A program made the translations under genes and the position numbers. A stretch of 64,000 bases of DNA from Marivirga sericea (GTDB lineage: Bacteria > Bacteroidota > Bacteroidia > Cytophagales > Cyclobacteriaceae), in contig NZ_FXAW01000002.1 in NCBI RefSeq assembly GCF_900177665.1, positions 186,001 through 250,000 of the forward strand, in the 5' to 3' direction. Shown here piece after piece: positions 1-64,000 of the stretch (the first letter of the stretch is position 1; every line of letters begins with the position of its first letter). Under the pieces are notes generated by a model that was given only the letters and a program-made list of their open reading frames with translations, had not been told where the DNA came from and did no database searches.

Positions 1-953
1 GTTTCCCAGCTGTAATAGGCTAATCCGCTTAAGCTATCAAAAAATCCTAAAGGATAACTTAAACTGGTAGCCGTGATATTAGCATAGTTATCAGAAAAGC
101 CACTATCACTATTCCCAATTAATAGATGCTCAGTAATGACTGTGAGTCCATTACCTAAGCCTAATGTATAATCAGCTCCGAGATTTATCAGATTTTGATT
201 TGTCAATGCCCCTATGTTTTGCGCTTTACGAATATAAGTAGATTCCAACCAAAGTCCGACTACCCAATCTAATTTGACATCTACTGCCCATCTGTTTTCA
301 GCAATATTGTTGAACGAATTATCATTTAAAAAATCACTAGCATCGGCTTTTCTATGGTGATAAGTAAAGCCGATTTCTCCAGTGAGCAGTGGGAGTTGAA
401 CACGCCCTCCAAATTCAGGTGCTTTTTCATTTGTAGCAACAGCATCAAAACCCCTTCTCTTGTTGTTTCCATAAAGGCCCCATAGCCAGATATTGGCGTT
501 ATTCGGAAAATAATAATTGCCCATAATGCCATACACTCCGTTGGTCAAAGCGAGAGGATCCCGTGGGTCAATTTGGTTGAACCACTGTAATGGTCTGAGC
601 AAAGTGGCCACCCCAAAGTCTAGCTTCTGCAAACCCACCCTCACCTGATAATTTTGGCCAGCATAGCGAGCCCAGAGTCGGTAAGGGGTTAAATTTCCAT
701 CAGTTATATTATCATCAAATGGATTAGTCAGAATAGATCCACTAATATTAGCAGAAGCAAGGAAATCAAAACTCCTTCCCGAATCTAATGCATGAGAATA
801 GTTAATTTCGGGAATATAACGTCCGCCAAGAAAAATTGAATATTCATTGTCGGGACTGTAATTACCAAATGCTGAAATCTGACCATCCCAAGAAATCTGA
901 CTTTTCAGTAGAAAGGGAAAGAGAATCAGCAATATGATAATGGTGCACTTCAT
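1..953 (-). CDS. Outer-membrane beta-barrel (porin-like) protein, partial at left edge
   Basis: Reading from ATG 951-953 the frame stays open to the left edge, giving 317 codons with no stop, so the gene is cut by the window. A hydrophobic signal peptide (MKCTIIILLILFPFLLKS) is followed by short alternating polar/aromatic stretches rich in Tyr, Trp, Asn and Gly, typical of Bacteroidota outer-membrane barrels; motifs such as VRVGLQKLDFG and RPLQWFNQIDPRDPLAL resemble porin-like proteins. It starts 3 nt after the TetR stop codon, so the two are probably co-transcribed and this is a likely target of that regulator. Substrate unknown. Confidence 0.7.
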   Translation of the reverse strand, partial: MKCTIIILLILFPFLLKSQISWDGQISAFGNYSPDNEYSIFLGGRYIPEINYSHALDSGRSFDFLASANISGSILTNPFDDNITDGNLTPYRLWARYAGQNYQVRVGLQKLDFGVATLLRPLQWFNQIDPRDPLALTNGVYGIMGNYYFPNNANIWLWGLYGNNKRRGFDAVATNEKAPEFGGRVQLPLLTGEIGFTYHHRKADASDFLNDNSFNNIAENRWAVDVKLDWVVGLWLESTYIRKAQNIGALTNQNLINLGADYTLGLGNGLTVITEHLLIGNSDSGFSDNYANITATSLSYPLGFFDSLSGLAYYSWE

Positions 954-956
954 TTT

Positions 957-1526
957 TCATCTTTTGACAAAAATCCCATAGAAAAAGAAATTACTCAATT
1001 CCATTATGGCTTCATCCATGCTCTTGAACATTTTTAGGAAATTTTCATCCTGCATTTTGGACTTAATTACTTCCATCATTTCAATAATAAATTCAGGTTT
1101 CAGATCGGCTCTAACCCAACCCTCTTTTTTTGCTTTCTCAAAATCCGCGATCAACGCTTTGTACGATTTTAAGGTATGCTTCTGAATGAGTTCACTAAGT
1201 GCTGATCCGTCTTCCTTAAAGATTTCGTTAATGAAATCTTTGCTTATATTTTTGGACTCTTGGTGTTTGAGATATAAAATCTCACTAATTTTTTCAGGAA
1301 ATCCTTTGTTCTGACTCATCACGGCTGAATATCGCCTCAAATTATCTTCTAAAATGGCCTCCAAAATCTCCTCTGCAGCATGCTCTTTATTCACGAATCG
1401 CCTGTAGAAGGTCATTTTACTTACCCCTGCCTGCTCGCAAATTTCCTCAACTGTTACCTTTTTTAGACCATGCTTCCAAAATAAAGATTTGGCACTTTCT
1501 AATATTGCTTTTTGGCTTTTCGTCAT
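957..1526 (-). CDS. TetR/AcrR-family transcriptional regulator
   Basis: 189 residues, the usual TetR length. The N-terminal helix-turn-helix is clear (about residues 8-55: ILESAKSLFWKHGLKKVTVE, then EICEQAGVSKMTFYRRFVNK). The C-terminal half is helical and variable, as expected for ligand binding and dimerisation; the ligand cannot be read. The stop lies 3 nt from the start of the outer-membrane barrel gene, suggesting a two-gene operon. Inverted GTTACTA half-sites just upstream look like its own operator, so autorepression is likely. Confidence 0.9.
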   Translation of the reverse strand: MTKSQKAILESAKSLFWKHGLKKVTVEEICEQAGVSKMTFYRRFVNKEHAAEEILEAILEDNLRRYSAVMSQNKGFPEKISEILYLKHQESKNISKDFINEIFKEDGSALSELIQKHTLKSYKALIADFEKAKKEGWVRADLKPEFIIEMMEVIKSKMQDENFLKMFKSMDEAIMELSNFFFYGIFVKR

Positions 1527-1532
1527 CTATAA

Positions 1533-1587
1533 TGTTACTATTTATTAATTATGTTGCGATAATAGTAACAATTTACGAATTAGTAAC
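1533..1587. promoter_or_regulatory. Putative TetR operator: inverted GTTACTA half-sites
   Basis: TGTTACTATT (1533-1542) and AATAGTAACA (1561-1570) form a perfect 10-bp inverted repeat with an 18-bp spacer. A third TAGTAAC half-site lies at 1581-1587. All are within 61 bp upstream of the TetR start codon. Assignment as an operator is inferred from position and symmetry. Confidence 0.55.
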
Positions 1588-1617
1588 GCTATTGGTTCTG
1601 CATTTTGACTTGTTTTT

Positions 1618-2244
1618 TTACAGCGAACTGATGACCCTTCGTACCATAGGTTTTCTGATGCCTTTTTTGGATTCAAAGTATTCTTCTAATTCGGAATTGC
1701 TTAGCTGATGAGATTTTATTAATCCCTTCATTATTGTTTTTAGATAGTGCTCATTAGGTGGGTTAAGCTCATCAAGTAGGAATCCTTTATTCGTAAAGTT
1801 TAAGATGGGGGCACGATTTTCTTCACCTAAACAGAGCAGATTACCGTACCAGCTATTCTCTTTTGCCATCAAGGATTTTTGATTGCGTACTTTTTCAAAA
1901 TCGATTTTGATGGTTTCATCAGTGGCATTTTCTTGTTGCACTACTTCTAAGAATTGTTCTCGAGTGATTAAGTACATATTACCAAAGGTTTTTACTTTAT
2001 CATCTCTATCTGGATTAATAAAACAAACTCCTCCACCGTTCCATGCTGATGCACTTTTGGCGAAATACATTTCATGCGGGATTTGTATAGGTTTTTGATC
2101 TAAAGGGAGAGTTGTATCGTTACACCCAAGATAAGTGCGAGTAGCGCCTTCCGGCTTCCCACCTTGAATGTAGCACAGAAATCTTTCTTCAGAAATATTA
2201 GAGCCGTAACTGGCATACCAAATATAATCTTTCATCTCAGACAT
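1618..2244 (-). CDS. Gamma-glutamylcyclotransferase-fold protein
   Basis: 208 residues. The N-terminus carries YASYGSN (residues 10-16), matching the YxxYGSN substrate loop of the GGCT/AIG2/ChaC fold, which acts on gamma-glutamyl amines or peptides. The rest (FGNMYLITREQF, ENRAPILNFTNK) fits a divergent member, and the exact substrate cannot be assigned. It begins 8 nt after the stop of the GntP-type permease on the same strand, so probably in its operon. Start: MSEM is used; Met4 is also possible. Confidence 0.65.
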   Translation of the reverse strand: MSEMKDYIWYASYGSNISEERFLCYIQGGKPEGATRTYLGCNDTTLPLDQKPIQIPHEMYFAKSASAWNGGGVCFINPDRDDKVKTFGNMYLITREQFLEVVQQENATDETIKIDFEKVRNQKSLMAKENSWYGNLLCLGEENRAPILNFTNKGFLLDELNPPNEHYLKTIMKGLIKSHQLSNSELEEYFESKKGIRKPMVRRVISSL

Positions 2245-2252
2245 TTTAATTA

Positions 2253-3587
2253 TTATAAAAGCAAAAACAGAAGCATTACAAGTAACATAGAAGTCACAGA
2301 AAGCAACATAGTACTAATACTAAAAGTTTTAAGAGCTTGTTTCACACTCATGCCACTAAACTCTTTTACCACCCAAAAATAGGAATCATTGCTGTGACTT
2401 ACCATCATGGCACCGGAGCCAATGGCTAGTACTAAGAGAGAAGTGCCCATCACAGTATCTAAAGAGGAGCCTGGAATTAGTGGCGCCACGATGGCACTCA
2501 CAATAATCATGGCCGAGGTGCTGGAACCTTGGGCGGTTTTGATAAAAAATGCCATTAGGTAGGCGATAATCAAAATCATGAAAGGACCTTGCGTTTGAAA
2601 ATTAATGTTTTCAATCAACAGATCTGAAAATGCGCTTTCTTTAATTACTTGTCCATAAGAGCCACCCAATCCCGTTATTACTAATATTGGGCCTGCTTGC
2701 AGAATAGCTTTTTTGATCAATTCTGATTTTGGATCTTCAGATTGCTTTTTTAGTAAGATTAGACCAATCAAAACTCCTATTGCCAAAGCGATGATAGGGT
2801 TGCCTATTACTTCTATACTATTGAGAATAATATTATCGGATTTGACTATCCCCAAAATGCTACTGATAGCAATTAGGATTATGGGGATAATTAAAGGCAA
2901 GATTATAACAGTGGGAAGCGCATTCGCAGGATGATTAAATTGCGCTGTTTCCGTGTCACTGCTCAGTGTATTTCGAGAAACGAATCGTGCATAAAGGCTC
3001 AATATCAGAATAAGAAAAATACTAATCCCAATTCCTAGTAAAAAGATCAGTCCGAGCTGGTCGGCTACTCCAAAGTTCCCCATTACGGCTAGTGGACCAG
3101 GAGTAGGGGGTATTAAATTATGGGCAATGTATAATGAGGAGGCGATGGTTACTGATGTGGAAACACGGCTGACTTTAGCCTGACTAGCTAGTGTCTTGCT
3201 GAAATCAGAAAGGATAATATAGGCTACATCACAGAAAACGGGGATTCCAATTAGGCCACCTAAAGAGCTCAAGAGCAAAAAAGGTCTGTTTAAGCCGAAA
3301 ATTTTTATAAATAAAGTAGATAAATACTTTATAGACTGCAGTTCTTCTAAAATTACTGCTAAAACACATCCCAGCAGAATCAGGATACCAATGTTAGACA
3401 ACATATTGCCGAAACCAAGCGCAACTATCTCTACAGATTGTGTCACTTGAAATCCTAATCCTACAGCAGTGAAAAGCGCTACGGTGAATAAGACTAATGC
3501 TGGATGCATTTTGAAACGCGCAGTTCCTAGGATAATCAAAGTGATCGAAAGCACAATCCAGAAAATAATCGTGTAAAAGTCAGCCAT
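2253..3587 (-). CDS. GntP-family (gluconate/glycerate-type) permease
   Basis: An integral membrane protein with about 12 hydrophobic segments along 444 residues. The family signature is visible in the GGLIGIPVFCDVAYIILSDF region and NLIPPTPGPLAVMGNFG, which match GntP/GntT/DsdX permeases (H+ symport of gluconate-like hydroxy-acids). I start at ATG 3587 (MADFYTI), since the eight codons upstream would only add a polar leader. It is divergent from a glycerate kinase 146 bp away, which suggests that D-glycerate or a related sugar acid is the substrate; that is inference from context. The 3'-neighbour GGCT gene follows after 8 nt. Confidence 0.88.
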   Translation of the reverse strand: MADFYTIIFWIVLSITLIILGTARFKMHPALVLFTVALFTAVGLGFQVTQSVEIVALGFGNMLSNIGILILLGCVLAVILEELQSIKYLSTLFIKIFGLNRPFLLLSSLGGLIGIPVFCDVAYIILSDFSKTLASQAKVSRVSTSVTIASSLYIAHNLIPPTPGPLAVMGNFGVADQLGLIFLLGIGISIFLILILSLYARFVSRNTLSSDTETAQFNHPANALPTVIILPLIIPIILIAISSILGIVKSDNIILNSIEVIGNPIIALAIGVLIGLILLKKQSEDPKSELIKKAILQAGPILVITGLGGSYGQVIKESAFSDLLIENINFQTQGPFMILIIAYLMAFFIKTAQGSSTSAMIIVSAIVAPLIPGSSLDTVMGTSLLVLAIGSGAMMVSHSNDSYFWVVKEFSGMSVKQALKTFSISTMLLSVTSMLLVMLLFLLL

Positions 3588-3733
3588 GTTTCTTAAATTG
3601 AATAGTACCAATTAGGCAATTAGACGTATTGATCATTTGTATTTACTTGAAAATGAGCACCAAGTCACAATACTATTTTTAATGTAATTTTAGATTTTGA
3701 TTCGATGAAGATAAAGAATAATTTACACTTCCT

Positions 3734-4855
3734 ATGAAAATTTTGATCGCTCCAGATAAGTTTAAGCACAGTTTAACTGCAGAGGAAGTCTGTGAAATCA
3801 TCTCAGAGACATTGTTGGAGCATTCTCCTAAGCTAGAGATAGAGTGTCTGCCCATGGCAGATGGTGGTGAAGGATCAGCTGAAATTTTGGCTTTGCAGCA
3901 AAAAGCAGAGCCTGTTGAAATTGAAGTTCATGACCCGCTGATGCGGAAAATTAAAGCCCATTATTTCATTACAGGTAAAACTGCCTATATTGAAATGGCG
4001 GTTGCTTCCGGTTTGCAACTACTGAAAGCAGAAGAGCAAAATGTTTTACAAACCACTTCTTTTGGGACAGGGGAATTGATTAAGGATGCAATTAAAGAAG
4101 GGTGCCTAAATATTGTCCTCTGTATTGGTGGTAGTGCCACAAGCGATGGTGGAGTCGGAATGGCAAATGCGCTAGGCTTTCGATTTCTTGATGAGAATGG
4201 CGATGCATTTCTACCTACGGCTTACAGCTTGGATAAGATTACATCTATTGAACCGCCAGAAAATAATATTTTGAAAGGAATTAACTTCTCTGTCTTAACT
4301 GATGTGAATAATCCATTAACAGGTAAAAATGGAGCTACTTATCAGTATGCCATTCAGAAAGGAGCTACGGAAAGGGATTTACCTATTTTAGATGATGGCA
4401 TGAAGCATTTGAAGAACCTGATTAAAGAGCAGCATTCTTTTAATATTGATCAGTTTCCAGGGGCAGGGGCATCCGGTGGAATGGGAGGAGGCTCAACCTT
4501 CTTCCTTCATGCAGCTTTACATTCTGGTATCAGCTATATAGCAGAAGCTCTTAATTTAGATGATAAGGTAAAAAATGCTGATTACATTATTTCCGGAGAA
4601 GGAAAACTTGACGAACAATCCTTTAAGGGAAAAGTGGTTTCTGGGGTACTCAGTTTTTGCCAAAAGCACGGAAAACCGCTGTTTTTAATTATAGGATGCA
4701 AAGCCTTTGATTCCACACTGCCGGAACAGATTCACAAAGCGATCAGCTTGACTGATTTAGCAAATAGTCAAGAGGACTCCATGAAAAGAGCAGATCATTG
4801 GTTGAGAAAGGCTTCTGAAAAAATATATGCTCATTTTACCGAACCACGCGCCTAA
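3734..4855 (+). CDS. garK: Glycerate kinase (glycerate 2-kinase type)
   Basis: 373 residues, standard for the GarK/GlxK family, which phosphorylates D-glycerate to 2-phosphoglycerate using ATP. Conserved blocks: APDKFKHSLTAEEV at the N-terminus, LPMADGGEGSAEIL, CIGGSATSDGGVGMANALG, FPGAGASGGMGGG and the C-terminal SGEGKLDEQSFKGK. It is divergent from the GntP-type permease and may form an uptake/phosphorylation unit with it. Its last 20 nt overlap the 3' end of the convergent AraC gene. Confidence 0.93.
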   Translation: MKILIAPDKFKHSLTAEEVCEIISETLLEHSPKLEIECLPMADGGEGSAEILALQQKAEPVEIEVHDPLMRKIKAHYFITGKTAYIEMAVASGLQLLKAEEQNVLQTTSFGTGELIKDAIKEGCLNIVLCIGGSATSDGGVGMANALGFRFLDENGDAFLPTAYSLDKITSIEPPENNILKGINFSVLTDVNNPLTGKNGATYQYAIQKGATERDLPILDDGMKHLKNLIKEQHSFNIDQFPGAGASGGMGGGSTFFLHAALHSGISYIAEALNLDDKVKNADYIISGEGKLDEQSFKGKVVSGVLSFCQKHGKPLFLIIGCKAFDSTLPEQIHKAISLTDLANSQEDSMKRADHWLRKASEKIYAHFTEPRA

Positions 4856-5708
4856 TCGCTTTTCTATATTCTGATGGGCTTTTCTCAGTAATTTCTTTGA
4901 ATTGCCTATTGAAATGAGAGATATTGTTAAATCCACAGGCATAGCAGATATCTGTTATATTTAAATTCCCTTCGGAGAGTAATTTTGAAGCATGCACTAT
5001 CCTATGTTCATTTACAAAATGAGTGAAAGTCTTATTGGAGATTCTTTTAAAATATCGGCAGAAGGCAGGAACAGTCATTGCTGCTTCAGCTGAAATTTCT
5101 TCCAGAGAAATATTTCTCTTGAAATTATCTCGCACAAAATCATATATTAAATTGACTCTTTGTTGGTCCACTGCTTTAGCTTCAATCGAAACTGCCTCAG
5201 AATTTAATAAGTAGTAGTCCTTGATTTCTGATAATTCTTTTAGAATGTTAATTAACCCTAATAATCTGTCAAAAGGTTGCTTTTCGACCAGATCTTCGAT
5301 TTTATCTCCAATTCTCTTTTTTGCATCCCCAGTGAAAACTATTCCCAACTTTGCATTTTCTATTAGCTGTTTTATAGGTTGTATTTCAGGTAGATTTAGA
5401 AATACGGGTCCTGGAAAGTCGGCTTTCATTTGAATAATAGTTTCAGATTCATTTTCTGTAAGTCTATCAGTGAAACCATAATGGGGTAAATTAGAGCCGA
5501 TCAACATTAAATCCCCATCTTGATAATAGGAGATATGGTTTCCTATATGCCTTTTGCCGTTCCCACCTCTGACGAATACCAATTCAATTTCAGGGTGAAA
5601 ATGCCAAAAAGGCTCTTTATTTGGTCTTGATTGTTCAAATTTCTTAATTAATACTGAACTACCGAAGGTGGGCTCAATTTGTTCGAGTGTAGGCTTGTAA
5701 AACTGCAT
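4836..5708 (-). CDS. AraC-family regulator with cupin sensor domain
   Basis: 290 residues from ATG 5708 (MQFYKPT; three extra codons upstream are possible). The N-terminal half is a cupin-like sensor (FWHFHPEIELVFVRGGNGKR). The C-terminal 100 residues contain the double AraC helix-turn-helix (ISLEEISAEAAMTVPAFCRY and ITDICYACGFNNISHFNRQF, ending SPSEYR). It converges tail-to-tail with the glycerate kinase, overlapping by 20 nt. Control of the glycerate kinase/GntP locus is possible but only inferred from position. Confidence 0.9.
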   Translation of the reverse strand: MQFYKPTLEQIEPTFGSSVLIKKFEQSRPNKEPFWHFHPEIELVFVRGGNGKRHIGNHISYYQDGDLMLIGSNLPHYGFTDRLTENESETIIQMKADFPGPVFLNLPEIQPIKQLIENAKLGIVFTGDAKKRIGDKIEDLVEKQPFDRLLGLINILKELSEIKDYYLLNSEAVSIEAKAVDQQRVNLIYDFVRDNFKRNISLEEISAEAAMTVPAFCRYFKRISNKTFTHFVNEHRIVHASKLLSEGNLNITDICYACGFNNISHFNRQFKEITEKSPSEYRKAIRRVVR

Positions 5709-5842
5709 AATGATCATTTAAACGCTAATACCTGTATTATGTTGTTTAATTTTACCTCTTAATAATAATTAGGTAACATAGTGCGGTTAATATAGTATTG
5801 ATATTGGAAAATCTTAACATAGTTGCTTGCAAAAAAGTGCCC

Positions 5843-5850
5843 TACATTTG
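5843..5850 (+). promoter_or_regulatory. Bacteroidota -7 promoter box
   Basis: TACATTTG matches the Bacteroidota consensus TAnnTTTG, 25 nt ahead of the ATG of the secreted protein at 5875. A TTGC at 5823-5826 could be the upstream element, though its spacing of 16 is short. Confidence 0.55.
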
Positions 5851-5874
5851 TATTGTACTTAAAACAAAAAGCTT

Positions 5875-6477
5875 ATGAAAAATTCAAAAATTCAAAAAAC
5901 GGTATTTGCCATAGCATTAGTGGTATTACCATTAATGAGCTTTGCAGATGGTTTTCCATTTGTAAAATTAACAAGCAAAGAGAATAAAATGATCACCTTA
6001 AGAGTGGGATCAGCTCAGTCTGAAGTGACTAATATAAGGTTAAAAAATCAATTTGGTCAGGTAGTTTACAGTGAAACTGTAGAAAATGTAAATGGTATCT
6101 TGAAGAATTTTGATCTGAAACATTTAGAATCTGGTCACTATAAAATAGAGCTTGAGAATGCTTTAAATATTGAAGTAATGCCGATTACAATCACTTGGGA
6201 TTCTGTGAGAGTTGCTCATGACCAATTTACCACTGTTCATAAACCGTTTATATCTTTAAAAGAGAATGGGACAGTAGATTTCAATTTCTTGAACTTAAGC
6301 ACCAAATCAACTTCAGTTATGATTACCAATGAGAAAGGTAATGTTATTTATAAAGAAGATTTGGGTACTAGCTCAGATATAGAAAAGCGATATGATCTTT
6401 CTTCTTTGGAAAAAGGAACATATCAAATGATAGTTCAAAGTGGCGATAGGAACTTTAAACAAAGCATCGCTTTATAA
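5875..6477 (+). CDS. Secreted two-module beta-sandwich protein
   Basis: 200 residues with a signal peptide (about 1-24, ending MSFA-DG). Two similar modules follow: residues about 50-105 (LKNQFGQVVYSETV ... LKHLESGHYKIELEN) and about 148-200 (ITNEKGNVIYKEDLG ... LSSLEKGTYQMIVQSG). Each has a gain-turn-strand pattern like the DUF3244 or Por-secretion C-terminal type beta sandwiches of Bacteroidota. Probably periplasmic or surface-exposed; function unknown. It has its own promoter box and a strong terminator, so it is monocistronic. Confidence 0.75.
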   Translation: MKNSKIQKTVFAIALVVLPLMSFADGFPFVKLTSKENKMITLRVGSAQSEVTNIRLKNQFGQVVYSETVENVNGILKNFDLKHLESGHYKIELENALNIEVMPITITWDSVRVAHDQFTTVHKPFISLKENGTVDFNFLNLSTKSTSVMITNEKGNVIYKEDLGTSSDIEKRYDLSSLEKGTYQMIVQSGDRNFKQSIAL

Positions 6478-6510
6478 ATTTAGTATTCAATTAGTCGTTT
6501 CCATAGTAGG

Positions 6511-6541
6511 GCTCGCCATCGGAGGATGGCGGGCTTTTTTT
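6511..6541 (+). terminator. Rho-independent terminator
   Basis: A 10-bp stem (6511-6520 with 6525-6534, one G-T wobble), a GGAG loop and a run of seven T, located 34 nt after the stop of the secreted protein gene. Confidence 0.92.
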
Positions 6542-6588
6542 ATTCTGAACTATTTTAGATGAGCAGAAATCTTTACTTTTCTATTGGT

Positions 6589-7275
6589 TTAAGCAGTTTC
6601 TTTTGGCTTTGATTGCTCAAGCTTTATTCTTTTGACTCCCCCGTAAATAAAAACTGTAGCAACCGCCATCATAATGTGGCTTAACGACAAGTAGTTAAAC
6701 CAGCGGTGAATACTAAATTCTGTTGCAAATGCTAAAGCGGATAGGGCTGCAAACCCAATACCTGCCATGATATATTTTGTAGCTTCGTTTTTAGTTTTGA
6801 GCAATAATAAGGTTTCAATTGTAAAAACTACAAACATTAACCCATATCCAGAATGGAGCTGAACATAAAAGAAATCTAGTGTAAATAGCACGAGTCCTAA
6901 AAAGATTAAAAACTCCACTATGTTGACAATCCCCAATATCTTTACATACTTTTTATTTAGGACAATTCTAGTATGTTCAATTGCACCTCTTTCAATTAGC
7001 ATAATGGCGAACATACTGATGATCCATCCGATTAGTTTCCAGGTTTTGGTAAATTCGTAATAAAAGGCATGTCCAATAATACCCCCGAAAGTGGTAGCCA
7101 GACCCATAATTAGAAAGTAATATTTGAAATAAGTGAACACTTTTCCTTGCTTACTAGATACGGTCATTTTATAGAAATATAAGAAGCAAAGAAAGCTTAC
7201 TACTAAATCGGTGAGTGTCACTATTGGCTCATCTATACGAACACCAAATAATTCAATTTGCACAATATTATCCAT
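6589..7275 (-). CDS. Seven-helix integral membrane protein of unknown function
   Basis: 228 residues with about seven hydrophobic helices and short polar loops; an Asp/Glu-containing N-terminal segment precedes helix 1 (VTLTDLVVSFLCFLYFYK) and the last helix ends in a basic tail (GGVKRIKLEQ). Conserved-looking His residues occur in GHAFYYEF, LHSGYG, HRWFNYLSLSHIMM. I do not recognise a characterised family. It stands alone between a terminator and a divergent histidine kinase gene. Confidence 0.7.
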   Translation of the reverse strand: MDNIVQIELFGVRIDEPIVTLTDLVVSFLCFLYFYKMTVSSKQGKVFTYFKYYFLIMGLATTFGGIIGHAFYYEFTKTWKLIGWIISMFAIMLIERGAIEHTRIVLNKKYVKILGIVNIVEFLIFLGLVLFTLDFFYVQLHSGYGLMFVVFTIETLLLLKTKNEATKYIMAGIGFAALSALAFATEFSIHRWFNYLSLSHIMMAVATVFIYGGVKRIKLEQSKPKETA

Positions 7276-7421
7276 ACTTTATCTATCGAAAAAGTTTAAA
7301 AAGGGTTACTAAAAGAATTTTATCCTAACTTTCAACGTTTTAAATTCAATTTTAGCCTAAAGTAATAATGGGGAAGTTTTACCTTATCCATTAAACTTTA
7401 TAATTTGCCGCAAAAATAGTA

Positions 7422-8645
7422 ATGGTAAACCATTCTGAAAATCCTTTCATGGGCAGTGCTTCTTCCATTTACCAAAGTAAAGCTGCTTTGAAATGGATAG
7501 CATTAGCATTTTCACTAATCATTGGTATTGCCTCTGTTCTCTATACCAACAGTATTGTGGAAGAGCTAAAGGAAAGAGAAGAACGTTCTATTGAGCTTTG
7601 GGCAAAGACTTTAGAGTATACCAGTGATCCGGACAATAGTGAGAATTTAATCTTCATTTTTCAAGAGATTGTGACTCCCAATAATTCTATTCCGGTAATT
7701 GTAACAGATGCGAATGGTAACCCTAGCATTTTTAGAAATATTAAGGTGGATAGCAGCAAAAATGACGAAGCTGCTATGCGGAAGATACTTAAGAATGAGT
7801 TAGAAATTATGGAGCAAGAGTATGAACCTATACTAATTACAGGTGCAGAATCTAATGACTCTAGTGACAATCAATACATTTACTATCGAAACTCCGATTT
7901 AATTTACCGATTGAAGTATTATCCCTATATCCAGCTTTCTGTAATTGCAGCATTTGTCTTTTTTGGTTACGTTTCATTTTCTTATTCTCGTAAAGCAGAG
8001 CAAAATCAAGTTTGGGTAGGGTTGGCTAAAGAAACGGCCCATCAGTTAGGTACTCCACTTTCATCTTTAATGGCTTGGCTGGAAATCATGAAAATGGATG
8101 ATGATATGAAAGACAAGGAGGTTACTAAAGAACTTGAAAAAGACATTAGCAAACTGGAATTAATAACCTCGCGGTTTTCAAGTATAGGCTCTGTTCCAGT
8201 TCTAAGAGATGAAAATATATCTAAGATTATTCAATCTACTGTTAGTTATTTGCAAAAGAGGACATCAAAGAAAGTGATAATAAACTTCATCTCTAAGGAT
8301 GATTTAGTAACTGCAGATATCAATAAGCCACTTTTTGATTGGGTGATAGAAAATTTATGTAAGAATGCTATTGATGCCATGAGTGGCGAAGGTGAAATCA
8401 CCATAACGTTAAAAGAAGGGAAATATGGTGATGCATTAATTGATATTAAAGATACAGGAAAAGGAATTCCTTCCAGTAAAATTAAAGAAATCTTTCAGCC
8501 TGGATTTTCAACGAAGAAAAGGGGATGGGGGCTTGGCTTGACATTAGCCAAAAGGATAATTGAAAACTACCATAATGGGAAAATTACAGTGAAGGAATCA
8601 GTAGTCAACTTAGGAACTACTTTCAGGATCATTTTAAAGAGATAA
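7422..8645 (+). CDS. Membrane sensor histidine kinase (orphan)
   Basis: 407 residues. TM helices at about 24-42 and 168-188 flank a 120-residue extracytoplasmic sensor; there is no HAMP or PAS domain. The H-box AKETAHQLGTPLSSL contains the phospho-acceptor His207. ATPase boxes: N (ENLCKNAIDAM, 310-320), G1 (DTGKGIP, 344-350), F (FQPGFSTKK) and G2 (GWGLGLTLAKR). The AHQLGTPLSSL variant is common in Bacteroidota. No response regulator is adjacent, so the partner is encoded elsewhere. Confidence 0.93.
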   Translation: MVNHSENPFMGSASSIYQSKAALKWIALAFSLIIGIASVLYTNSIVEELKEREERSIELWAKTLEYTSDPDNSENLIFIFQEIVTPNNSIPVIVTDANGNPSIFRNIKVDSSKNDEAAMRKILKNELEIMEQEYEPILITGAESNDSSDNQYIYYRNSDLIYRLKYYPYIQLSVIAAFVFFGYVSFSYSRKAEQNQVWVGLAKETAHQLGTPLSSLMAWLEIMKMDDDMKDKEVTKELEKDISKLELITSRFSSIGSVPVLRDENISKIIQSTVSYLQKRTSKKVIINFISKDDLVTADINKPLFDWVIENLCKNAIDAMSGEGEITITLKEGKYGDALIDIKDTGKGIPSSKIKEIFQPGFSTKKRGWGLGLTLAKRIIENYHNGKITVKESVVNLGTTFRIILKR

Positions 8646-8699
8646 TATTGATCGGGTCTAGCGAATATTCTCAATTCATCTTCATTTGAAATAATTATA

Positions 8700-8728
8700 T
8701 TGAGTTTCCTTAAATTTAATTACATTTG
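8700..8728 (+). promoter_or_regulatory. Bacteroidota sigma-type promoter
   Basis: TACATTTG at 8721-8728 fits the TAnnTTTG -7 box; a TTG at 8700-8702 lies 18 nt upstream, as expected for the -33 element. It is 12 nt ahead of the small exported protein gene at 8740, which is close, implying a short leader. Confidence 0.6.
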
Positions 8729-8739
8729 CATCCCTAAGA

Positions 8740-9090
8740 ATGAAAAGAAAAAATAACATACAATCTATTAAGCAGACGGGCAGTCTAATATTTGGGCTTG
8801 CCATGGCTATGTTATTGTTTTTTCAGCAGCCTTATGCCAATAAGAATCTTGATAAGGCTGAGAAAACCGAACAAAGTGATAAGGAAGAGCCGCAATCGGA
8901 ATACCGCATTATGGCTTATGATGTGCTATTGCCTGTTATGCAATTCAATCTGTTCCATTCATTTGACTTATTATTAGAAATACCTAATCCCCATAAAGAA
9001 GATTTCACACTCTTTGAAAGCGTTGAAAGAGCGTATCATAATTACTTTCAGACCTTATTTAGGCTTATTATTTCTCCTAATGCGCCCTAA
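8740..9090 (+). CDS. Small exported protein upstream of secDF; candidate secretion monitor
   Basis: 116 residues, no recognised family. A basic N-terminus (MKRKNNIQSIKQ) precedes a signal-type hydrophobic core (about 14-33, LIFGLAMAMLLFFQQPYA), then a charged segment and a C-terminus ending RLIISPNAP just before the stop. It has its own promoter and lies 135 nt ahead of the SecDF ATG with hairpins between. Small exported proteins with Pro-rich C-terminal ends next to sec genes (SecM, VemP) can be translation-arrest monitors; that role here is inference. It could equally be an unrelated small periplasmic protein. Confidence 0.6.
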   Translation: MKRKNNIQSIKQTGSLIFGLAMAMLLFFQQPYANKNLDKAEKTEQSDKEEPQSEYRIMAYDVLLPVMQFNLFHSFDLLLEIPNPHKEDFTLFESVERAYHNYFQTLFRLIISPNAP

Positions 9091-9193
9091 TATTAGGGTA
9101 TAATATCTTGAAGATGTGGGCTCCTCACATCATTAATAAACCAAATCAATTTATAATTAATCAAATCATGACATCTTGATTGTATCAATCAGG
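9085..9193 (+). promoter_or_regulatory. Structured spacer between small exported protein and secDF
   Basis: A perfect 14-nt palindrome CCCTAATATTAGGG (9085-9098) covers the stop codon. GATGTG/CACATC (9113-9118 with 9126-9131) can pair, but 9111-9117 is also perfectly complementary to 9171-9177, so the two pairings exclude each other. An 8-bp hairpin (9175-9182 with 9186-9193) lies 32 nt ahead of the SecDF ATG. None has a T-run. The combination resembles an alternative-structure leader, but AT-rich DNA makes chance pairing common. Confidence 0.35.
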
Positions 9194-9225
9194 GTTTTGT
9201 GAAATCAATTCAAATAATAATCAAA

Positions 9226-12222
9226 ATGAAGAACAAAGGATTTATAGTGTTTATGACAGCAGTAGTTACATTATTATGTATCTATTATTTGTCATTTACA
9301 TTCGTTTCGAATGGCATTAAAGAAGATGCTACTGCACAAGCTACCGATGAAGCTGGGAATATCGATTATACAAAAAGACAAAACTACTTAGATTCAGTAT
9401 ACAATGTGCCTGTTTATAACCTTTTAGGAGTTGAGTTCACCTACAAGGAAGTTCAGGATATGGAATTGAATTTAGGGCTAGATTTGCAAGGTGGTATGCA
9501 CGTGACTTTAGAGGTGTCTCCAGTAGATATCATTAAAGGACTTAGCGGCAACAATGAAGATGAAGCACTAATCACTGCTTTAGAAACTGCCAGAGAAAGA
9601 CAAAAAACGAGTCAAGGGACATTTGTCGATTTGTTTTATCAGGCATTTAAAGAGGCCAATCCTGATAAAAAATTAAGTGAATTTTTTGCTACTTCTGCCA
9701 ATAGAGATAGAATTAGTTTTCAAACAGATGATAGCGAAGTCTTAAGAATCATCCGCTCAGAAGTAGATGATGCGATCGATCGTTCTTTCAATATTTTGAG
9801 AACAAGGATTGACCGATTTGGTACTTCTCAGCCAAATATTCAAAAGCTAGAGAATACTGGCAGAATTCAAATTGAATTACCAGGTGTTGATAATCCTGAA
9901 AGAGTTAGAAAACTATTACAAGGTGTTGCCAAGTTGGAATTTTTACAAGTAGTGGAACTCAATGAGGTTTCTGACGCACTTACTGCGGCAAATCAACTGA
10001 TAGTAGCAGAGCAAAAAGCAAATCAGAAAAATGAATTAGGTTCTGGTGATTCAACTGAAACATCTGAAGAAGAAAGTGGAAATCTAGCTGACCTTTTACA
10101 AGATGAAGATGCAGATTCTACAGTTACTGAAGGACAAGCAGCTGATTCTGCAGATTCTAATTTAGACTCTCTGGAAAATGCTCAAAACGTATCCCCGCTT
10201 TTTAGTTTAACCAAAAGCCAACGTGATTTGGTTTACGAAGTCAAGGATACTGCTAAAATCAATGATATCGTTCAAAGAGAGGATATCCAAGCTTTATTCC
10301 CACGAAATACAAGACTTTTATGGGATGTAAAGCCTCGAAAATTGGATGATGGAACTGAGCTATTGGAGCTTTATGTAGTGAGAACCCAAAGAGGAAACCA
10401 AGCGCTATTAACAGGAGAGGTAGTGAATGATGCGAGACAAACATTTGATGATGTTGGTCAGCCAGCTGTTGATATGAGCATGGATCCAACTGGAGCGAGA
10501 AAGTGGGCTAAAATCACTAGAGAAAATATCAACAATCAAATAGCAATTGTGCTAGATAACTATGTGTATTCTGCCCCAGTTGTAAATCAAGAAATCCCTA
10601 ATGGTAAATCTGTTATATCAGGTAATTTCACCATGGAAGAAGCTAAAGATTTAGCTAATATTCTAAAAGCAGGTTCATTGCCAGCACCGACAAGAATTGT
10701 GGAAGAAGCGATCATTGGCCCAACTTTAGGGAAAGAAGCGAGAGCACAAGGTATAATCTCTATTGTAGCTGGTTTAGGAATGGTTTTAATCTTCATGATC
10801 GCTTATTATGCTAAGGGAGGTTTGATTGCAAACATTGCTTTGGTATTTAACATCTTCTTTATCTTAGGAATTTTAGCCCAATTAAATGCGGCACTAACCT
10901 TACCGGGTATTGCGGGTATTGTACTGACCATCGGTATGTCGATTGATGCCAACGTACTGATTTTTGAGCGTATTCGAGAAGAAATGAGAGCAGGCTCTCC
11001 TTTATTAAAGGCAATCACAGCGGGTTATTCAAAAGCGTACAGCTCTATTGTGGATGCTAACGTAACGACTTTCCTAACAGGAGCTATTTTATATTGGTTA
11101 GGTCAAGGTCCGGTAAAAGGTTTTGCAATTACGCTGATGATCGGTATCGCATGTTCATTTTTCTCTGCTGTATTCATTACAAGAGTACTTGTGAGCTGGT
11201 TGAGTAAGAAAGGTGACGAAAGTAAAATTTCATTTGCGACTCCATTTTCTAAAAACTTATTGAATAACATCTCTTTTAACTTTATGAGCAAAAGGAAAAT
11301 GGCTTATATCGGTTCAGGGATAGTGATTGTAATCGGTATTGTATTAATGGTGACTAAGGGATTGACCTTAGGTGTTGATTTCACTGGTGGTCGTTCGTAT
11401 GTAGTGAGATTTGCTGAACAAGTAGAAACTACTAGCCTTAAAGTAGCATTAGATGGTACATTAGAAGATGCTGGAACTGAAGTGAAAACTTACGGAGCTA
11501 ACAATATTTTAAAAGTGACTACTTCCTACTTGGTAAATGAAGAATCTACGGAAGCAGATAACACAGTGAAAACAAAGATTATTGAAGGGATTGCTTCAGC
11601 AACTGGAATGAGCTATGTGGAAACAGAAACGGCAATGGGGGATAATAACTTCACTATTAGTGGATCTTCTAAAGTAGGAGCAACTATTGCAGATGATATA
11701 AGGAATTCATCTCAAGAGTCTGTGATCTTTGCACTGATTGCAATCTTTATCTATATTTTAATCCGATTTAGAAGATGGCAGTTTGGTTTGGGTGCTGTAG
11801 TAGCCTTGTTCCATGATACATTATTTGTATTATCGGCTTTTGCCATTGCAAAGCTACTTGGATTCTCATTCGAGATTGATCAAGTATTTATAGCAGCTAT
11901 TTTGACTGTCATTGGTTATTCCATTAACGATACTGTGGTTGTATTTGATAGAATTAGAGAAACTTTGGGGATACAATCTAAGGCTTCTAATGAAGAAACT
12001 TTCAATACTGCAATCAATAATACCATCAGCAGAACATTGATGACTTCAATAACCACTTTATTGGTAATCTTGATTCTATTCATATTTGGTGGTGAAGTTT
12101 TAAGAGGCTTCTCTTTTGCTTTATTGGTGGGTATCTTAGTAGGTACTTATTCTTCTATCTTTATCGCAACGCCTGTAGTGCTGGATTTAGCGAAGAAAAA
12201 TAAGAAAGCAGTTGAGGCTTAA
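9226..12222 (+). CDS. secDF: Protein translocase SecDF (fused SecD-SecF)
   Basis: About 998 residues from ATG 9226 (MKNKGFIVFMTAVV); an in-frame GTG at 9199 is less likely. The SecD half has the N-terminal TM helix, GLDLQGGMHVTLEV, the large periplasmic P1 domain and TM block (IAGIVLTIGMSIDANVLIFE). The SecF half has GVDFTGGRSYVVRF and IGYSINDTVVVFDRIRETLG. It pulls secreted proteins across the membrane using proton motive force, together with SecYEG. The fused form is usual in Bacteroidota. P1 carries an acidic, low-complexity insert (about 270-325, many Glu/Asp/Ser) not typical of other bacteria. Confidence 0.97.
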   Translation: MKNKGFIVFMTAVVTLLCIYYLSFTFVSNGIKEDATAQATDEAGNIDYTKRQNYLDSVYNVPVYNLLGVEFTYKEVQDMELNLGLDLQGGMHVTLEVSPVDIIKGLSGNNEDEALITALETARERQKTSQGTFVDLFYQAFKEANPDKKLSEFFATSANRDRISFQTDDSEVLRIIRSEVDDAIDRSFNILRTRIDRFGTSQPNIQKLENTGRIQIELPGVDNPERVRKLLQGVAKLEFLQVVELNEVSDALTAANQLIVAEQKANQKNELGSGDSTETSEEESGNLADLLQDEDADSTVTEGQAADSADSNLDSLENAQNVSPLFSLTKSQRDLVYEVKDTAKINDIVQREDIQALFPRNTRLLWDVKPRKLDDGTELLELYVVRTQRGNQALLTGEVVNDARQTFDDVGQPAVDMSMDPTGARKWAKITRENINNQIAIVLDNYVYSAPVVNQEIPNGKSVISGNFTMEEAKDLANILKAGSLPAPTRIVEEAIIGPTLGKEARAQGIISIVAGLGMVLIFMIAYYAKGGLIANIALVFNIFFILGILAQLNAALTLPGIAGIVLTIGMSIDANVLIFERIREEMRAGSPLLKAITAGYSKAYSSIVDANVTTFLTGAILYWLGQGPVKGFAITLMIGIACSFFSAVFITRVLVSWLSKKGDESKISFATPFSKNLLNNISFNFMSKRKMAYIGSGIVIVIGIVLMVTKGLTLGVDFTGGRSYVVRFAEQVETTSLKVALDGTLEDAGTEVKTYGANNILKVTTSYLVNEESTEADNTVKTKIIEGIASATGMSYVETETAMGDNNFTISGSSKVGATIADDIRNSSQESVIFALIAIFIYILIRFRRWQFGLGAVVALFHDTLFVLSAFAIAKLLGFSFEIDQVFIAAILTVIGYSINDTVVVFDRIRETLGIQSKASNEETFNTAINNTISRTLMTSITTLLVILILFIFGGEVLRGFSFALLVGILVGTYSSIFIATPVVLDLAKKNKKAVEA

Positions 12223-12245
12223 TTAACTATTAATAATTTTTGAAT

Positions 12246-12281
12246 AACGGATTGGGCTATTGCTCAATCCGTTTTTTTTTG
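12246..12281. terminator. Rho-independent terminator after secDF
   Basis: A 12-bp stem (12246-12257 with 12262-12273, one wobble), loop TATT, followed by a run of T on the plus strand. The convergent gene stops inside it, so it may work on both strands. Confidence 0.9.
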
Positions 12282-12658
12282 GCTACTGATAATTCTACAT
12301 AAATAAGTATTCCAACTATTGCTATTTCCCCTATAAAGTAGATTAAACCCAAAAGCGTGAGTTCCTGCCTAAATAATGCAATTAGAATTGAAGTACAAAT
12401 GCAATATAGAAAGTTTGCTACTGCAATAGCTATAAGAAATGGCCTCCAATTGCGTTTTAAAAATAAATAACAGCTAAAAGAGTAGATACAAAATATCAAT
12501 GCAGTGATGGCCAATGGCCTCAAAATTTCTTTTGGCATTCCGAAATAGTGCTGAAAATTAGACAGTACCACTCCTAAAAGGAAAGCAGTAAAAAAGGCTC
12601 CGAGAGCATCAATAAGGAATAACTTTGGTGTGAATTGAAGTGTTTTTCGTAAAAGCAT
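12257..12658 (-). CDS. Four-helix membrane protein, unknown function
   Basis: 133 residues with four hydrophobic helices (about 12-32, 46-66, 73-93, 102-124) and a basic C-terminus (KKKRIEQ). No family recognised. Convergent with secDF; its stop codon lies within the secDF terminator stem. The 266 bases upstream, to the MFS gene, contain nothing I can identify. Confidence 0.65.
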   Translation of the reverse strand: MLLRKTLQFTPKLFLIDALGAFFTAFLLGVVLSNFQHYFGMPKEILRPLAITALIFCIYSFSCYLFLKRNWRPFLIAIAVANFLYCICTSILIALFRQELTLLGLIYFIGEIAIVGILIYVELSVAKKKRIEQ

Positions 12659-12924
12659 AAGACAGTAGTTAATTGTTAAGGTTGCATAATCGATTTCTCA
12701 ATTTAAGCCAGAATCATGCTTAAACTAGCAATGTGCATCGTCTAAAACGGAAACTGTAGAGGAAAGACGTATAATAGTCTTGTCTTGTTTAAATTTCACA
12801 GGGCTCCATACTGTATTATTGCTGGAGAATAGCAGATTTTGAAGGGGTGTTCATTTGCTAAGCTTTTAAAAAAGGGAGAGCCTCACTAAGAAATAATTGC
12901 TAACTTGATCCAAAACAATGTATA

Positions 12925-14469
12925 ATGGCCAAAGAGCATCATTATGGACTAAGCAGTAGTACGGGGAAATGGACATTAGGCGCTTGCATCATTGCCAGCT
13001 CCATGGCATTTATCGATACCTCGGCACTTAATGTGGTGCTCCCTTCACTTCAAGAGGATTTGAATGCTACTGGCACTGATTTATTCTGGGTATTGAATAG
13101 TTACCTCGTGATGCTATCGTCACTCATTATTGTGGGGGGAAGTTTAGGAGATAAGTTGGGTCGAGTAAAGATATTTCAATGGGGTATTATTCTTTTTACA
13201 GTATCATCAATATTGTGTGGAATCTCTACCTCTATTGATCAACTTATTTGGTTTAGGATATTGCAAGGTACTGGTGGAGCTTTTATGATTCCGGGCAGCT
13301 TGGCTATTATCTCTGCCACATTTTCTGATCAGGAAAAGGGCAAAGCAATTGGTACTTGGTCAGCAGCCACTGTTTTAGTTACCATGGGAGGACCCATTTT
13401 AGGAGGGGCATTGGCGGATATAGGGCTTTGGCGCTTGATATTTTTTATAAATGTCCCACTTGGCGTTATTTGCGCTATCGTTTTATATCTCAAGGTGCCC
13501 GAAAGTAAAGCACCAGAAAACAAACATCGAATCGATTGGAAAGGAGCCTTTTTCTTGGCTTTTAGCTTGGCAACCTTCACATTTGGATTTCTCAATATAC
13601 CTGAACTAGGGATTTCAGATGTGAAGTCATTCATTCCACTAATAATTGGTGTTATTTCATTCCTGTTATTTCTCTACGTAGAAAAAAGAGTGAATGCTCC
13701 CATGATGCCGCTGGGAATCTTCAAAAATATGACTTTCTCTGGAGTGAATCTTCTTACCTTCTTTTTGTATGCAGGACTTAGTGCCGTTATGCTTTTTCTA
13801 TCCCTAAATATGATTCAGATACAAGGCTACACTCAAATGCAAGCTGGCTTGACATTTTTACCTTTTACCATTTTAATGGCATTGATTGCAAGAAGGGTAG
13901 GTTCACTATCAGATAAATGGGGAGCCCGGAATTTTTTGATTGGTGGCCCCATCGTAACTGCAGTTGGCTTTTTGGCGTTGGGTCTTGTAGGAAAAACCTC
14001 TGGCATTGAGGAGTTCTGGGGCACTTTTTTTCCTGGTATATTGCTGTTTGGCTTAGGGATGTCTTTAACAGTTGTTCCCCTGACTTCCACCGTCATGCAG
14101 TCCATCGGCAATGACCGGGCTGGAATTGCTTCTGGTGTTAATAATAGTATTACTAGAATTTCAGGAACCTTTATTAATGCGGTTTTGGGTGCAGGAGCCG
14201 TCTACTTTTTTAGTTTGTTGGTAAGCAATGAGATAGAAACTCTTCAAGTTTCAAAGCAAATAGCCAATAGTATTATTGAAGAATCTATAAATTTTGGAGA
14301 AGCTAAAGTTCCTTCTGATGTAGCATCAAATAACATTGGAGCAGTAGAGCAAATCTACACTAGCAGCTTCATTACTGCTTACAGATGGGTATGCTATATT
14401 TCGGCAGTTATGGCATTTCTTGCCTCAGGGTTTGCTTTTTTCATGGTAAAAGAACCTTCAAAGAAGTAA
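12925..14469 (+). CDS. MFS drug/H+ antiporter, 14-TM DHA2 family
   Basis: 514 residues, the length of EmrB/QacA-type exporters. Motif AFIDTSALNVVLPSL (residues 29-43) and motif A GGSLGDKLGR (71-80) are intact; the motif C-like GPILGGALAD follows. Fourteen hydrophobic helices can be counted. Probably exports a toxic organic compound in exchange for protons; the substrate is not evident. Stands alone, with no adaptor or outer-membrane factor next to it. Confidence 0.93.
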   Translation: MAKEHHYGLSSSTGKWTLGACIIASSMAFIDTSALNVVLPSLQEDLNATGTDLFWVLNSYLVMLSSLIIVGGSLGDKLGRVKIFQWGIILFTVSSILCGISTSIDQLIWFRILQGTGGAFMIPGSLAIISATFSDQEKGKAIGTWSAATVLVTMGGPILGGALADIGLWRLIFFINVPLGVICAIVLYLKVPESKAPENKHRIDWKGAFFLAFSLATFTFGFLNIPELGISDVKSFIPLIIGVISFLLFLYVEKRVNAPMMPLGIFKNMTFSGVNLLTFFLYAGLSAVMLFLSLNMIQIQGYTQMQAGLTFLPFTILMALIARRVGSLSDKWGARNFLIGGPIVTAVGFLALGLVGKTSGIEEFWGTFFPGILLFGLGMSLTVVPLTSTVMQSIGNDRAGIASGVNNSITRISGTFINAVLGAGAVYFFSLLVSNEIETLQVSKQIANSIIEESINFGEAKVPSDVASNNIGAVEQIYTSSFITAYRWVCYISAVMAFLASGFAFFMVKEPSKK

Positions 14470-14551
14470 GTTTTTGTTTTGTGAAACAGATATTACTATC
14501 AGTAGCGAGTGAAAGGGAACTCATTTAACTGTTATGCTGCTTTTTATTTTC

Positions 14552-15082
14552 TTAGTAAATAGCGGGCCAAAGCGTATATTTTTTCTGATTTACTTCAAAA
14601 GGGAAATCCTCTGTACTGATAACAATTGAACTAATCGTAAACTCTTGATTATCCTCTGTTTTAATTTTGATGTAAGAGTAATTCGACCAAGGGGTCAGTA
14701 TTCTGAATTTACCATCTTCATTTCGTTTTTTGGAGAGGGCTAAATGCTCGGTGAATTCTAGTGATTCTAAATTATATTGATATGTTTGGTCTTGATCAAT
14801 AGTGATTTTTCCAGCCTCATCATCTATAAATACCCTTAAGTCTTTGCTGTTCCAATAGTGTGAAATATGAATAATCAAGGTAGGGAGACATCCTAAAACG
14901 ACAAACATACCTATATTAAAAAGCGGCCCTACTATGAAAGATTCCTCCCAGCTGTAGCCCTTAAGATAATAGGCAATGGGAATAGAGATGAGCATAAAAA
15001 TAGGCATCAGAAACAGGTTCCTCTTTAAATATTTCAGGGAGTGAAGGATTTGGGCTGTATTGCTTTGGTATGATTTGCTCAA
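14552..15082 (-). CDS. Two-helix membrane protein with PH-like C-terminal domain
   Basis: 176 residues. Two TM helices (about 22-42 and 52-72) are followed by a beta-rich cytoplasmic domain (FIDDEAGKITIDQDQTYQYN ... PWSNYSYIKIKTEDNQEF), resembling the YcxB-like arrangement of two helices and a PH fold. Function unknown; no operon partner. Confidence 0.6.
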   Translation of the reverse strand: MSKSYQSNTAQILHSLKYLKRNLFLMPIFMLISIPIAYYLKGYSWEESFIVGPLFNIGMFVVLGCLPTLIIHISHYWNSKDLRVFIDDEAGKITIDQDQTYQYNLESLEFTEHLALSKKRNEDGKFRILTPWSNYSYIKIKTEDNQEFTISSIVISTEDFPFEVNQKKYTLWPAIY

Positions 15083-15221
15083 TTCATCGGTGATTAGACA
15101 GCAGGAATTAGATTGAAGTGCAAATGTAAGTCTGCTAAGTCAAAATAAAATTTAAAAATGACGGCTTTTGGTACTACTTACGAGAATTCTTATTGTTTAG
15201 ATCATTGCAGACTTTAAGGGC

Positions 15222-16706
15222 CTAATAACTCAAAATAGTTAAGAACATCATGCCGATCAATGCTAAGAGAACATAAAGTGGCCACATGAATTTCAGGAAT
15301 TTTTCATAGCCAATTTTTACCATCCCCAATGAAGCTAAAACCAACCCTGTTGGACTCACGCTATTGAATAAACCGTTTCCTAATTGATAGGCATTCACAA
15401 TTACTTCTCTTCCGATATTTACATTATCGGCCAGTGGAGAAAGTATAGGCATGGTTAAAACTGCCATTCCTGAGCTAGAAGGTATGAAAAAGGTCAAGCC
15501 TTGATAAATAAAGAAAAGTACATTGATAAAAAGTCCTTTATGCATTCCTGTGGTAAATTCACTGGCATAGAATAAAATACTATCACTGATTAGGCCATCA
15601 TTCATTAAAATTGTAATTCCTCTTGCTAAGCCGATGATAAAAGCTACTCCAAGTAGATCGCCAGCACCTTGCATGAAAGATTGAATAAAATCAGTTTCTT
15701 TCATTTTACCTATAAAGCCGATTACAATGGCCCCCGCAAAGAATACTGCCGTCATTTCTACAAACCACCAATCCCATTGAGAAACGCCCATTATCATCAC
15801 CACAAAACATGTGGTGAAAATCAATAAAATAATACGCAAGCGTCCAGTCAAAGTCACATGTGAATCTGAAGTAGCCTGCTTTAGATAATTTAAAGATTGA
15901 GTTACTGAATGATCCGTTAACGATTTCCCAGGATTTCTTTTGACCTTACGAGCATAAATCAGGATATACGCAATGGTAACTACCATACAAACTACAAAAA
16001 TCAGTATTCGACCGTCTAATCCACTAGTCCAGCTTATACCTGCTGCGTCAGAAGCAATGATGGTGGCAAAAGGATTTACCGTGCTGCACATTACACCTAT
16101 GGCAGAGCCCAGAAAAATACTAGCTAACCCTACCATGGAATCATAACCTGCTGCCAGAAAGATGGGAATTAGAATGGGGTAGAAAGCGAGGGTTTCCTCT
16201 GCTAGGCCAAATGTGGTACCACCTAAGGAAATGAGTAGAGTGGTAAAAATGATCAATAAAAATTCTTTGCCTTTTAGTGCCTTCGATAACCAAGCCATTC
16301 CGGCATTGAAAGCACCAGTTGTATTCATGATGCCGATCATACCTCCAATTATCAGTACCAGGAAGATAATATCTGCTGCTTCTATTATTCCTTTGATGGG
16401 TGCTGTTAAGAAGTCAAAGAATCCTTGCGGTTTAGGTTCTAATTGTTGGTAAGTGTTGGGTATGCTAATGGGTTTGTAGATGGCCCCGCTGGTAAATTTT
16501 TCAAGTGGAATTTTAATATCTAATTGAGAGAGGCTTTCCTGCTTGGCCGGCAAGGTATAACTGGAATCCTGAGCTTGTATATCGAATGATTCTGTTGATT
16601 CAGTATAACTTAAGCTATTGTAGCTTCCAGCAGGGATTAGCCAAGTTAATAATGTGACAAAACCAGCAATGATTAAAAGAATGGTTTGAGCAGCAGGAAA
16701 TTTCAT
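15222..16706 (-). CDS. YfcC-family (C4-dicarboxylate/basic amino-acid carrier-like) transporter
   Basis: 494 residues with about 12 TM helices. The opening AGFVTLLTWLIPAGSY and later GGTTFGLAEETLAFYPILIP, GSAIGVMCSTVNPFATIIAS and NVLFFIYQGLTFFIPSSSGM are the signature blocks of the YfcC/DcuC superfamily. A periplasmic loop at about 30-85 is typical. The substrate in this family ranges over short peptides, basic amino acids and dicarboxylates, so none is assigned. Monocistronic. Confidence 0.88.
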   Translation of the reverse strand: MKFPAAQTILLIIAGFVTLLTWLIPAGSYNSLSYTESTESFDIQAQDSSYTLPAKQESLSQLDIKIPLEKFTSGAIYKPISIPNTYQQLEPKPQGFFDFLTAPIKGIIEAADIIFLVLIIGGMIGIMNTTGAFNAGMAWLSKALKGKEFLLIIFTTLLISLGGTTFGLAEETLAFYPILIPIFLAAGYDSMVGLASIFLGSAIGVMCSTVNPFATIIASDAAGISWTSGLDGRILIFVVCMVVTIAYILIYARKVKRNPGKSLTDHSVTQSLNYLKQATSDSHVTLTGRLRIILLIFTTCFVVMIMGVSQWDWWFVEMTAVFFAGAIVIGFIGKMKETDFIQSFMQGAGDLLGVAFIIGLARGITILMNDGLISDSILFYASEFTTGMHKGLFINVLFFIYQGLTFFIPSSSGMAVLTMPILSPLADNVNIGREVIVNAYQLGNGLFNSVSPTGLVLASLGMVKIGYEKFLKFMWPLYVLLALIGMMFLTILSY

Positions 16707-16804
16707 ACAGCTATCAAGTTTTTAATTCTGGTAAATATAAGAGTTTATATACTATTGTTTAAAAGAAGTTGCTTAGTTCCAATAATTATGCATATATTTT
16801 TAGT

Positions 16805-17569
16805 ATGAATGCTCAACTTTTCTTATTTCGATCCCGAGTTTTATTAATTTCCACCATTTTCTTAATTGCAAGCTGCGACAAAGGAGGAGAAGATCCAAGA
16901 CCCCTGTCCTGTCCAGAATCAGATGCACTAAATTTCACTGAAAGTGATGGATTAGTAATCGTAGAATTTGAGGCAGTGCCAGACAGGTCTGCGATTGGAG
17001 ATTGGGATTTCAGGAATGATTTTGCCGCATATGAAGGAGAGGGATTTCTTTACTGGGCAGGAGAGGATCATTTTTCTCAGCCGGGTAACTCTACTCTAGG
17101 ATATGAGATAGAAATTTCCAATCCTGGGACCTATCGTTTCATTTACAGCGGATATATTGCCCTCGGGGAAAGTACAACTGAATCAAACGACCTCTGGCTT
17201 CGGTTCGCAGATGCGTCTGATTTTTATGGATTTAGAGAAAATGATGATTCTTACGTTTATCCAAAGGGCACAGATAAGTCCCCAAACCCTGAAGGTGCAA
17301 GTAGAGACGGTTGGTTAAAAGTCTATATGAATCAATTGAACGAATGGACTTATACAGCTAAAACGAGTGACAACGATGCGCATGATATTTATGTTGAATT
17401 TGACAATCCAGGCACTTATCTGATGGAAATTTCTGGAAGGTCAGAAGGTTTTGCAATAGATCGTGCGGTGATTTATAAAGAGGAGGGCAATTTCGCAGAT
17501 TTAGGGAATAGAGCGAAAAGAAAAGAGGCTTTTGAAGTGCTAGATGGTAGTGATGCAACTTGTCCTTAA
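16805..17569 (+). CDS. Secreted lipoprotein, unknown function
   Basis: 254 residues from ATG 16805 (MNAQLFLFRSR). A lipobox LIASC with acidic residues following (CDKGGEDP) fits a Bacteroidota surface-export signal. The body is rich in Trp, Tyr, Asp and Gly with sandwich-like strands (YEIEISNPGTYRFIYSGYIA; YVEFDNPGTYLMEISGRSEG): two NPGTY motifs suggest a carbohydrate-binding-module-like jelly roll. No catalytic motif seen. Confidence 0.7.
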   Translation: MNAQLFLFRSRVLLISTIFLIASCDKGGEDPRPLSCPESDALNFTESDGLVIVEFEAVPDRSAIGDWDFRNDFAAYEGEGFLYWAGEDHFSQPGNSTLGYEIEISNPGTYRFIYSGYIALGESTTESNDLWLRFADASDFYGFRENDDSYVYPKGTDKSPNPEGASRDGWLKVYMNQLNEWTYTAKTSDNDAHDIYVEFDNPGTYLMEISGRSEGFAIDRAVIYKEEGNFADLGNRAKRKEAFEVLDGSDATCP

Positions 17570-17728
17570 GTAAAGCGATAAACTACCTATTTCATAGCTT
17601 AAGGGGTTGTAAAATTTAACTAATCAAAAGAGGGGTTTGAGTATGTTTAAATCTAACTTAGTGTTGTTTTTAGCGAATTGATCCAGTTAATTTGATTGAT
17701 GAGTAAGGTTCAAAAGAGGAAAGAAGTA

Positions 17729-17768
17729 GCTTGATTTCATTTTCTCGATGGAGCAAATGAAATCAAGC
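17729..17768. other. Perfect 14-bp stem-loop between convergent genes
   Basis: GCTTGATTTCATTT (17729-17742) pairs perfectly with 17755-17768 across a 12-nt loop. Neither side has a clear T-run directly after it. It sits between the 3' ends of the lipoprotein gene and the DUF1801 gene, so a weak bidirectional terminator or a stabilising 3' structure is possible. Confidence 0.5.
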
Positions 17769-17835
17769 AACATCAAGCTTTTTCTCATTGTAGTTTTGGA
17801 AAGTGCTGGAAGAAAACCGTGTATTTTATACTAGG

Positions 17836-18264
17836 TCAAAGGCCCAGAGTCATCAAGTCTTTAACCTTATGATAGATTAGCGCTGTTTTGATGCATTCTT
17901 TTAATTCTACAACTGGAATGTCTTGCTTCATGTCAAACACTACTGCACGGTTTCCTTCAAAATTAAATTTATCTTCAAATACTATCCTAAAGGTCTCAAC
18001 TAAGCGACTTGAACATTGGAAGTAAATAGCATATTGATGAGGTGCTTTCTTTTTCCAATCCATTCGCAGCGTACTTCCATTTTTATTCACAAAACTTGGC
18101 TCATTCCATTTCAGCGTTTCTTCCAGCTGATCAACGCCTTCTGTTTCTTCAGCTGTCTCAATCACTAACTTTCGCAAAAATTGCATCTTGCCACGCACAG
18201 CATCTGGATAGTTGTTAAAGACCTGATCTACTTGTGGGTTTCTTTTTAGCAGCAATTTTCCCAT
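17836..18264 (-). CDS. DUF1801-family protein
   Basis: 142 residues. Features of the DUF1801 (YdhG-like) fold: LEETLKWNEPSFVNKNGSTL, the WKKKAPHQYAIYFQ strand and the C-terminal alpha helix. The biochemical role of this family is unknown. Third gene of a three-gene operon with a YafY-type regulator and a GyrI-like protein; 3 nt separates it from the preceding stop. Confidence 0.85.
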   Translation of the reverse strand: MGKLLLKRNPQVDQVFNNYPDAVRGKMQFLRKLVIETAEETEGVDQLEETLKWNEPSFVNKNGSTLRMDWKKKAPHQYAIYFQCSSRLVETFRIVFEDKFNFEGNRAVVFDMKQDIPVVELKECIKTALIYHKVKDLMTLGL

Positions 18265-18267
18265 TTC

Positions 18268-18729
18268 CTATTCCTTTAGCGCTAAGTAAAACTCGACTTC
18301 AGCATCCATTGGATTTTGTGCTTTTTCACCATATACTTCGAAATCTGCTGTATAAGCTCGTTCTATTTCTGTATTCCATATTTTTTTCCAATGGTCTATA
18401 ACGATGCCTTTTTTCAAATTACCTCTTACCGAAGATTTTAGATAGTATCCACTTTCAAAGGTCCTTGCTTCTAATCCCTCGGGAATATTGCCAAAGTCAC
18501 TGACTTCACATCCTAGCATGGTTGTATAGGGCTTTGTATAATCACCCTCATAATCCATGTAGACTGAGTAAACAGTACTGTCCAGCTTGTTGCTAATTTT
18601 TTCCATTATTCCTTCTCCCATAAAACGTTGCCACAGTTCTGGGATGTCTGTTGCTGCCTGATTGTTTTCATTTGTAGTTCTGACAGTAATGCCAATTAAT
18701 TTGATTGGGTTGATTCTAGTCTTTTGCAT
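18268..18729 (-). CDS. GyrI-like/AraC effector-binding domain protein
   Basis: 153 residues consisting of one SOUL-like small-molecule-binding domain, as found in AraC/BmrR effector domains and GyrI: KLIGITVRTTNENNQAA, VYSVYMDYEGDYTKPYTTML, GYYLKSSVRG, then WKKIWNTEIERAYTADFEVY ending in AEVEFYLALKE. No DNA-binding domain. Encoded 3 nt after the YafY-type regulator, so likely senses or sequesters a ligand relevant to the same operon. Confidence 0.85.
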   Translation of the reverse strand: MQKTRINPIKLIGITVRTTNENNQAATDIPELWQRFMGEGIMEKISNKLDSTVYSVYMDYEGDYTKPYTTMLGCEVSDFGNIPEGLEARTFESGYYLKSSVRGNLKKGIVIDHWKKIWNTEIERAYTADFEVYGEKAQNPMDAEVEFYLALKE

Positions 18730-18732
18730 ATT

Positions 18733-19494
18733 TCAAGTTTTTTGATTTTCAGCAAAGGTAGAAGGGGCTGGTGACAGAGGTATGTCAGGGGTATCTAGAC
18801 ATTTTTTTCGGCAAGCTTCAAAGTATTGATCGAGGGTTAATTTGTGAGCTTCAAAATGTTCTTGAGTAAGATTGATTTGTTGAATACAATCCAGTCGAAA
18901 AGATCGGAAGTCATTTCTTTTTCGACAAAATGCAATTAGAATCCAGTTATCATTGGTTGTATACAATGCAAAAGGCTCAATTTCTCTTTTTGTTTGCTCT
19001 TTGTTTAAAGAAAGGTATTCAATTCTTAGCAGCTGAAAATTGGCTATATGAGATTGAAGCTGAATCAAGTAATGACTTGTTTTCTCATTATTCTCATTAT
19101 TTCTGATATGAATTCGGCTTGATAGGAACTCTATGTTTTCTTTTTGTTTCAGACGAAGCACTGATTTGATTTTTGAAATCGCATTCTGATATTGTTCAAT
19201 AAAAGAGCGATCCTTATTCTTTAAGACCAAATGCTCAGCGGTTATTAAAGCATTTGCTTCCTCCTCATTAAACATGACAGGCGGCAATCGGTATCCTTCC
19301 ATTAAAGTATAGCCTTTCCCTTCTTCCGTTACAATGGGAACTCCAGACATTTCTAACGTCTTGATATCCCGATAAACGGTTCTGATGCTAATATGATGAT
19401 GCTCAGCAATATCTCTTGCTGTTAGCATTCGCTTAGCTTGCAGTTGAGTCAGGATTGAAGTCAAGCGCGCAAGTCTGGGTTTATCTTCTGCCAT
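18733..19494 (-). CDS. YafY-type HTH/WYL-domain transcriptional regulator
   Basis: 253 residues. The N-terminal winged helix (LARLTSILTQLQAKRMLTA, RDIAEHHHISIRTVYRDIKT) is followed by a WYL domain (LRIEYLSLNKEQTKREIEPF; NWILIAFCRKRNDFRSFRLD). WYL proteins sense nucleic-acid or small-molecule ligands. First gene of the operon with the GyrI-like and DUF1801 proteins, and the likely regulator of it. Confidence 0.92.
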   Translation of the reverse strand: MAEDKPRLARLTSILTQLQAKRMLTARDIAEHHHISIRTVYRDIKTLEMSGVPIVTEEGKGYTLMEGYRLPPVMFNEEEANALITAEHLVLKNKDRSFIEQYQNAISKIKSVLRLKQKENIEFLSSRIHIRNNENNEKTSHYLIQLQSHIANFQLLRIEYLSLNKEQTKREIEPFALYTTNDNWILIAFCRKRNDFRSFRLDCIQQINLTQEHFEAHKLTLDQYFEACRKKCLDTPDIPLSPAPSTFAENQKT

Positions 19495-19619
19495 GCTAAT
19501 TTCCTGCTTTTTTTAGTGAAGTAAAATGTCCTTTAGATAGCTCGAATTGTAACAAACGCTCTGCTTACCAATTCATTAAACTCTTCAATATAAGGATTTT
19601 AAGAGAAATGTATAGAGCA

Positions 19620-20117
19620 TTAAGCGTTTTTAGCTCGTGCCTTCTCTCGCACCCATTCTATGTAATCCGTCTGCGGAATTTCGTTTATCCCCAACTGTCG
19701 CAGCATCATTACAACTTGTCCTCGGTGGTAGGTTCCGTGGTTAAAAACCGTATGCGCTATTTCTTTGAAGGGAATGGAGAATTTTTCTCCTTTATGTTCA
19801 AACTTAAGTTCCTGTTCTAAATCTGCTTTTTCCACAAAATCTTTAAATTGCTCGGAGGTTTTTTTCCATTCCTTCATGAGCCCTGCAGTAGAGCCGTAAA
19901 AATCCTTCACCTGTGAGGTATCCCAACCATCGCCTTTCAAGCGAGATAGCCAGCCCAGTTCAGCCATCCAAAGATGGGCAAGAGTAGCTTTTATATTAGG
20001 GAAACTGGATATGATAGGTTCTTCCAACAGTTTTTCATCTAACTTTAATAGGCACTGGACTATCCTTTTATTGGCCCAGATATTGTAATTTGCGTAGTCG
20101 ATATGAGTTGATAACAT
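19620..20117 (-). CDS. DinB-family protein
   Basis: 165 residues forming the DinB/YfiT four-helix bundle. Three His positions typical of its metal site: THIDYANYNIWANKR (N-terminus), ATLAHLWMAELGWL and VFNHGTYHRGQVVMML (the HxxxH-type motif). Members are metal-dependent transferases or stress-related proteins; the substrate is unknown. Confidence 0.88.
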   Translation of the reverse strand: MLSTHIDYANYNIWANKRIVQCLLKLDEKLLEEPIISSFPNIKATLAHLWMAELGWLSRLKGDGWDTSQVKDFYGSTAGLMKEWKKTSEQFKDFVEKADLEQELKFEHKGEKFSIPFKEIAHTVFNHGTYHRGQVVMMLRQLGINEIPQTDYIEWVREKARAKNA

Positions 20118-20175
20118 CGTAAAAGTTTTTTATAATTAGATTGTTAAAAATTACAGTATAGCGGAAGACATAAAA

Positions 20176-22314
20176 TTACTTCCATTTAATACTTCCGGGG
20201 TGATATTTTACTTTCAAATTTTCTTCTACCTCATCTTCGGTAAAATAAACATCCTTTAGTTTTCCTTGAGCATACAATTCAGCCTGGTCATCGTAATGAT
20301 CGGATTCAGGATGATCACTTTCGCCATAAGGGATAATAGATCTAGCTTTTACCTGCTCTCCAAATTCTACTATCGCAACATACGCATCGCCTCCTTGCGC
20401 TCTAATATCTAAGCCTTTCAAACCAATATCAGGTAAATAACCTTCGAATTTACCTGAAGATGCAAACATAATTCCAGTAATTGAAATACCTCCATCTATT
20501 GGGTAGCTAGTTTCAAGCTTTTCAAAATTATATTGTTCAGGATTCAGCACACGTTGATGCCTGTATATATCTCCCCATTTTACTTTCCAAGAACCCTTTT
20601 CATTTTCAAGCTTATCAATGGCTTGTTCAAATGCTACCAAATTAGGATACTCTGTTCCAATTCTTCGTTGGTGATAACTTTTGAAGGTCCAGATATAGTA
20701 TAAAGAAGTTTCCACGGATTCACTACTACTGTACTTATCCCACGACTGCAGTAATTTTAATGGTTCTTCAATCTGGGCAATCCTGTCGGGGTCTGTACGA
20801 TTAACTTCTATCACTTCTTTCATTAAGTCTTGCAGATTTTCATTTGCATTATGAACGTAGGTGTCAAATTTAGCAGTCTCCATGGACCTCATTGTTACCT
20901 CTTGTAAAGTATCTAACATGACGAGAGCCCTTCTCCCTCTATTAGTATTACCCTGATTATAGGTCATATAGTCTGGATAATCCTCAGGATTAGGATTTTC
21001 ATTAGTGGTGGTATTAAATGGCCTATTATTGCAGTTTTGGACATATCCACAATCTGGATTCAAGAGCTGCGGTAGCTCTTCTAAAGTATGATATCCCTGC
21101 CATTCACTCTTTTTCAAGCTACCGTCCACTGGAGTTTGCCAATTTAAAGTAGTATCTCGTTTGGGAATAATGCCATTGTACAAATAAAGGATATTGCCCT
21201 GATCATCTGCATAAGTGATATTATGGATAATCAAAGAGTTAAGTCTCAAAGCATCCTTGAATGAGGCAAGGTCTTTCGATAAAGCCATTTGATAAAGCTG
21301 ATTGAGCATACCGCCTTTTTCTAATCCAGCTATCTTTACGCTAATAGGTTTTCCTGTTTTTGATTTCGCCAAAATAGGGCCGTGAATCGTTTTTCGATAG
21401 CTAACTTTCTGCTGTATAAAACCTGAATCTGTTTTAATTTTTATACTATCCTGATAAGTTTCCACTGGTAAATACTCTTCACCAAAGCGATATAAGGATG
21501 AATCATCCGGGTGGTCAAATTGAACTTCATAGGTATCTGATACGTCAGGGCCATTAACGGTCCAGGACCAGCCTAAGTGTTCATTATGGCCCATTACGGG
21601 AAGTATTCCTCCGCCCTTGCCTACCATTCCATAAAAATTCAAACCTTCAGCACTGCTTAGCTGGACTTCATATGGTCCATCATAACTGTAATGAGGATTA
21701 ATAACCAAGATCGCGTTATTCGATTTTGTTTTTTTTCCGCTTAAGGCAAAAGCATTGGAACCAATACTTTTAATATCATCCATCAGGTATTCAACTATCA
21801 TTTCGTCATTAAGAGGCCCCAATGCAGGAAACGAATTTCTTTTGTATTCTGCCAAAATATACCAAGGTTCAATATGAGTAAGTAATTGCGGGCTTACTTC
21901 TGGATTATTTTCAAGGTAGTAATTTAACCCCATGGCATATGCATCACACAATTTTTTAACTTTCGGATTCAAAGTTTTGTATTCTTCCTTTGAAAGTCGT
22001 TCAACTTCGAATGCCTTTACTCTGACGTCATTGCTTTTGCCCTCTTCACCTTTCACTTCGGCTAATCTTCCAATAGACTCAATGAGTCTGCTTTCAATTT
22101 TCTCAAAACGATCTTCAGCGCGAGCATAAGCAAAACCGAAGATGGTACTTTCGTCTGTCTCACCTTTTATGTGCGGAATGCCGTAGGTATCTCGAGAAAT
22201 CGTGACAGAATTAGCAAGTTTTGCGGCTGCAGTGTAGTTTTTCTCAGGCTCGTTGCACCCAAAAAATGATCCTATCATTAAAAAAAGTAAGAGGTATTTA
22301 GTTTTTGTATTCAT
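20176..22314 (-). CDS. Penicillin acylase-family Ntn hydrolase lipoprotein
   Basis: 712 residues with a lipobox (IGSFFGC, Cys20). The alpha part includes TISRDTYGIPHIKGETD and FGFAYARAEDRF; the autoprocessing site is GSNAFAL, making Ser186 the predicted N-terminal nucleophile of the beta chain. Downstream are NPHYSYDGP, GHNEHLGWSWTVNGPDVSD and the QGGDAY motif. The family hydrolyses amide bonds of beta-lactams, N-acyl-homoserine lactones or other acyl amides; the substrate here is unknown. The 267 bases upstream hold no gene I can support. Confidence 0.92.
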   Translation of the reverse strand: MNTKTKYLLLFLMIGSFFGCNEPEKNYTAAAKLANSVTISRDTYGIPHIKGETDESTIFGFAYARAEDRFEKIESRLIESIGRLAEVKGEEGKSNDVRVKAFEVERLSKEEYKTLNPKVKKLCDAYAMGLNYYLENNPEVSPQLLTHIEPWYILAEYKRNSFPALGPLNDEMIVEYLMDDIKSIGSNAFALSGKKTKSNNAILVINPHYSYDGPYEVQLSSAEGLNFYGMVGKGGGILPVMGHNEHLGWSWTVNGPDVSDTYEVQFDHPDDSSLYRFGEEYLPVETYQDSIKIKTDSGFIQQKVSYRKTIHGPILAKSKTGKPISVKIAGLEKGGMLNQLYQMALSKDLASFKDALRLNSLIIHNITYADDQGNILYLYNGIIPKRDTTLNWQTPVDGSLKKSEWQGYHTLEELPQLLNPDCGYVQNCNNRPFNTTTNENPNPEDYPDYMTYNQGNTNRGRRALVMLDTLQEVTMRSMETAKFDTYVHNANENLQDLMKEVIEVNRTDPDRIAQIEEPLKLLQSWDKYSSSESVETSLYYIWTFKSYHQRRIGTEYPNLVAFEQAIDKLENEKGSWKVKWGDIYRHQRVLNPEQYNFEKLETSYPIDGGISITGIMFASSGKFEGYLPDIGLKGLDIRAQGGDAYVAIVEFGEQVKARSIIPYGESDHPESDHYDDQAELYAQGKLKDVYFTEDEVEENLKVKYHPGSIKWK

Positions 22315-22581
22315 AGTTTTTTAGTTGTGTTATCTTTTCTTCATTAAGATTGACAATGATAAAATCAGAATTATAATCCTCTTCCCGCGAGCTAAGGTGC
22401 ATACTGCTTTCGCTAAATGCTACAAAAATCATTTGCCCTAGCACCACTATTCTTTCTTTTGTTATTGGTATTCTCGCTTGTTAAGCTAGCGTCATTACTA
22501 ATAAACGGCTTGAATAAAGGTAGAAAAAAGCAATTAAATTTCTAACTCCTTTTATAGAATGACCTTTAAAAATCAACTTTT

Positions 22582-23619
22582 TCAATTTTTGATCAGGAGC
22601 GCGTTCATCAATGGATAACGAAGTTCAATGTATTTATCACTATTCGAGAGGAATACAACTAAAACATCATCCTCTACTCCCCTCATTATTTGAGACTTAA
22701 ATCCACCTGCCCCTCCTGTGTGACTGGCCAAGAGATGCTTTACACCATTGATTTCAGGATCATTTAAGTACCAGCCTAAACCGTAGCGAACGGAATCACT
22801 GAAAGGAGTGAAAACCTGTTTAAAGTCATCTTCCGAAAGTAGTTTTTCATTTCTGATGGCTTGATCCCATTTGTGTAAGTCTTCAACAGTGGAAAAAATG
22901 CCTGCTGCCGATAAAGAGAAGGACATATCTACAGGCGGTGCATTAGAGAAATTGCCTTCATTCTGAAGTGAGCCCGTGGCTAAGTTTTTAGGACTAGAGG
23001 CTGGGTTATATGTGCCCGTATTGGTCAAGTTTAGCGGCTTGAGTATTTTTTCCTCGAGAAGTTGGCTAAATTCTTTGGAGCTGACTTTCTCAATAATCTC
23101 TCCCAGCAAATAGTATCCAATTATGTTGGAGTATTTAAACTGGGTCCCAGGCGCGAACTCCAGATTTGCTTGGCAGTACCTCTTCTCAAATTCTTCCTTT
23201 GTCAAGGCGCTAAAGTTCGCTGAATCGCTTGCGTTAGGAATACCATGCGTGTGAGTTAAGAGGTGGCGTATTGTGATTTTTTCTCCAGTATCTTCTCTGT
23301 AATTTGGTAAATAATTGATGATAGGAGCATCAAGCGCTAGCTTACCAGCCTCAAGCTGTTGCATTACTAACAAGGCCGTAAACTGCTTTGTCAATGAACC
23401 GATAAAGAATTTTGTATCAATATTATTTGGGGTGTTAGTAGTTTGATTAGCAAAACCGTAGGTGTTTTCGTAGATTATTTGTCCCTCCTGAGCGACCAGT
23501 ACTACTCCACTCAAATTCTCTTGGGCATCAATTTCTTCTAGTATTTTTGAAATCTCAATCGATTGGCCATTGGCAGAAACGACTACAAATAGGAATAGTA
23601 GGTTAAGAAACAGTTTCAT
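22582..23619 (-). CDS. Serine hydrolase of the beta-lactamase (class C/PBP4*) family
   Basis: 345 residues from ATG 23619 (MKLFLNLLFLFVVVSANGQ), chosen because it begins exactly at a signal peptide; an upstream Met would add 25 polar residues. The catalytic SxxK is S75-LT-K78 (GSLTKQF), the YxN motif is Y163-S-N165, and HTGGAGG near the C-terminus replaces KTG. Exported; such proteins act as D-aminopeptidases, esterases or peptidoglycan hydrolases. No operon partner. Confidence 0.9.
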   Translation of the reverse strand: MKLFLNLLFLFVVVSANGQSIEISKILEEIDAQENLSGVVLVAQEGQIIYENTYGFANQTTNTPNNIDTKFFIGSLTKQFTALLVMQQLEAGKLALDAPIINYLPNYREDTGEKITIRHLLTHTHGIPNASDSANFSALTKEEFEKRYCQANLEFAPGTQFKYSNIIGYYLLGEIIEKVSSKEFSQLLEEKILKPLNLTNTGTYNPASSPKNLATGSLQNEGNFSNAPPVDMSFSLSAAGIFSTVEDLHKWDQAIRNEKLLSEDDFKQVFTPFSDSVRYGLGWYLNDPEINGVKHLLASHTGGAGGFKSQIMRGVEDDVLVVFLSNSDKYIELRYPLMNALLIKN

Positions 23620-23940
23620 GGAGTTTTCCGAGGGTTTAAGATTTAGAACGTCCGCATATGAGGAGAAGAGAATTGAATGAACTAAATGTCTCAACTGCTC
23701 AAAGTCACATATCTTAGTAAAGATATTAATTGTAGAGGACTTTCCAATTCGAAGGGGAGTATCCTGCCCAATAAACAGCGTTTATTCATTGAAGCCAACC
23801 TAGGCAATATGTTTGGTTGCTAGCTATGAAAAGCAAACATAAATTACGGGCTATTTAGCAGTCTCTTAGCTACAAAGTGGTTTGCAAATGGGGTTTTATA
23901 CCATGTTACAGGTAGTTTGTTGTTACTTATAAGCAGTTAT
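23620..23940. other. Intergenic stretch without identifiable feature
   Basis: About 320 bases between the Imm63-like gene and the signal-peptide start of the hydrolase. I see no ORF with family features, no tRNA and no convincing terminator. Confidence 0.5.
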
Positions 23941-24351
23941 TTAATCATCAAACGGAGTAGTCCGAAGTGTTTCGTCAATTTCCTTCTGTGTCTGTTTAGC
24001 CCAGTCAGAGTTGATTATGCGCATGAGTTCAACCTGCTTCGAAAAGAGTTGTCGCCTGAAGTCTTCGTTCGACTTCCTGTTTTTACGTTCGTGTTCAACT
24101 GCCATAATGAAGGTCGTGTCTTTAAAAGCCACGAACATCAAGTGTTCCAAGTCAAAAGCTGAGATACTAAAAAGTTGTTCGCCCGGCTCGTATGCTTCGT
24201 AATATAATATTCCATTAGATGAGAATGCAATATTTGGTCTAGCAAAGTCTTGATTGTCGTCTACAGATGGAAGTTGATTCGGTTGCGCTCCGATAAGTTC
24301 AGCCAGCCTATGAAGTTCTGATTCTATTTCTGATTTTTTTGTCCGCACCAT
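23941..24351 (-). CDS. Imm63-like immunity protein, no toxin nearby
   Basis: 136 residues. The pattern EIESELHRLAELIGA ... DFARPNIAF ... LEHLMFVAFKDTTFIMAVEH, NEDFRRQLFSKQVELM and DWAKQTQKEIDETL matches my memory of immunity protein 63, which protects against polymorphic toxins. There is no toxin gene or secretion-system gene next to it. Base composition is less AT-rich than its neighbours, compatible with transfer. Family assignment rests on recall of motif pattern. Confidence 0.6.
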   Translation of the reverse strand: MVRTKKSEIESELHRLAELIGAQPNQLPSVDDNQDFARPNIAFSSNGILYYEAYEPGEQLFSISAFDLEHLMFVAFKDTTFIMAVEHERKNRKSNEDFRRQLFSKQVELMRIINSDWAKQTQKEIDETLRTTPFDD

Positions 24352-24484
24352 GAAAAGTCATTACCTGTAACGACTTGATAAAATGAGTGCGCCCAACTTC
24401 TCAAAAAGCTCTAAAATATATCTTCGATTTCATGCTTTCTACGAAGAGTAAAGGCGCATGCATTTTTATCTATTGTTACATGCT

Positions 24485-25537
24485 TTATCTTGTCTGTAAG
24501 AAATAATGAAGTGGCGCAAGTTTTTCGTCAAAGCTTTTCTTATTCCATTCTTCTGCTAATTCTAGTTCTGATTTGGAGGCAATTCTTCCCCCAGATGAAT
24601 TTTCTTCGACATTCAAATATAGTATAGGTCTATATTCTTCTATTGGTTCTAAATGAGTATCAAAACAGATCAGACCATCTTGATCGAGTTCTAATGATAT
24701 TACTATACCCTTATTATTTTGTTCATTAGCAATCCATTGTGAGGCAGCTCTTCTACTTAGTCTTAGTGGAATCCACGAACCCAAGTAACTTATCCCACCA
24801 TTGAAATAAAATCTATCATCAAAAGTGCCATAGGTTAATTCACTTTGGCTGTTATCGGTAAATGATCCTGCTGAAGGCCATAAATCTGTTAGATTCGCTT
24901 TAAGCCAAGTAGCATCTTCATCAAAACTTGGAATTGTTGAATCAAAAACATCAAAAGTTCCAACAGCCAATGAATTTGGATTGTTACCAATGCAGCTAGT
25001 ATGAACATAAAGGATTGCTTCGTTAAGATAAACTGTGTTAGTTCCAAAATCATCCGCAATCTGCGTTGATAAACCGGTGAATTTTAATAACGACCTTGCT
25101 GTGTCTTGATCTTGAGTATCTATTGAACAAATAGCATAAGTGTTAGAGAAATTTGGTTGATCTGATGAAATTCCGATACTTATTGTGCCTTCATATCCTT
25201 TCCATCCTTCTTGAAAATAATAATCTACTTGATCTAGAATATTTTCTCCATTACATATGTATTGACTGTTAGTTACTTCATCAGTGTCTAGAATTCCGTT
25301 TCCGTTACTGTCGGTACCTGTCTCATGCAAATACCCACCATTAACACAATTTACACCAGGGGGCTCGACAGTCAATTTAGTTAAACTATTTGCTCCATCT
25401 TGACCATCAGCTCCATCCTGACCGTTAATTCCATCCTGACCGTCAATTCCATCAGGGCCTATCGGCCCTTCAGGTCCTTCACAACTCATTAAAGATACTA
25501 GTAGGAATACTAGTAGCAAGTAAGGTTTTTTCATCAT
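24485..25537 (-). CDS. Collagen-like surface lipoprotein
   Basis: 350 residues. A lipobox LMSC (Cys19) is followed at once by collagen-type Gly-X-Y triplets (about 20-50: GPEGPIGPDGIDGQDG, then more GQDGxxG units) and a domain with NGGYLHETGTDSNGNGILD and SQYICNG, resembling a Cys-paired repeat domain often attached to such triplets. The C-terminal 230 residues are sandwich-like. Probably surface-anchored; the partner is unknown. Alternative Met one codon later. Confidence 0.8.
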   Translation of the reverse strand: MMKKPYLLLVFLLVSLMSCEGPEGPIGPDGIDGQDGINGQDGADGQDGANSLTKLTVEPPGVNCVNGGYLHETGTDSNGNGILDTDEVTNSQYICNGENILDQVDYYFQEGWKGYEGTISIGISSDQPNFSNTYAICSIDTQDQDTARSLLKFTGLSTQIADDFGTNTVYLNEAILYVHTSCIGNNPNSLAVGTFDVFDSTIPSFDEDATWLKANLTDLWPSAGSFTDNSQSELTYGTFDDRFYFNGGISYLGSWIPLRLSRRAASQWIANEQNNKGIVISLELDQDGLICFDTHLEPIEEYRPILYLNVEENSSGGRIASKSELELAEEWNKKSFDEKLAPLHYFLQTR

Positions 25538-25576
25538 AATATTCTTTTAGTTTATAATTTTGCATGTAACAAGTGA

Positions 25577-25632
25577 ATATAGTCACCAGAGGGGGACTAT
25601 ATATAAATATAATCACCCCCTGGTGACTATAT
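25577..25632. promoter_or_regulatory. Inverted repeat in promoter region of collagen-like lipoprotein
   Basis: ATATAGTCACCAG (25577-25589) pairs perfectly with 25620-25632 (13 bp), extended inward by a G-rich/C-rich run (25591-25594 with 25616-25619) with one bulge; the loop is AT-only. It lies 40-95 bp upstream of the lipoprotein start. No T-run follows, so an operator or cruciform fits better than a terminator. Confidence 0.55.
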
Positions 25633-25670
25633 ATCTATTATGCCGTTAATCTAAGGAAATCTTAGTAGAT

Positions 25671-25692
25671 AAAAAAGCGCCTATATGGCGCT
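25671..25692 (-). terminator. Rho-independent terminator for the hisA-like gene
   Basis: AGCGCC/GGCGCT stem (25676-25681 with 25687-25692, 6 bp) with loop TATAT; on the minus strand it is followed by a T-run (A-run 25671-25676). About 105 nt past the stop of the hisA-like gene. Confidence 0.75.
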
Positions 25693-25796
25693 CAAAAACT
25701 GTAAAAGACAATAGCTGTAGAATTAAACGTTTAAATATACAGTTTCGGTTCGACTGTATTTTTTGCTTGATTGGATTATTTTAAAACCAAAATAAC

Positions 25797-26519
25797 TTAT
25801 TTCAGAAATTCTTGTAAATCGGAAATTTTAATATTTCCTTCATAGTAGGCTTTACCAAAAATTACTGCGAAAACGCCCATATCATTTAGCTTGCGGATAT
25901 CATCTACATTGCGTACTCCACCACTGGCCAATACACAAATATCAGGGAATTCATTCAAAATGCTTTGGTACAAATCAAATGCTGGGCCGGATAAAGAACC
26001 CTCTTTGCTAATATCGGTTGTTTTTACATACTTCAGTCCTCTATCGTAAAAGTATCTGATATGCTCAATAATGTCAATATCAGTATTTTGCTTCCAGCCT
26101 TTGTAGGCAATTTTTCCATTAAGGGCATCCGCACCCAAGGTAATTTTTTCTCTTCCGTATGACACAATCCAGGAGGCAAAAAGCTCTTTTCTTTCTACTG
26201 CTATGCTGGCTGCAGTGATATAATCAGCACCATATTCATAGGCTTTACTTATGTCACCATCGGTATTAATACCACCTGTGAAATCAAGTTCCAGGTCAGT
26301 ATAGCCATGTATGGCTTCCAGTATATGATAATTAACTGGAGAACCTCTATGAGCCCCATCCAAATCTACAATATGTACTACTTTTATTCCACTATCTTCC
26401 AGTTTTCTTGCGACATCAATAGGGGAGTCATCATACACTTTTGCTCCAGCAATATCTGCGCCTTCAACTCTAATAATTTTACCGTCTTTGATGGCGATGG
26501 ATGGAATAATTTGAATCAT
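25797..26519 (-). CDS. HisA-family TIM-barrel isomerase with altered active site
   Basis: 240 residues, the HisA length, with both half-barrel phosphate loops (DFTGGINTDG; LASGGVRNVDDI). HisA isomerises ProFAR in histidine synthesis. The catalytic Asp of the first half (Asp8 in Thermotoga HisA) is Ala9 here (IIPSIAIKDGK), and the Arg of GGIR is Asn85. The second Asp (D131, GADALNGK) and T168-D169 (TTDISKEG) remain. No other his gene adjoins. It may be a neofunctionalised paralogue; genuine HisA with unusual chemistry is less likely. Start ATG 26519. Confidence 0.8.
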   Translation of the reverse strand: MIQIIPSIAIKDGKIIRVEGADIAGAKVYDDSPIDVARKLEDSGIKVVHIVDLDGAHRGSPVNYHILEAIHGYTDLELDFTGGINTDGDISKAYEYGADYITAASIAVERKELFASWIVSYGREKITLGADALNGKIAYKGWKQNTDIDIIEHIRYFYDRGLKYVKTTDISKEGSLSGPAFDLYQSILNEFPDICVLASGGVRNVDDIRKLNDMGVFAVIFGKAYYEGNIKISDLQEFLK

Positions 26520-26747
26520 AGTTGTAATGGTTTTATAAGAGTACGATGATATAAAAAAATGGCGGTTTTACAAGCCTGAACCCCATTGTTATTGCGTTAA
26601 GCTTTAAAGGGCTTTGAAATTACACCTTAAAATGGAAATTACAAAAGAAATGACAGGGGAAATATTTGAAATTGCTAAATTGAAATCATGCTTTAAGGAG
26701 ATTAAAAGCTATTTTTATGAGATTTTCTGCTTAATTTTGACTGCTTT

Positions 26748-27365
26748 ATGACGCATTACGAAAAACAAATATATCATAGAATAAGCCGTTTTGTGCCGGA
26801 AAACTCTGTGCATTTAGCTTTTGCTTTATGGAAGGAGAGCCCTTTTCGATTTGTGATAGCCAAAGCAAGAAATAGCAAACTTGGGGATTTCAGAAAGAAG
26901 CCAGGCGAAGATTGGGCAATCATAACGGTGAATGAAAACTTAAATCCTTATTCATTCCTGCTAACTTACGTACATGAAGTTGCTCATCATCGGACCTATG
27001 AGAAACATAAAGGAAGGGTTTCTCCCCACGGGAAAGAATGGAAAAATACTTTTATAGACTTGATGCTACCTTTCCAAACAGCTGAAATTTTTCCGGAAGA
27101 CGTTCTGAAAGCGTTAAATAGGTATATGCAAAATCCCAAAGCGGCATCGCTTTCGGATATCCAATTGGCAAAGGCGCTTAAGGGATATGACCCTGCAAAT
27201 CCTGATGAGATTAGTCTGTTAGAACTCCGGCAAGGACAGCAATTTACGCTAGAAAACAGGATTTTCGAAAAACACGAAACACGGAGAACTAGAGTTAGAT
27301 GTAAAGAAGTAAGATCTGGGAAATTTTATTTGGTCCATAAAATGGCGATGATTATTCCTGAATAA
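26748..27365 (+). CDS. SprT-like zinc metalloprotease-fold protein
   Basis: 205 residues. The zinc motif HEVAH (76-80) and a third-ligand candidate His94 (VSPHGKEW) match the SprT/Spartan fold, a metallopeptidase fold linked to DNA-protein crosslink repair. The N-terminus has an atypical helical extension (YEKQIYHRISRFVPEN). The C-terminal region (LRQGQQFTLENRIFEKHETR) is like the C-terminus of Bacteroidota SprT proteins. Lone gene. Confidence 0.88.
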   Translation: MTHYEKQIYHRISRFVPENSVHLAFALWKESPFRFVIAKARNSKLGDFRKKPGEDWAIITVNENLNPYSFLLTYVHEVAHHRTYEKHKGRVSPHGKEWKNTFIDLMLPFQTAEIFPEDVLKALNRYMQNPKAASLSDIQLAKALKGYDPANPDEISLLELRQGQQFTLENRIFEKHETRRTRVRCKEVRSGKFYLVHKMAMIIPE

Positions 27366-27390
27366 TACAGCCTAATGCTGTGGAATTATT

Positions 27391-27539
27391 CTCGTCAAGA
27401 CGCTAAGCCGCAAAGCTTTCCGCAATGATAAAATAAAATTATTAGAGAAAAATTTATTGTTCAAAAATGATGTCACAATATAATGACCTCTTTTTTATCC
27501 TCTCTGCGAGGTCGATGTGGCTTAGCGTCTTTGCGAGAG
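27391..27539. repeat. Inverted repeat pair of CGCAAAGACGCTAAG type
   Basis: CTCGTCAAGACGCTAAGC (27391-27408) and, about 107 bp further, the reverse complement of CTCTCGCAAAGACGCTAAGC (27520-27539) share a 14-nt core (CAAGACGCTAAGCC versus AAAGACGCTAAGCC). Another CGCAAAG-like tract and a CTCTGCGAGG tract sit between. These resemble dispersed CGCAAAG-type palindromic repeats found in many Bacteroidota genomes; the insert has no ORF. Confidence 0.65.
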
Positions 27540-27615
27540 TCCCCTTTTGGCTTTAGTCAAAGAACCTTTCAGCTTGATTCTTCATGAGAAGGAACATCAT
27601 ATTGACTAAAAGACA

Positions 27616-28185
27616 TTAGAAATCCAATCGCCTCATTACATGTTCTTCTACTCTTTCGCAGAAGACTTGTGGCTTTAATGTTCTCCAATTTAAGTGTTCA
27701 AATTGCCCTCCGCAGTTAATATAAGTATCTACATTGAACTGTGACCATTCTTCTAGCACAAAGTCACGAAAGTTGACACCCACTATCCATCCCTCTTCCA
27801 CTTCTTCAAACCATTCTTCATAATACTCATCATCCGAACCATGAAAATTCAGAATATTTTCACCTATTAAGATGTATTTGTTGATCCCTTGTAAAATCAT
27901 ATGTTCAATGATATTTCTTTTCAGGTGCATGATGTCATTATGCAAAGTATCATTCCATTCGCCTATCATCTCAATTACAGCAATACCTTGATCGTAGTTG
28001 GCATATAAAATTTTGATATAGAGCGTTTCCGATCCTATCGCATCCCAAGCAGGGTCAATGTAATAGCCGTAAATCGTGTCAGTATATAATTCATAATTAT
28101 ATTCTTTCCCATGAAAGGGGGAAAGCTCATCAGATGAGGAGTCATAGTACTTTAGCCAGTTGTAGTAAGGCTCGATGTGATGCAT
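27616..28185 (-). CDS. Hypothetical protein, acidic/aromatic
   Basis: 189 residues, strikingly rich in Tyr, Trp, Glu and Asp, with no signal peptide or TM segment. Segments such as KILYANYDQGIAVIEMIGEW, HMILQGINKYILIGENILNF and EEGWIVGVNFRDFV suggest an alpha/beta fold. I do not recognise the family. It stands alone, near the inverted repeat pair. Confidence 0.7.
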   Translation of the reverse strand: MHHIEPYYNWLKYYDSSSDELSPFHGKEYNYELYTDTIYGYYIDPAWDAIGSETLYIKILYANYDQGIAVIEMIGEWNDTLHNDIMHLKRNIIEHMILQGINKYILIGENILNFHGSDDEYYEEWFEEVEEGWIVGVNFRDFVLEEWSQFNVDTYINCGGQFEHLNWRTLKPQVFCERVEEHVMRRLDF

Positions 28186-28302
28186 TTTAGGTATTAAGTT
28201 ATAAGTGATAATCGATGAGAAGTAAGAATGCGATTTGTCCGGAAAAAGTTTAAGAAAATCAGTAATTATTCTTTAAAGCGAGGAACTTCAGAGCGGTACT
28301 AC

Positions 28303-29106
28303 TCATTTTCCTCCACTTTCAACAGCTTTCCTAACAGAACCATGTTTTAGTAATAATTTTTTAGCCCCTTCATAATCTATATCCAGCTCCTGCATGATCA
28401 TTTTTGTTCCTCTGTCAACCAGTTTTTCATTGCTTAATTGCATATCGACCATCCGATTACCTTTTACGTGGCCTAATTGAATCATGGCGGTCGTGGATAT
28501 CATATTCAGCACCATTTTTTGGGCAGTTCCTGCTTTCATTCTTGTGCTGCCTGTGACAAATTCTGGACCTACCGGGACTTCAATGGGAAAATCCGAAACC
28601 TCCACCACTTCTGATCGCGGATTGCAAGTAATGCAAGCGGAACTTATGCCATGCTGTTTGGCTATCTGTAAGCCGCCAATCACATAAGGAGTAGTTCCGG
28701 ATGCCGCAATCCCTATCAAAAAATCCTGTTTAGTGATCGCATATCCTTGCAAATCCTTCCAAGCTTGTACTTTATCATCTTCAGCAAATTCCACTGCTTT
28801 TCGAATGGCATCGTCACCTCCGGCTATTAAGCCAATGATTTTGTCATGCCCCACACCAAAAGTGGGAGGACATTCAGATGCATCTAAAATACCTAATCTT
28901 CCACTAGTACCCGCTCCAATGTAGAAAAGACGGCCGCCCGATTGCATTTTCTCAACAATTATTTCTAGTGCTTTCTCTATTTGCGGTAAAGCGTTTTGAA
29001 CAGATATTGCCACCGACTGATCTTCCTGATTGATTCCATTTAGTAATTCATTAATCGAAAGATTCTCCAGATTACTAAAGTTTGATTCTGATTCTGTAAT
29101 GCTCAT
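28303..29106 (-). CDS. murQ: N-acetylmuramic acid 6-phosphate etherase MurQ
   Basis: 267 residues, full length for the family. SIS-type fold; signature YIGAGTSGRLGILDASECPP contains the catalytic Glu (E78), and AEDD follows (E109). MurQ cleaves the lactyl ether of MurNAc-6-P to GlcNAc-6-P, in peptidoglycan recycling. Its ATG overlaps the stop of the upstream sugar kinase gene in an ATGA, so the two are translationally coupled and work in the same route. Confidence 0.95.
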   Translation of the reverse strand: MSITESESNFSNLENLSINELLNGINQEDQSVAISVQNALPQIEKALEIIVEKMQSGGRLFYIGAGTSGRLGILDASECPPTFGVGHDKIIGLIAGGDDAIRKAVEFAEDDKVQAWKDLQGYAITKQDFLIGIAASGTTPYVIGGLQIAKQHGISSACITCNPRSEVVEVSDFPIEVPVGPEFVTGSTRMKAGTAQKMVLNMISTTAMIQLGHVKGNRMVDMQLSNEKLVDRGTKMIMQELDIDYEGAKKLLLKHGSVRKAVESGGK

Positions 29107-29951
29107 TGATGCTGATTTTTATGATAAAGTGTTAAACCTGCTATTGGGGTTTCCATAAAATTACCCGCAGTTAAGTTATTTTTTGTTAAGACCATGCGCA
29201 TAATAGTATTGGCATGAAAAGCCACTCCTCCCACAAAGTGGACCGGTAAATGGGGATGCTGCTCAAATTTCAAAACGGACTTGTTGAGAAATGTTTGAAA
29301 TGCATCCGCGATCATATCAAAGAAGAGTTTTTCTTTTCGATGCATGAAAGCAAACTGAAAAAATTGAGCAAAAAAGCGGTTAGGATAGGGCTTTTGATAG
29401 ATTTGTTCTAAGGCATACTCAAGTGTTACAGCTGGGAATTCACGAGAGAACTCCTTGAGCAGTTTTTCGGGCATGTCATTTTCCAAATAAGCTTTCAGTG
29501 TTTCTTTTCCAATGTAGGCACCACTTCCTTCGTCTCCGAGAGCGTATCCTAGAGAAATCATACTATTGGTAATACGATGACCATCGTAGTGACAGGCATT
29601 TGCACCGGTACCCAGAATGCATATTATTCCTTCTTTATTTCCACAACTGGCTCTTGCAGCGGCAAGCATATCATCTTCCACAGAAATATGTTGACATTTA
29701 AAAAAATCGGAAAAAACTGATTTTATTTTTTCTTTATTTTTCTGCTGACCGCAACCTGCACCGTAAAAATGAATTTCATGTACGTTTTGAAGTGGTCTAT
29801 CTTTAAAATCACTCTCTAGACTCTCTAAAAGCTGTTTATTTGAAATCAAATAGGGGTTTATCCCGCTTGTTTTTAATTGTTCAATGGTATTATCGTCTTT
29901 TAAAAGTCGCCAATCTGTCTTACTGGAACCACTATCTGCTATAAGATGCAT
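29103..29951 (-). CDS. BadF/BcrA-type sugar kinase (GlcNAc/MurNAc kinase-like)
   Basis: 282 residues with the ASKHA ATPase elements: phosphate-1 loop ADSGSSKTDWRL at the start, a phosphate-2 region (CILGTGANACHYDG), DEGSGAYIGKE and the adenosine loop VHFVGGVAFHANT. The family includes N-acetylglucosamine kinases and MurNAc kinases. Coupling with murQ (ATGA overlap) supports an amino-sugar recycling substrate, MurNAc or GlcNAc. Confidence 0.88.
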   Translation of the reverse strand: MHLIADSGSSKTDWRLLKDDNTIEQLKTSGINPYLISNKQLLESLESDFKDRPLQNVHEIHFYGAGCGQQKNKEKIKSVFSDFFKCQHISVEDDMLAAARASCGNKEGIICILGTGANACHYDGHRITNSMISLGYALGDEGSGAYIGKETLKAYLENDMPEKLLKEFSREFPAVTLEYALEQIYQKPYPNRFFAQFFQFAFMHRKEKLFFDMIADAFQTFLNKSVLKFEQHPHLPVHFVGGVAFHANTIMRMVLTKNNLTAGNFMETPIAGLTLYHKNQHQ

Positions 29952-30033
29952 TAATCTTTATAATTATTTTACCGTGTAAATTTAACATCACCTGAAATTT
30001 ATATAACTTAGGAATCAATTAATAGGTAAAGTT

Positions 30034-30393
30034 GTGAAAAAAAGTAAACTGTTAGGGCTTTTGGGACTAGATAAAATTATAGAATCGTTACAAAATTTGC
30101 TAGAAGTACGAATAGCAATGATTAGAGAGGAAGTGGAGGAAACAGTAGCGGAGAAATTAGCGAAAGTTTTACCCCTCCTTTTGGTGGTGGCAGCTTCTAC
30201 TTTGCTGATTATATTTGCTAGTTTGACTTTAGCGTTTTATCTAACCGAAGTATTGGGTAGCTATGTTTATGGATTTGGCTCTGTGGCCTTGGTTTACTTA
30301 GTGATGACCATTATCTTATTTCTATTGAAAGATAGTAAAGCGCTAAAAAAAGTATTTAAGGATTCCATGAGTAAACCCACTAAAGAAGATTAA
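30034..30393 (+). CDS. Holin-like membrane protein (YqjE/phage holin family)
   Basis: 119 residues starting at GTG. An amphipathic N-terminal helix (about 12-45) is followed by two TM helices (about 48-70 and 77-98) and a basic tail, the YqjE/Actinobacterial holin-X arrangement. Usually a housekeeping envelope protein and not a phage one. First gene of a run ending in the PcrB homologue. Confidence 0.75.
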   Translation: MKKSKLLGLLGLDKIIESLQNLLEVRIAMIREEVEETVAEKLAKVLPLLLVVAASTLLIIFASLTLAFYLTEVLGSYVYGFGSVALVYLVMTIILFLLKDSKALKKVFKDSMSKPTKED

Positions 30394-30417
30394 TTTCAAT
30401 TTTTAAATTCAAGAAGC

Positions 30418-30813
30418 ATGAGTAATCAAGAACAGCTATTGGAGAAAAGTAAACGATACGAACAAGATTTGTCAGAGCACTTACGAGAATATTCAGGGAA
30501 AGCTGAGAAATTCGGTAAAAATGCTTTAATGATTGCAGGAGGTGTTTTTTTAGCTTATCAGGCTGTAAAATTATTAACAGGGAGTAAGAAAAGTCGAAAA
30601 TCTCAAGTTTATAAAGAGGTAGATGAAGACGAAAGAGACTATGATGATTCACCACGTTTGATTATCAAAAGAGAGGAAAGTAGTACTGGTATAATGGATG
30701 CGCTCAAAGCTGAGGTAGGAGGGATCCTAGTAGCTATCGCAAGAGATAAAATTCTTGAATTTTTAAGTCAATTAGAAAATAAGGGGTCGGATGACAGAGA
30801 AAAAGAAGCTTAA
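30418..30813 (+). CDS. Small single-TM protein, unknown
   Basis: 131 residues. A charged helix (1-35) precedes one hydrophobic segment (about 36-53, ALMIAGGVFLAYQAVKLLTG), then a basic patch and an acidic stretch (VDEDERDYDD), ending in a second helical region (MDALKAEVGGILVAIARD). Twenty-four nt after the holin-like gene and overlapping the next gene by 23 nt, so part of that operon. YtxH-like in general build; no function assigned. Confidence 0.7.
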   Translation: MSNQEQLLEKSKRYEQDLSEHLREYSGKAEKFGKNALMIAGGVFLAYQAVKLLTGSKKSRKSQVYKEVDEDERDYDDSPRLIIKREESSTGIMDALKAEVGGILVAIARDKILEFLSQLENKGSDDREKEA

Positions 30814-31561
30814 TCAGCTAATAGCTCGAAAAGAGAACGGGAGAAAATTTTTTGCGCTGCTGATTGACCCTGATAAAGTACATGATAGAGCCTCTTTGCA
30901 ACGCTTGGTCAATATGGCCATTGAAAATGAAGTAGATTTTTTCTTTGTGGGAGGTAGTTTGATTGTCTCTGATTCTCTAAGCAGTTGTATCTCCGATATT
31001 AAATCGGCAACAGATATACCGATCATTTTATTTCCTGGAAATAACCAATATATTGATTTGCAATCGGATGCTATTCTTTATCTGTCACTTATTTCAGGTC
31101 GTAATCCTGATTTATTGATTGGCCAGCACGTTTTGTCTGCACCGATATTGAAAAGAAGTAAAATGGAAGTTTGGCCAACAGGCTATATGCTCATTGATGG
31201 AGGTAATAAAACTTCTGTATCTTATATGAGCAATACTAATCCCATTCCTCATGATAAAAGTGATATAGCCGTCAGCACTGCCATTGCAGGTGAGCTCTTA
31301 GGGCTTCAATTGATCTATATGGATGCTGGAAGTGGCGCTGACAAAATGGTTAGTGAGAAAATGATTGCTTCGGTAAAACGAGCTATTGACATCCCCCTAA
31401 TCATTGGAGGGGGTATTGATTCTGTAGGTAAAGCAAAAAGCGCCTGGAAGTCAGGCGCTGATGTAGTAGTTGTGGGTAATGCTATAGAGCAAAACCCACA
31501 ATTATTGATAGAAATGACGGAAGCAAAAATATTGCTCAATCAACAATTATATAGAATCTAG
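30791..31561 (+). CDS. Geranylgeranylglyceryl phosphate synthase family (PcrB-like)
   Basis: 256 residues, a TIM barrel. Key blocks: FALLIDPDKV near the N-terminus, VGGSLIVSDSL, ILFPGNNQYIDLQSDAILYL, YMDAGSGADKMVS, IIGGGIDSVGKAKSAWKSGA. This is the GGGPS family that joins sn-glycerol-1-phosphate to a polyprenyl diphosphate to give an ether lipid; related group II enzymes occur in Bacteroidota. Product in vivo is not known for most bacteria. Overlaps its upstream neighbour by 23 nt. Confidence 0.93.
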   Translation: MTEKKKLNQLIARKENGRKFFALLIDPDKVHDRASLQRLVNMAIENEVDFFFVGGSLIVSDSLSSCISDIKSATDIPIILFPGNNQYIDLQSDAILYLSLISGRNPDLLIGQHVLSAPILKRSKMEVWPTGYMLIDGGNKTSVSYMSNTNPIPHDKSDIAVSTAIAGELLGLQLIYMDAGSGADKMVSEKMIASVKRAIDIPLIIGGGIDSVGKAKSAWKSGADVVVVGNAIEQNPQLLIEMTEAKILLNQQLYRI

Positions 31562-31645
31562 CATTTAACTTGGTAAATGTTGATTACGGAATATTTATGA
31601 TTAAATAGCTTTTAATCGTGCTCAAGTAGTTACCTAAGTACCTGC

Positions 31646-32569
31646 TTAAACGTTCATTAAAGATTCTCTTCTTCTCATTTTCCCAGCAGGGATTCCGAAC
31701 ATCATTTTGAATCTTCGGCAGAAGTATGCAGTATCTTTATATCCCACTTCATGCCCTATATCACGAATACTCTTTTTGGAAGTTCTAAGCAAAGTAACGG
31801 CTTCTTCCATCCGTTGATATTCAATATAGTCTTGAGGATTTATTCCTGTTAGCATTTTAAAGTACTGACCCACATAATCTTCTGAGACATTAGCTACTTC
31901 AGCCAATTTTTTATTGGATAAATCACCTCCTAAATGTTCATTGATGTAATTAAAAATATCAATTAAGCGTGGATCTTTGAAATAGGTACTGTTGGTCGCT
32001 AATTGTTCAACGAATAATTTGTTACGAACAATATGTCTAAATAATTCTACTAATAAATATTCTGTTAGAACTTTTACCATTCTATCAGCACCTGGCTCAT
32101 CGGTATCAAGTTCTTCAAAAATTTTATCATTCAGCGATTTTATAACATCATTGCTAAAAATAAATGGTGGTATATCAAGCGAAGCAAAAAAGTTTACAGA
32201 ATCAAAAACTTTAGCTTCAAAAGAAATATAACTAAAGCTATCTCCGCCCTCTGTTAATAACTCATCATGGGAGATTGAATTGAAATATTCCGCTTTACCA
32301 GTTATGAATTTATCATTGGTAATAGACTCTATTTGGCTTCCTCTTCCATAGGTGATTTGATGTGCTTTTCCTCCGGGAATAAAAGCAAAATCACCTTCTT
32401 TTGCTAAAAGTTTCTCTTCACCAAGAAGGACTTCACCCTTATTGACCCAAATTACTTTATTCTCTACTTCATAGAGATTATTTACAGTTACGGGTTTTTG
32501 AATTTTAATATTCTTTGCTTTAACGAATTTTACGCCTAAAGACTCAATGATTTTGTTGTAATCTTCCAT
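31646..32569 (-). CDS. AraC-family regulator with cupin domain
   Basis: 307 residues. The sensor half carries the cupin loop GDFAFIPGGKAHQITYGRGS; the C-terminal AraC domain reads NKKLAEVANVSEDYVGQYFK and IRDIGHEVGYKDTAYFCRRF, then FGIPAGKMRRRE. Faces the PcrB operon tail-to-tail; no obvious target gene. Confidence 0.9.
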   Translation of the reverse strand: MEDYNKIIESLGVKFVKAKNIKIQKPVTVNNLYEVENKVIWVNKGEVLLGEEKLLAKEGDFAFIPGGKAHQITYGRGSQIESITNDKFITGKAEYFNSISHDELLTEGGDSFSYISFEAKVFDSVNFFASLDIPPFIFSNDVIKSLNDKIFEELDTDEPGADRMVKVLTEYLLVELFRHIVRNKLFVEQLATNSTYFKDPRLIDIFNYINEHLGGDLSNKKLAEVANVSEDYVGQYFKMLTGINPQDYIEYQRMEEAVTLLRTSKKSIRDIGHEVGYKDTAYFCRRFKMMFGIPAGKMRRRESLMNV

Positions 32570-32657
32570 TTTCTTGTTTTATGAATGGATTAACTATAAA
32601 AAGTAAAAATATTGTTTTGAATAATTGTATAAATCTAATGAATAATAGCTTTATATC

Positions 32658-32706
32658 AAAAAAAATAAAAAACGCACAACCTCTATTTATATGTAAGGTT
32701 GTGCGT
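32658..32706 (-). terminator. Rho-independent terminator of the acyl-CoA dehydrogenase gene
   Basis: An 11-bp perfect stem (ACGCACAACCT, 32672-32682 with 32696-32706), a 13-nt loop and, on the minus strand, a T-rich tract (A-run 32658-32671). It is 75 nt past the acyl-CoA dehydrogenase stop. Confidence 0.85.
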
Positions 32707-32780
32707 AGTAACGAAGTTTTTATTGAATTATTTTAAGAATTTGAGATTGAAGATTTAGTCTCTTCACACAAATTTTTATC

Positions 32781-33920
32781 CTATTTCAGAATATTTCTCG
32801 AGATCACAATTTTTTGGATTTCAGATGTACCCTCATAAATCTGAGTTATTTTAGCATCTCTCATTAAACGCTCTACGTGATACTCTTTTACAAAACCGTA
32901 GCCACCATGAACCTGCACTGCTTCAACAGTAGTATCCATCGCCACTTGCGAAGCATATAATTTAGCCATAGCACTTGCTTGAGAGAAATCTTGTTTCTGA
33001 TCTTTCAACCATGCTGCTTTCAAGCAAAGCAAACGAGCAGTTTCAATTTGAGTAGCCATGTCCGCTAATTTAAATGCAATTGCTTGATGTTGGCTAATTT
33101 CCTTACCAAATGCTTTTCTTTCTTTAGAGTATTTCAAGGCTAATTCATATGCACCTGAAGCAATACCTAAGGCTTGTGCGGCAATACCAATTCTACCACC
33201 GTTCAGCGTAGCCATGGCAAAATTGAATCCAAAACCGTCCTCGCCAATTCTGTTCTCTTTTGGAACTTTCATGTCTTGGAACATTAAAGAGTGCGTATCA
33301 GAACCTCTGATTCCTAATTTCTCTTCTTTTTTACCCACTACAAAGCCTTCTGTTTCTCTTTCAACGATTAAGGCATTGATTCCTTTGTGGCCTTTTTCTT
33401 TATCTGTTTGAGCAATTACCAAATAGACAGAGGCACTATTACCATTCGTAATCCAATTTTTGGTACCATTGACTAAGTAATGATCTCCTTTGTCTTCAGC
33501 AGTGGTTCTCTGCGAAGTGGCATCGGAGCCTGCTTCTGGCTCTGATAGACAAAATGCTCCAATAATTTCACCAGTAGCTAATCTTTTTAAGTATTTCTCC
33601 TTTTGTTCTTCTGTTCCAAATTTTTCTATTCCCCAGCAGACCAAAGAATTGTTAACTGACATGGCAACTGAAGCGGAACTGTCAATTTTAGAAATCTCTT
33701 CCATAGCTAAAACATAGGAAACAGTGTCCATACCACCACCATTATACTTTGGATCCACCATCATTCCCATGAAGCCAAGTTCTCCCATTTTTTTAATCTG
33801 CTCAGCAGGAAATTTTTCGTGAGTATCTCTTTCAATTACTCCAGGTAATAAATCGTTTTGTGCAAAATCTCTGGCAGCCGCTTGAACCGCTAGCTGCTCT
33901 TCAGTGAGTTGAAAATCCAT
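32781..33920 (-). CDS. Acyl-CoA dehydrogenase
   Basis: 379 residues, the usual length of short/medium-chain acyl-CoA dehydrogenases. FAD/substrate motifs: GAFCLSEPEAGSDATSQRT and TKNWITNGNSASVYLV; catalytic Glu in IYEGTSEIQKIV (E363). Oxidises acyl-CoA to trans-2-enoyl-CoA with transfer to ETF. Butyryl/short-branched specificity is likely from overall similarity but not certain. Single-gene unit with its own terminator. Confidence 0.95.
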   Translation of the reverse strand: MDFQLTEEQLAVQAAARDFAQNDLLPGVIERDTHEKFPAEQIKKMGELGFMGMMVDPKYNGGGMDTVSYVLAMEEISKIDSSASVAMSVNNSLVCWGIEKFGTEEQKEKYLKRLATGEIIGAFCLSEPEAGSDATSQRTTAEDKGDHYLVNGTKNWITNGNSASVYLVIAQTDKEKGHKGINALIVERETEGFVVGKKEEKLGIRGSDTHSLMFQDMKVPKENRIGEDGFGFNFAMATLNGGRIGIAAQALGIASGAYELALKYSKERKAFGKEISQHQAIAFKLADMATQIETARLLCLKAAWLKDQKQDFSQASAMAKLYASQVAMDTTVEAVQVHGGYGFVKEYHVERLMRDAKITQIYEGTSEIQKIVISRNILK

Positions 33921-33999
33921 CTATAAATTATTTTTTTGTCGTTTCGTTGCAAAAACATTCTGTTCATGCAAAAGTTTTGCAAATATAGGAAAAATCCAT

Positions 34000-34695
34000 T
34001 TAATCCCGACTGCCTAGAAACATCATGACATAGTAGAGCAATGTTACAAGTGAGCCTATTGCTGCTACTAAATAAGTTCTAGCTGCCCATTTTAATGAAT
34101 CTTTAGCCATATCATGCTCTTGTGGGGTAGTAACACCAGAAGTGGTCATCCATGCTAAGCCTCTTTTGCTGGCATCATATTCTACTGGTAAGGTAATAAA
34201 TGCAAATAATGTGAAAATCGTATAACATCCAATTATCACCATCAAGGCCAATTCATAACTGATAATCCCTTGTAAAAAGATCGCTCCAAAAAATAAAGCC
34301 ATAAAAGCGAAATTGATGATTTTTGCACTAACATTTTGGATCGGAACCAATGCAGAACGCAATTCCAAAAATGCATAAGCTTTTGCATGCTGAACAGCAT
34401 GTCCGACTTCATGAGCTGCTACTGCTACTGCAGCTGCAGATCTATGATTGTATACTTCAGAGCTTAAATTCACGGTTTTATTGGCTGGATTGTAATGATC
34501 TGTCAGTTGTCCTTCTACTGACATTACTTTAACATCATATATTCCGTTATCCTTTAACATTTTTTCAGCAGCCTCTCGGCCCGAGATACCAGAGCTCAAA
34601 GTAATTTTGGAATACTTTTTAAACTTACTTTTTAAGCGGGATTGCACAGCATAACTCATGATGCCAAATCCAATTACAATTACAATTAGGAACAT
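34000..34695 (-). CDS. Zinc metallopeptidase, YugP family, membrane-bound
   Basis: 231 residues with TM helices at about 2-18, 125-145, 150-170 and 210-228. The catalytic motif is HEVGH (95-99, AAHEVGHAVQHAKAYAF), and VEYDASKRGLAWM near residue 180 is the family's second signature block. The physiological substrate is unknown. Four nt past the heptose adenylyltransferase gene in the same direction. Confidence 0.9.
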   Translation of the reverse strand: MFLIVIVIGFGIMSYAVQSRLKSKFKKYSKITLSSGISGREAAEKMLKDNGIYDVKVMSVEGQLTDHYNPANKTVNLSSEVYNHRSAAAVAVAAHEVGHAVQHAKAYAFLELRSALVPIQNVSAKIINFAFMALFFGAIFLQGIISYELALMVIIGCYTIFTLFAFITLPVEYDASKRGLAWMTTSGVTTPQEHDMAKDSLKWAARTYLVAAIGSLVTLLYYVMMFLGSRD

Positions 34696-34699
34696 TTTA

Positions 34700-35170
34700 T
34701 TATTGGGTTATTTTATTAATAATATTAGTGGTGGAATAGCCCTCTACTAATTCTATGGTTTCCACTTTTCCACCGTTTGCCATAACGACATCTGCCCCTA
34801 CAATGTTGCTAATATTGTAGTCGCTCCCTTTCACTAAAACATCGGGTTTAAGCTGTTTTATCAAGGTTAAAGGAGTATCATCAGAGAAAAATGTCACCGC
34901 ATCCACAAAGGATAGAGCGGCTATTACTCTCGCCCTTGCATTTTCATTATTAATTGGGCGATTTGGTCCTTTTAATTTGCTTACAGAGGCATCGGTATTT
35001 ATGGCCACAATTAATTTATCACCTTTGGAAGCTGCTTTTTCTAAATAATCTACATGGCCAAGATGCAAGATATCAAAACAGCCATTAGTAAAGACTATTT
35101 TATAATCATTCCAATCTTGTCGTTTGCTTACGAGTTCATTTAATGAAAATATTTTCTCAGCTGTCGCCAT
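34700..35170 (-). CDS. rfaE2: D-glycero-beta-D-manno-heptose 1-phosphate adenylyltransferase (RfaE2-like)
   Basis: 156 residues from ATG 35170 (MATAEKIF). Nucleotidyltransferase motif FTNGCFDILHLGHVDYLEKA, followed by GDKLIVAINTDASVSKLKGP, VKGSDY and EGYSTTNII, matching the stand-alone adenylyltransferase domain of HldE. It converts heptose-1-P and ATP to ADP-heptose for LPS core; the kinase half must be elsewhere. Overlaps the end of the LPG-synthase-TM gene by 14 nt. Confidence 0.9.
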   Translation of the reverse strand: MATAEKIFSLNELVSKRQDWNDYKIVFTNGCFDILHLGHVDYLEKAASKGDKLIVAINTDASVSKLKGPNRPINNENARARVIAALSFVDAVTFFSDDTPLTLIKQLKPDVLVKGSDYNISNIVGADVVMANGGKVETIELVEGYSTTNIINKITQ

Positions 35171-36179
35171 ATATTTCATCTGCTTTTCTTTTGGGTATAA
35201 TCATACTGATAAATAAGGAGGCAGTTCCTACTACCATTATTGCAATGGAGTTGCTGCTGTGAAGCAGAAAAGCGAAGGTTATCCCTTCTTTTTCTGATAT
35301 GCCATACAATAGAAGTCCTGCACTTACCAAATAATGGAAAGCACCTATTCCTCCTTGAACTGGTGTAGCCATTCCTAATCCGCCCAATACTAAAATTATA
35401 AAACCCGCTGAAATACCCAAGTCTGCAGTTGAGTTCATGCTGAAAAACATAACGTAGGTCATCAAGAAATAACAAACCCAAATCCCTATTGTAGCCACCC
35501 AAAATGAGGATTGGCTTTTTAATTTTTTTACAGAGGTAATTCCCTCAACAAGCTGTCTTAAAAACGCGGTAAGCTTATTATAATATTTATTTTTTCGTAA
35601 AAAAGTCTGGTTTTTTTTCAAAAAGAAGAAGATGACAATGGCCACTATGAGAAAAGTAATACCTATAGCTAAGAGAGTGAAGAAATTTTCTTCCAACCCA
35701 GTTGCCTTATCCAAGAATAAATTCAAAAAGAATTCATTTAGTCTTTTGAACTCAAGAATTAACGTAATGCCTATGATAATAAGTAGACAAATCAAATCAA
35801 AAACTCTCTCTGTGACCACACTTCCGAAGCCTCTGCTGACCGATACGTTGTCTGTCTTTTTTAAAATGCCACAGCGAGAAACTTCGCCCATTCTCGGCAC
35901 TACAAAGTTGGCAAGGTAGCCCACCATTACTGCTAAAAAAGTTCTTGAGCTTTTAAGTTTATAACCCAATGGTTCTAATAACATATTCCATCTCCAGGCT
36001 CTCAAGAGATGGCTAAACATGGCCAAGGCAATGGACAGATAAACCCAGGTGAAGTTAGCTTTTCGAAATTTGGCTAACATGTCTTTGAAATCTACATCCT
36101 TGTAGAGATACCAAAAAAGAAATACGGCTATCGCGAGAGAGAGCGTATATTTTAGAAATGATAGCAGCCCCTTTCTCAC
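35157..36179 (-). CDS. Lysylphosphatidylglycerol synthase TM-type (UPF0104) flippase-like protein
   Basis: 340 residues with eight or so TM helices. The motif AFLAVMVGYLANFVVPRMGE (residues about 81-100 with RxGE) and the late GGLGMATPVQGGIGAFHYLV are signature blocks of the AglD/UPF0104 family, which moves or modifies lipid-linked substrates. No MprF aminoacyl-transferase domain is attached. Start codon 3 nt after the panD stop; overlaps the adenylyltransferase gene. Confidence 0.9.
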   Translation of the reverse strand: MRKGLLSFLKYTLSLAIAVFLFWYLYKDVDFKDMLAKFRKANFTWVYLSIALAMFSHLLRAWRWNMLLEPLGYKLKSSRTFLAVMVGYLANFVVPRMGEVSRCGILKKTDNVSVSRGFGSVVTERVFDLICLLIIIGITLILEFKRLNEFFLNLFLDKATGLEENFFTLLAIGITFLIVAIVIFFFLKKNQTFLRKNKYYNKLTAFLRQLVEGITSVKKLKSQSSFWVATIGIWVCYFLMTYVMFFSMNSTADLGISAGFIILVLGGLGMATPVQGGIGAFHYLVSAGLLLYGISEKEGITFAFLLHSSNSIAIMVVGTASLFISMIIPKRKADEIYGDS

Positions 36180-36182
36180 TGA

Positions 36183-36530
36183 TTAACTGAGTTTATTGTT
36201 AGCATCAGGAAAAATAAGAGATGGTTTGAACGATTTTGCTTCTTCAAAATCCATTTGGGCATACCCAATTATAATCACAATGTCACCTACTTGTACCTTT
36301 CTTGCAGCAGGTCCATTTAAGCATACCATTCCTGAGCCTCTTTCGCCTTTAATAACATAGGTCTCCAATCGCTCACCATTGTTGATGTTCACAATTTGGA
36401 CTTTTTCATTTTCTATCAAGTTAGAGGCTTCCATCAAATCTTCATCAATGGTGATGCTTCCAACATAGTGTAATTCTGCTTGAGTTACTTTTACTCTGTG
36501 AATTTTAGATTTACAAACTTCAATTAACAT
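36183..36530 (-). CDS. panD: Aspartate 1-decarboxylase PanD
   Basis: 115 residues, typical length for the proenzyme. The self-cleavage site is Gly24-Ser25 ([11 protein letters not shown]), yielding the pyruvoyl group; [12 protein letters not shown] is conserved before it. Produces beta-alanine for pantothenate. Next to panC (122 nt), although they may be separate transcripts. Confidence 0.95.
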
Positions 36531-36651
36531 ACTATACGCTTCAAATTGGGGTGCAAAGTTATGAAATTAAATACAGCCTATTAGGCAATTGCAAGAGATA
36601 AATTTATATCAATGCTTTATTAAGTGCCTAATGGTACTTTATTAACTGTAA

Positions 36652-37503
36652 TTAATTGATGTCATTTACATAAAGGTTATCTATTAGTCTAACATTGCCT
36701 ATAAACCCTGCAATGCAGAGAACGGTATCTGTGGCCAAGTAGTTCTCTGTTTTGGGAAGTAAATCTTTATCACTTACGATTTCAAAATACTCTAAATTTG
36801 CTATATGATCTTCAAAAAGGGATTTTACTTTTTCTTTTGCTTTATTAGCCGAATGATACTCCTTTATAATTGATTTGGCTTCAAGCAATGCATTATAGAA
36901 TATTTTAGCCTCTTCTCTTTCTGTTTTGCTCAAGCGCTCATTTCTTGAGGACATGGCTAAACCATGTGTTTCTCTTTTGATAGGGACAGTTACTATTTCC
37001 AGATTAAAAAATAATTCCTCAACAAGTTTCTTAATGATGGTCAATTGTTGTAAATCTTTTTGCCCAAAAAAAGCAAAATCTGGAAGTACAATGTTAAAAA
37101 GCTTAGAAACTATTAATGCAACTCCACTGAAATGCCCTGGTCGAAACTGTCCCTCCATCACATTATCCAAATCTCCGAATTCAAAAGTGATGGTGTTTCT
37201 TCCTGCATACATTACTTCATCTGATGGTAAGAAAAGTATATTACAGCCGTTTTTTTCTAATAAGTCTTTATCAGCTTCAATATTCCTGGGATACTTTTTA
37301 AGGTCATCTGGGTTATTAAATTGGGTAGGATTTACATATATACTACAAACAATGATATCGACTTTTTCTTTAGCTGTAGCTACTAAGCTCAAATGCCCTT
37401 GGTGCAGCGCACCCATTGTGGGAACAAAACCTATTTTTTTACCCTCTGACTTGAATTCCGAGATAAGATCTTGTATTTCAGCTATTGAGCCTGTAGATAT
37501 CAT
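36652..37503 (-). CDS. panC: Pantothenate synthetase PanC
   Basis: 283 residues. HIGH-like motif GALHQGHLSLV, then the PTQFNNPDDLKKYPRN loop, FFGQKDLQQL and the MSSRNERLS motif, all of pantoate-beta-alanine ligase. Joins pantoate and beta-alanine with ATP, in the cytosol, next to panD. A TAnnTTTG box lies 30 nt upstream on the same strand. Confidence 0.96.
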   Translation of the reverse strand: MISTGSIAEIQDLISEFKSEGKKIGFVPTMGALHQGHLSLVATAKEKVDIIVCSIYVNPTQFNNPDDLKKYPRNIEADKDLLEKNGCNILFLPSDEVMYAGRNTITFEFGDLDNVMEGQFRPGHFSGVALIVSKLFNIVLPDFAFFGQKDLQQLTIIKKLVEELFFNLEIVTVPIKRETHGLAMSSRNERLSKTEREEAKIFYNALLEAKSIIKEYHSANKAKEKVKSLFEDHIANLEYFEIVSDKDLLPKTENYLATDTVLCIAGFIGNVRLIDNLYVNDIN

Positions 37504-37533
37504 AAAAAAGCGCTAAATTATAAAGTTTCGGAA

Positions 37534-37541
37534 CAAATCTA
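37534..37541 (-). promoter_or_regulatory. Bacteroidota -7 promoter box for panC
   Basis: TAGATTTG on the minus strand fits TAnnTTTG, 30 nt ahead of the panC ATG. No clean -33 element at proper spacing. Confidence 0.45.
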
Positions 37542-37583
37542 GCTGTTTAATCAAAAAAATAATGGAAAGTGAGTATTTTTTTG

Positions 37584-37591
37584 TATTTTTG
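37584..37591 (+). promoter_or_regulatory. Bacteroidota -7 promoter box for the GT5-domain gene
   Basis: TATTTTTG fits TAnnTTTG, 36 nt ahead of the ATG at 37628. Upstream element not evident, so moderate support. Confidence 0.4.
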
Positions 37592-37627
37592 TGCTTCGTT
37601 TATGAATTAATCAAATCCAATAAGCAT

Positions 37628-38440
37628 ATGTCAAAGCTTCGAATTCTTTACGTAGCCAATGAAATCAATCCATTTTTAAAAACATCAGAAGTAGCAGAAT
37701 TTGTACGAAAACTCCCTCAAGCCATGCAGGAAAGAGGTATGGAGATTCGTATTCTAGTGCCTCGCTTCGGACTAATTAACGAGCGGAAGAACAGATTACA
37801 TGAGGTGGTACGCCTTTCAGGTATAAACATCTCAGTAGGAGAGGAAGAGAAACCTTTAATCATAAAGGTGGCATCTATTCCAAACGCAAAACTTCAGGTG
37901 TATTTTATTGACAATGAAGATTATTTCCAGCGTAAATTTGTATTCCATGACAAAGAGAATAATTTTTACCCTGACAATGACGAAAGAGCAATATTTTTCT
38001 GCAAGGGAGCGTTGGAAACAGTTAAGAAACTAGGTTGGGCGCCTGATGTAGTGCATTGTAATGACTGGATGACCAGCTTGATTCCAATGTATTTAAAGAC
38101 CACTTACAAAAATGACCCAATATTTAAAGATGCAAAATCTGTATTTACTGTGTATAATACAGAATTCTCTCATAAATTTGGGACTGATTTGGTGGATAAA
38201 GTAAAAATGCTCGATATAGAAGACAGCATGTTGTCCAATCTAGAATCAGCCGATTATGAAGGGTTCATAAAAATCGGTGCAGAATATGCAGATGCAGTTA
38301 TTAAAGCAGGTGATGAGTTTAAAGAAAACCTTGATGAATTATTTTCAACATTCGACAAAGAAAAGAAAGTTGACACCATTGAAAAAGGAGAGGATTTTGA
38401 AGAATCCTATTTTAACCTTTATACAGAATTGGCAGGTTAA
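37628..38440 (+). CDS. Glycogen/starch synthase N-terminal (GT5) domain protein
   Basis: 270 residues from ATG 37628 (MSKLRILYVANEINPFLK). It covers only the N-terminal Rossmann half of glycogen synthase: EINPFLKTSEVAEFVRKLP replaces the usual KTGGL ADP-glucose loop, and HCNDWMTSLIPMYLKT is the HxNDW block. The C-terminal GT-B half is missing, so ADP-glucose transfer is unlikely; no frameshift was seen, the gene simply ends. This short form sits beside panC and the DUF4270 gene. Role unknown. Confidence 0.8.
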   Translation: MSKLRILYVANEINPFLKTSEVAEFVRKLPQAMQERGMEIRILVPRFGLINERKNRLHEVVRLSGINISVGEEEKPLIIKVASIPNAKLQVYFIDNEDYFQRKFVFHDKENNFYPDNDERAIFFCKGALETVKKLGWAPDVVHCNDWMTSLIPMYLKTTYKNDPIFKDAKSVFTVYNTEFSHKFGTDLVDKVKMLDIEDSMLSNLESADYEGFIKIGAEYADAVIKAGDEFKENLDELFSTFDKEKKVDTIEKGEDFEESYFNLYTELAG

Positions 38441-38453
38441 TAACGCTGCCTCA

Positions 38454-39830
38454 ATGATTACAGGGCCAGCTATCCTGCTGGCCTTTTTTTTCGCCTCATG
38501 TGAAGAGTCAATAGAAATAGAAGGTGATTTGGTGCCGGGGGGAAACAATACTGAGATCCGGTATTTGGAAATCCCGCTAGATATGAATCATACTGCCTAT
38601 GATTCGCTGCTAATTAGTACCAATGTAGCACAAGGAGCTAGTGGGCAAATTTTTGTTGGGCATCAGAATAGTTCTGAAATAGGAGAAGTTTCAGCAGAAG
38701 CATATTTTGGAGCACTATTAAATACTGACTTTGTTAGAGACAGTCTTCCACAAAACGCAACAGTGGTCCAGACTAGATTGAAATTAGGTTTGAATTATTA
38801 TCACGGTGATGGTTTTGACAAACCTCAGAATTTCATAGTCAGCCAATTGGATGATACCTTAGCTATCAGCGGAAGGCTATATACCATATATGATGAGATT
38901 GCTGCAGGGAACCGGATTTCATTGGATGAGGAGATTTCTGTAAATCCAACAGATACAATACCTGATTACGTGCAATTAAGCAATATTTTTGGAAGAAACT
39001 TATTAAATCTGGTCAAGAATGAGGATCTCAGCCCTGTAGAAATCTATAACACCTTAAGAGGTTTTAAGATTGAAACCGAAGCAGAAAACAATAATTTACA
39101 GGCCATTAGTTTGGCTAGTGGTGAATCGTTTATTGAAATAATCTATGAATCACCTCTGCTTGATTCATTGAAGAGTGTAACCTTTAATATTTCAGGGTCA
39201 AGTTTCACAAATGTGGACTACACACCAAGTGCATTAGTACCGTCAGATTATTCAGGTAAGAAATCATTTGATTTGTCTGATCCATCAAAGGCTTATTATA
39301 ATGGCCTGATAGGAATATCACCACGAATTGACCTGCAAAATTATTTGAACTTTATTGATACAGTGCAATTTCTACAGATCAATAAAGCGGAATTAGTGAT
39401 CGGTAGTGAAGCTTTTGCTGTAACTGAAAATGCAAGTACTCAACTAAGACCTGCAAATAGTATAATTCCTTACATTCTAACAGATGATGGAAATGTAGCA
39501 AAGCAGGGGGAAGATTTTTGGGCACTTCAAGCAAACTTTAATCCGAATGGTGCACCAGCAAATCCCACTCAAGCTACTTCTCCTATCAGTTTAGCATATG
39601 ATAATAATAAAAAGGAAATCAAGGGAGATATCAGCTTTTTCTTGCAAGAGATTTATAATAACCCTGATCTCTGGGAAGAGGAGTATGATTTTATGTTCAC
39701 AGGCCAGTTCATTAGAAGAAATGAAACTCCTTTTAATGAAATTCCGAAAATTAACATTGGAAATTTTGATAACTTCTTAGTTGATAAAGAAAATATTAAG
39801 TTAAAGATTTATTACACTACTTTTAAATAA
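38454..39830 (+). CDS. DUF4270 lipoprotein
   Basis: 458 residues starting at ATG 38454 (MITGPAILLAFFFASCEES), which places a lipobox FFASC at the N-terminus; the 59 codons upstream in frame overlap the preceding gene and lack signal character. The body (beta-rich, DNFLVDKENIKLKIYYT end) fits DUF4270, a Bacteroidota outer-membrane lipoprotein family of unknown function. It starts 13 nt after the GT5-domain gene and is 8 nt ahead of glmS, so one operon. Confidence 0.85.
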   Translation: MITGPAILLAFFFASCEESIEIEGDLVPGGNNTEIRYLEIPLDMNHTAYDSLLISTNVAQGASGQIFVGHQNSSEIGEVSAEAYFGALLNTDFVRDSLPQNATVVQTRLKLGLNYYHGDGFDKPQNFIVSQLDDTLAISGRLYTIYDEIAAGNRISLDEEISVNPTDTIPDYVQLSNIFGRNLLNLVKNEDLSPVEIYNTLRGFKIETEAENNNLQAISLASGESFIEIIYESPLLDSLKSVTFNISGSSFTNVDYTPSALVPSDYSGKKSFDLSDPSKAYYNGLIGISPRIDLQNYLNFIDTVQFLQINKAELVIGSEAFAVTENASTQLRPANSIIPYILTDDGNVAKQGEDFWALQANFNPNGAPANPTQATSPISLAYDNNKKEIKGDISFFLQEIYNNPDLWEEEYDFMFTGQFIRRNETPFNEIPKINIGNFDNFLVDKENIKLKIYYTTFK

Positions 39831-39838
39831 TTTACAAT

Positions 39839-41674
39839 ATGTGTGGAATTGTAGCATATGTAGGTCATCAGAATGCATCTGAGATTATCATAAAAGGATT
39901 AAAAAGATTAGAATATAGAGGCTACGACAGTGCTGGAATTGCATTAATGAACGATGGCCTTAAGGTTTATAAAAAACAAGGAAAAGTATCTGAATTAGAA
40001 GGTTTTTTAAAGGACAAAGATACCAAGAGCACAATTGGTATGGGGCATACTCGATGGGCTACTCACGGTGCACCCAATGATGAAAATGCACATCCTCATT
40101 ACTCTCAAAGCGGTGATTTGGCTATCATTCATAATGGGATAATTGAAAATTATTCCTCTCTTAAAACAGATCTAGAGAATAAGGGCTATAAATTTAAGAG
40201 TGAGACTGATTCTGAAGTTTTCATTAACTTTATTGAGGATATTTATAAGAATAATGAGGGCACATTGGAGGAGGCTGTTCGTTTGGCCTTGACCAAAGTA
40301 GTTGGAGCTTATGCTATTGTGATCATGTCCACCAATCATCCTAATCAATTAATTGCTGCCAGAAAGGGGAGCCCGTTGGTAATTGGAGTTGGAAAAGATG
40401 AATTTTTCTTAGCCTCAGACGCTACGCCTATTGTTGAATATACAAATGAAGTGATCTATGTAAATGATTATGAAATTGCCCTGATTAAGGATAATAAAAT
40501 AAGTATTCGCGACACCAAAGATGTGAAAATGACTCCATATATACAGAAAGTAGATATGGAATTAGAGGCTATAGAGAAAGGAGGTTTCGAACATTTTATG
40601 CTAAAAGAGATCTTTGAGCAGCCAAAATCGATTAGGGACTGTTTCAGAGGTAGATTAATTGCAAATGAGTCTAAATTAGTGCTTGGTGGCATCAGAGATT
40701 ATTCTAATGCACTTATTAATGCAGAAAGAATAGTAATTGTAGCATGTGGTACTTCATGGCATGCAGGTTTAGTTGCTGAGTATATTTTTGAAGAATTTTG
40801 TCGAATTCCTGTTGAGGTAGAATATGCTTCTGAATTTCGATATAGAAATCCAGTGATTCGAGAGGGGGATATTGTATTTGCTATTTCTCAATCTGGAGAA
40901 ACTGCCGATACTTTGGCCGCCATGGAACTGGCGAAATCGAAGGGAGCTATTGTGTTAGGGGTCTGTAATGTTGTAGGGTCTTCTATATCCAGAGTGTCTC
41001 ATGAAGGTGTTTATACCCATGCGGGGCCTGAAATAGGTGTGGCCAGTACTAAGGCATTTACGGCTCAGTTAACTGTGCTGACTATGATCGCCTTAAAAAC
41101 TGCTTTATTAAAAGGAACTATTGCAGAACAGCGTTATAGAGAAATATTGGTTGATTTGGAGAATATACCTGCAAAAGTGGAAAGAGCTCTAAAAACTGAT
41201 GATCAGGTCAAGAAAATTGCAGGTATTTATAAAGACGCTCGTAATTTCTTGTATTTGGGTCGAGGCTATAACTTCCCTGTCGCTCTGGAAGGAGCTTTAA
41301 AATTGAAAGAGATATCATATATTCATGCGGAAGGCTATCCAGCTGCAGAAATGAAGCATGGGCCTATTGCATTGATCGATGAGGAGATGCCTGTAGTTGT
41401 GATTGCGACTAGGGACAGTTCTTATGATAAGATTGTTTCCAATATTCAGGAAGTAAAAGCCAGAAAAGGTAAGGTGATAGCAATTGTGTCAGAAGGAGAT
41501 TCCCTAATCCCGGGCATGGTTGATCACACGATTGAAGTACCAGGTACGCACGAAGTATTAATGCCGATGGTGTCAACTATTCCATTGCAGTTATTGTCCT
41601 ATCATATTGCAGTTATGAGAGGTTGCAATGTAGATCAGCCAAGGAATTTGGCTAAGTCGGTGACGGTCGAATAG
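39839..41674 (+). CDS. glmS: Glutamine-fructose-6-phosphate aminotransferase GlmS
   Basis: 611 residues. The N-terminal nucleophile is Cys2 (MCGIVAYVGHQ); glutaminase blocks GYDSAGIALMND and HTRWATHG follow. The two SIS domains are seen at VVACGTSWHAG and ISQSGETADTLAAM, and the end is PRNLAKSVTVE. Makes glucosamine-6-P for peptidoglycan and LPS. The conserved 3' end is the Tn7 TnsD target, and a Tn7-like element has inserted just beyond the stop. Confidence 0.98.
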   Translation: MCGIVAYVGHQNASEIIIKGLKRLEYRGYDSAGIALMNDGLKVYKKQGKVSELEGFLKDKDTKSTIGMGHTRWATHGAPNDENAHPHYSQSGDLAIIHNGIIENYSSLKTDLENKGYKFKSETDSEVFINFIEDIYKNNEGTLEEAVRLALTKVVGAYAIVIMSTNHPNQLIAARKGSPLVIGVGKDEFFLASDATPIVEYTNEVIYVNDYEIALIKDNKISIRDTKDVKMTPYIQKVDMELEAIEKGGFEHFMLKEIFEQPKSIRDCFRGRLIANESKLVLGGIRDYSNALINAERIVIVACGTSWHAGLVAEYIFEEFCRIPVEVEYASEFRYRNPVIREGDIVFAISQSGETADTLAAMELAKSKGAIVLGVCNVVGSSISRVSHEGVYTHAGPEIGVASTKAFTAQLTVLTMIALKTALLKGTIAEQRYREILVDLENIPAKVERALKTDDQVKKIAGIYKDARNFLYLGRGYNFPVALEGALKLKEISYIHAEGYPAAEMKHGPIALIDEEMPVVVIATRDSSYDKIVSNIQEVKARKGKVIAIVSEGDSLIPGMVDHTIEVPGTHEVLMPMVSTIPLQLLSYHIAVMRGCNVDQPRNLAKSVTVE

Positions 41675-41700
41675 CATATAAAATGCTAAATAAGAATAGG
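41639..41700 (+). other. attTn7 target site with predicted 5-bp duplication
   Basis: The last 36 nt of glmS (41639-41674, coding PRNLAKSVTVE) are the TnsD-binding segment in Tn7. The predicted transposon end lies 26 nt past the stop; the 5 nt directly before it (ATAGG, 41696-41700) would be the target duplication. E. coli insertions lie about 25 nt past glmS. The second copy cannot be checked here because the other end is outside the window. Confidence 0.75.
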
Positions 41701-41708
41701 TGGGGTTC

Positions 41709-41916
41709 GATATTAAAGTTTGAACAAGTTTAATAAACTTTGAACATTTTTGTTAAAGTTTGAACAATGATTTTAGATAAAAGAGGCCTTAAATGGCCTT
41801 TTTTTATGTCCTCTTTAAATGGATGAGTTTTTTGAATCAAAAGTTTGAAATCAGCATCTTTTCAAGATACTTTTTGTTTAAAATAGTTTGATATTTTGTT
41901 TAATATAGTTTGAACA
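41709..41916. repeat. TnsB-binding-site-like repeat array at transposon end
   Basis: Repeats of AAAGTTTGAACA type: TTAAAGTTTGAACA at 41713-41726 and 41753-41766, AAACTTTGAACA at 41735-41746 (core spacing exactly 20 nt each), then CAAAAGTTTGAA near 41838, ATAGTTTGATA near 41884 and ATATAGTTTGAACA at 41903-41916. The core recalls the AATAGTTGGGAACT segment of Tn7 ends. Several overlapping sites near the tns-proximal end are the Tn7 pattern. Confidence 0.8.
41784..41805 (+). terminator. Terminator inside the transposon end
   Basis: AGGCC (41784-41788), loop TTAAAT, GGCCT (41795-41799) and a T-run to 41805. It sits between TnsB-type repeats 3 and 4, where it would stop glmS transcription before tnsA. 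Confidence 0.7.
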
Positions 41917-41954
41917 TCAGTACAAAATGTTAACTTTAAAAAAAAATTATCAAA

Positions 41955-42815
41955 ATGGGAGCTCCTAAAAAATATAAAACTAAAATTAAAGACGGACAAG
42001 GTGTTGGTGAAGGTATTGATTATAAGCCGTGGTATGAAGCCACAGAATATGTTCCAAAAACTGGCATCTACACTTCTCCAGGAGAGCGAAATAAGAAACT
42101 AGGAAACAATACTAGAAAAAAGGGGATAACTATACCTCGAATTCACCATCTACTTTCCAGTTATGAAATCTTCCTATTTACAGTTTTTGATTTAAACCCT
42201 AATATTATTGACATAAGGGAACAATTTCCTTTATTGAAATTAGACGAAGTGAGTGATATTTTTAAGTATTTTAATATAAAGCAAATACAGTCAGACGAAC
42301 CACATGTATTAACCACGGATTTTTTAATTAGGTTAAAGGACAAGTCGGAACTTGCAGTGACTTTTAAGCCTACTGAATTCCTTAGTAAAAGGCAAATGCA
42401 ATTATTTCAAGTAGAAAAAGAATACTGGCAAAGAAATGGTGTTGAATGGAAATTGTGCACTGAAAAGGAATTACCTCAATCAAAAACGTATTTAAAAAAT
42501 ATTAATGAACTACATAATAACTTGAAGACCTTTAAAGATGAATCCATTTCATTCTATACTGTTAATGCCATTTATTCATTTGTAAACGAATGTTCAAATA
42601 ACTTAAAAAATCATTCCTTATTAGAAGTGGCGCAAATAATTGATGAAGATTTATCCATCGATACAGGTACATCAATTACGGTTTTTAAAGTCTTGATTGC
42701 GAAAGGAATTTTTCAATTAGATTTAAACCAAAATTTCTTTTCAGAAAATATTCACATCAGTCAAATCAAAATCTTAAAAAATGGAGCTCTTAGTAAATCA
42801 GATATTGCAGCATAA
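41955..42815 (+). CDS. tnsA: Tn7-type transposition endonuclease TnsA
   Basis: 286 residues (Tn7 TnsA 273). The restriction-endonuclease-fold catalytic set is readable: E71 (LSSYEIFLF), D122 (LTTDFLIR) and K138 (VTFKPTEF). The E71-D122 distance of 51 equals that of Tn7 TnsA (E63-D114). It cuts the 5' ends of the element so that transposition is cut-and-paste, together with TnsB. C-terminal helical TnsC-interaction domain follows. First gene of the tns operon, with a 35-nt overlap with tnsB. Confidence 0.93.
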   Translation: MGAPKKYKTKIKDGQGVGEGIDYKPWYEATEYVPKTGIYTSPGERNKKLGNNTRKKGITIPRIHHLLSSYEIFLFTVFDLNPNIIDIREQFPLLKLDEVSDIFKYFNIKQIQSDEPHVLTTDFLIRLKDKSELAVTFKPTEFLSKRQMQLFQVEKEYWQRNGVEWKLCTEKELPQSKTYLKNINELHNNLKTFKDESISFYTVNAIYSFVNECSNNLKNHSLLEVAQIIDEDLSIDTGTSITVFKVLIAKGIFQLDLNQNFFSENIHISQIKILKNGALSKSDIAA

Positions 42816-44880
42816 TTCCAATTTCTATAGAGTTCTATACTTAAATGTCAAATTAGATATTTGCGTACTAATCAATTTAAGTGAAGAACAAAATCAACTG
42901 GAACATCTGGATATAGATTCGCTTACAAAACACAATTATATAGATCCAACTAACCCACCCTCAAATTTTAATACAACCATCCTAAATGAAGTAATTTTAG
43001 AATTAAAAGATAAAACCTTGGAAAGGTGGGAAAAATCATGGGAGCAAATAAAAGATCTTGTCATAGATGAACCTAATATTTTTGAAATTTCCTATTTGAA
43101 TAAAAAGTGCAAAGAGGTTTCAGAGAAGTATGATGTTTCTAGGCATACTGTTAAGAGAAACATTTTCAATTATTGGAGAAATGGCAAGACGAAGTATGCA
43201 ATTTTACCGAAGTACTACCTTTCTGGTGGAAAAGGAAAAGAGAGACAATTAGAACAAAATAACGCATTTACAATAACAGATAAGATAAAGGAGGAAATTC
43301 AAGCTGCCTATAAAGCAAATCGACCAGAAGGTAAAGATGGTACCTTGAGAGGAGCTTATATAAACTACATTAGATTAAAATATAAAAAAGAGTTTGATAA
43401 TAAGGAGACTAAAAAATACCCAAGTTTAACTCAGTTCTATTATTGGGGTACCAAAAATTTATCAAGCAGTGATAAATTGGCAATAAAAAAAGGGGTTTTA
43501 TCAAGGGATAAAGACCATAGATTGGTACCTGGATCTTCTTATAACAGCGTTTTCGGACCTGGTATTTTTCAGATAGACTCCACCCCCTCTGACGTGGAAA
43601 TTATATCCGAAATTGACTTAAGTGAACCAATTGGATGCCCTACAGTATATTTCGTTGCAGATATATTTAGTGGATTATGTACTGGAATTTATGTCACTTT
43701 AGAAAATCCATCTTACCACGAGGCTAGCACTGCTTTGTATTATAGTTTTAAAGGATTTTCAATGTTTGCTAATGATATGCTACTCGGTACTTTAAACAAG
43801 TTTAATGTTGATGCAACTAGTGCGTTTTATCCTAGTACTTTTCTTCCACATCAAATTGTTACAGATAATGGAAAAGAATTAGTTAGCCGTAATTCTAATA
43901 ATATTATAACTGATTTGGGTATTGATATTGAGAACAAAGAAGCTTACCGAGCCGATTTAAAAGGTTTAGTTGAAAATTTTTTTAAAATCTATCACAAAGA
44001 TCTAAAATGTTTCCCAAAAGAAATAGGACATAAAAATATGGCCGAGGGTAGAAGAGGTATTAAAAAGGCAAGAAAAAATGCCACTTACACTTTAAAGCAA
44101 TATACTGCAATGATTGCAGTAGCAATGGCTAATTACAATCATAAGTGTTCATTGAAAAAATATCCGTTAGCTCCTGAAATGATAAAGGATGGGCTAGTAG
44201 ATCCATCGCCAATTGAAGTTTGGAATTGGGGAATGAAAAATAGAACAGGATTACTTAGGTCAAGTGAGATTTCAAATCTCAAAGAGTTAATGCTACCAAG
44301 AGCTGTAGGGAAACTAAATAAGCATGATCTTGAGTTTGAAAAAATCAAGTATGAAACGCCTCTTCATAAAGATTTGCGAAATATACAGCAACAAACAGGA
44401 GAAGTCAAATTAAAATATGATATTTCATATAATCCGAATAATATGAATACCATTAATCTTTTCTTCAATAATGAAATTATAAAATGTAGCATTAATGAAC
44501 AGAAAAACCCGGGACTAATTAATAAAAGTTTAAAAGAAATAAGGGCCTTTAACAAAGTTCGAAAGAATGTAAAAAAAGAAAAAGAGCATGATAGAGATTC
44601 TGGAACTATGGATATTTTAGATATGGCCGATTCATTTAAAAAAGAAAATGATAAGAAAAGAAAATCTAAAGGACAAAAAAGTACTAATAAGGCCAAGGTG
44701 AGCTACAACAGGGAAAGAGAAAAAGAATACGAAAGACAACAAAAAGAATTTAAATCCACAGAAGAGCCTAATTCAGATACAAAAATCATTGATATCAATA
44801 CATCAAAAGAGAACAAAAGAATAGAAGGTGATATAGGTGATATCTTAGATGATATCTATAAAAATATGGACAATGAATAA
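42781..44880 (+). CDS. tnsB: Tn7-type transposase TnsB (DDE)
   Basis: 699 residues (Tn7 TnsB 702). DDE triad: D266 (GIFQIDSTPSD), D362 (QIVTDNGKEL), E398 (DLKGLVENFF), close to Tn7's D273/D361/E396. An N-terminal HTH region (KCKEVSEKYDVSRHTVKRN) would bind the end repeats, and a long charged C-terminus (about 600-699, Lys/Glu-rich) should contact TnsC. It breaks and joins the 3' ends. Confidence 0.95.
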   Translation: MELLVNQILQHNSNFYRVLYLNVKLDICVLINLSEEQNQLEHLDIDSLTKHNYIDPTNPPSNFNTTILNEVILELKDKTLERWEKSWEQIKDLVIDEPNIFEISYLNKKCKEVSEKYDVSRHTVKRNIFNYWRNGKTKYAILPKYYLSGGKGKERQLEQNNAFTITDKIKEEIQAAYKANRPEGKDGTLRGAYINYIRLKYKKEFDNKETKKYPSLTQFYYWGTKNLSSSDKLAIKKGVLSRDKDHRLVPGSSYNSVFGPGIFQIDSTPSDVEIISEIDLSEPIGCPTVYFVADIFSGLCTGIYVTLENPSYHEASTALYYSFKGFSMFANDMLLGTLNKFNVDATSAFYPSTFLPHQIVTDNGKELVSRNSNNIITDLGIDIENKEAYRADLKGLVENFFKIYHKDLKCFPKEIGHKNMAEGRRGIKKARKNATYTLKQYTAMIAVAMANYNHKCSLKKYPLAPEMIKDGLVDPSPIEVWNWGMKNRTGLLRSSEISNLKELMLPRAVGKLNKHDLEFEKIKYETPLHKDLRNIQQQTGEVKLKYDISYNPNNMNTINLFFNNEIIKCSINEQKNPGLINKSLKEIRAFNKVRKNVKKEKEHDRDSGTMDILDMADSFKKENDKKRKSKGQKSTNKAKVSYNREREKEYERQQKEFKSTEEPNSDTKIIDINTSKENKRIEGDIGDILDDIYKNMDNE

Positions 44881-46396
44881 ATTACATGAAGCAGTTTATG
44901 TAAAGTCAGATAACCCTGATCATGAGGGTAATCCTTTGATTGAAGCTTTACCTAGGTTGAATAACATTAAAGATTACTTCCGATATTGTGCAACAAACTC
45001 CATACACACCAGAGAGGAAGCAATTGAAAAGCCTTATCATATACGAAGGGATTATTTAAACCAGTTACAAAAAGATTTTGTATTGCCCAATTATGGAATT
45101 TGGGACGTATACCAGATGATTGTCAATGCACTTTTCACAAGCTATTCTTCTCGAAACCCTATTAAGGAAAACACCACAGAAAAAGTAATAAAGGATTATA
45201 GAGATTTATTACAAATAAGGGATCTGACAACAAAAGTTGCAGTAAGTAACAGTTGTTCTTTGTTCGGAATAAGTGGAATAGGAAAAACAACCGCTGTAAA
45301 TCTGGCCACTAGCACTTTTCCTAAAGCAATATTGCATAAGAATTTAGATTGTGAAAATTTTATTCAGATTCCGATTGTAAAGGTAGAATGTCCGAAGGAT
45401 GGTAGTATAAAAGACCTATGTCGATTTTTTTTTATAGAGCTTGATAAAATTTTGGGCGATTCCACATATGAAGATGATTACTGCAAAAAAAATGATTCTG
45501 AAAGTGATCGAGTTAACGCTTTATCTAAATTAGTTCTCAAACATCATATAGGAATTATAATAGTAGATGAAATACAACATTTGGATGCACAAAAAAGTGG
45601 TGGTGAAAAAAGAATGCTTCGCTTCTTTTTAAATTTAGATAATACATTAGGTATCCCTATCATGCTTGTAGGGACTAGAGACGGCATCGCAATATTCAAA
45701 GATGATGACAAACTAATTAGGAGATTTACTGCATCTGGGTTCTTGGAATGGAACCCTAAGCCAGAAGATGGGGAGTGGAAAAGATTTATTCAACGCCTCT
45801 TTAATTATCAGTATACAGATGAGAAAGCTGATGACAATATCGACTGGCCACGATTGTTTTATCATTATTCTCAAGGTATCTACTCTCGCGCATTCCAAAT
45901 CTTTAAAATTGCGCATCATTTGGCCTTTGATTATAATAAAGAGAAATTTACCGTCTCCTTAATCAATCAAGTAATTAGGGAAAGGCTTTATATCGATGAG
46001 CCTCTATTTGAAATAAAGCGGAAAGATAAAATAAAGGAACGTAATTATAATTTCCCATTAGAAGAAATTGACTACACTGATTACAGATCAATAGAAGTAA
46101 AAAATAAATTAGTCGAAAAAAAGATTTCATCAAATATTTTCAAAGGCAAGGTAACAAAAACGCTAGAAAGAAATAAGGAATTAAGTGCACAAGAAATAGC
46201 AGATAAAATAATCTTAGATCTCACATCAAAACCTGAAAAAACTAAAACTGTAAGTAAAAAGAAGGATATTAATGAGGAAGAGGAAGTACTGGCTGCAAAT
46301 ACCTTTGCTAATCTATTTTGTGAAGATAAAGACGAGACCTATCAAAAGGTAAAGGAATTTGGGGATATTTTCGAATTCGAAAAATTTAGATTGTAA
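44873..46396 (+). CDS. tnsC: Tn7-type ATP-dependent target regulator TnsC
   Basis: 507 residues from ATG 44873 (MNKLHEAVYVK), which overlaps the tnsB stop by 8 nt; a Met nine codons upstream in frame is less likely. AAA+ ATPase: Walker A GISGIGKTT (132-140), Walker B IIIVDEIQHLD (D232-E233). It bridges the target selector (TnsD or TnsE) to the TnsAB transposase and gives target immunity. Confidence 0.95.
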   Translation: MNKLHEAVYVKSDNPDHEGNPLIEALPRLNNIKDYFRYCATNSIHTREEAIEKPYHIRRDYLNQLQKDFVLPNYGIWDVYQMIVNALFTSYSSRNPIKENTTEKVIKDYRDLLQIRDLTTKVAVSNSCSLFGISGIGKTTAVNLATSTFPKAILHKNLDCENFIQIPIVKVECPKDGSIKDLCRFFFIELDKILGDSTYEDDYCKKNDSESDRVNALSKLVLKHHIGIIIVDEIQHLDAQKSGGEKRMLRFFLNLDNTLGIPIMLVGTRDGIAIFKDDDKLIRRFTASGFLEWNPKPEDGEWKRFIQRLFNYQYTDEKADDNIDWPRLFYHYSQGIYSRAFQIFKIAHHLAFDYNKEKFTVSLINQVIRERLYIDEPLFEIKRKDKIKERNYNFPLEEIDYTDYRSIEVKNKLVEKKISSNIFKGKVTKTLERNKELSAQEIADKIILDLTSKPEKTKTVSKKKDINEEEEVLAANTFANLFCEDKDETYQKVKEFGDIFEFEKFRL

Positions 46397-46400
46397 AAAC

Positions 46401-48233
46401 ATGCTTTATTATTGGCCTCATACATATCCTGATGAAATTCTATACAGTGTGATTGCCAGATATTTAAAAATTTCCGGAAGCCGAGGCCCCAAGCATTTAT
46501 TAAATAATCTTTTTGACAGAAAAACTATTAGTGCAACGCTTGATCTACCTAGCGGATTAAAAGATTTAATACATAACCTAGAAATGTTTGATAAGGATGT
46601 TGAAATGATTTTGGCCGATAACACCCTCTTCCCGTATTATCAGCCATTTTTAACTCCAACAAAAGCTGGGAAAGTTAGACACTCCATGTTAAATAAATCA
46701 GGAGATATTCATACGCTGATCGGTATTAACGCTGGCATTTTCCCCGCTGGAAAATCACCAAAATATTGCCCCATGTGCGTAAAAGAAGATAAATCTGAAA
46801 ATATATCGCCCTACTTGAGAAGAACCCATCAAATCCCATCAATACAAATTTGTACTCAACACAATATATATTTATTAGAATTAAATAAGAGTAGAGTTAA
46901 TTTTAACAAACATGAGTTTTTATTTCTTGAAGATCACTTAGATCAATTTAGCTTAATTGAACAAAATGAATCTACTGAATACCTCAATATTTGTAAGGAT
47001 ATTGAAAAACTGTTGAAAGGAAAGCAAAATCCTTTTGATGCTGATGACCCCTTCTTCTATCGGAAGGAATTATTTAAACATGGCTTAGTTAAAAACGCAA
47101 ATCAACTAAGTACTCAGGGGTTATATGAAAACTTTACTGACTTATATAACGACACTCTATTGGCTAAATTTAAGTCATCAGTAAATTTGGATAACCCTTC
47201 TTGTTGGTTAAAAGGAATATTTAGAAAACACAGAAAAGGCTTCGACCCCTGTCGGCATGTTATAATAGACAATTTTTTGAAATATTTAGAAACAAAAAAT
47301 GAAAGCCTAGAAGTCATTGAAATTGAAAATATAAAGTATCCTTGTTTAAATAAAGTGTGTGAGCATTACAATCAGTCAATCCAAACTACATTTTCAAGAC
47401 ACATTGACCATAAATCCAAACGGCAAATTACTTTGGTTGAATGTAATTGCGGACATAAATATACTCATAGCTATATAACTAGTAAGCAAAACTATTTTAC
47501 TAGAATAAAAGAATATGGACCCGTATGGCATTCTAAACTAAATCAACTTTTGGTAGAGAAAAAAATGAGTATAAGAGCTATTGCCCGAATGTTAGGATGT
47601 GACTCCAAGACGATCAATAAATTTAAATCAATAAAAGTAGTAGGCGATTCCACACCTAAAACTGAATTGAAGGAGAAGCAGGAAATTTGGCAACAGCATA
47701 TTAGGAAAAATCCTAAATCTGGGATTACTGAACTAAGAAAAAAGATGCCTGCCCTGTTTGCATTTTTATATCGGAATTGTAAAGAATGGTTACAAAAACA
47801 GCAATACCATAAATCTAAGCCAAATTCGAAATTAAGGATTAATTGGAAAGCAAGGGATCTTGAAATTCTCGAAGAATTAAAGATAGCAAGATCAAATGCT
47901 CTGAAAGAAAATCCAAAAAAAAGGATTACAAAAAGCTTACTTCTCATAATGGTGAAAAAAGAAAAAATGTTTTATAACAATCAAGAAAAGCTTAAAAATT
48001 GTGAAGAATACTTATCTAAAACTCATGAGTCGAAGTATTTTCATAGAAAAAAAAGACTTGTTCTTTCTGCTTTAGAAATGAAAGACGAAAAAGCAGAAAT
48101 TTCTTACTGGACACTCTTAAGAAAAGCAGGCATAAGAAAAGAATACCTTAACTATGAATTAATTCAAATTGCTAAAGGGATTGTAAATGGGACTTTTGAA
48201 TTATCAAGACAAGCATTCATTAAAACTGCATAA
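46401..48233 (+). CDS. tnsD: Tn7-type target selector TnsD (TniQ family)
   Basis: 610 residues from ATG 46401 (MLYYWPHTYPDE), 4 nt past the tnsC stop. TniQ-type start (PHTYPDEILYSVIARYLK) and a CCCH zinc site: C123, C126, C151, H154, nearly identical in spacing to Tn7 TnsD (C124, C127, C152, H155). An HTH at about 389-408 (MSIRAIARMLGCDSKTINKF) lies in the C-terminal region. TnsD binds the glmS 3' end, agreeing with where this element sits. It is about 100 residues longer than E. coli TnsD. Confidence 0.94.
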   Translation: MLYYWPHTYPDEILYSVIARYLKISGSRGPKHLLNNLFDRKTISATLDLPSGLKDLIHNLEMFDKDVEMILADNTLFPYYQPFLTPTKAGKVRHSMLNKSGDIHTLIGINAGIFPAGKSPKYCPMCVKEDKSENISPYLRRTHQIPSIQICTQHNIYLLELNKSRVNFNKHEFLFLEDHLDQFSLIEQNESTEYLNICKDIEKLLKGKQNPFDADDPFFYRKELFKHGLVKNANQLSTQGLYENFTDLYNDTLLAKFKSSVNLDNPSCWLKGIFRKHRKGFDPCRHVIIDNFLKYLETKNESLEVIEIENIKYPCLNKVCEHYNQSIQTTFSRHIDHKSKRQITLVECNCGHKYTHSYITSKQNYFTRIKEYGPVWHSKLNQLLVEKKMSIRAIARMLGCDSKTINKFKSIKVVGDSTPKTELKEKQEIWQQHIRKNPKSGITELRKKMPALFAFLYRNCKEWLQKQQYHKSKPNSKLRINWKARDLEILEELKIARSNALKENPKKRITKSLLLIMVKKEKMFYNNQEKLKNCEEYLSKTHESKYFHRKKRLVLSALEMKDEKAEISYWTLLRKAGIRKEYLNYELIQIAKGIVNGTFELSRQAFIKTA

Positions 48234-48235
48234 TT

Positions 48236-49798
48236 ATGGCATTTGAAGTTATCTCAGTACCAAATGCCGTCTTTTCAGATGATCAATGGCAGTTGGAAAC
48301 CGAAGTTAAAAAATTAGGCATAAAGCCTTATTATCAAAAAGAATACTTTCCAGTTGACAGGACGCCTAACATTTTAATTGGAGGGGAAATTGAAAATTTT
48401 GAACAATTAAACCCTGATGCCCTTCCAAAGGAAGATTTACATTTTCAAGATTTTGGAAAAGGTTATTGCATTAATTTCAAGGATTTAAAGACTGGAGATT
48501 TTGATTTTTATAATCCTAGAATATTATATGATGAATCAATGATATATCGAATAGAGCATAATGGGGAATATTATGTTTTCTTTTGTTACGATCTATTTCG
48601 GGTATTACTATTTATCACCAGTGAAATAGGTTCGTTCATTTTTAAAAATGAATTTTTAGACATTGCCTTGGATCATCGCGAAATAATAAAAGAGGATTCT
48701 AAAAAAAAATTAATATTACAGTTTAATGATTTTCTTCCTATTAATTTATTGAAAAATCAAACTTTTATTTTCAATGTTGCTTACCTTTTATTTTGCAAAC
48801 CAATAAAAAAATATTGGGATGATATTAAATTCAGTCCAACCATATCAAAAAGGGACTTTTCGTTCAGCCAATTAAATTTAAAAGATGTAAAGATGAATAT
48901 GTGCGTCAAAAAATACGCAAATTTCAATTTAGTGCTTCAAATAAATGATATTGATATAAATGAGACATTACCATTTGAAGTAATAAAAGTAATCCTCCCC
49001 GAATTGACCGAGACTCAATCTACCAAAGACGCTTCTGATAAAAAGAAAAAAGCATTGGACAATGAATTTCCTATCGTCCCAGATGTTAGTAAAAAAGGTC
49101 ATAATCAGCAAAAAAGAAGATCTAAAATACCCATAAGCATTGGTAATAACTTTGTAAAAAAACGACCAGAAATTGTTTATAAAAGAAGCACAAGTAATAA
49201 TAGGAAGGTAAGGAAATCAAATACCTACAATAAAGACATTCCTAACAAAGAATTGAGATTTAGTTTTGGAGGGAGATCATTTGATGTTAACAATATTAAA
49301 GCCAAGCTTGAATCAAACTTAAAGTTTAAAGAATTTGATTACTCTAAAATCCCTAATGGTTTATTCACCTTTTGTAAGGCTTTTGAAATTACTGCAAATG
49401 GCTTTGGTCTATCTTTCGAGTATGTCATAAGAGATGTTCCTGAACACCTTGTATTTTCTAACATAAATGGACAGAAACGAAAAATTTTAATTATTGAAGT
49501 AACGGATCCTGATCCATTTTTCTTGTTAGAAGTGGATTCTTCAGACGGTAAATATATCTCAACTTTGGTTTTTGAAGATGTTGAAAATATTGAAAAGGGA
49601 GAGTTTTTAGAAAAAACCATTTTAAAAATGAGTGCAAATGGAGGCGTTTGGCCAGCTCAATACTTGGCAGAGTACAGTAGGCATTGGAGAATAAGACATC
49701 CACGAGGTCTTAAATCAACAAAACCGGAGGATCAGGAAATGTACGAGAAAGTACAGAATAAATTAGTTGATAATTTAATAGAATTTTTTGCTGCATAG
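48236..49798 (+). CDS. tnsE: TnsE-like target selector (conjugation/replication-directed)
   Basis: 520 residues (Tn7 TnsE 538). Directly follows tnsD (2 nt), the Tn7 gene order. The C-terminal third contains DPFFLLEVDSSDGKYISTLV and later VWPAQYLAEYSRHWRIRHPR, matching the TnsE C-terminal domain as I recall it. TnsE directs Tn7 to replicating, conjugating plasmids by recognising 3'-recessed ends and the beta clamp. The N-terminal 300 residues are not recognisable to me. Position and C-terminal motifs make this likely but not as firm as A-D. Confidence 0.78.
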   Translation: MAFEVISVPNAVFSDDQWQLETEVKKLGIKPYYQKEYFPVDRTPNILIGGEIENFEQLNPDALPKEDLHFQDFGKGYCINFKDLKTGDFDFYNPRILYDESMIYRIEHNGEYYVFFCYDLFRVLLFITSEIGSFIFKNEFLDIALDHREIIKEDSKKKLILQFNDFLPINLLKNQTFIFNVAYLLFCKPIKKYWDDIKFSPTISKRDFSFSQLNLKDVKMNMCVKKYANFNLVLQINDIDINETLPFEVIKVILPELTETQSTKDASDKKKKALDNEFPIVPDVSKKGHNQQKRRSKIPISIGNNFVKKRPEIVYKRSTSNNRKVRKSNTYNKDIPNKELRFSFGGRSFDVNNIKAKLESNLKFKEFDYSKIPNGLFTFCKAFEITANGFGLSFEYVIRDVPEHLVFSNINGQKRKILIIEVTDPDPFFLLEVDSSDGKYISTLVFEDVENIEKGEFLEKTILKMSANGGVWPAQYLAEYSRHWRIRHPRGLKSTKPEDQEMYEKVQNKLVDNLIEFFAA

Positions 49799-49956
49799 CT
49801 TTCTACTTAAGGAAAAATATGACTGATGATCTTAAGGTATCAAATTTGACTAATGTCAAAATCTTCATCAGATTCATCGAATAATACGGTCATCCTATGT
49901 GATTCTAGGAAATTTTACCTTAATTTAAGTCATTATTATATCAATTAAATCCATAA

Positions 49957-52764
49957 ATGACTGCAACAGCCAACCAAAACCCTGAGCAAATTGCTAGAGA
50001 CCGCATTGATCAAATGCTGTTAGATGCTGGGTGGTTGGTGCAAGATAAATCCAAAGTAAACTTATCGGCAGGATTAGGAATAGCAGTTCGAGAATACCAA
50101 ACTGACATTGGACCCGCTGATTATGTGCTATTTGTCAATCGTAAACCAGTTGGAGTAATTGAAGCTAAAAGAGAAGAATCAGGTGAAAAACTCACAGTAG
50201 TAGAAGACCAATCTACACAATATGCTAATGCCTCTTTAAAATATAACCTGAATAAAGAACCACTTCCTTTTGTTTATGAAAGTACGGGGGTAATTACTCG
50301 ATTTACTGATTACCGTGATCCCAAACCAAGGTCAAAACCTGTTTTTCATTTCCATCTGCCGCAAACTTTATTGGACTGGTTTGACAAAAGTGAAACATTA
50401 AGGGCAAGGCTCAGGAAAATGCCAGCCTTACCCAAAACCGGCTTACGACCTGCTCAGATCAAAGCCATTAATAATCTTGAAAATTCATTTAAGGAAAATC
50501 GCCCAAAAGCTTTGATTCAAATGGCTACCGGTGCAGGAAAAACCTTTACGGCCTGTACTTTTGCTTACAGATTATTAAAGAATGTGGATGCCAAAAGGAT
50601 TTTATTCTTGGTAGATACCAAAAACCTAGGAGAGCAAGCCGAACAAGAGTTTTTAAAGTATCAGCCCGTTGACGATAACCGGAAATTTACAGAGCTATAT
50701 AATGTACAAAGGCTAAGCTCAAGCTATATAGCTACAGATAGTCAGGTATGTATTTCTACCATTCAAAGACTCTACTCCATATTGAAAGGGCAAGAACTGG
50801 ATGAGGATATTGAAAAAGAAAACCCTAACGAGAAAGGCTGGAATTGGCAGAAGAAAGAACCACTCCCGGTAGAGTATACCAGTAAAAACCCCATTGAGCA
50901 GTTTGATTTTATTATCATAGATGAAGCCCATCGATCTATTTATAATTTATGGAAACAAGTACTCGACTATTTCGATGCTTTTTTAATTGGTTTGACTGCT
51001 ACTCCTGACAAAAGGACTTTTGGTTTTTTTAATCAAAATGTGGTTAGTGAATACACTTATGAAGATTCCGTTTCCGATGGAGTAAATGTTCCTTATGATG
51101 TATTTACCATAGAAACAGAAATCAGCAAGAAAGGCAGTAAAATTGAAGCCAAAACAGAACAGTTTATCGAAAAAAGAGATAAGCAGAGCAGAAAGCAACG
51201 CTGGGAAAGATTGGATGAAGATTATGAATACACTACCAATAAACTGGATAAAGATGTTGTAAATCCCAATCAAATCAGGACTATCATTCAGGCTTTTAAA
51301 AAAGCACTCCCTACAATCTTCCCAGACCGATTTGATGAAAAGGGTGAGTTTGAAGTGCCTAAAACATTGATTTTTGCCAAAACAGACAGCCATTCGGATG
51401 ATATTATCAATATCGTAAGAGAAGAATTTGGCGAGGGAAATGACTTTTGTAAAAAGCTGACCTATAAAATTGAAGAAGATCCAAAATCGGTATTGAATCG
51501 CTTTCGTAATTCATGGGCACCACGAATTGCGGTTACCGTGGATATGATTGCTACTGGTACTGATGTAAAGCCATTGGAAGTACTACTCTTTATGCGAGAT
51601 GTGAAAAGCATCAATTATTTTGAACAAATGAAAGGAAGGGGTACACGCACCATTAATTTTGATGATTTGCAAAAAGTAACCCGTACCGCTAAACACACCA
51701 AAACCCATTTTGTGATAGTGGATGCCGTTGGTGCTACCAAATCCAAGAAAACGGATAGCAGACCGCTAGAGCGTAAGCCTGGAACTGCGCTTAAAGATTT
51801 ATTGGGTGCAGTGGCAATGGGTGCTCAGGATGAGGATTTGTTTACTTCACTTGCCAATCGTTTGATACGATTAGACAAACAACTTACCGAAAGCGAAAAA
51901 ACAGAACTTTTAAAACTTACCAATGGGAAAGCCTTAAATACGATTAGCAAAGAACTACTGGAGGCTTATGACCCTGACACCACCTCTCAAATTGAAGGAG
52001 ATACTCAGAGAGGATATGCTGGTTCTTCTCCTGATGATATTGGGAAAGCAATAAATAAGGCTTTGGAGCAAAAGCGCAATGAAGCCACTAAAGTATTTAC
52101 GGGGGAGTTAAATGAATATATTGAAAATGTACGCAAAGTACACGATCAAGTAATTGACACCATCAATCAAGATAAAGTCATCAGTGCGGAATGGGATAGT
52201 TTTACTACGGATAAAGCTAAAGATGTGGTGAAGGAATTCTCCACTTACATTGCAGAACATAAAGACGAAATTACTGCTTTAAGTATTTTTTACGATCAAG
52301 CTTATAACCGAAGAGCCCTTAGTTATCAGATGATAAAAGAGCTGATGGAAAAGCTCAAAAGAGAAAAGCCATTACTTGCACCTCATTATGTATGGGAAGC
52401 TTACAACCAATTGGAAAATGTAAAGGAGAATAGCCCTAAAAATGAATTGGTTGCCTTAGTTTCTTTAATTAGGAAAGTGAGTGGGATTGATAAAGAACTC
52501 ATCCCCTATCATAAAACGGTAGATAAAAATTTTCAGGATTGGGTATTTAAACAAAATGCTGGGCAGCACAATAAATTCACCACTGATCAAATGGAATGGT
52601 TACGCATGATGAAAGACCATATTGCCAATAGTTTTCATGTCGAAGCAGATGATTTGGACTATACGCCTTTTGATGCAAAAGGAGGAAGAGGAAAAATGTG
52701 GGCTCTATTTGGTGAGGAAATGGATAATGTAATTATAGAACTTAATCAAAACCTAACAGCTTAA
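49957..52764 (+). CDS. hsdR: Type I restriction endonuclease subunit HsdR
   Basis: 935 residues. N-terminal PD-ExK nuclease: D55 and E69-AK71 (GPADYVLFV; VGVIEAKREES). SF2 motor: Walker A MATGAGKTFTA (K195), DEAH box IIIDEAHRSI (D322-H325), later VTVDMIATGTDVKPLEVLLF and MKGRGTRTI. EcoEI-type C-terminal domain. It cuts DNA lacking the HsdM/HsdS methylation. First gene of the cargo operon, with hsdS and hsdM separated from it by other genes. Codon use looks less AT-rich than the following gene. Confidence 0.96.
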   Translation: MTATANQNPEQIARDRIDQMLLDAGWLVQDKSKVNLSAGLGIAVREYQTDIGPADYVLFVNRKPVGVIEAKREESGEKLTVVEDQSTQYANASLKYNLNKEPLPFVYESTGVITRFTDYRDPKPRSKPVFHFHLPQTLLDWFDKSETLRARLRKMPALPKTGLRPAQIKAINNLENSFKENRPKALIQMATGAGKTFTACTFAYRLLKNVDAKRILFLVDTKNLGEQAEQEFLKYQPVDDNRKFTELYNVQRLSSSYIATDSQVCISTIQRLYSILKGQELDEDIEKENPNEKGWNWQKKEPLPVEYTSKNPIEQFDFIIIDEAHRSIYNLWKQVLDYFDAFLIGLTATPDKRTFGFFNQNVVSEYTYEDSVSDGVNVPYDVFTIETEISKKGSKIEAKTEQFIEKRDKQSRKQRWERLDEDYEYTTNKLDKDVVNPNQIRTIIQAFKKALPTIFPDRFDEKGEFEVPKTLIFAKTDSHSDDIINIVREEFGEGNDFCKKLTYKIEEDPKSVLNRFRNSWAPRIAVTVDMIATGTDVKPLEVLLFMRDVKSINYFEQMKGRGTRTINFDDLQKVTRTAKHTKTHFVIVDAVGATKSKKTDSRPLERKPGTALKDLLGAVAMGAQDEDLFTSLANRLIRLDKQLTESEKTELLKLTNGKALNTISKELLEAYDPDTTSQIEGDTQRGYAGSSPDDIGKAINKALEQKRNEATKVFTGELNEYIENVRKVHDQVIDTINQDKVISAEWDSFTTDKAKDVVKEFSTYIAEHKDEITALSIFYDQAYNRRALSYQMIKELMEKLKREKPLLAPHYVWEAYNQLENVKENSPKNELVALVSLIRKVSGIDKELIPYHKTVDKNFQDWVFKQNAGQHNKFTTDQMEWLRMMKDHIANSFHVEADDLDYTPFDAKGGRGKMWALFGEEMDNVIIELNQNLTA

Positions 52765-52771
52765 AGAAAAC

Positions 52772-53776
52772 ATGGAAGTAACACGAATAATAATTCACCA
52801 AATATCTAAGGAACAAGGAGTAATAGAAGCTCATTTAGACTTATCTGAAAATTTAATTCCTATTGAGAACGAAGTTACATTTTTGACAGAAAAGTTATCC
52901 AAATCATTTAATAAGGATGAGAGAGTAATAAAAATTAATTTTTTAGAGGATCAAGATGTATTTCAAAAATCCCTAAATATTTTTTTAAATAATGATACGG
53001 ATGATGACTTTAAAGAATTCTCTGTTAAATCTATTAATAGACTTAAAGATATTTTACTAGGGGTTATATTCGCGACAGGTGGTTATGTAATATTTATTGA
53101 ATATGAAATAAATGGGACTGAATTTGTATCTGTTTTCATAGTTAGAGATTCAAAAGAAGTGACATTAGAGAAATCAGACTCAAATAATGAATTTATTGTT
53201 CAATTAACTAAGATTATTAAGACAGAAAACCTTGCAATGGCTGTTCGAATAGAAACAGCTAAATTATTGAATGGAGATGATAGATATTTACATTTTACCC
53301 ATGTTAAAGGAAATACATCCGAATATTTCATAAAATGGATTGAAGCAGATATTGTAAACAAAAGCAAAGAAGACACAAGAACATTTATTGGGATGTTAAA
53401 TCACGTTGATGTGCCAATAGATAACTTGACAGGAGAAAAAATGGAGGAGAGTACCTTTCGAAAAAGAGTACATGATTACATCAATACTGCAGGAGGTGTA
53501 ATAAATTTAAATGACATAAGTAAACATTTTTGGGGTGATGAGCAAAAATTATCTAACTACGCAGAAGAAAATAATATCACCATTGATATGGAATTCAGAA
53601 GTACTAAGAAGGTTCTAGATCAACTTAATAAATATACCATTGAATCAGGCAAATTAAAGCTCTCTTTCACAAGAAAAGATTATAATCAAGGTATCGTTAA
53701 ACTTGGAGACAATAATCAAGTCATAATAGAAGACGAACATCTCTATTCAAAATTTGATGAATTAGATTTAGAATGA
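52772..53776 (+). CDS. YejK/NdpA-family nucleoid-associated protein
   Basis: 334 residues (E. coli YejK 335), alignable from end to end by eye: RIIIHQISKEQGVIEAHLDL, EVTFLTEKLSKSFNK, GGYVIFIEYEINGTEFVSVF, DRYLHFTHVKGNTSEYFIKW and the C-terminal FWGDEQKLSNYAEENNITID. NA37 proteins bind DNA in the nucleoid; their molecular role is poorly known. Here it sits 8 nt after hsdR and overlaps the next gene by 4 nt (ATGA), so it is made together with the membrane protein. A role in phage or plasmid defence is inference from this setting. Confidence 0.88.
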   Translation: MEVTRIIIHQISKEQGVIEAHLDLSENLIPIENEVTFLTEKLSKSFNKDERVIKINFLEDQDVFQKSLNIFLNNDTDDDFKEFSVKSINRLKDILLGVIFATGGYVIFIEYEINGTEFVSVFIVRDSKEVTLEKSDSNNEFIVQLTKIIKTENLAMAVRIETAKLLNGDDRYLHFTHVKGNTSEYFIKWIEADIVNKSKEDTRTFIGMLNHVDVPIDNLTGEKMEESTFRKRVHDYINTAGGVINLNDISKHFWGDEQKLSNYAEENNITIDMEFRSTKKVLDQLNKYTIESGKLKLSFTRKDYNQGIVKLGDNNQVIIEDEHLYSKFDELDLE

Positions 53777-55026
53777 AAAACATTTCATTAATAGAATATA
53801 TTATCTCAAAAGAGGGTGGCTGGAAATATAATTATGAGGATAAAATTATTGAATTCCCTGAGGATGATGAATTAATCAGCCTTTTAAGTGCAAACAATAT
53901 TCAGCCTGATAATAGAAGGTCCAGTGTATATGTAGAAAAGCATTCTTTACCATTTAGTTTATTTTTTGATCTTGATGAATACTACAGTGAGGTTAAAGAA
54001 AAAGATTTTGAAAAAGATATAATATTATTTGTATCTGAGAACCAATATATATTATATAAATCTGAAAAAACGCTTAATTCTGAAAACGAAGAAATTGAAG
54101 ATTTTATTTTTACTAATACTTTAGTCTACTTTGATGCACTGAAATTTTTGAAAGGCAAAGCCAATAATTTAATAGACTCTCAGGATTTAATTGATTTCTT
54201 TTCAGATACCACGAACAAATTGATTATTAGCTCCTTTGATAAACAAAAACTTATTGTAAGATTTCCACGGAGTGGAGCAATTGAATTAGATAGAAATATT
54301 GATTATGGAGAGGATTGGGAATCTTTTAAAAAATCATTTACTAAAGAAAATAAAAACTTTCCTGTTTTTATTAAGAATTCAATCCTACATATTTTTTCTC
54401 ACCAAAGAGAAATTTCTTTTAAAGAATTCATCATAAATTTGAAAAAGATCATTCATGATGCTAATCGTAATTTCTCGATTTTTATCAATGACTTATCAAT
54501 AGAAAAACTGAAAGCTGATTATAAAGAGTATAAAAGTTCCTATTTTGAAAAATTAAATTCTCTTTTATCCAAATTAGTAAATCAAGTTATAGCATTACCA
54601 TTGACTTTTCTTGCTATAGCATTTGCTATTGATAAAATTGACAACAATTTTATAAGTGTAATTATTATGATTGCATTAGTAGGTATTACAATTTTTGCTG
54701 TTGCCATTTCACGTCATTATCAACAAGATTTAAATTTTATTAAAATTAACTTTGATAGCGATTTCAAAAGTATTGAGAACAGTAAATTTTTCAACGAATA
54801 TCCAGAGGAGAAAACTGACTTTACTGAAGTTAAAACTAGATTTCAAGCTAAATATAAAACTATTTCTTCCTATTTAACCAGTTACCTTATATTAACGATT
54901 GTAATTAATTTATCCTTGATAGGTTTTATTTTATTATCTCTAATGTTGGATTTGAAGCTAATCATTTTCACTTTAAGCATAATCTTGATTTCCTTATTTA
55001 CACTTATCTGGTTTTTATTTAAATAA
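53773..55026 (+). CDS. Membrane protein coupled to the YejK-like protein, unknown function
   Basis: 417 residues. The N-terminal 250 residues are cytoplasmic, acidic and unrecognised (IEYIISKEGGWKYNYEDKII). Then two TM helices (about 275-295 and 300-320), a charged linker (about 322-368) and two more TM helices (about 370-392 and 395-416). The ATGA overlap with the YejK-like gene implies a stoichiometric pair: a DNA-binding partner plus a membrane effector would be typical of abortive-type defence. It resembles no system I can name. Confidence 0.75.
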   Translation: MKNISLIEYIISKEGGWKYNYEDKIIEFPEDDELISLLSANNIQPDNRRSSVYVEKHSLPFSLFFDLDEYYSEVKEKDFEKDIILFVSENQYILYKSEKTLNSENEEIEDFIFTNTLVYFDALKFLKGKANNLIDSQDLIDFFSDTTNKLIISSFDKQKLIVRFPRSGAIELDRNIDYGEDWESFKKSFTKENKNFPVFIKNSILHIFSHQREISFKEFIINLKKIIHDANRNFSIFINDLSIEKLKADYKEYKSSYFEKLNSLLSKLVNQVIALPLTFLAIAFAIDKIDNNFISVIIMIALVGITIFAVAISRHYQQDLNFIKINFDSDFKSIENSKFFNEYPEEKTDFTEVKTRFQAKYKTISSYLTSYLILTIVINLSLIGFILLSLMLDLKLIIFTLSIILISLFTLIWFLFK

Positions 55027-55031
55027 TATTT

Positions 55032-56369
55032 ATGAAATCAACTTGGTTATATAGGGAACTAGGAGAAATAATTAAAACTACATCAGGTGGTACCCCATTG
55101 AGGTCAAATTCAGATTTTTATAACGGAAATATCCCTTGGATTAAATCAGGTGAATTAAAACATAATATAATTTTCAACGCGGAGGAACATATTTCCGAAG
55201 AAGCTATTAGAAAGTCTAGCGCTAAACTTTTCCCTGCGGGCACTATACTTATTGCATTATATGGAGCAACTATCGGTAAACTTGCGATCCTCGGTATTCC
55301 TGCATCAACTAATCAAGCTGTATGTGGAATTTATAAGAATGACATTTTTGAGACAAAATTTCTCTTTAACTATCTATTCCATAAAAAACAGAAACTTATT
55401 GATCAAGGAGCAGGTGGTGCACAGCCGAATATTAGCCAGACTATCTTAAAAAAACTTTCAGTACCAGTTGTCCCCCTCCCAGAACAAAGATCAATAGTAT
55501 CTAAAATAGAACAACTTTTTAGTGAATTAGATAATGGAATAGTTAATCTAAAATCTGCTAAGGAAAAACTAGAAGTTTATAGACAGGCTGTACTGAAAAG
55601 AGCTTTTGAGGGGGAATTGACGAAGGAATGGAGATTTCAACAGGATTTGCCCAATGCTGCAGAACCTATTCCTATTTATGTAAAAAATGAAAATATCAAA
55701 AATGAACTTCCAAAAGATTGGGAATGGGTTAAATTGGGAAGTGTCTTATTGCATTCAAAAGAAAAATATAAACCGGAAACTATTCAAAAGCAATTTTATA
55801 TTGGATTAGAACACATATTAAAAGATAAAGGTGAATTAAGTAATAATGTTTGTGAAGAAGTTATAAAAACTGTTAAAAATAAATTTAAAAAAGGTCAAAT
55901 TCTATATGGTAAACTTAGGCCTTATCTTAATAAAGCGTATTTGGCAAAAGAATCTGGTGTTTGTTCTACAGATATTTTAGTGTTTGATTTATCAAAAAAC
56001 ATTTTGGGCGAATTTGCCATCAACTACATTCTTAGCAGAAGATTTGTAAATGATATGTCGGAAAATACCAGTGGAGTGAACTTACCTAGGGTTTCAACAA
56101 AATACATTAACAATTACCTTGTCCCTTTACCACACGTTTCCGAGCAAAAACAAATAGTCCAAGAAATTGAATCTCGACTTTCGGTTTCCGATAAATTAGC
56201 TGAAAGCATCAATGAAAGTTTAGAAAAATCAGAAGCTTTAAGGCAAAGTATATTGAAAAAGGCTTTTTCAGGTGAATTATTAACCGAAAAAGAATTGGAT
56301 GCATGCAAGCAAGAAGCAGATTGGGAGCCTGCTGAGAAGTTATTAGAGAGAATCAAAAAATCAAAGTAA
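55032..56369 (+). CDS. hsdS: Type I restriction specificity subunit HsdS
   Basis: 445 residues with two target-recognition domains (about 1-145, opening ELGEIIKTTSGGTPLRSNSD; about 225-370, WEWVKLGSVLLHS) each followed by a helical spacer: VPLPEQRSIVSKIEQLFSEL with YRQAVLKRAFEGEL, and VSEQKQIVQEIESRL with LRQSILKKAFSGEL. Sets the bipartite sequence recognised by HsdM and HsdR. Only a single hsdS; no inverted repeats or recombinase suggest shuffling. Confidence 0.95.
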   Translation: MKSTWLYRELGEIIKTTSGGTPLRSNSDFYNGNIPWIKSGELKHNIIFNAEEHISEEAIRKSSAKLFPAGTILIALYGATIGKLAILGIPASTNQAVCGIYKNDIFETKFLFNYLFHKKQKLIDQGAGGAQPNISQTILKKLSVPVVPLPEQRSIVSKIEQLFSELDNGIVNLKSAKEKLEVYRQAVLKRAFEGELTKEWRFQQDLPNAAEPIPIYVKNENIKNELPKDWEWVKLGSVLLHSKEKYKPETIQKQFYIGLEHILKDKGELSNNVCEEVIKTVKNKFKKGQILYGKLRPYLNKAYLAKESGVCSTDILVFDLSKNILGEFAINYILSRRFVNDMSENTSGVNLPRVSTKYINNYLVPLPHVSEQKQIVQEIESRLSVSDKLAESINESLEKSEALRQSILKKAFSGELLTEKELDACKQEADWEPAEKLLERIKKSK

Positions 56370-58181
56370 ATGAATATAATACCCAAAGACCAAACAATAC
56401 ATGGATTGCTTAATAATCCTATGGAGCAATTAATTATTCCTGCATACCAAAGAAGATATGCGTGGAGTTACAATCAAACATTTGCATTGTTTGAAGATAT
56501 TGATATGCTACAACCAAATGACGGACATCTCTTTGGAATGCTAATTTTACATACTGGATATCATCAAGGCGGAATAAATGAAATAGATGTAGTTGATGGT
56601 CAACAAAGACTAACTACTATAACTTTATTATTACATGCTTTAAAAACCAAATTTAGTGAAGTAGGCAGGGAACATATTAACCATCAAATACAAACCATGT
56701 TGTATTGTGGGAATGATTCTAGTAAGCCTAAAATTATTCTTGGAGAACTCGATAATAAGGATTTTAAAAAAATATTAAAAGGTGAGCAAGAAGGTATAAA
56801 AAATCTGAATCTAATTAATGCTTTAAATTATTTCAATGAATTAATATCAAATAGGATAAATGAAGAAGGTGAAGAATGGCTGGATAAATTTTATAATAAA
56901 TTAACGCATACTGCAAAAATAATTCGCTTAGATGTGCAGCAGGCACAAGATGCTTACAAGTTATTCGAAACTATTAATAACAGAGGATTGAGGTTATCAG
57001 CAACCGACATACTCAAAAATTTTATACTAGGCCATGCCGCTAAAATAGGTAAGCAAAAACTTGAAGAGGTGAAAGAACAATGGAGTTCTTTAATTACTAC
57101 CTTAGACGGTATTCCTACTGATGATTTTTTCCGACAATATATAAGTAGTATCTATACTAGGCGAGTTACAAAATCAAAACTGATTGAATACTTTAAAGAG
57201 GACTACTTGAATAAAGTAGATAATGTGGATTTGATTGGAGAATATGCATATTATTCAGATTATTATAATGGTGCCGAGGAGTCAAATGACCCGGAAGATG
57301 AAGTGGAAGAAGCCCCTGAAGATCAGCCAAAAAGCAAAAAAGTCAAAAATAGCCATTCTAGAATCGATATAACAAACTACATACAGCAAATTTTGAGTTG
57401 TGCAGAGGTATATTCAAATATCTGGAACAAGACTTTTGATGAAGAGAAATTAAATAAAAAACTTAGAGACTTAAGTGATATTAAATCATTTCCAACTTAT
57501 ATCTTCCTAATGCACTTTTTACAAAGAGGTAAAACGCTTAATGAAAAGCTAGAAGTATTGGATATGATTAGTGCCTTAATGTTAAGAAGGCATGTTTGCG
57601 CAAGAAGAACCAGCGAAAATGATATTATATTTTCAAGAGTTCTACGTATTGAGGATGATGAAAACTTTATTGATAATTTTAAGGAAGAATTAATACTTGA
57701 TTATCCTAATGATGAAGAATTCGAGGACAGATTCCCAAATCACGAATTGAAGTCTAGTCTGCATAATAGAGCAAAATATATATTAAGGGAAATTGAATAT
57801 ACGCTAACTGGTGGTACAGGAGAAATTACTATAAATGCGGGAAATGATGTACATCTTGAACATATAATTCCACAAAAGATAAAGTCCCAAAAATCAAAAG
57901 AGGAATTTGGAGATTGGGAAAGTTATTTAGGTGAAAAATCACTCACTAAACATCCTAGATATGTAAACCGAATTGGAAATATGACTTTGATAGCGGGTGA
58001 TCTTAATATCTCTGTTTCCAACAATCCATTTGTGAGTAAAAGAAAGGCATATAATAAATCAAACATTAAATTGACGAAAGAGATTGGAGAAAATTATACA
58101 GGCTTCAAATTCAAAGATATTGAAGAAAGAGGAAAGGAATTAGCAAAAACTGCACTTGAAATCTGGAGAATTGAAGGTTAA
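56370..58181 (+). CDS. DUF262/DUF1524 GmrSD-type modification-dependent nuclease
   Basis: 603 residues, a fusion of both GmrSD parts. DUF262 motifs: IPAYQRRYAWSYNQ (23-36) and VVDGQQRLTT (DGQQR 76-80), a ParB-like NTP-using core. C-terminal HNH: HLEHIIPQK (HLEH 495-498) with NRIGNMTLI. Such enzymes cut DNA with modified (glucosylated hydroxymethyl) cytosine. Begins at the base directly after the hsdS stop. It would complement a type I system that modified phage DNA escapes. Confidence 0.92.
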   Translation: MNIIPKDQTIHGLLNNPMEQLIIPAYQRRYAWSYNQTFALFEDIDMLQPNDGHLFGMLILHTGYHQGGINEIDVVDGQQRLTTITLLLHALKTKFSEVGREHINHQIQTMLYCGNDSSKPKIILGELDNKDFKKILKGEQEGIKNLNLINALNYFNELISNRINEEGEEWLDKFYNKLTHTAKIIRLDVQQAQDAYKLFETINNRGLRLSATDILKNFILGHAAKIGKQKLEEVKEQWSSLITTLDGIPTDDFFRQYISSIYTRRVTKSKLIEYFKEDYLNKVDNVDLIGEYAYYSDYYNGAEESNDPEDEVEEAPEDQPKSKKVKNSHSRIDITNYIQQILSCAEVYSNIWNKTFDEEKLNKKLRDLSDIKSFPTYIFLMHFLQRGKTLNEKLEVLDMISALMLRRHVCARRTSENDIIFSRVLRIEDDENFIDNFKEELILDYPNDEEFEDRFPNHELKSSLHNRAKYILREIEYTLTGGTGEITINAGNDVHLEHIIPQKIKSQKSKEEFGDWESYLGEKSLTKHPRYVNRIGNMTLIAGDLNISVSNNPFVSKRKAYNKSNIKLTKEIGENYTGFKFKDIEERGKELAKTALEIWRIEG

Positions 58182-58199
58182 ATAAATTTAATATTACAA

Positions 58200-58520
58200 A
58201 TGAATAATTTAAATATTCATAAATATGAAGATATCTGGAAGCCCTTAATACCAAATATCATCGAATCTGTCAGAGAAGGAAAATCTCTAGAGTTAAATAT
58301 GAATAACAAAGATTTTAAGGCTGTTGGGAAAAGGAAGAATTATAGTTTTCGACTGGAAATTGAAAATAATACTGTTAAAAATAATATTGATGGAAGTGCT
58401 GTAGCTAGAGATTTAGCCAGAATATTAACTAGTAATTCTAATTTTTTACAAGCTTTAAATAAAAGAACCGTACTTCTGCGACTAGATAAAAACTTTACTT
58501 TTAAAATGGAAATCATTTAA
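58200..58520 (+). CDS. Small unknown protein in defence operon
   Basis: 106 residues, basic overall, no signal or TM. Segments NYSFRLEIENNTVKNNIDGS and RTVLLRLDKNFTFKMEII suggest beta strands around a helix. Lies 18 nt after the DUF262 gene and 2 nt before hsdM. No family recognised; could be a cofactor or inhibitor for the adjacent nuclease. The frame is well embedded in the operon, so it is probably expressed. Confidence 0.6.
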   Translation: MNNLNIHKYEDIWKPLIPNIIESVREGKSLELNMNNKDFKAVGKRKNYSFRLEIENNTVKNNIDGSAVARDLARILTSNSNFLQALNKRTVLLRLDKNFTFKMEII

Positions 58521-58522
58521 TC

Positions 58523-60037
58523 ATGACCGAATCATCCCTAATATCAAAAGTCTGGAATTTTGCCAATGTATTGCGTGATGATGGCGTAGGCTATGGTGAT
58601 TATTTAGAGCAAATCACCTATCTGCTTTTTCTTAAAATGGCAGATGAGCTCACTCGCCCGCCTTATAATAAAAAGATGGATTTTCCTCGAATTAAGGATT
58701 TGGAGGGCAATGAAATTGAAGATGGTGATTTTTGCAATTGGGAAACATTAAGTAAAAAACGTGGTGCAGAGTTGGAAGCTTATTATAGCCAAATGCTGCG
58801 ATCTTTAGGCACAGAAAAAGGAATTTTAGGTCAAATCTTCACTAAATCTCAAAATAAAATTCAAGATCCTTCTAAATTGCTCAGGGTAATTGATATGATT
58901 GGCAAAGAGCAATGGACTATGGTGGGTGCTGATGTAAAAGGAGATATTTACGAAGGTTTATTAGAGAAAAATGCTTCGGATACCAAAAGTGGAGCCGGTC
59001 AATATTTTACACCTCGTTCCTTAATTCAAGCTATGGTGGCTTGTGTGGCACCAGAGCCGATGAAAAGCATACATGACCCAAGCTGTGGCACGGGCGGGTT
59101 TTTCTTGGCAGCTTATGATTATATTATCAAAAACCATGAGCTAAATAAAGAGCAAAAAGCTTTTCTGAAGAACAATACCTTTTCTGGTAATGAAATAGTA
59201 GCCGGTACTCGTAGGCTTTGCTTGATGAATATGTTCTTGCATAACATAGGTGAAATAGATGGAGATACTTTCATCTCACCTAATGATGCATTAATTGCTG
59301 ATGAAGGAAATCGTGTGGATTACGTCTTAGCCAACCCACCTTTTGGTAAGAAAAGCAGCATGACGATCACCAATGAAGAAGGTGAGCAGGAAAAGCAAGA
59401 ACTAAGCTATAACAGGCAAGATTTCTGGGCTACCTCAAGCAATAAGCAGTTAAATTTTCTGCAGCATATCCGATCTTTATTAAAGATAAATGGAGAAGCA
59501 GCAGTTGTTTTGCCTGATAATGTCCTTTTCGAAGGAGGATCAGGAGAAACGGTTAGGAAAGAGTTGATGAAAACCACGGAGCTCCATACCATTTTAAGGT
59601 TGCCAACTGGTATTTTCTATGCCCATGGTGTAAAAGCCAATGTTCTGTTCTTTGATAACAAGCCAGCATCCAAAGAAGCCTGGACACAAGATGTCTGGAT
59701 ATATGATTACAGAACCAATGTCCATCATACCTTGAAGAAGAACACCATGAAGTTGGAGGACTTGAAAGACTTCATCAAGTGTTACAATCCATCCAATCGG
59801 AATGATAGGAAAGAAACTTGGTCAGAAGAAACTCCTGATGGCAGATGGAGAAAATATTCCTATGATGAAATCATTGCCCGAGACAAGACCAACCTAGATA
59901 TCTTCTGGCTAAAAGACAAAAGCCTGGCAGACCTTGACAACCTCCCAGACCCTGATGTTTTAGCAAGCGAAATTATTGAGAATATTGAAGCTGGATTGGA
60001 GAGTTTTAGAGTGATACAAAAGGAATTGGATAGGTGA
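58523..60037 (+). CDS. hsdM: Type I DNA methyltransferase HsdM
   Basis: 504 residues. N-terminal HsdM helical domain; GAGQYFTPRSL (158-167), SAM motif I DPSCGTGGF (185-193), catalytic NPPFG (271-275). An N6-adenine methyltransferase that works with HsdS to protect self DNA. Separated from hsdR and hsdS by four and two genes respectively, an unusual order. Confidence 0.96.
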   Translation: MTESSLISKVWNFANVLRDDGVGYGDYLEQITYLLFLKMADELTRPPYNKKMDFPRIKDLEGNEIEDGDFCNWETLSKKRGAELEAYYSQMLRSLGTEKGILGQIFTKSQNKIQDPSKLLRVIDMIGKEQWTMVGADVKGDIYEGLLEKNASDTKSGAGQYFTPRSLIQAMVACVAPEPMKSIHDPSCGTGGFFLAAYDYIIKNHELNKEQKAFLKNNTFSGNEIVAGTRRLCLMNMFLHNIGEIDGDTFISPNDALIADEGNRVDYVLANPPFGKKSSMTITNEEGEQEKQELSYNRQDFWATSSNKQLNFLQHIRSLLKINGEAAVVLPDNVLFEGGSGETVRKELMKTTELHTILRLPTGIFYAHGVKANVLFFDNKPASKEAWTQDVWIYDYRTNVHHTLKKNTMKLEDLKDFIKCYNPSNRNDRKETWSEETPDGRWRKYSYDEIIARDKTNLDIFWLKDKSLADLDNLPDPDVLASEIIENIEAGLESFRVIQKELDR

Positions 60038-60080
60038 TGCTATTTATCTTCTATAATTTAATAAACTGATAAATACTAAA

Positions 60081-63000
60081 TTGAGCATTAATTGGAATAA
60101 CATACGAGCGATTGAAGGGCAAAGAGAAGGCTTTGAGGAACTAATATGCCAATTGGCAGGTCAAGAAAAAATAAATGACCAGATGAAGTTCTTCAGAATT
60201 GGAAAACCAGATGCAGGAAAGGAATGTTACTGGGAATTAAACAATGGGAATATCCACTGCTGGCAAGCAAAGTATTTTACTAATAGCTTATCTGATAGTC
60301 AGTGGACACAAATAGATAAGTCAGTTAGAACAGCTATAGATCACCACCCAACTTTAATAAAATATTATGTAGCCATCCCAGTTGACCGTCCAGACGGGAA
60401 AAGCCGTGGGAAATCAATGCTCCAAAAATGGAAGGATCACGTTACCCTATGGAAAAAATACGCTTCCTCAAAAAAGATGGAAGTTAACTTTGAATATTGG
60501 GGAAAACATGAATTAGAAACTCGACTTAGAAAGCCCGAAAATGAAGGTTTGATTTATTATTTTTTTAATGAACGAGAATTATCGGATAGTTGGTTTGACT
60601 TAAAAAATCAGGAAAGTATCGATGCCCTAGGTGGCAGATACACACCGGAAATAAATTTCAGTTTACCATTTTTGAATTTCCATAATGGCTTTACCAGAGA
60701 CCAAAAGTTCACTTTTCAAATCAATGGTTATTATGAGACAATTCTGGAAAAACATAGAAGAATACACTTAAGAAGCAAAAAAGAGGATCTTGAAAAAGAA
60801 ATTACTCTAATAGATTCTGCTGTTAGTACTTTTAGAAATGTCTATGAAAGAACTTCATTTTCTGGGATAAGTAATATTCCTTATGAAGATCTTAAAATCG
60901 AACTAGACAATATCAAAGAATTAGTTTATGAAATATCGGAAAAGCTTTATGGTTGGCAAAAAGAGGTTGAGGATGATAAGGAAAGAAAAGGAGAGAAAAT
61001 CGATTACAATGCTCGTGCTTTCAGTGGTGAACTTCACGAATTACACAAACTATCAATAGCACTAGATGACTTTCATGATTTTTTGGGTTCGGAAGTATGT
61101 ATACTTGCAAATAAACCTTTTTTAGTATTAGTTGGTCCAGCTGGTATCGGAAAATCGCATGCCCTAGCTGATATAGTCACGGAGAGACAAAGAAATAGTA
61201 TGACAAGTCTCTTCCTTCTAGGCGAAAACTTTTCAACAAATGAAATGCCTTGGACGCAAATTTTAAGAAATCAATTGCGTTTTGTAGGTAATGAAGATGC
61301 TTTTTTAGGTGCAGTGAATGCGAAAGCCGAAAGTCAGCAAAGTAGAATCTTATTCATTATTGATGCTCTTAACGAAGGAAATGGTAGATACATCTGGCCA
61401 AAGAAACTCAAATCATTCATTCGAACTTTTGAAAAATATCCATGGCTTGGACTTATAGTTAGTATTCGGGATTCATTTGAAGATTTAGTAGCTCCAGAAA
61501 AAGACCTTGATTCAGTTGCCACTCGTTTATACCATCCAGGTTTTGAAAGTCTTGAATATGAAGCTTCAATACACTTTTTCAAACATTTTCAAATCACTCC
61601 ACCTGGCTCCCCCTTACTTCGGCCCGAATTCCAGAACCCTCTTTTCTTAAAGCTTTTTTGTGAAGGATTATACAGAAAAGGTTTAAATCAAATACCTGAC
61701 GGATATCAGGGTATTACTGCAATTATAGATAATTACATTGAAGGTGTTGAAGAAAAATTAGCTCAACCAGATCAATTACACTATGATATTAAATTAAAAT
61801 TACTTCAAAAAGCAATCAAAGAGATTTTGCTGAGGATGATTGAAGAAGAAAATGACCATATATCATACCTTATTGGAGACGAAATAGTAAGCAAAGTTTT
61901 TGAAGGCAAATGTAGTAGTATTGATAAACAATATCTAAAATGCTTGATTTCTGAGGGTATAATCAATGAAGATTTGTACTGGAAAAATCAACATCATTAT
62001 GAGGGGATTCACTTTGCTTATCAACGATTCCAAGATCATCTCATTATTTCAGCATTATTAGATAAATATTTTGATAGTAATTATCCCGAAAAATCATTTG
62101 AATCCGGACCTTTAAGAGCATTACTCAAAGATGAAAATGAAGTGATTTTTAACCGACATTTTCTTGAAGCTCTTTCAATCCAGATACCTGAACGTATAAA
62201 TAAGGAACTATATGAGGTGGTACCAGATTTAGCTTATTATAATGCAACAGCTATTGCTTTTATTAATAGTTTGATCTGGAGACGAAAAGATACTATTGGC
62301 GATAATTCTTTAAAATATGTCAATGAAGTCATTGTAAAAAATGAAACCCTATTTCATAGATTTTTGGATATGTCGATTTCCATGGCATTAAAACCAGATT
62401 TTTATTTCAATGCCGATAGACTTCATCATAATCTATATAATAAATCATTGGCTGAACGAGATGCATTTTGGACAACTTGGCTACAAAATAAATATGGAGA
62501 GAATTCTAGTCATAATTCAGTGAAGCGATTAATCGACTGGGCATGGAGCGAATATCCTAAAGAAGAAATCGATGAAGAATCCATAAGGTTAGCAGCAATT
62601 ATGCTAGCTTGGTTTCTTTCTAGTTCAAATAGATATTTAAGAGATGCTTCTACTAAAGCATTGGTTAGTCTTTTGCAAAATAGAATCTCCGTATTACAAA
62701 AAGTATTGCAACAATTCGAGAATATAAATGATCCATACATCTACGAAAGATTGTATGCTGTGGCATACGGATGTACTTTAGGAACTAAGAATCATCATTC
62801 TATAATTTCACTTAGCAAGTATATTTATAAAATTGTATTTGATGAGAAATATGTCTATCCACATATTTTGCTTCGTGACTATGCTAGAGGTGTGATTGAA
62901 TATGCAATTAGCCTTAATTTAAAACTTTCTATAAATATTAATAAAATTCGTCCGCCATATAAAAGTAAGTTACCCAGTAATTTACCAACTATTGAAGAAA

Positions 63001-64000
63001 TAGATTCTAAGTACAAACCAGAAGACAATGATGGCATCTATGGGGGAATTAAATGGGGTGCCACAGCAATCCTGCACTCCATGACGACTGAATATGGCCG
63101 AGGGGGAGGATATGGTGATTTCGGAAGATATGTCTTTCAATCTGCATTGAGCAACTGGGATGTCAATTATGATGCTTTAAGTAATTATGCAATTCAGAGG
63201 ATATTTGAACTAGGCTATGATCCAGAAATTTTTACCAATTTTGATCTACAACAAGGATCTGGTAGAAGTAGTGGAAACTTGGAGCGAATTGGTAAGAAAT
63301 ATCAGTGGTTAGCTTTTTATGAAATTCTTGCCGTAGTTTCCGACAATTGCAATTTGATTGACGAAAGTAGCAATCCATGGAGTAAAAACAAACAGTTTTC
63401 TGAATATGAAGGTCCGTGGAATCCTTATGTACGAGACATTGATCCTACTATATTACTTAAGTCAATAAGTAGCAATAATTATATTAATAAAATAGAAAAA
63501 GAGCCTTGGTGGGTAAACCAAAATTATAAAAGCTGGGAAGGTGATTTTGAATCTTGGAAGAAAAAATCTAGTGACTTTCCGGAGATAATTGACTTATTAA
63601 CGGTAAAAGATTCGAATGAGGTTGAATGGATAAATCTCGCTGAGACTATAGAATGGGAGGAACCAAAAAAAGTAGGTGAAGATAAATTTAGTGCAAAAGG
63701 TAAAAGAATTTGGTACGATATTGGAAGTTGGTTGGTGACTAAAAAAGAACTTTCAAAAATACTTAGAGAAAAAGAAGCTGAAAATAGCTGGAAATATTGG
63801 TTCCCTTCTGTTCCGACTCGCTATCAGGTGTTTAGTAGAGAGTTCTATTGGTCACCTGCTTCAATCTTCTTCCAAGCCAATCAATATGCAGGTGGTGATT
63901 CTATGCCTAGGCAATTAGAGAATAGAAAATCTGGAAAAATTATAGCAGAAGCTTTTCATACCGCATTAAACTTTCATTGGGAAGAGGAATATGATTGCTC
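60081..64000 (+). CDS. Avs-like STAND NTPase with N-terminal restriction-endonuclease-like domain, partial at right edge
   Basis: I read this frame by hand: after TAA at 60054-60056 it stays open from TTG 60081 to the right edge (1306 codons). The TTG start is preferred since family-like residues (WNNIRAIEGQREGFEEL) precede the first in-frame ATG at 60183. Nuclease-like domain about 1-135: PD44, E48 and QAK (62-64), a PD-(D/E)xK pattern. STAND ATPase: Walker A GPAGIGKS (352-359), Walker B ILFIIDALNEG (D428). Then more than 850 residues, probably helical repeats for target sensing. This architecture is that of Avs antiphage sensors; subtype not decidable. Begins 44 nt after hsdM. Confidence 0.82.
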   Translation, partial: MSINWNNIRAIEGQREGFEELICQLAGQEKINDQMKFFRIGKPDAGKECYWELNNGNIHCWQAKYFTNSLSDSQWTQIDKSVRTAIDHHPTLIKYYVAIPVDRPDGKSRGKSMLQKWKDHVTLWKKYASSKKMEVNFEYWGKHELETRLRKPENEGLIYYFFNERELSDSWFDLKNQESIDALGGRYTPEINFSLPFLNFHNGFTRDQKFTFQINGYYETILEKHRRIHLRSKKEDLEKEITLIDSAVSTFRNVYERTSFSGISNIPYEDLKIELDNIKELVYEISEKLYGWQKEVEDDKERKGEKIDYNARAFSGELHELHKLSIALDDFHDFLGSEVCILANKPFLVLVGPAGIGKSHALADIVTERQRNSMTSLFLLGENFSTNEMPWTQILRNQLRFVGNEDAFLGAVNAKAESQQSRILFIIDALNEGNGRYIWPKKLKSFIRTFEKYPWLGLIVSIRDSFEDLVAPEKDLDSVATRLYHPGFESLEYEASIHFFKHFQITPPGSPLLRPEFQNPLFLKLFCEGLYRKGLNQIPDGYQGITAIIDNYIEGVEEKLAQPDQLHYDIKLKLLQKAIKEILLRMIEEENDHISYLIGDEIVSKVFEGKCSSIDKQYLKCLISEGIINEDLYWKNQHHYEGIHFAYQRFQDHLIISALLDKYFDSNYPEKSFESGPLRALLKDENEVIFNRHFLEALSIQIPERINKELYEVVPDLAYYNATAIAFINSLIWRRKDTIGDNSLKYVNEVIVKNETLFHRFLDMSISMALKPDFYFNADRLHHNLYNKSLAERDAFWTTWLQNKYGENSSHNSVKRLIDWAWSEYPKEEIDEESIRLAAIMLAWFLSSSNRYLRDASTKALVSLLQNRISVLQKVLQQFENINDPYIYERLYAVAYGCTLGTKNHHSIISLSKYIYKIVFDEKYVYPHILLRDYARGVIEYAISLNLKLSININKIRPPYKSKLPSNLPTIEEIDSKYKPEDNDGIYGGIKWGATAILHSMTTEYGRGGGYGDFGRYVFQSALSNWDVNYDALSNYAIQRIFELGYDPEIFTNFDLQQGSGRSSGNLERIGKKYQWLAFYEILAVVSDNCNLIDESSNPWSKNKQFSEYEGPWNPYVRDIDPTILLKSISSNNYINKIEKEPWWVNQNYKSWEGDFESWKKKSSDFPEIIDLLTVKDSNEVEWINLAETIEWEEPKKVGEDKFSAKGKRIWYDIGSWLVTKKELSKILREKEAENSWKYWFPSVPTRYQVFSREFYWSPASIFFQANQYAGGDSMPRQLENRKSGKIIAEAFHTALNFHWEEEYDC

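Follow-up and report, generated by a model that had tools for sequence, protein, structure and literature searches.

Downstream of glmS in a Marivirga genome (Bacteroidota) lies a 98.7-kb element that we regard, with high confidence, as a complete Tn7-type transposon, probably mobile, joining a fixed core to exchangeable cargo and falling in a clade of Bacteroidota TnsABCDE transposons that probably insert with a 4-bp stagger. The element starts at position 41701 of the window, that is, of the whole 64,000-nucleotide stretch analyzed (G000:C15:186001-250000), 26 nt after the glmS stop codon, which ends at 41674. It extends over 98,692 bp to C15:326392, beyond the window on the same contig, and the contig spanning both ends is free of Ns. 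The features of the window are as follows:

39839..41674, + strand, glmS, with its 3' end as attachment site (ORF list)
41697..41700, + strand, TAGG, probable near copy of the target duplication (ATAGG, 41696-41700, on a 5-bp reading)
41701..64000, + strand, in-window part of the transposon, continuing to C15:326392
41701..41770, + strand, glmS-side transposon end: 8-nt tip and three TnsB-type repeats (offsets 16, 36, 56)
41776..41812, + strand, hairpin followed by T's inside the transposon end (fold -14.1 kcal/mol)
41955-42815, + strand, tnsA, predicted endonuclease (Pfam TnsA N and C)
42781-44880, + strand, tnsB, predicted DDE transposase with D266, D362 and E398 (structure-profile match, tree, alignment)
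44849-46396, + strand, tnsC, predicted AAA+ regulator (Pfam TniB/AAA_22; Walker A GISGIGKT, Walker B IIIVDE)
46359..48233, + strand, tnsD, TniQ plus TnsD C-terminal domain (Pfam, structure match)
48236-49798, + strand, tnsE; EVDSSDGKYISTL and IRHPR lie in its C-terminal domain (Pfam, profile alignment, fold search)
49957..52764, + strand, type I restriction subunit HsdR (NCBIfam below curated cut-offs; PADLOC)
52772..53776, + strand, 37-kD nucleoid-associated-protein family, NA37 (Pfam)
53773..55026, + strand, unknown protein with apparent C-terminal membrane segments by eye (no Pfam or PADLOC match)
55032..56369, + strand, type I specificity subunit HsdS (PADLOC)
56370..58181, + strand, GmrSD-type/HEC-06 defense protein (Pfam, PADLOC)
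58200..58520, + strand, small unknown ORF inside the restriction-modification block (no Pfam or PADLOC match)
58523..60037, + strand, type I methyltransferase HsdM (PADLOC)
60081..64000, continuing to C15:250361, + strand, Avs2-type antiviral protein (PADLOC, ORF list)

At the glmS side, the tip TGGGGTTC begins at 41701 and is followed by TnsB-type repeats at 41715, 41735 and 41755, spaced by 20 bp. The far end (C15:326311-326392) carries inverted TnsB-type repeats (C15:326311-326378) and the inverted tip TAGGGCTC, identical to TGGGGTTC at 6/8 positions. Counted from the tips, the sites lie at 16/36/56 on the glmS side and 16/38/72 on the far side, and these offsets recur within 1 nt in the related elements of G006, G008 and G925. 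The 12-mer AAAGTTTGAACA occurs five times in the 4.74-Mb genome, four of these at the two transposon ends, which rules out a chance origin of the array; a reversed-pattern control gave no match in the same genome. Both ends carry inverted arrays of putative TnsB-binding sites, as expected of the Tn7 group. The hairpin at 41776..41812 may serve as a replacement terminator for glmS; a terminator pattern scan of the near end reported a terminator-like stem there on the minus strand only. Rfam (gathering threshold) and tRNA scans of the window returned no matches.

All five tns reading frames are open. TnsA residues E71, D122 and K138 align with E63, D114 and K132 of Tn7, and the replacement of Q130 by T136 in TnsA is the sole catalytic-site change across both proteins. 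TnsB, for which Pfam and NCBIfam searches gave no match, hit structure 7pik (E 9.7e-42), and Tn7 TnsB is its nearest relative among solved structures. Apart from the Q130 change, TnsA and TnsB thus resemble a Tn7-group heteromeric transposase with its catalytic residues, and TnsC has the domain matches and Walker motifs of the AAA+ regulator. The TniQ and TnsD C-terminal domains predicted for TnsD matched PF06527 (E 1.2e-18) and PF15978 (E 9.5e-67), and the Tn7 TnsD structure was recovered at E 4.8e-27; the conserved start of tnsD is probably at 46401. The assignment of TnsE draws on a Pfam match (PF18623, E 4.9e-8), a profile alignment with known TnsE by hhalign (E 3e-5, probability 73%, 363 columns; weak similarity), a PDB profile search with similarly weak similarity to known TnsE (E = 0.0059) and a fold search in which the best seven matches were all TnsE C-terminal domains. 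Because the predicted TnsE model was poor (pLDDT 51.6), nothing but this fold match was taken from it; together, these results assign the protein to TnsE. The original prediction had described a Tn7-like transposon with complete tnsABCDE at this distance from glmS in a Bacteroidota host, with a tip and TnsB-type repeats at the near end and the far end outside the window, and each of these points was borne out.

The anticipated empty site was found in a genome of the same genus (G009), where homologs of both flanks lie 56 nt apart; the gene beyond the far end of the transposon adjoins glmS in G009. DNA similar to the last part of glmS occurs in 45 of 59 genomes searched. Five elements (G000, G001, G006, G008 and G925, the last counted by eye) are inserted 23-28 nt past the glmS stop codon, all with the tnsA side facing glmS, so that insertion downstream of this gene has a fixed orientation. 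G006 shares 8.7 kb with G000 at 91% identity, covering the glmS end, the transposon end and tnsABCDE (87-92% protein identity in the core), while the cargo is mostly different, with only about 4.3 kb in common (blastn pieces >150 bp). At the corresponding position behind glmS, G007 carries a solitary end with a single repeat, and tnsD and tnsE were not found in this draft of 88% completeness. A decayed insertion would explain this end better than an unrelated repeat. The G007 end bears in part on the proviso that the array should not occur in strains lacking tns genes.

Elements with tnsE occurred in at least 7/335 sampled genomes of the family, so that a five-gene Tn7 in Bacteroidota, fairly described beforehand as unusual, is not unique. 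A TnsE survey of the order gave 2/390 genomes and a Pfam-based survey 2/395; both are lower bounds, as relatives were missed, the Pfam survey overlooking even G000. A TnsD profile recovered relatives better. Among 72,556 plasmids TnsE had no match, nor did a scan of viral contigs detect any; a scan of genome contigs with two short patterns gave three loci. In the TnsB tree, the Bacteroidota TnsABCDE elements form a separate clade. A TnsD switch is unsupported, as the two elements flanked by ridA failed to group together in the TnsD and TnsB trees.

The cargo opens with defense genes proper, about 14 kb (C15:235957-250361), or 18 kb up to 254305 when adjoining genes are included; most of the remainder, about 71 kb, consists of predicted metal and stress genes. 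The expected defense island is therefore present, but as the smaller part of the cargo, and its placement in one operon with the tns genes is unsupported, given the 158-nt gap between tnsE and hsdR. Defense and resistance phenotypes are those predicted from gene content. When 8 kb of the metal island was searched against plasmids, two Pontibacter sequences matched in part, covering 11% and 4% of the query. Domain scans covered 63 of the 103 transposon ORFs (9 via PADLOC, the other 54 via Pfam with or without NCBIfam); no cas genes accompanying TniQ, as in CRISPR-associated transposons, were detected among these 63, and none were recognized by eye in the transposon's ORF list. HsdR gave the sole Cas-labeled match in the scans, to a type IV DinG helicase model (E 1.1e-7), which was dismissed as a helicase cross-match.

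Could the region instead be a genomic island in which tns genes and repeats met by chance, the distant repeats not being the other end at all? The imperfect identity of the two tips would fit such a view. However, the far array is inverted, in register with those of G006, G008 and G925, and abuts a second target copy, and the gene past it is the glmS neighbor of G009; this copy and the uninterrupted G009 site contradict an island, which we consider extremely improbable. That the element is structurally complete but has lost its mobility deserves more weight, although we consider it unlikely: no movement has been observed, the G007 end suggests that such insertions decay, and a Na/Ca exchanger homolog in the cargo is broken into two ORFs, but the tns frames are open, all but one of the TnsA and TnsB catalytic residues are kept, both ends are present, and G006 pairs the same core with mostly different cargo. 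A transposon that is probably still mobile remains our preferred reading.

The second ATAGG looked for at the far junction is present (C15:326392-326396), but the duplication is more likely the 4-bp TAGG (C15:326393-326396) beside the element's terminal A. In G000 taken alone, 4 bp and 5 bp are indistinguishable. With symmetric tips, all four complete glmS insertions show repeats of exactly 4 bp, whereas the same reading with equal tips directly gave 5 bp in two of the three E. coli Tn7 copies compared; that from S17-1 (L147) was unreadable because the compared stretch ended at the annotated neighbor. Outside this count fall G922, L060, G001 and G910, each with a junction missing, and G877, a member of the same clade that lies away from glmS, has no target repeat and whose outermost site lies 14 nt from the tip on either side. 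Alternatively, the duplication might be the usual 5 bp, with the near tip exceeding the far tip by one base and a point-mutated copy in G006. Moving the far boundary in by one base indeed yields perfect 5-bp repeats in 3/4 insertions (ATAGG, AGTCA, AAGTG) and leaves G006 one base off (TAAAT/AAAAT), and a review gives 5 bp as characteristic of Tn7 and all related elements (PMC11406308), which a 4-bp branch, if true, would contradict. Yet 5 bp requires unequal tips in all four elements, with the first TnsB site at 16 nt versus 15 nt (the T...A boundaries that we assigned give 16 and 16), as well as a duplication that starts with A at each of the four far junctions. We therefore regard a 5-bp duplication as rather improbable and favor 4 bp.

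In the mechanism we propose, TnsD would bind the glmS 3' end and recruit TnsC, and TnsA and TnsB would excise the element at its two TnsB-site arrays. Joining would occur 26 nt past the glmS stop codon, at the start of the apparent glmS terminator hairpin, with the 20-bp-spaced array toward glmS and, in this Bacteroidota clade, probably with a stagger of 4 bp rather than 5. TnsE would open another path, into DNA undergoing replication or conjugation. The element would act as a vehicle whose fixed core, both ends plus tnsABCDE, carries exchangeable cargo, here a defense block followed by a metal/stress island, so that one TnsABCDE insertion with a 99-kb load could bring both into a safe chromosomal site. 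Duplication length reflects how far apart the TnsB complex places its two strand-transfer sites; if a naturally occurring transposase of Tn7 type does take a 4-bp step, it would show that this geometry can change and offer a comparison for CRISPR-transposon engineering. More tentatively, and at odds somewhat short of even, we suggest that all of the following hold jointly: a Bacteroidota-specific TnsABCDE branch, a 4-bp stagger, sizes up to about 99 kb, defense and metal/stress genes together, and a partial shift to the ridA 5' end with spare ridA copies (G922, G877).

The element resembles Tn7 of E. coli (L147-L149, L066) in the tnsABCDE order, the inverted tips, the tnsA side turned toward glmS, the TnsB DDE triad and the TnsA E/D/K residues, as well as in its site, 26 nt past the glmS stop codon compared with 25 nt in two E. 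coli copies at glmS. It differs in a TnsB only 24% identical to that of L066, non-identical tips, a duplication of probably 4 bp instead of 5 bp, and a size of 98.7 kb, Tn7 being about 14 kb long.

In the text available to us, Benler et al. 2021 (PMC8649781) report that Tn7-like elements in general carry defense and heavy-metal cargo, place tnsE in clades 1 and 3, and name Bacteroidetes in clade 3 alone, alongside Tn5053 and Tn6022, while Tn7 falls in clade 1. The Marivirga element shares with these clade 3 transposons its Tn7-like nature and Bacteroidetes host, whereas its TnsB is, among solved structures, nearest to that of Tn7. According to the review cited above (PMC11406308), TnsE is almost universal in glmS-targeting Tn7-like elements, with no information on its mechanism outside Tn7. 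PMC10293859 assigns tnsE to relatives of Tn7 and to Tn6022 (379 loci), and its main text has no word beginning with Bacteroid-; two Bacteroidota papers (PMC10936215, PMC11885536) mention TnsE once. In searches of an open-licence literature library, we found no prior report of a Bacteroidota TnsABCDE element or a 4-bp Tn7 duplication.

Further close parallels are the elements of M. atlantica (G008, G925) and of a Bacteroidales MAG (L060), which have tnsABCDE and TnsB-type end repeats and form one TnsB clade with the G000 element (100/100). G008 and G925 also share the glmS site, but their elements are 28 kb long; in all three, TnsB is 33-40% and TnsE 24-28% identical to the G000 proteins, and the end repeats of G008 and L060 contain GGACA. 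The clade brings TnsE into a phylum whose conjugative elements are very different.

The window corresponds to C15:186001-250000 of the genome under study (G000), and we traced both ends of the element. On the glmS side (near end), the glmS stop codon lies at 41674 and the terminal 8 nt of the transposon, TGGGGTTC, start at 41701, 26 nt downstream, followed by three AAAGTTTGAACA-type repeats at 20 bp spacing. A genome-wide 12-mer search returned five exact copies, two at the near end and two, inverted, 98.6 kb onward on the same contig (C15); the reversed control pattern returned none. Directly beyond this far end, outside the window, stands a second ATAGG, as anticipated by the original prediction of a Tn7-like transposon at glmS. 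The element measures 98,692 bp, with 0 Ns across the joined stretch. Read from outside inward, the far end is TAGGGCTCAACAATAAAGTTTGAACA, compared with TGGGGTTCGATATTAAAGTTTGAACA at the near end. The TnsB-site arrays are asymmetric (offsets 16/36/56 near, 16/38/72 far), and these offsets are kept within 1 nt in the three other complete glmS insertions (G006, G008 and G925).

Insertions at glmS in related genomes
G006, 74.9 kb
G008 (Marivirga atlantica), 28.2 kb
G925 (same family), 27.9 kb
G001 (stretch L059), contig stops within tnsD

The prediction held, observation and interpretation alike. In G009, of the same genus, a glmS-end homologue is followed after 56 nt by a homologue of the far flank (78% identity over 1,089 bp, starting 92 nt past the far end), including an MraY/WecA-like gene, named by eye. 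When joined, the flanks of the element form a hairpin followed by T's, of which the far side retains hairpin and T's (far-flank fold, -11.2 kcal/mol); the element therefore sits at the start of an apparent glmS terminator. A further hairpin with T's is supplied by the transposon end itself, its stem listed in a pattern scan on the minus strand only. In another genome, G007, a solitary end of the M. atlantica type lies 23 nt past glmS (L075:3405-3460), on a contig without any tns match, and is probably the scar of an earlier insertion.

Assigning the tips as T...A from tip symmetry, a boundary choice of our own, gives each of the four complete elements its first TnsB site 16 nt inside either end and leaves flank repeats of exactly 4 bp in 4/4 (TAGG, AAAT, GTCA, AGTG). 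Across shifts of up to 2 nt per end and lengths of 4-9, this is the only setting to suit every element, and the best 5-bp setting fits three. Read in the same way, E. coli Tn7 at glmS, our control, gave 5 bp (GGGCT, GCGGG) in both copies with readable flanks, out of three fetched. A 5-bp duplication in the Bacteroidota elements would require tips of unequal length and, in G006, a single mutation; a 4-bp duplication is the likely reading, for a small set of four elements.

TnsA, TnsC and TnsD matched Pfam families; TnsB had no Pfam match and matched the Tn7 TnsB structure (E 9.7e-42). TnsA E71/D122/K138 and TnsB D266/D362/E398 align with the catalytic positions of Tn7; Q130 of Tn7 TnsA is T here and in a Bacteroidales MAG (L060). 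TnsE is divergent, matching Pfam TnsE_C at E 4.9e-8, E. coli TnsE at E 3e-5 (hhalign, 363 columns, probability 73%) and, in a PDB profile search, reaching E 0.0059. Its predicted model is weak (mean pLDDT 51.6), and the best seven fold matches of that model are all Tn7 TnsE C-terminal domain chains, each at probability 1.00.

In TnsB trees, the Bacteroidota TnsABCDE rows form one clade (100/99 with five rows, 100/100 with seven), and the rows for E. coli, Klebsiella and Tn7 lie apart from it (99/99 and 100/99); G604 and G026, Bacteroidota without a tnsE match, fall outside it. In the genomes sampled, the TnsE protein occurred in 3/10 of the genus and 2/390 of the order, the TnsB profile in 3/395 of the phylum, the TnsD profile in 17/335 of the family and 2/395 of the class, and Pfam TnsE_C in 2/395 of the phylum; since this last search missed the Marivirga genome itself, the counts are lower bounds. 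Seven of the 17 TnsD-positive family genomes carry tnsE (G000, the genome under study, G006, G008, G877, G910, G922, G925), and in six the stretch that was fetched has no tnsE (G974, G984, G968, G954, G992, G026); the remainder fall outside the count (G001 cut off; G855, G883 and G913 left out). The loci of those six (L117-L121, L078) hold other TnsABC sets, with a second TnsD-like stretch in five. Elsewhere, G465 has a TnsE_C match immediately 3' of glmS, across two overlapping ORFs (L079:6219-7501), with no tns match in the surrounding 3.4-kb locus, and G476, of the same genus, has a partial match (L043); both resemble remnants of Tn7, here in a different branch of the phylum.

In the TnsABCDE elements of G922 and G877, the far end adjoins the 5' coding part of ridA, and additional ridA copies lie beside tnsE and tnsA in G922 and, singly, beside tnsE in G877. 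This suggests that ridA is a second attachment site, with spare copies carried by the elements. The G877 flanks have no common repeat, and the other end of the G922 element was not found.

Stretches related to ridA
L131:18997-19356, G922
L116:3206-3562, G922
L116:11577-11927, G922
L136:1-80, G877

The cargo begins 3' of tnsE with a type I restriction-modification block, in which the NA37-family, unknown and GmrSD/HEC-06 proteins are possible extra defence parts. Beyond the Avs2-type gene, the cargo scan covered 50 of 90 ORFs of at least 50 aa.

Cargo, in order from tnsE as far as the island
hsdR
52772-55026, NA37-family protein and unknown protein
hsdS
56370-58181, GmrSD/HEC-06 protein
small ORF
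hsdM
Avs2-type protein
phosphoesterase and helix-turn-helix genes
from C15:254481, ~71 kb, mainly opposite strand, metal/stress island
island: two RND pumps, cation-efflux protein, heavy-metal P-type ATPases
island: multicopper oxidase, ArsP-type permease, MerT-type protein, ArsR-type regulator
island: PPK2, NhaA, Usp and P-II proteins, DeoC-type aldolase, PRPP-synthase-like and phosphorylase genes

The tns and defence parts have a GC content of 31-33%, the island one of 41%. A Na/Ca exchanger homologue in the cargo outside the window (C15:261677-262572) occupies two overlapping ORFs, a break that a frameshift probably caused. G006 shares with our element 8,690 bp, 91% identical and taking in the end of glmS, the transposon end and tnsABCDE, and, in the cargo, 3,922 bp at 90% and 391 bp at 86%, with no further blastn piece above 150 bp, indicating that cargo was exchanged and the core retained.

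Tn7-like elements have median sizes of 14-29 kb, with a maximum of 140 kb, and abundant heavy-metal genes as cargo, according to Benler et al. (PMC8649781); by that comparison, the size and cargo of our element are at the high end rather than new. Overall, this is a Tn7-type transposon whose branch, within the Bacteroidota, has been little described, and its probable departure from textbook Tn7 is the 4-bp duplication.
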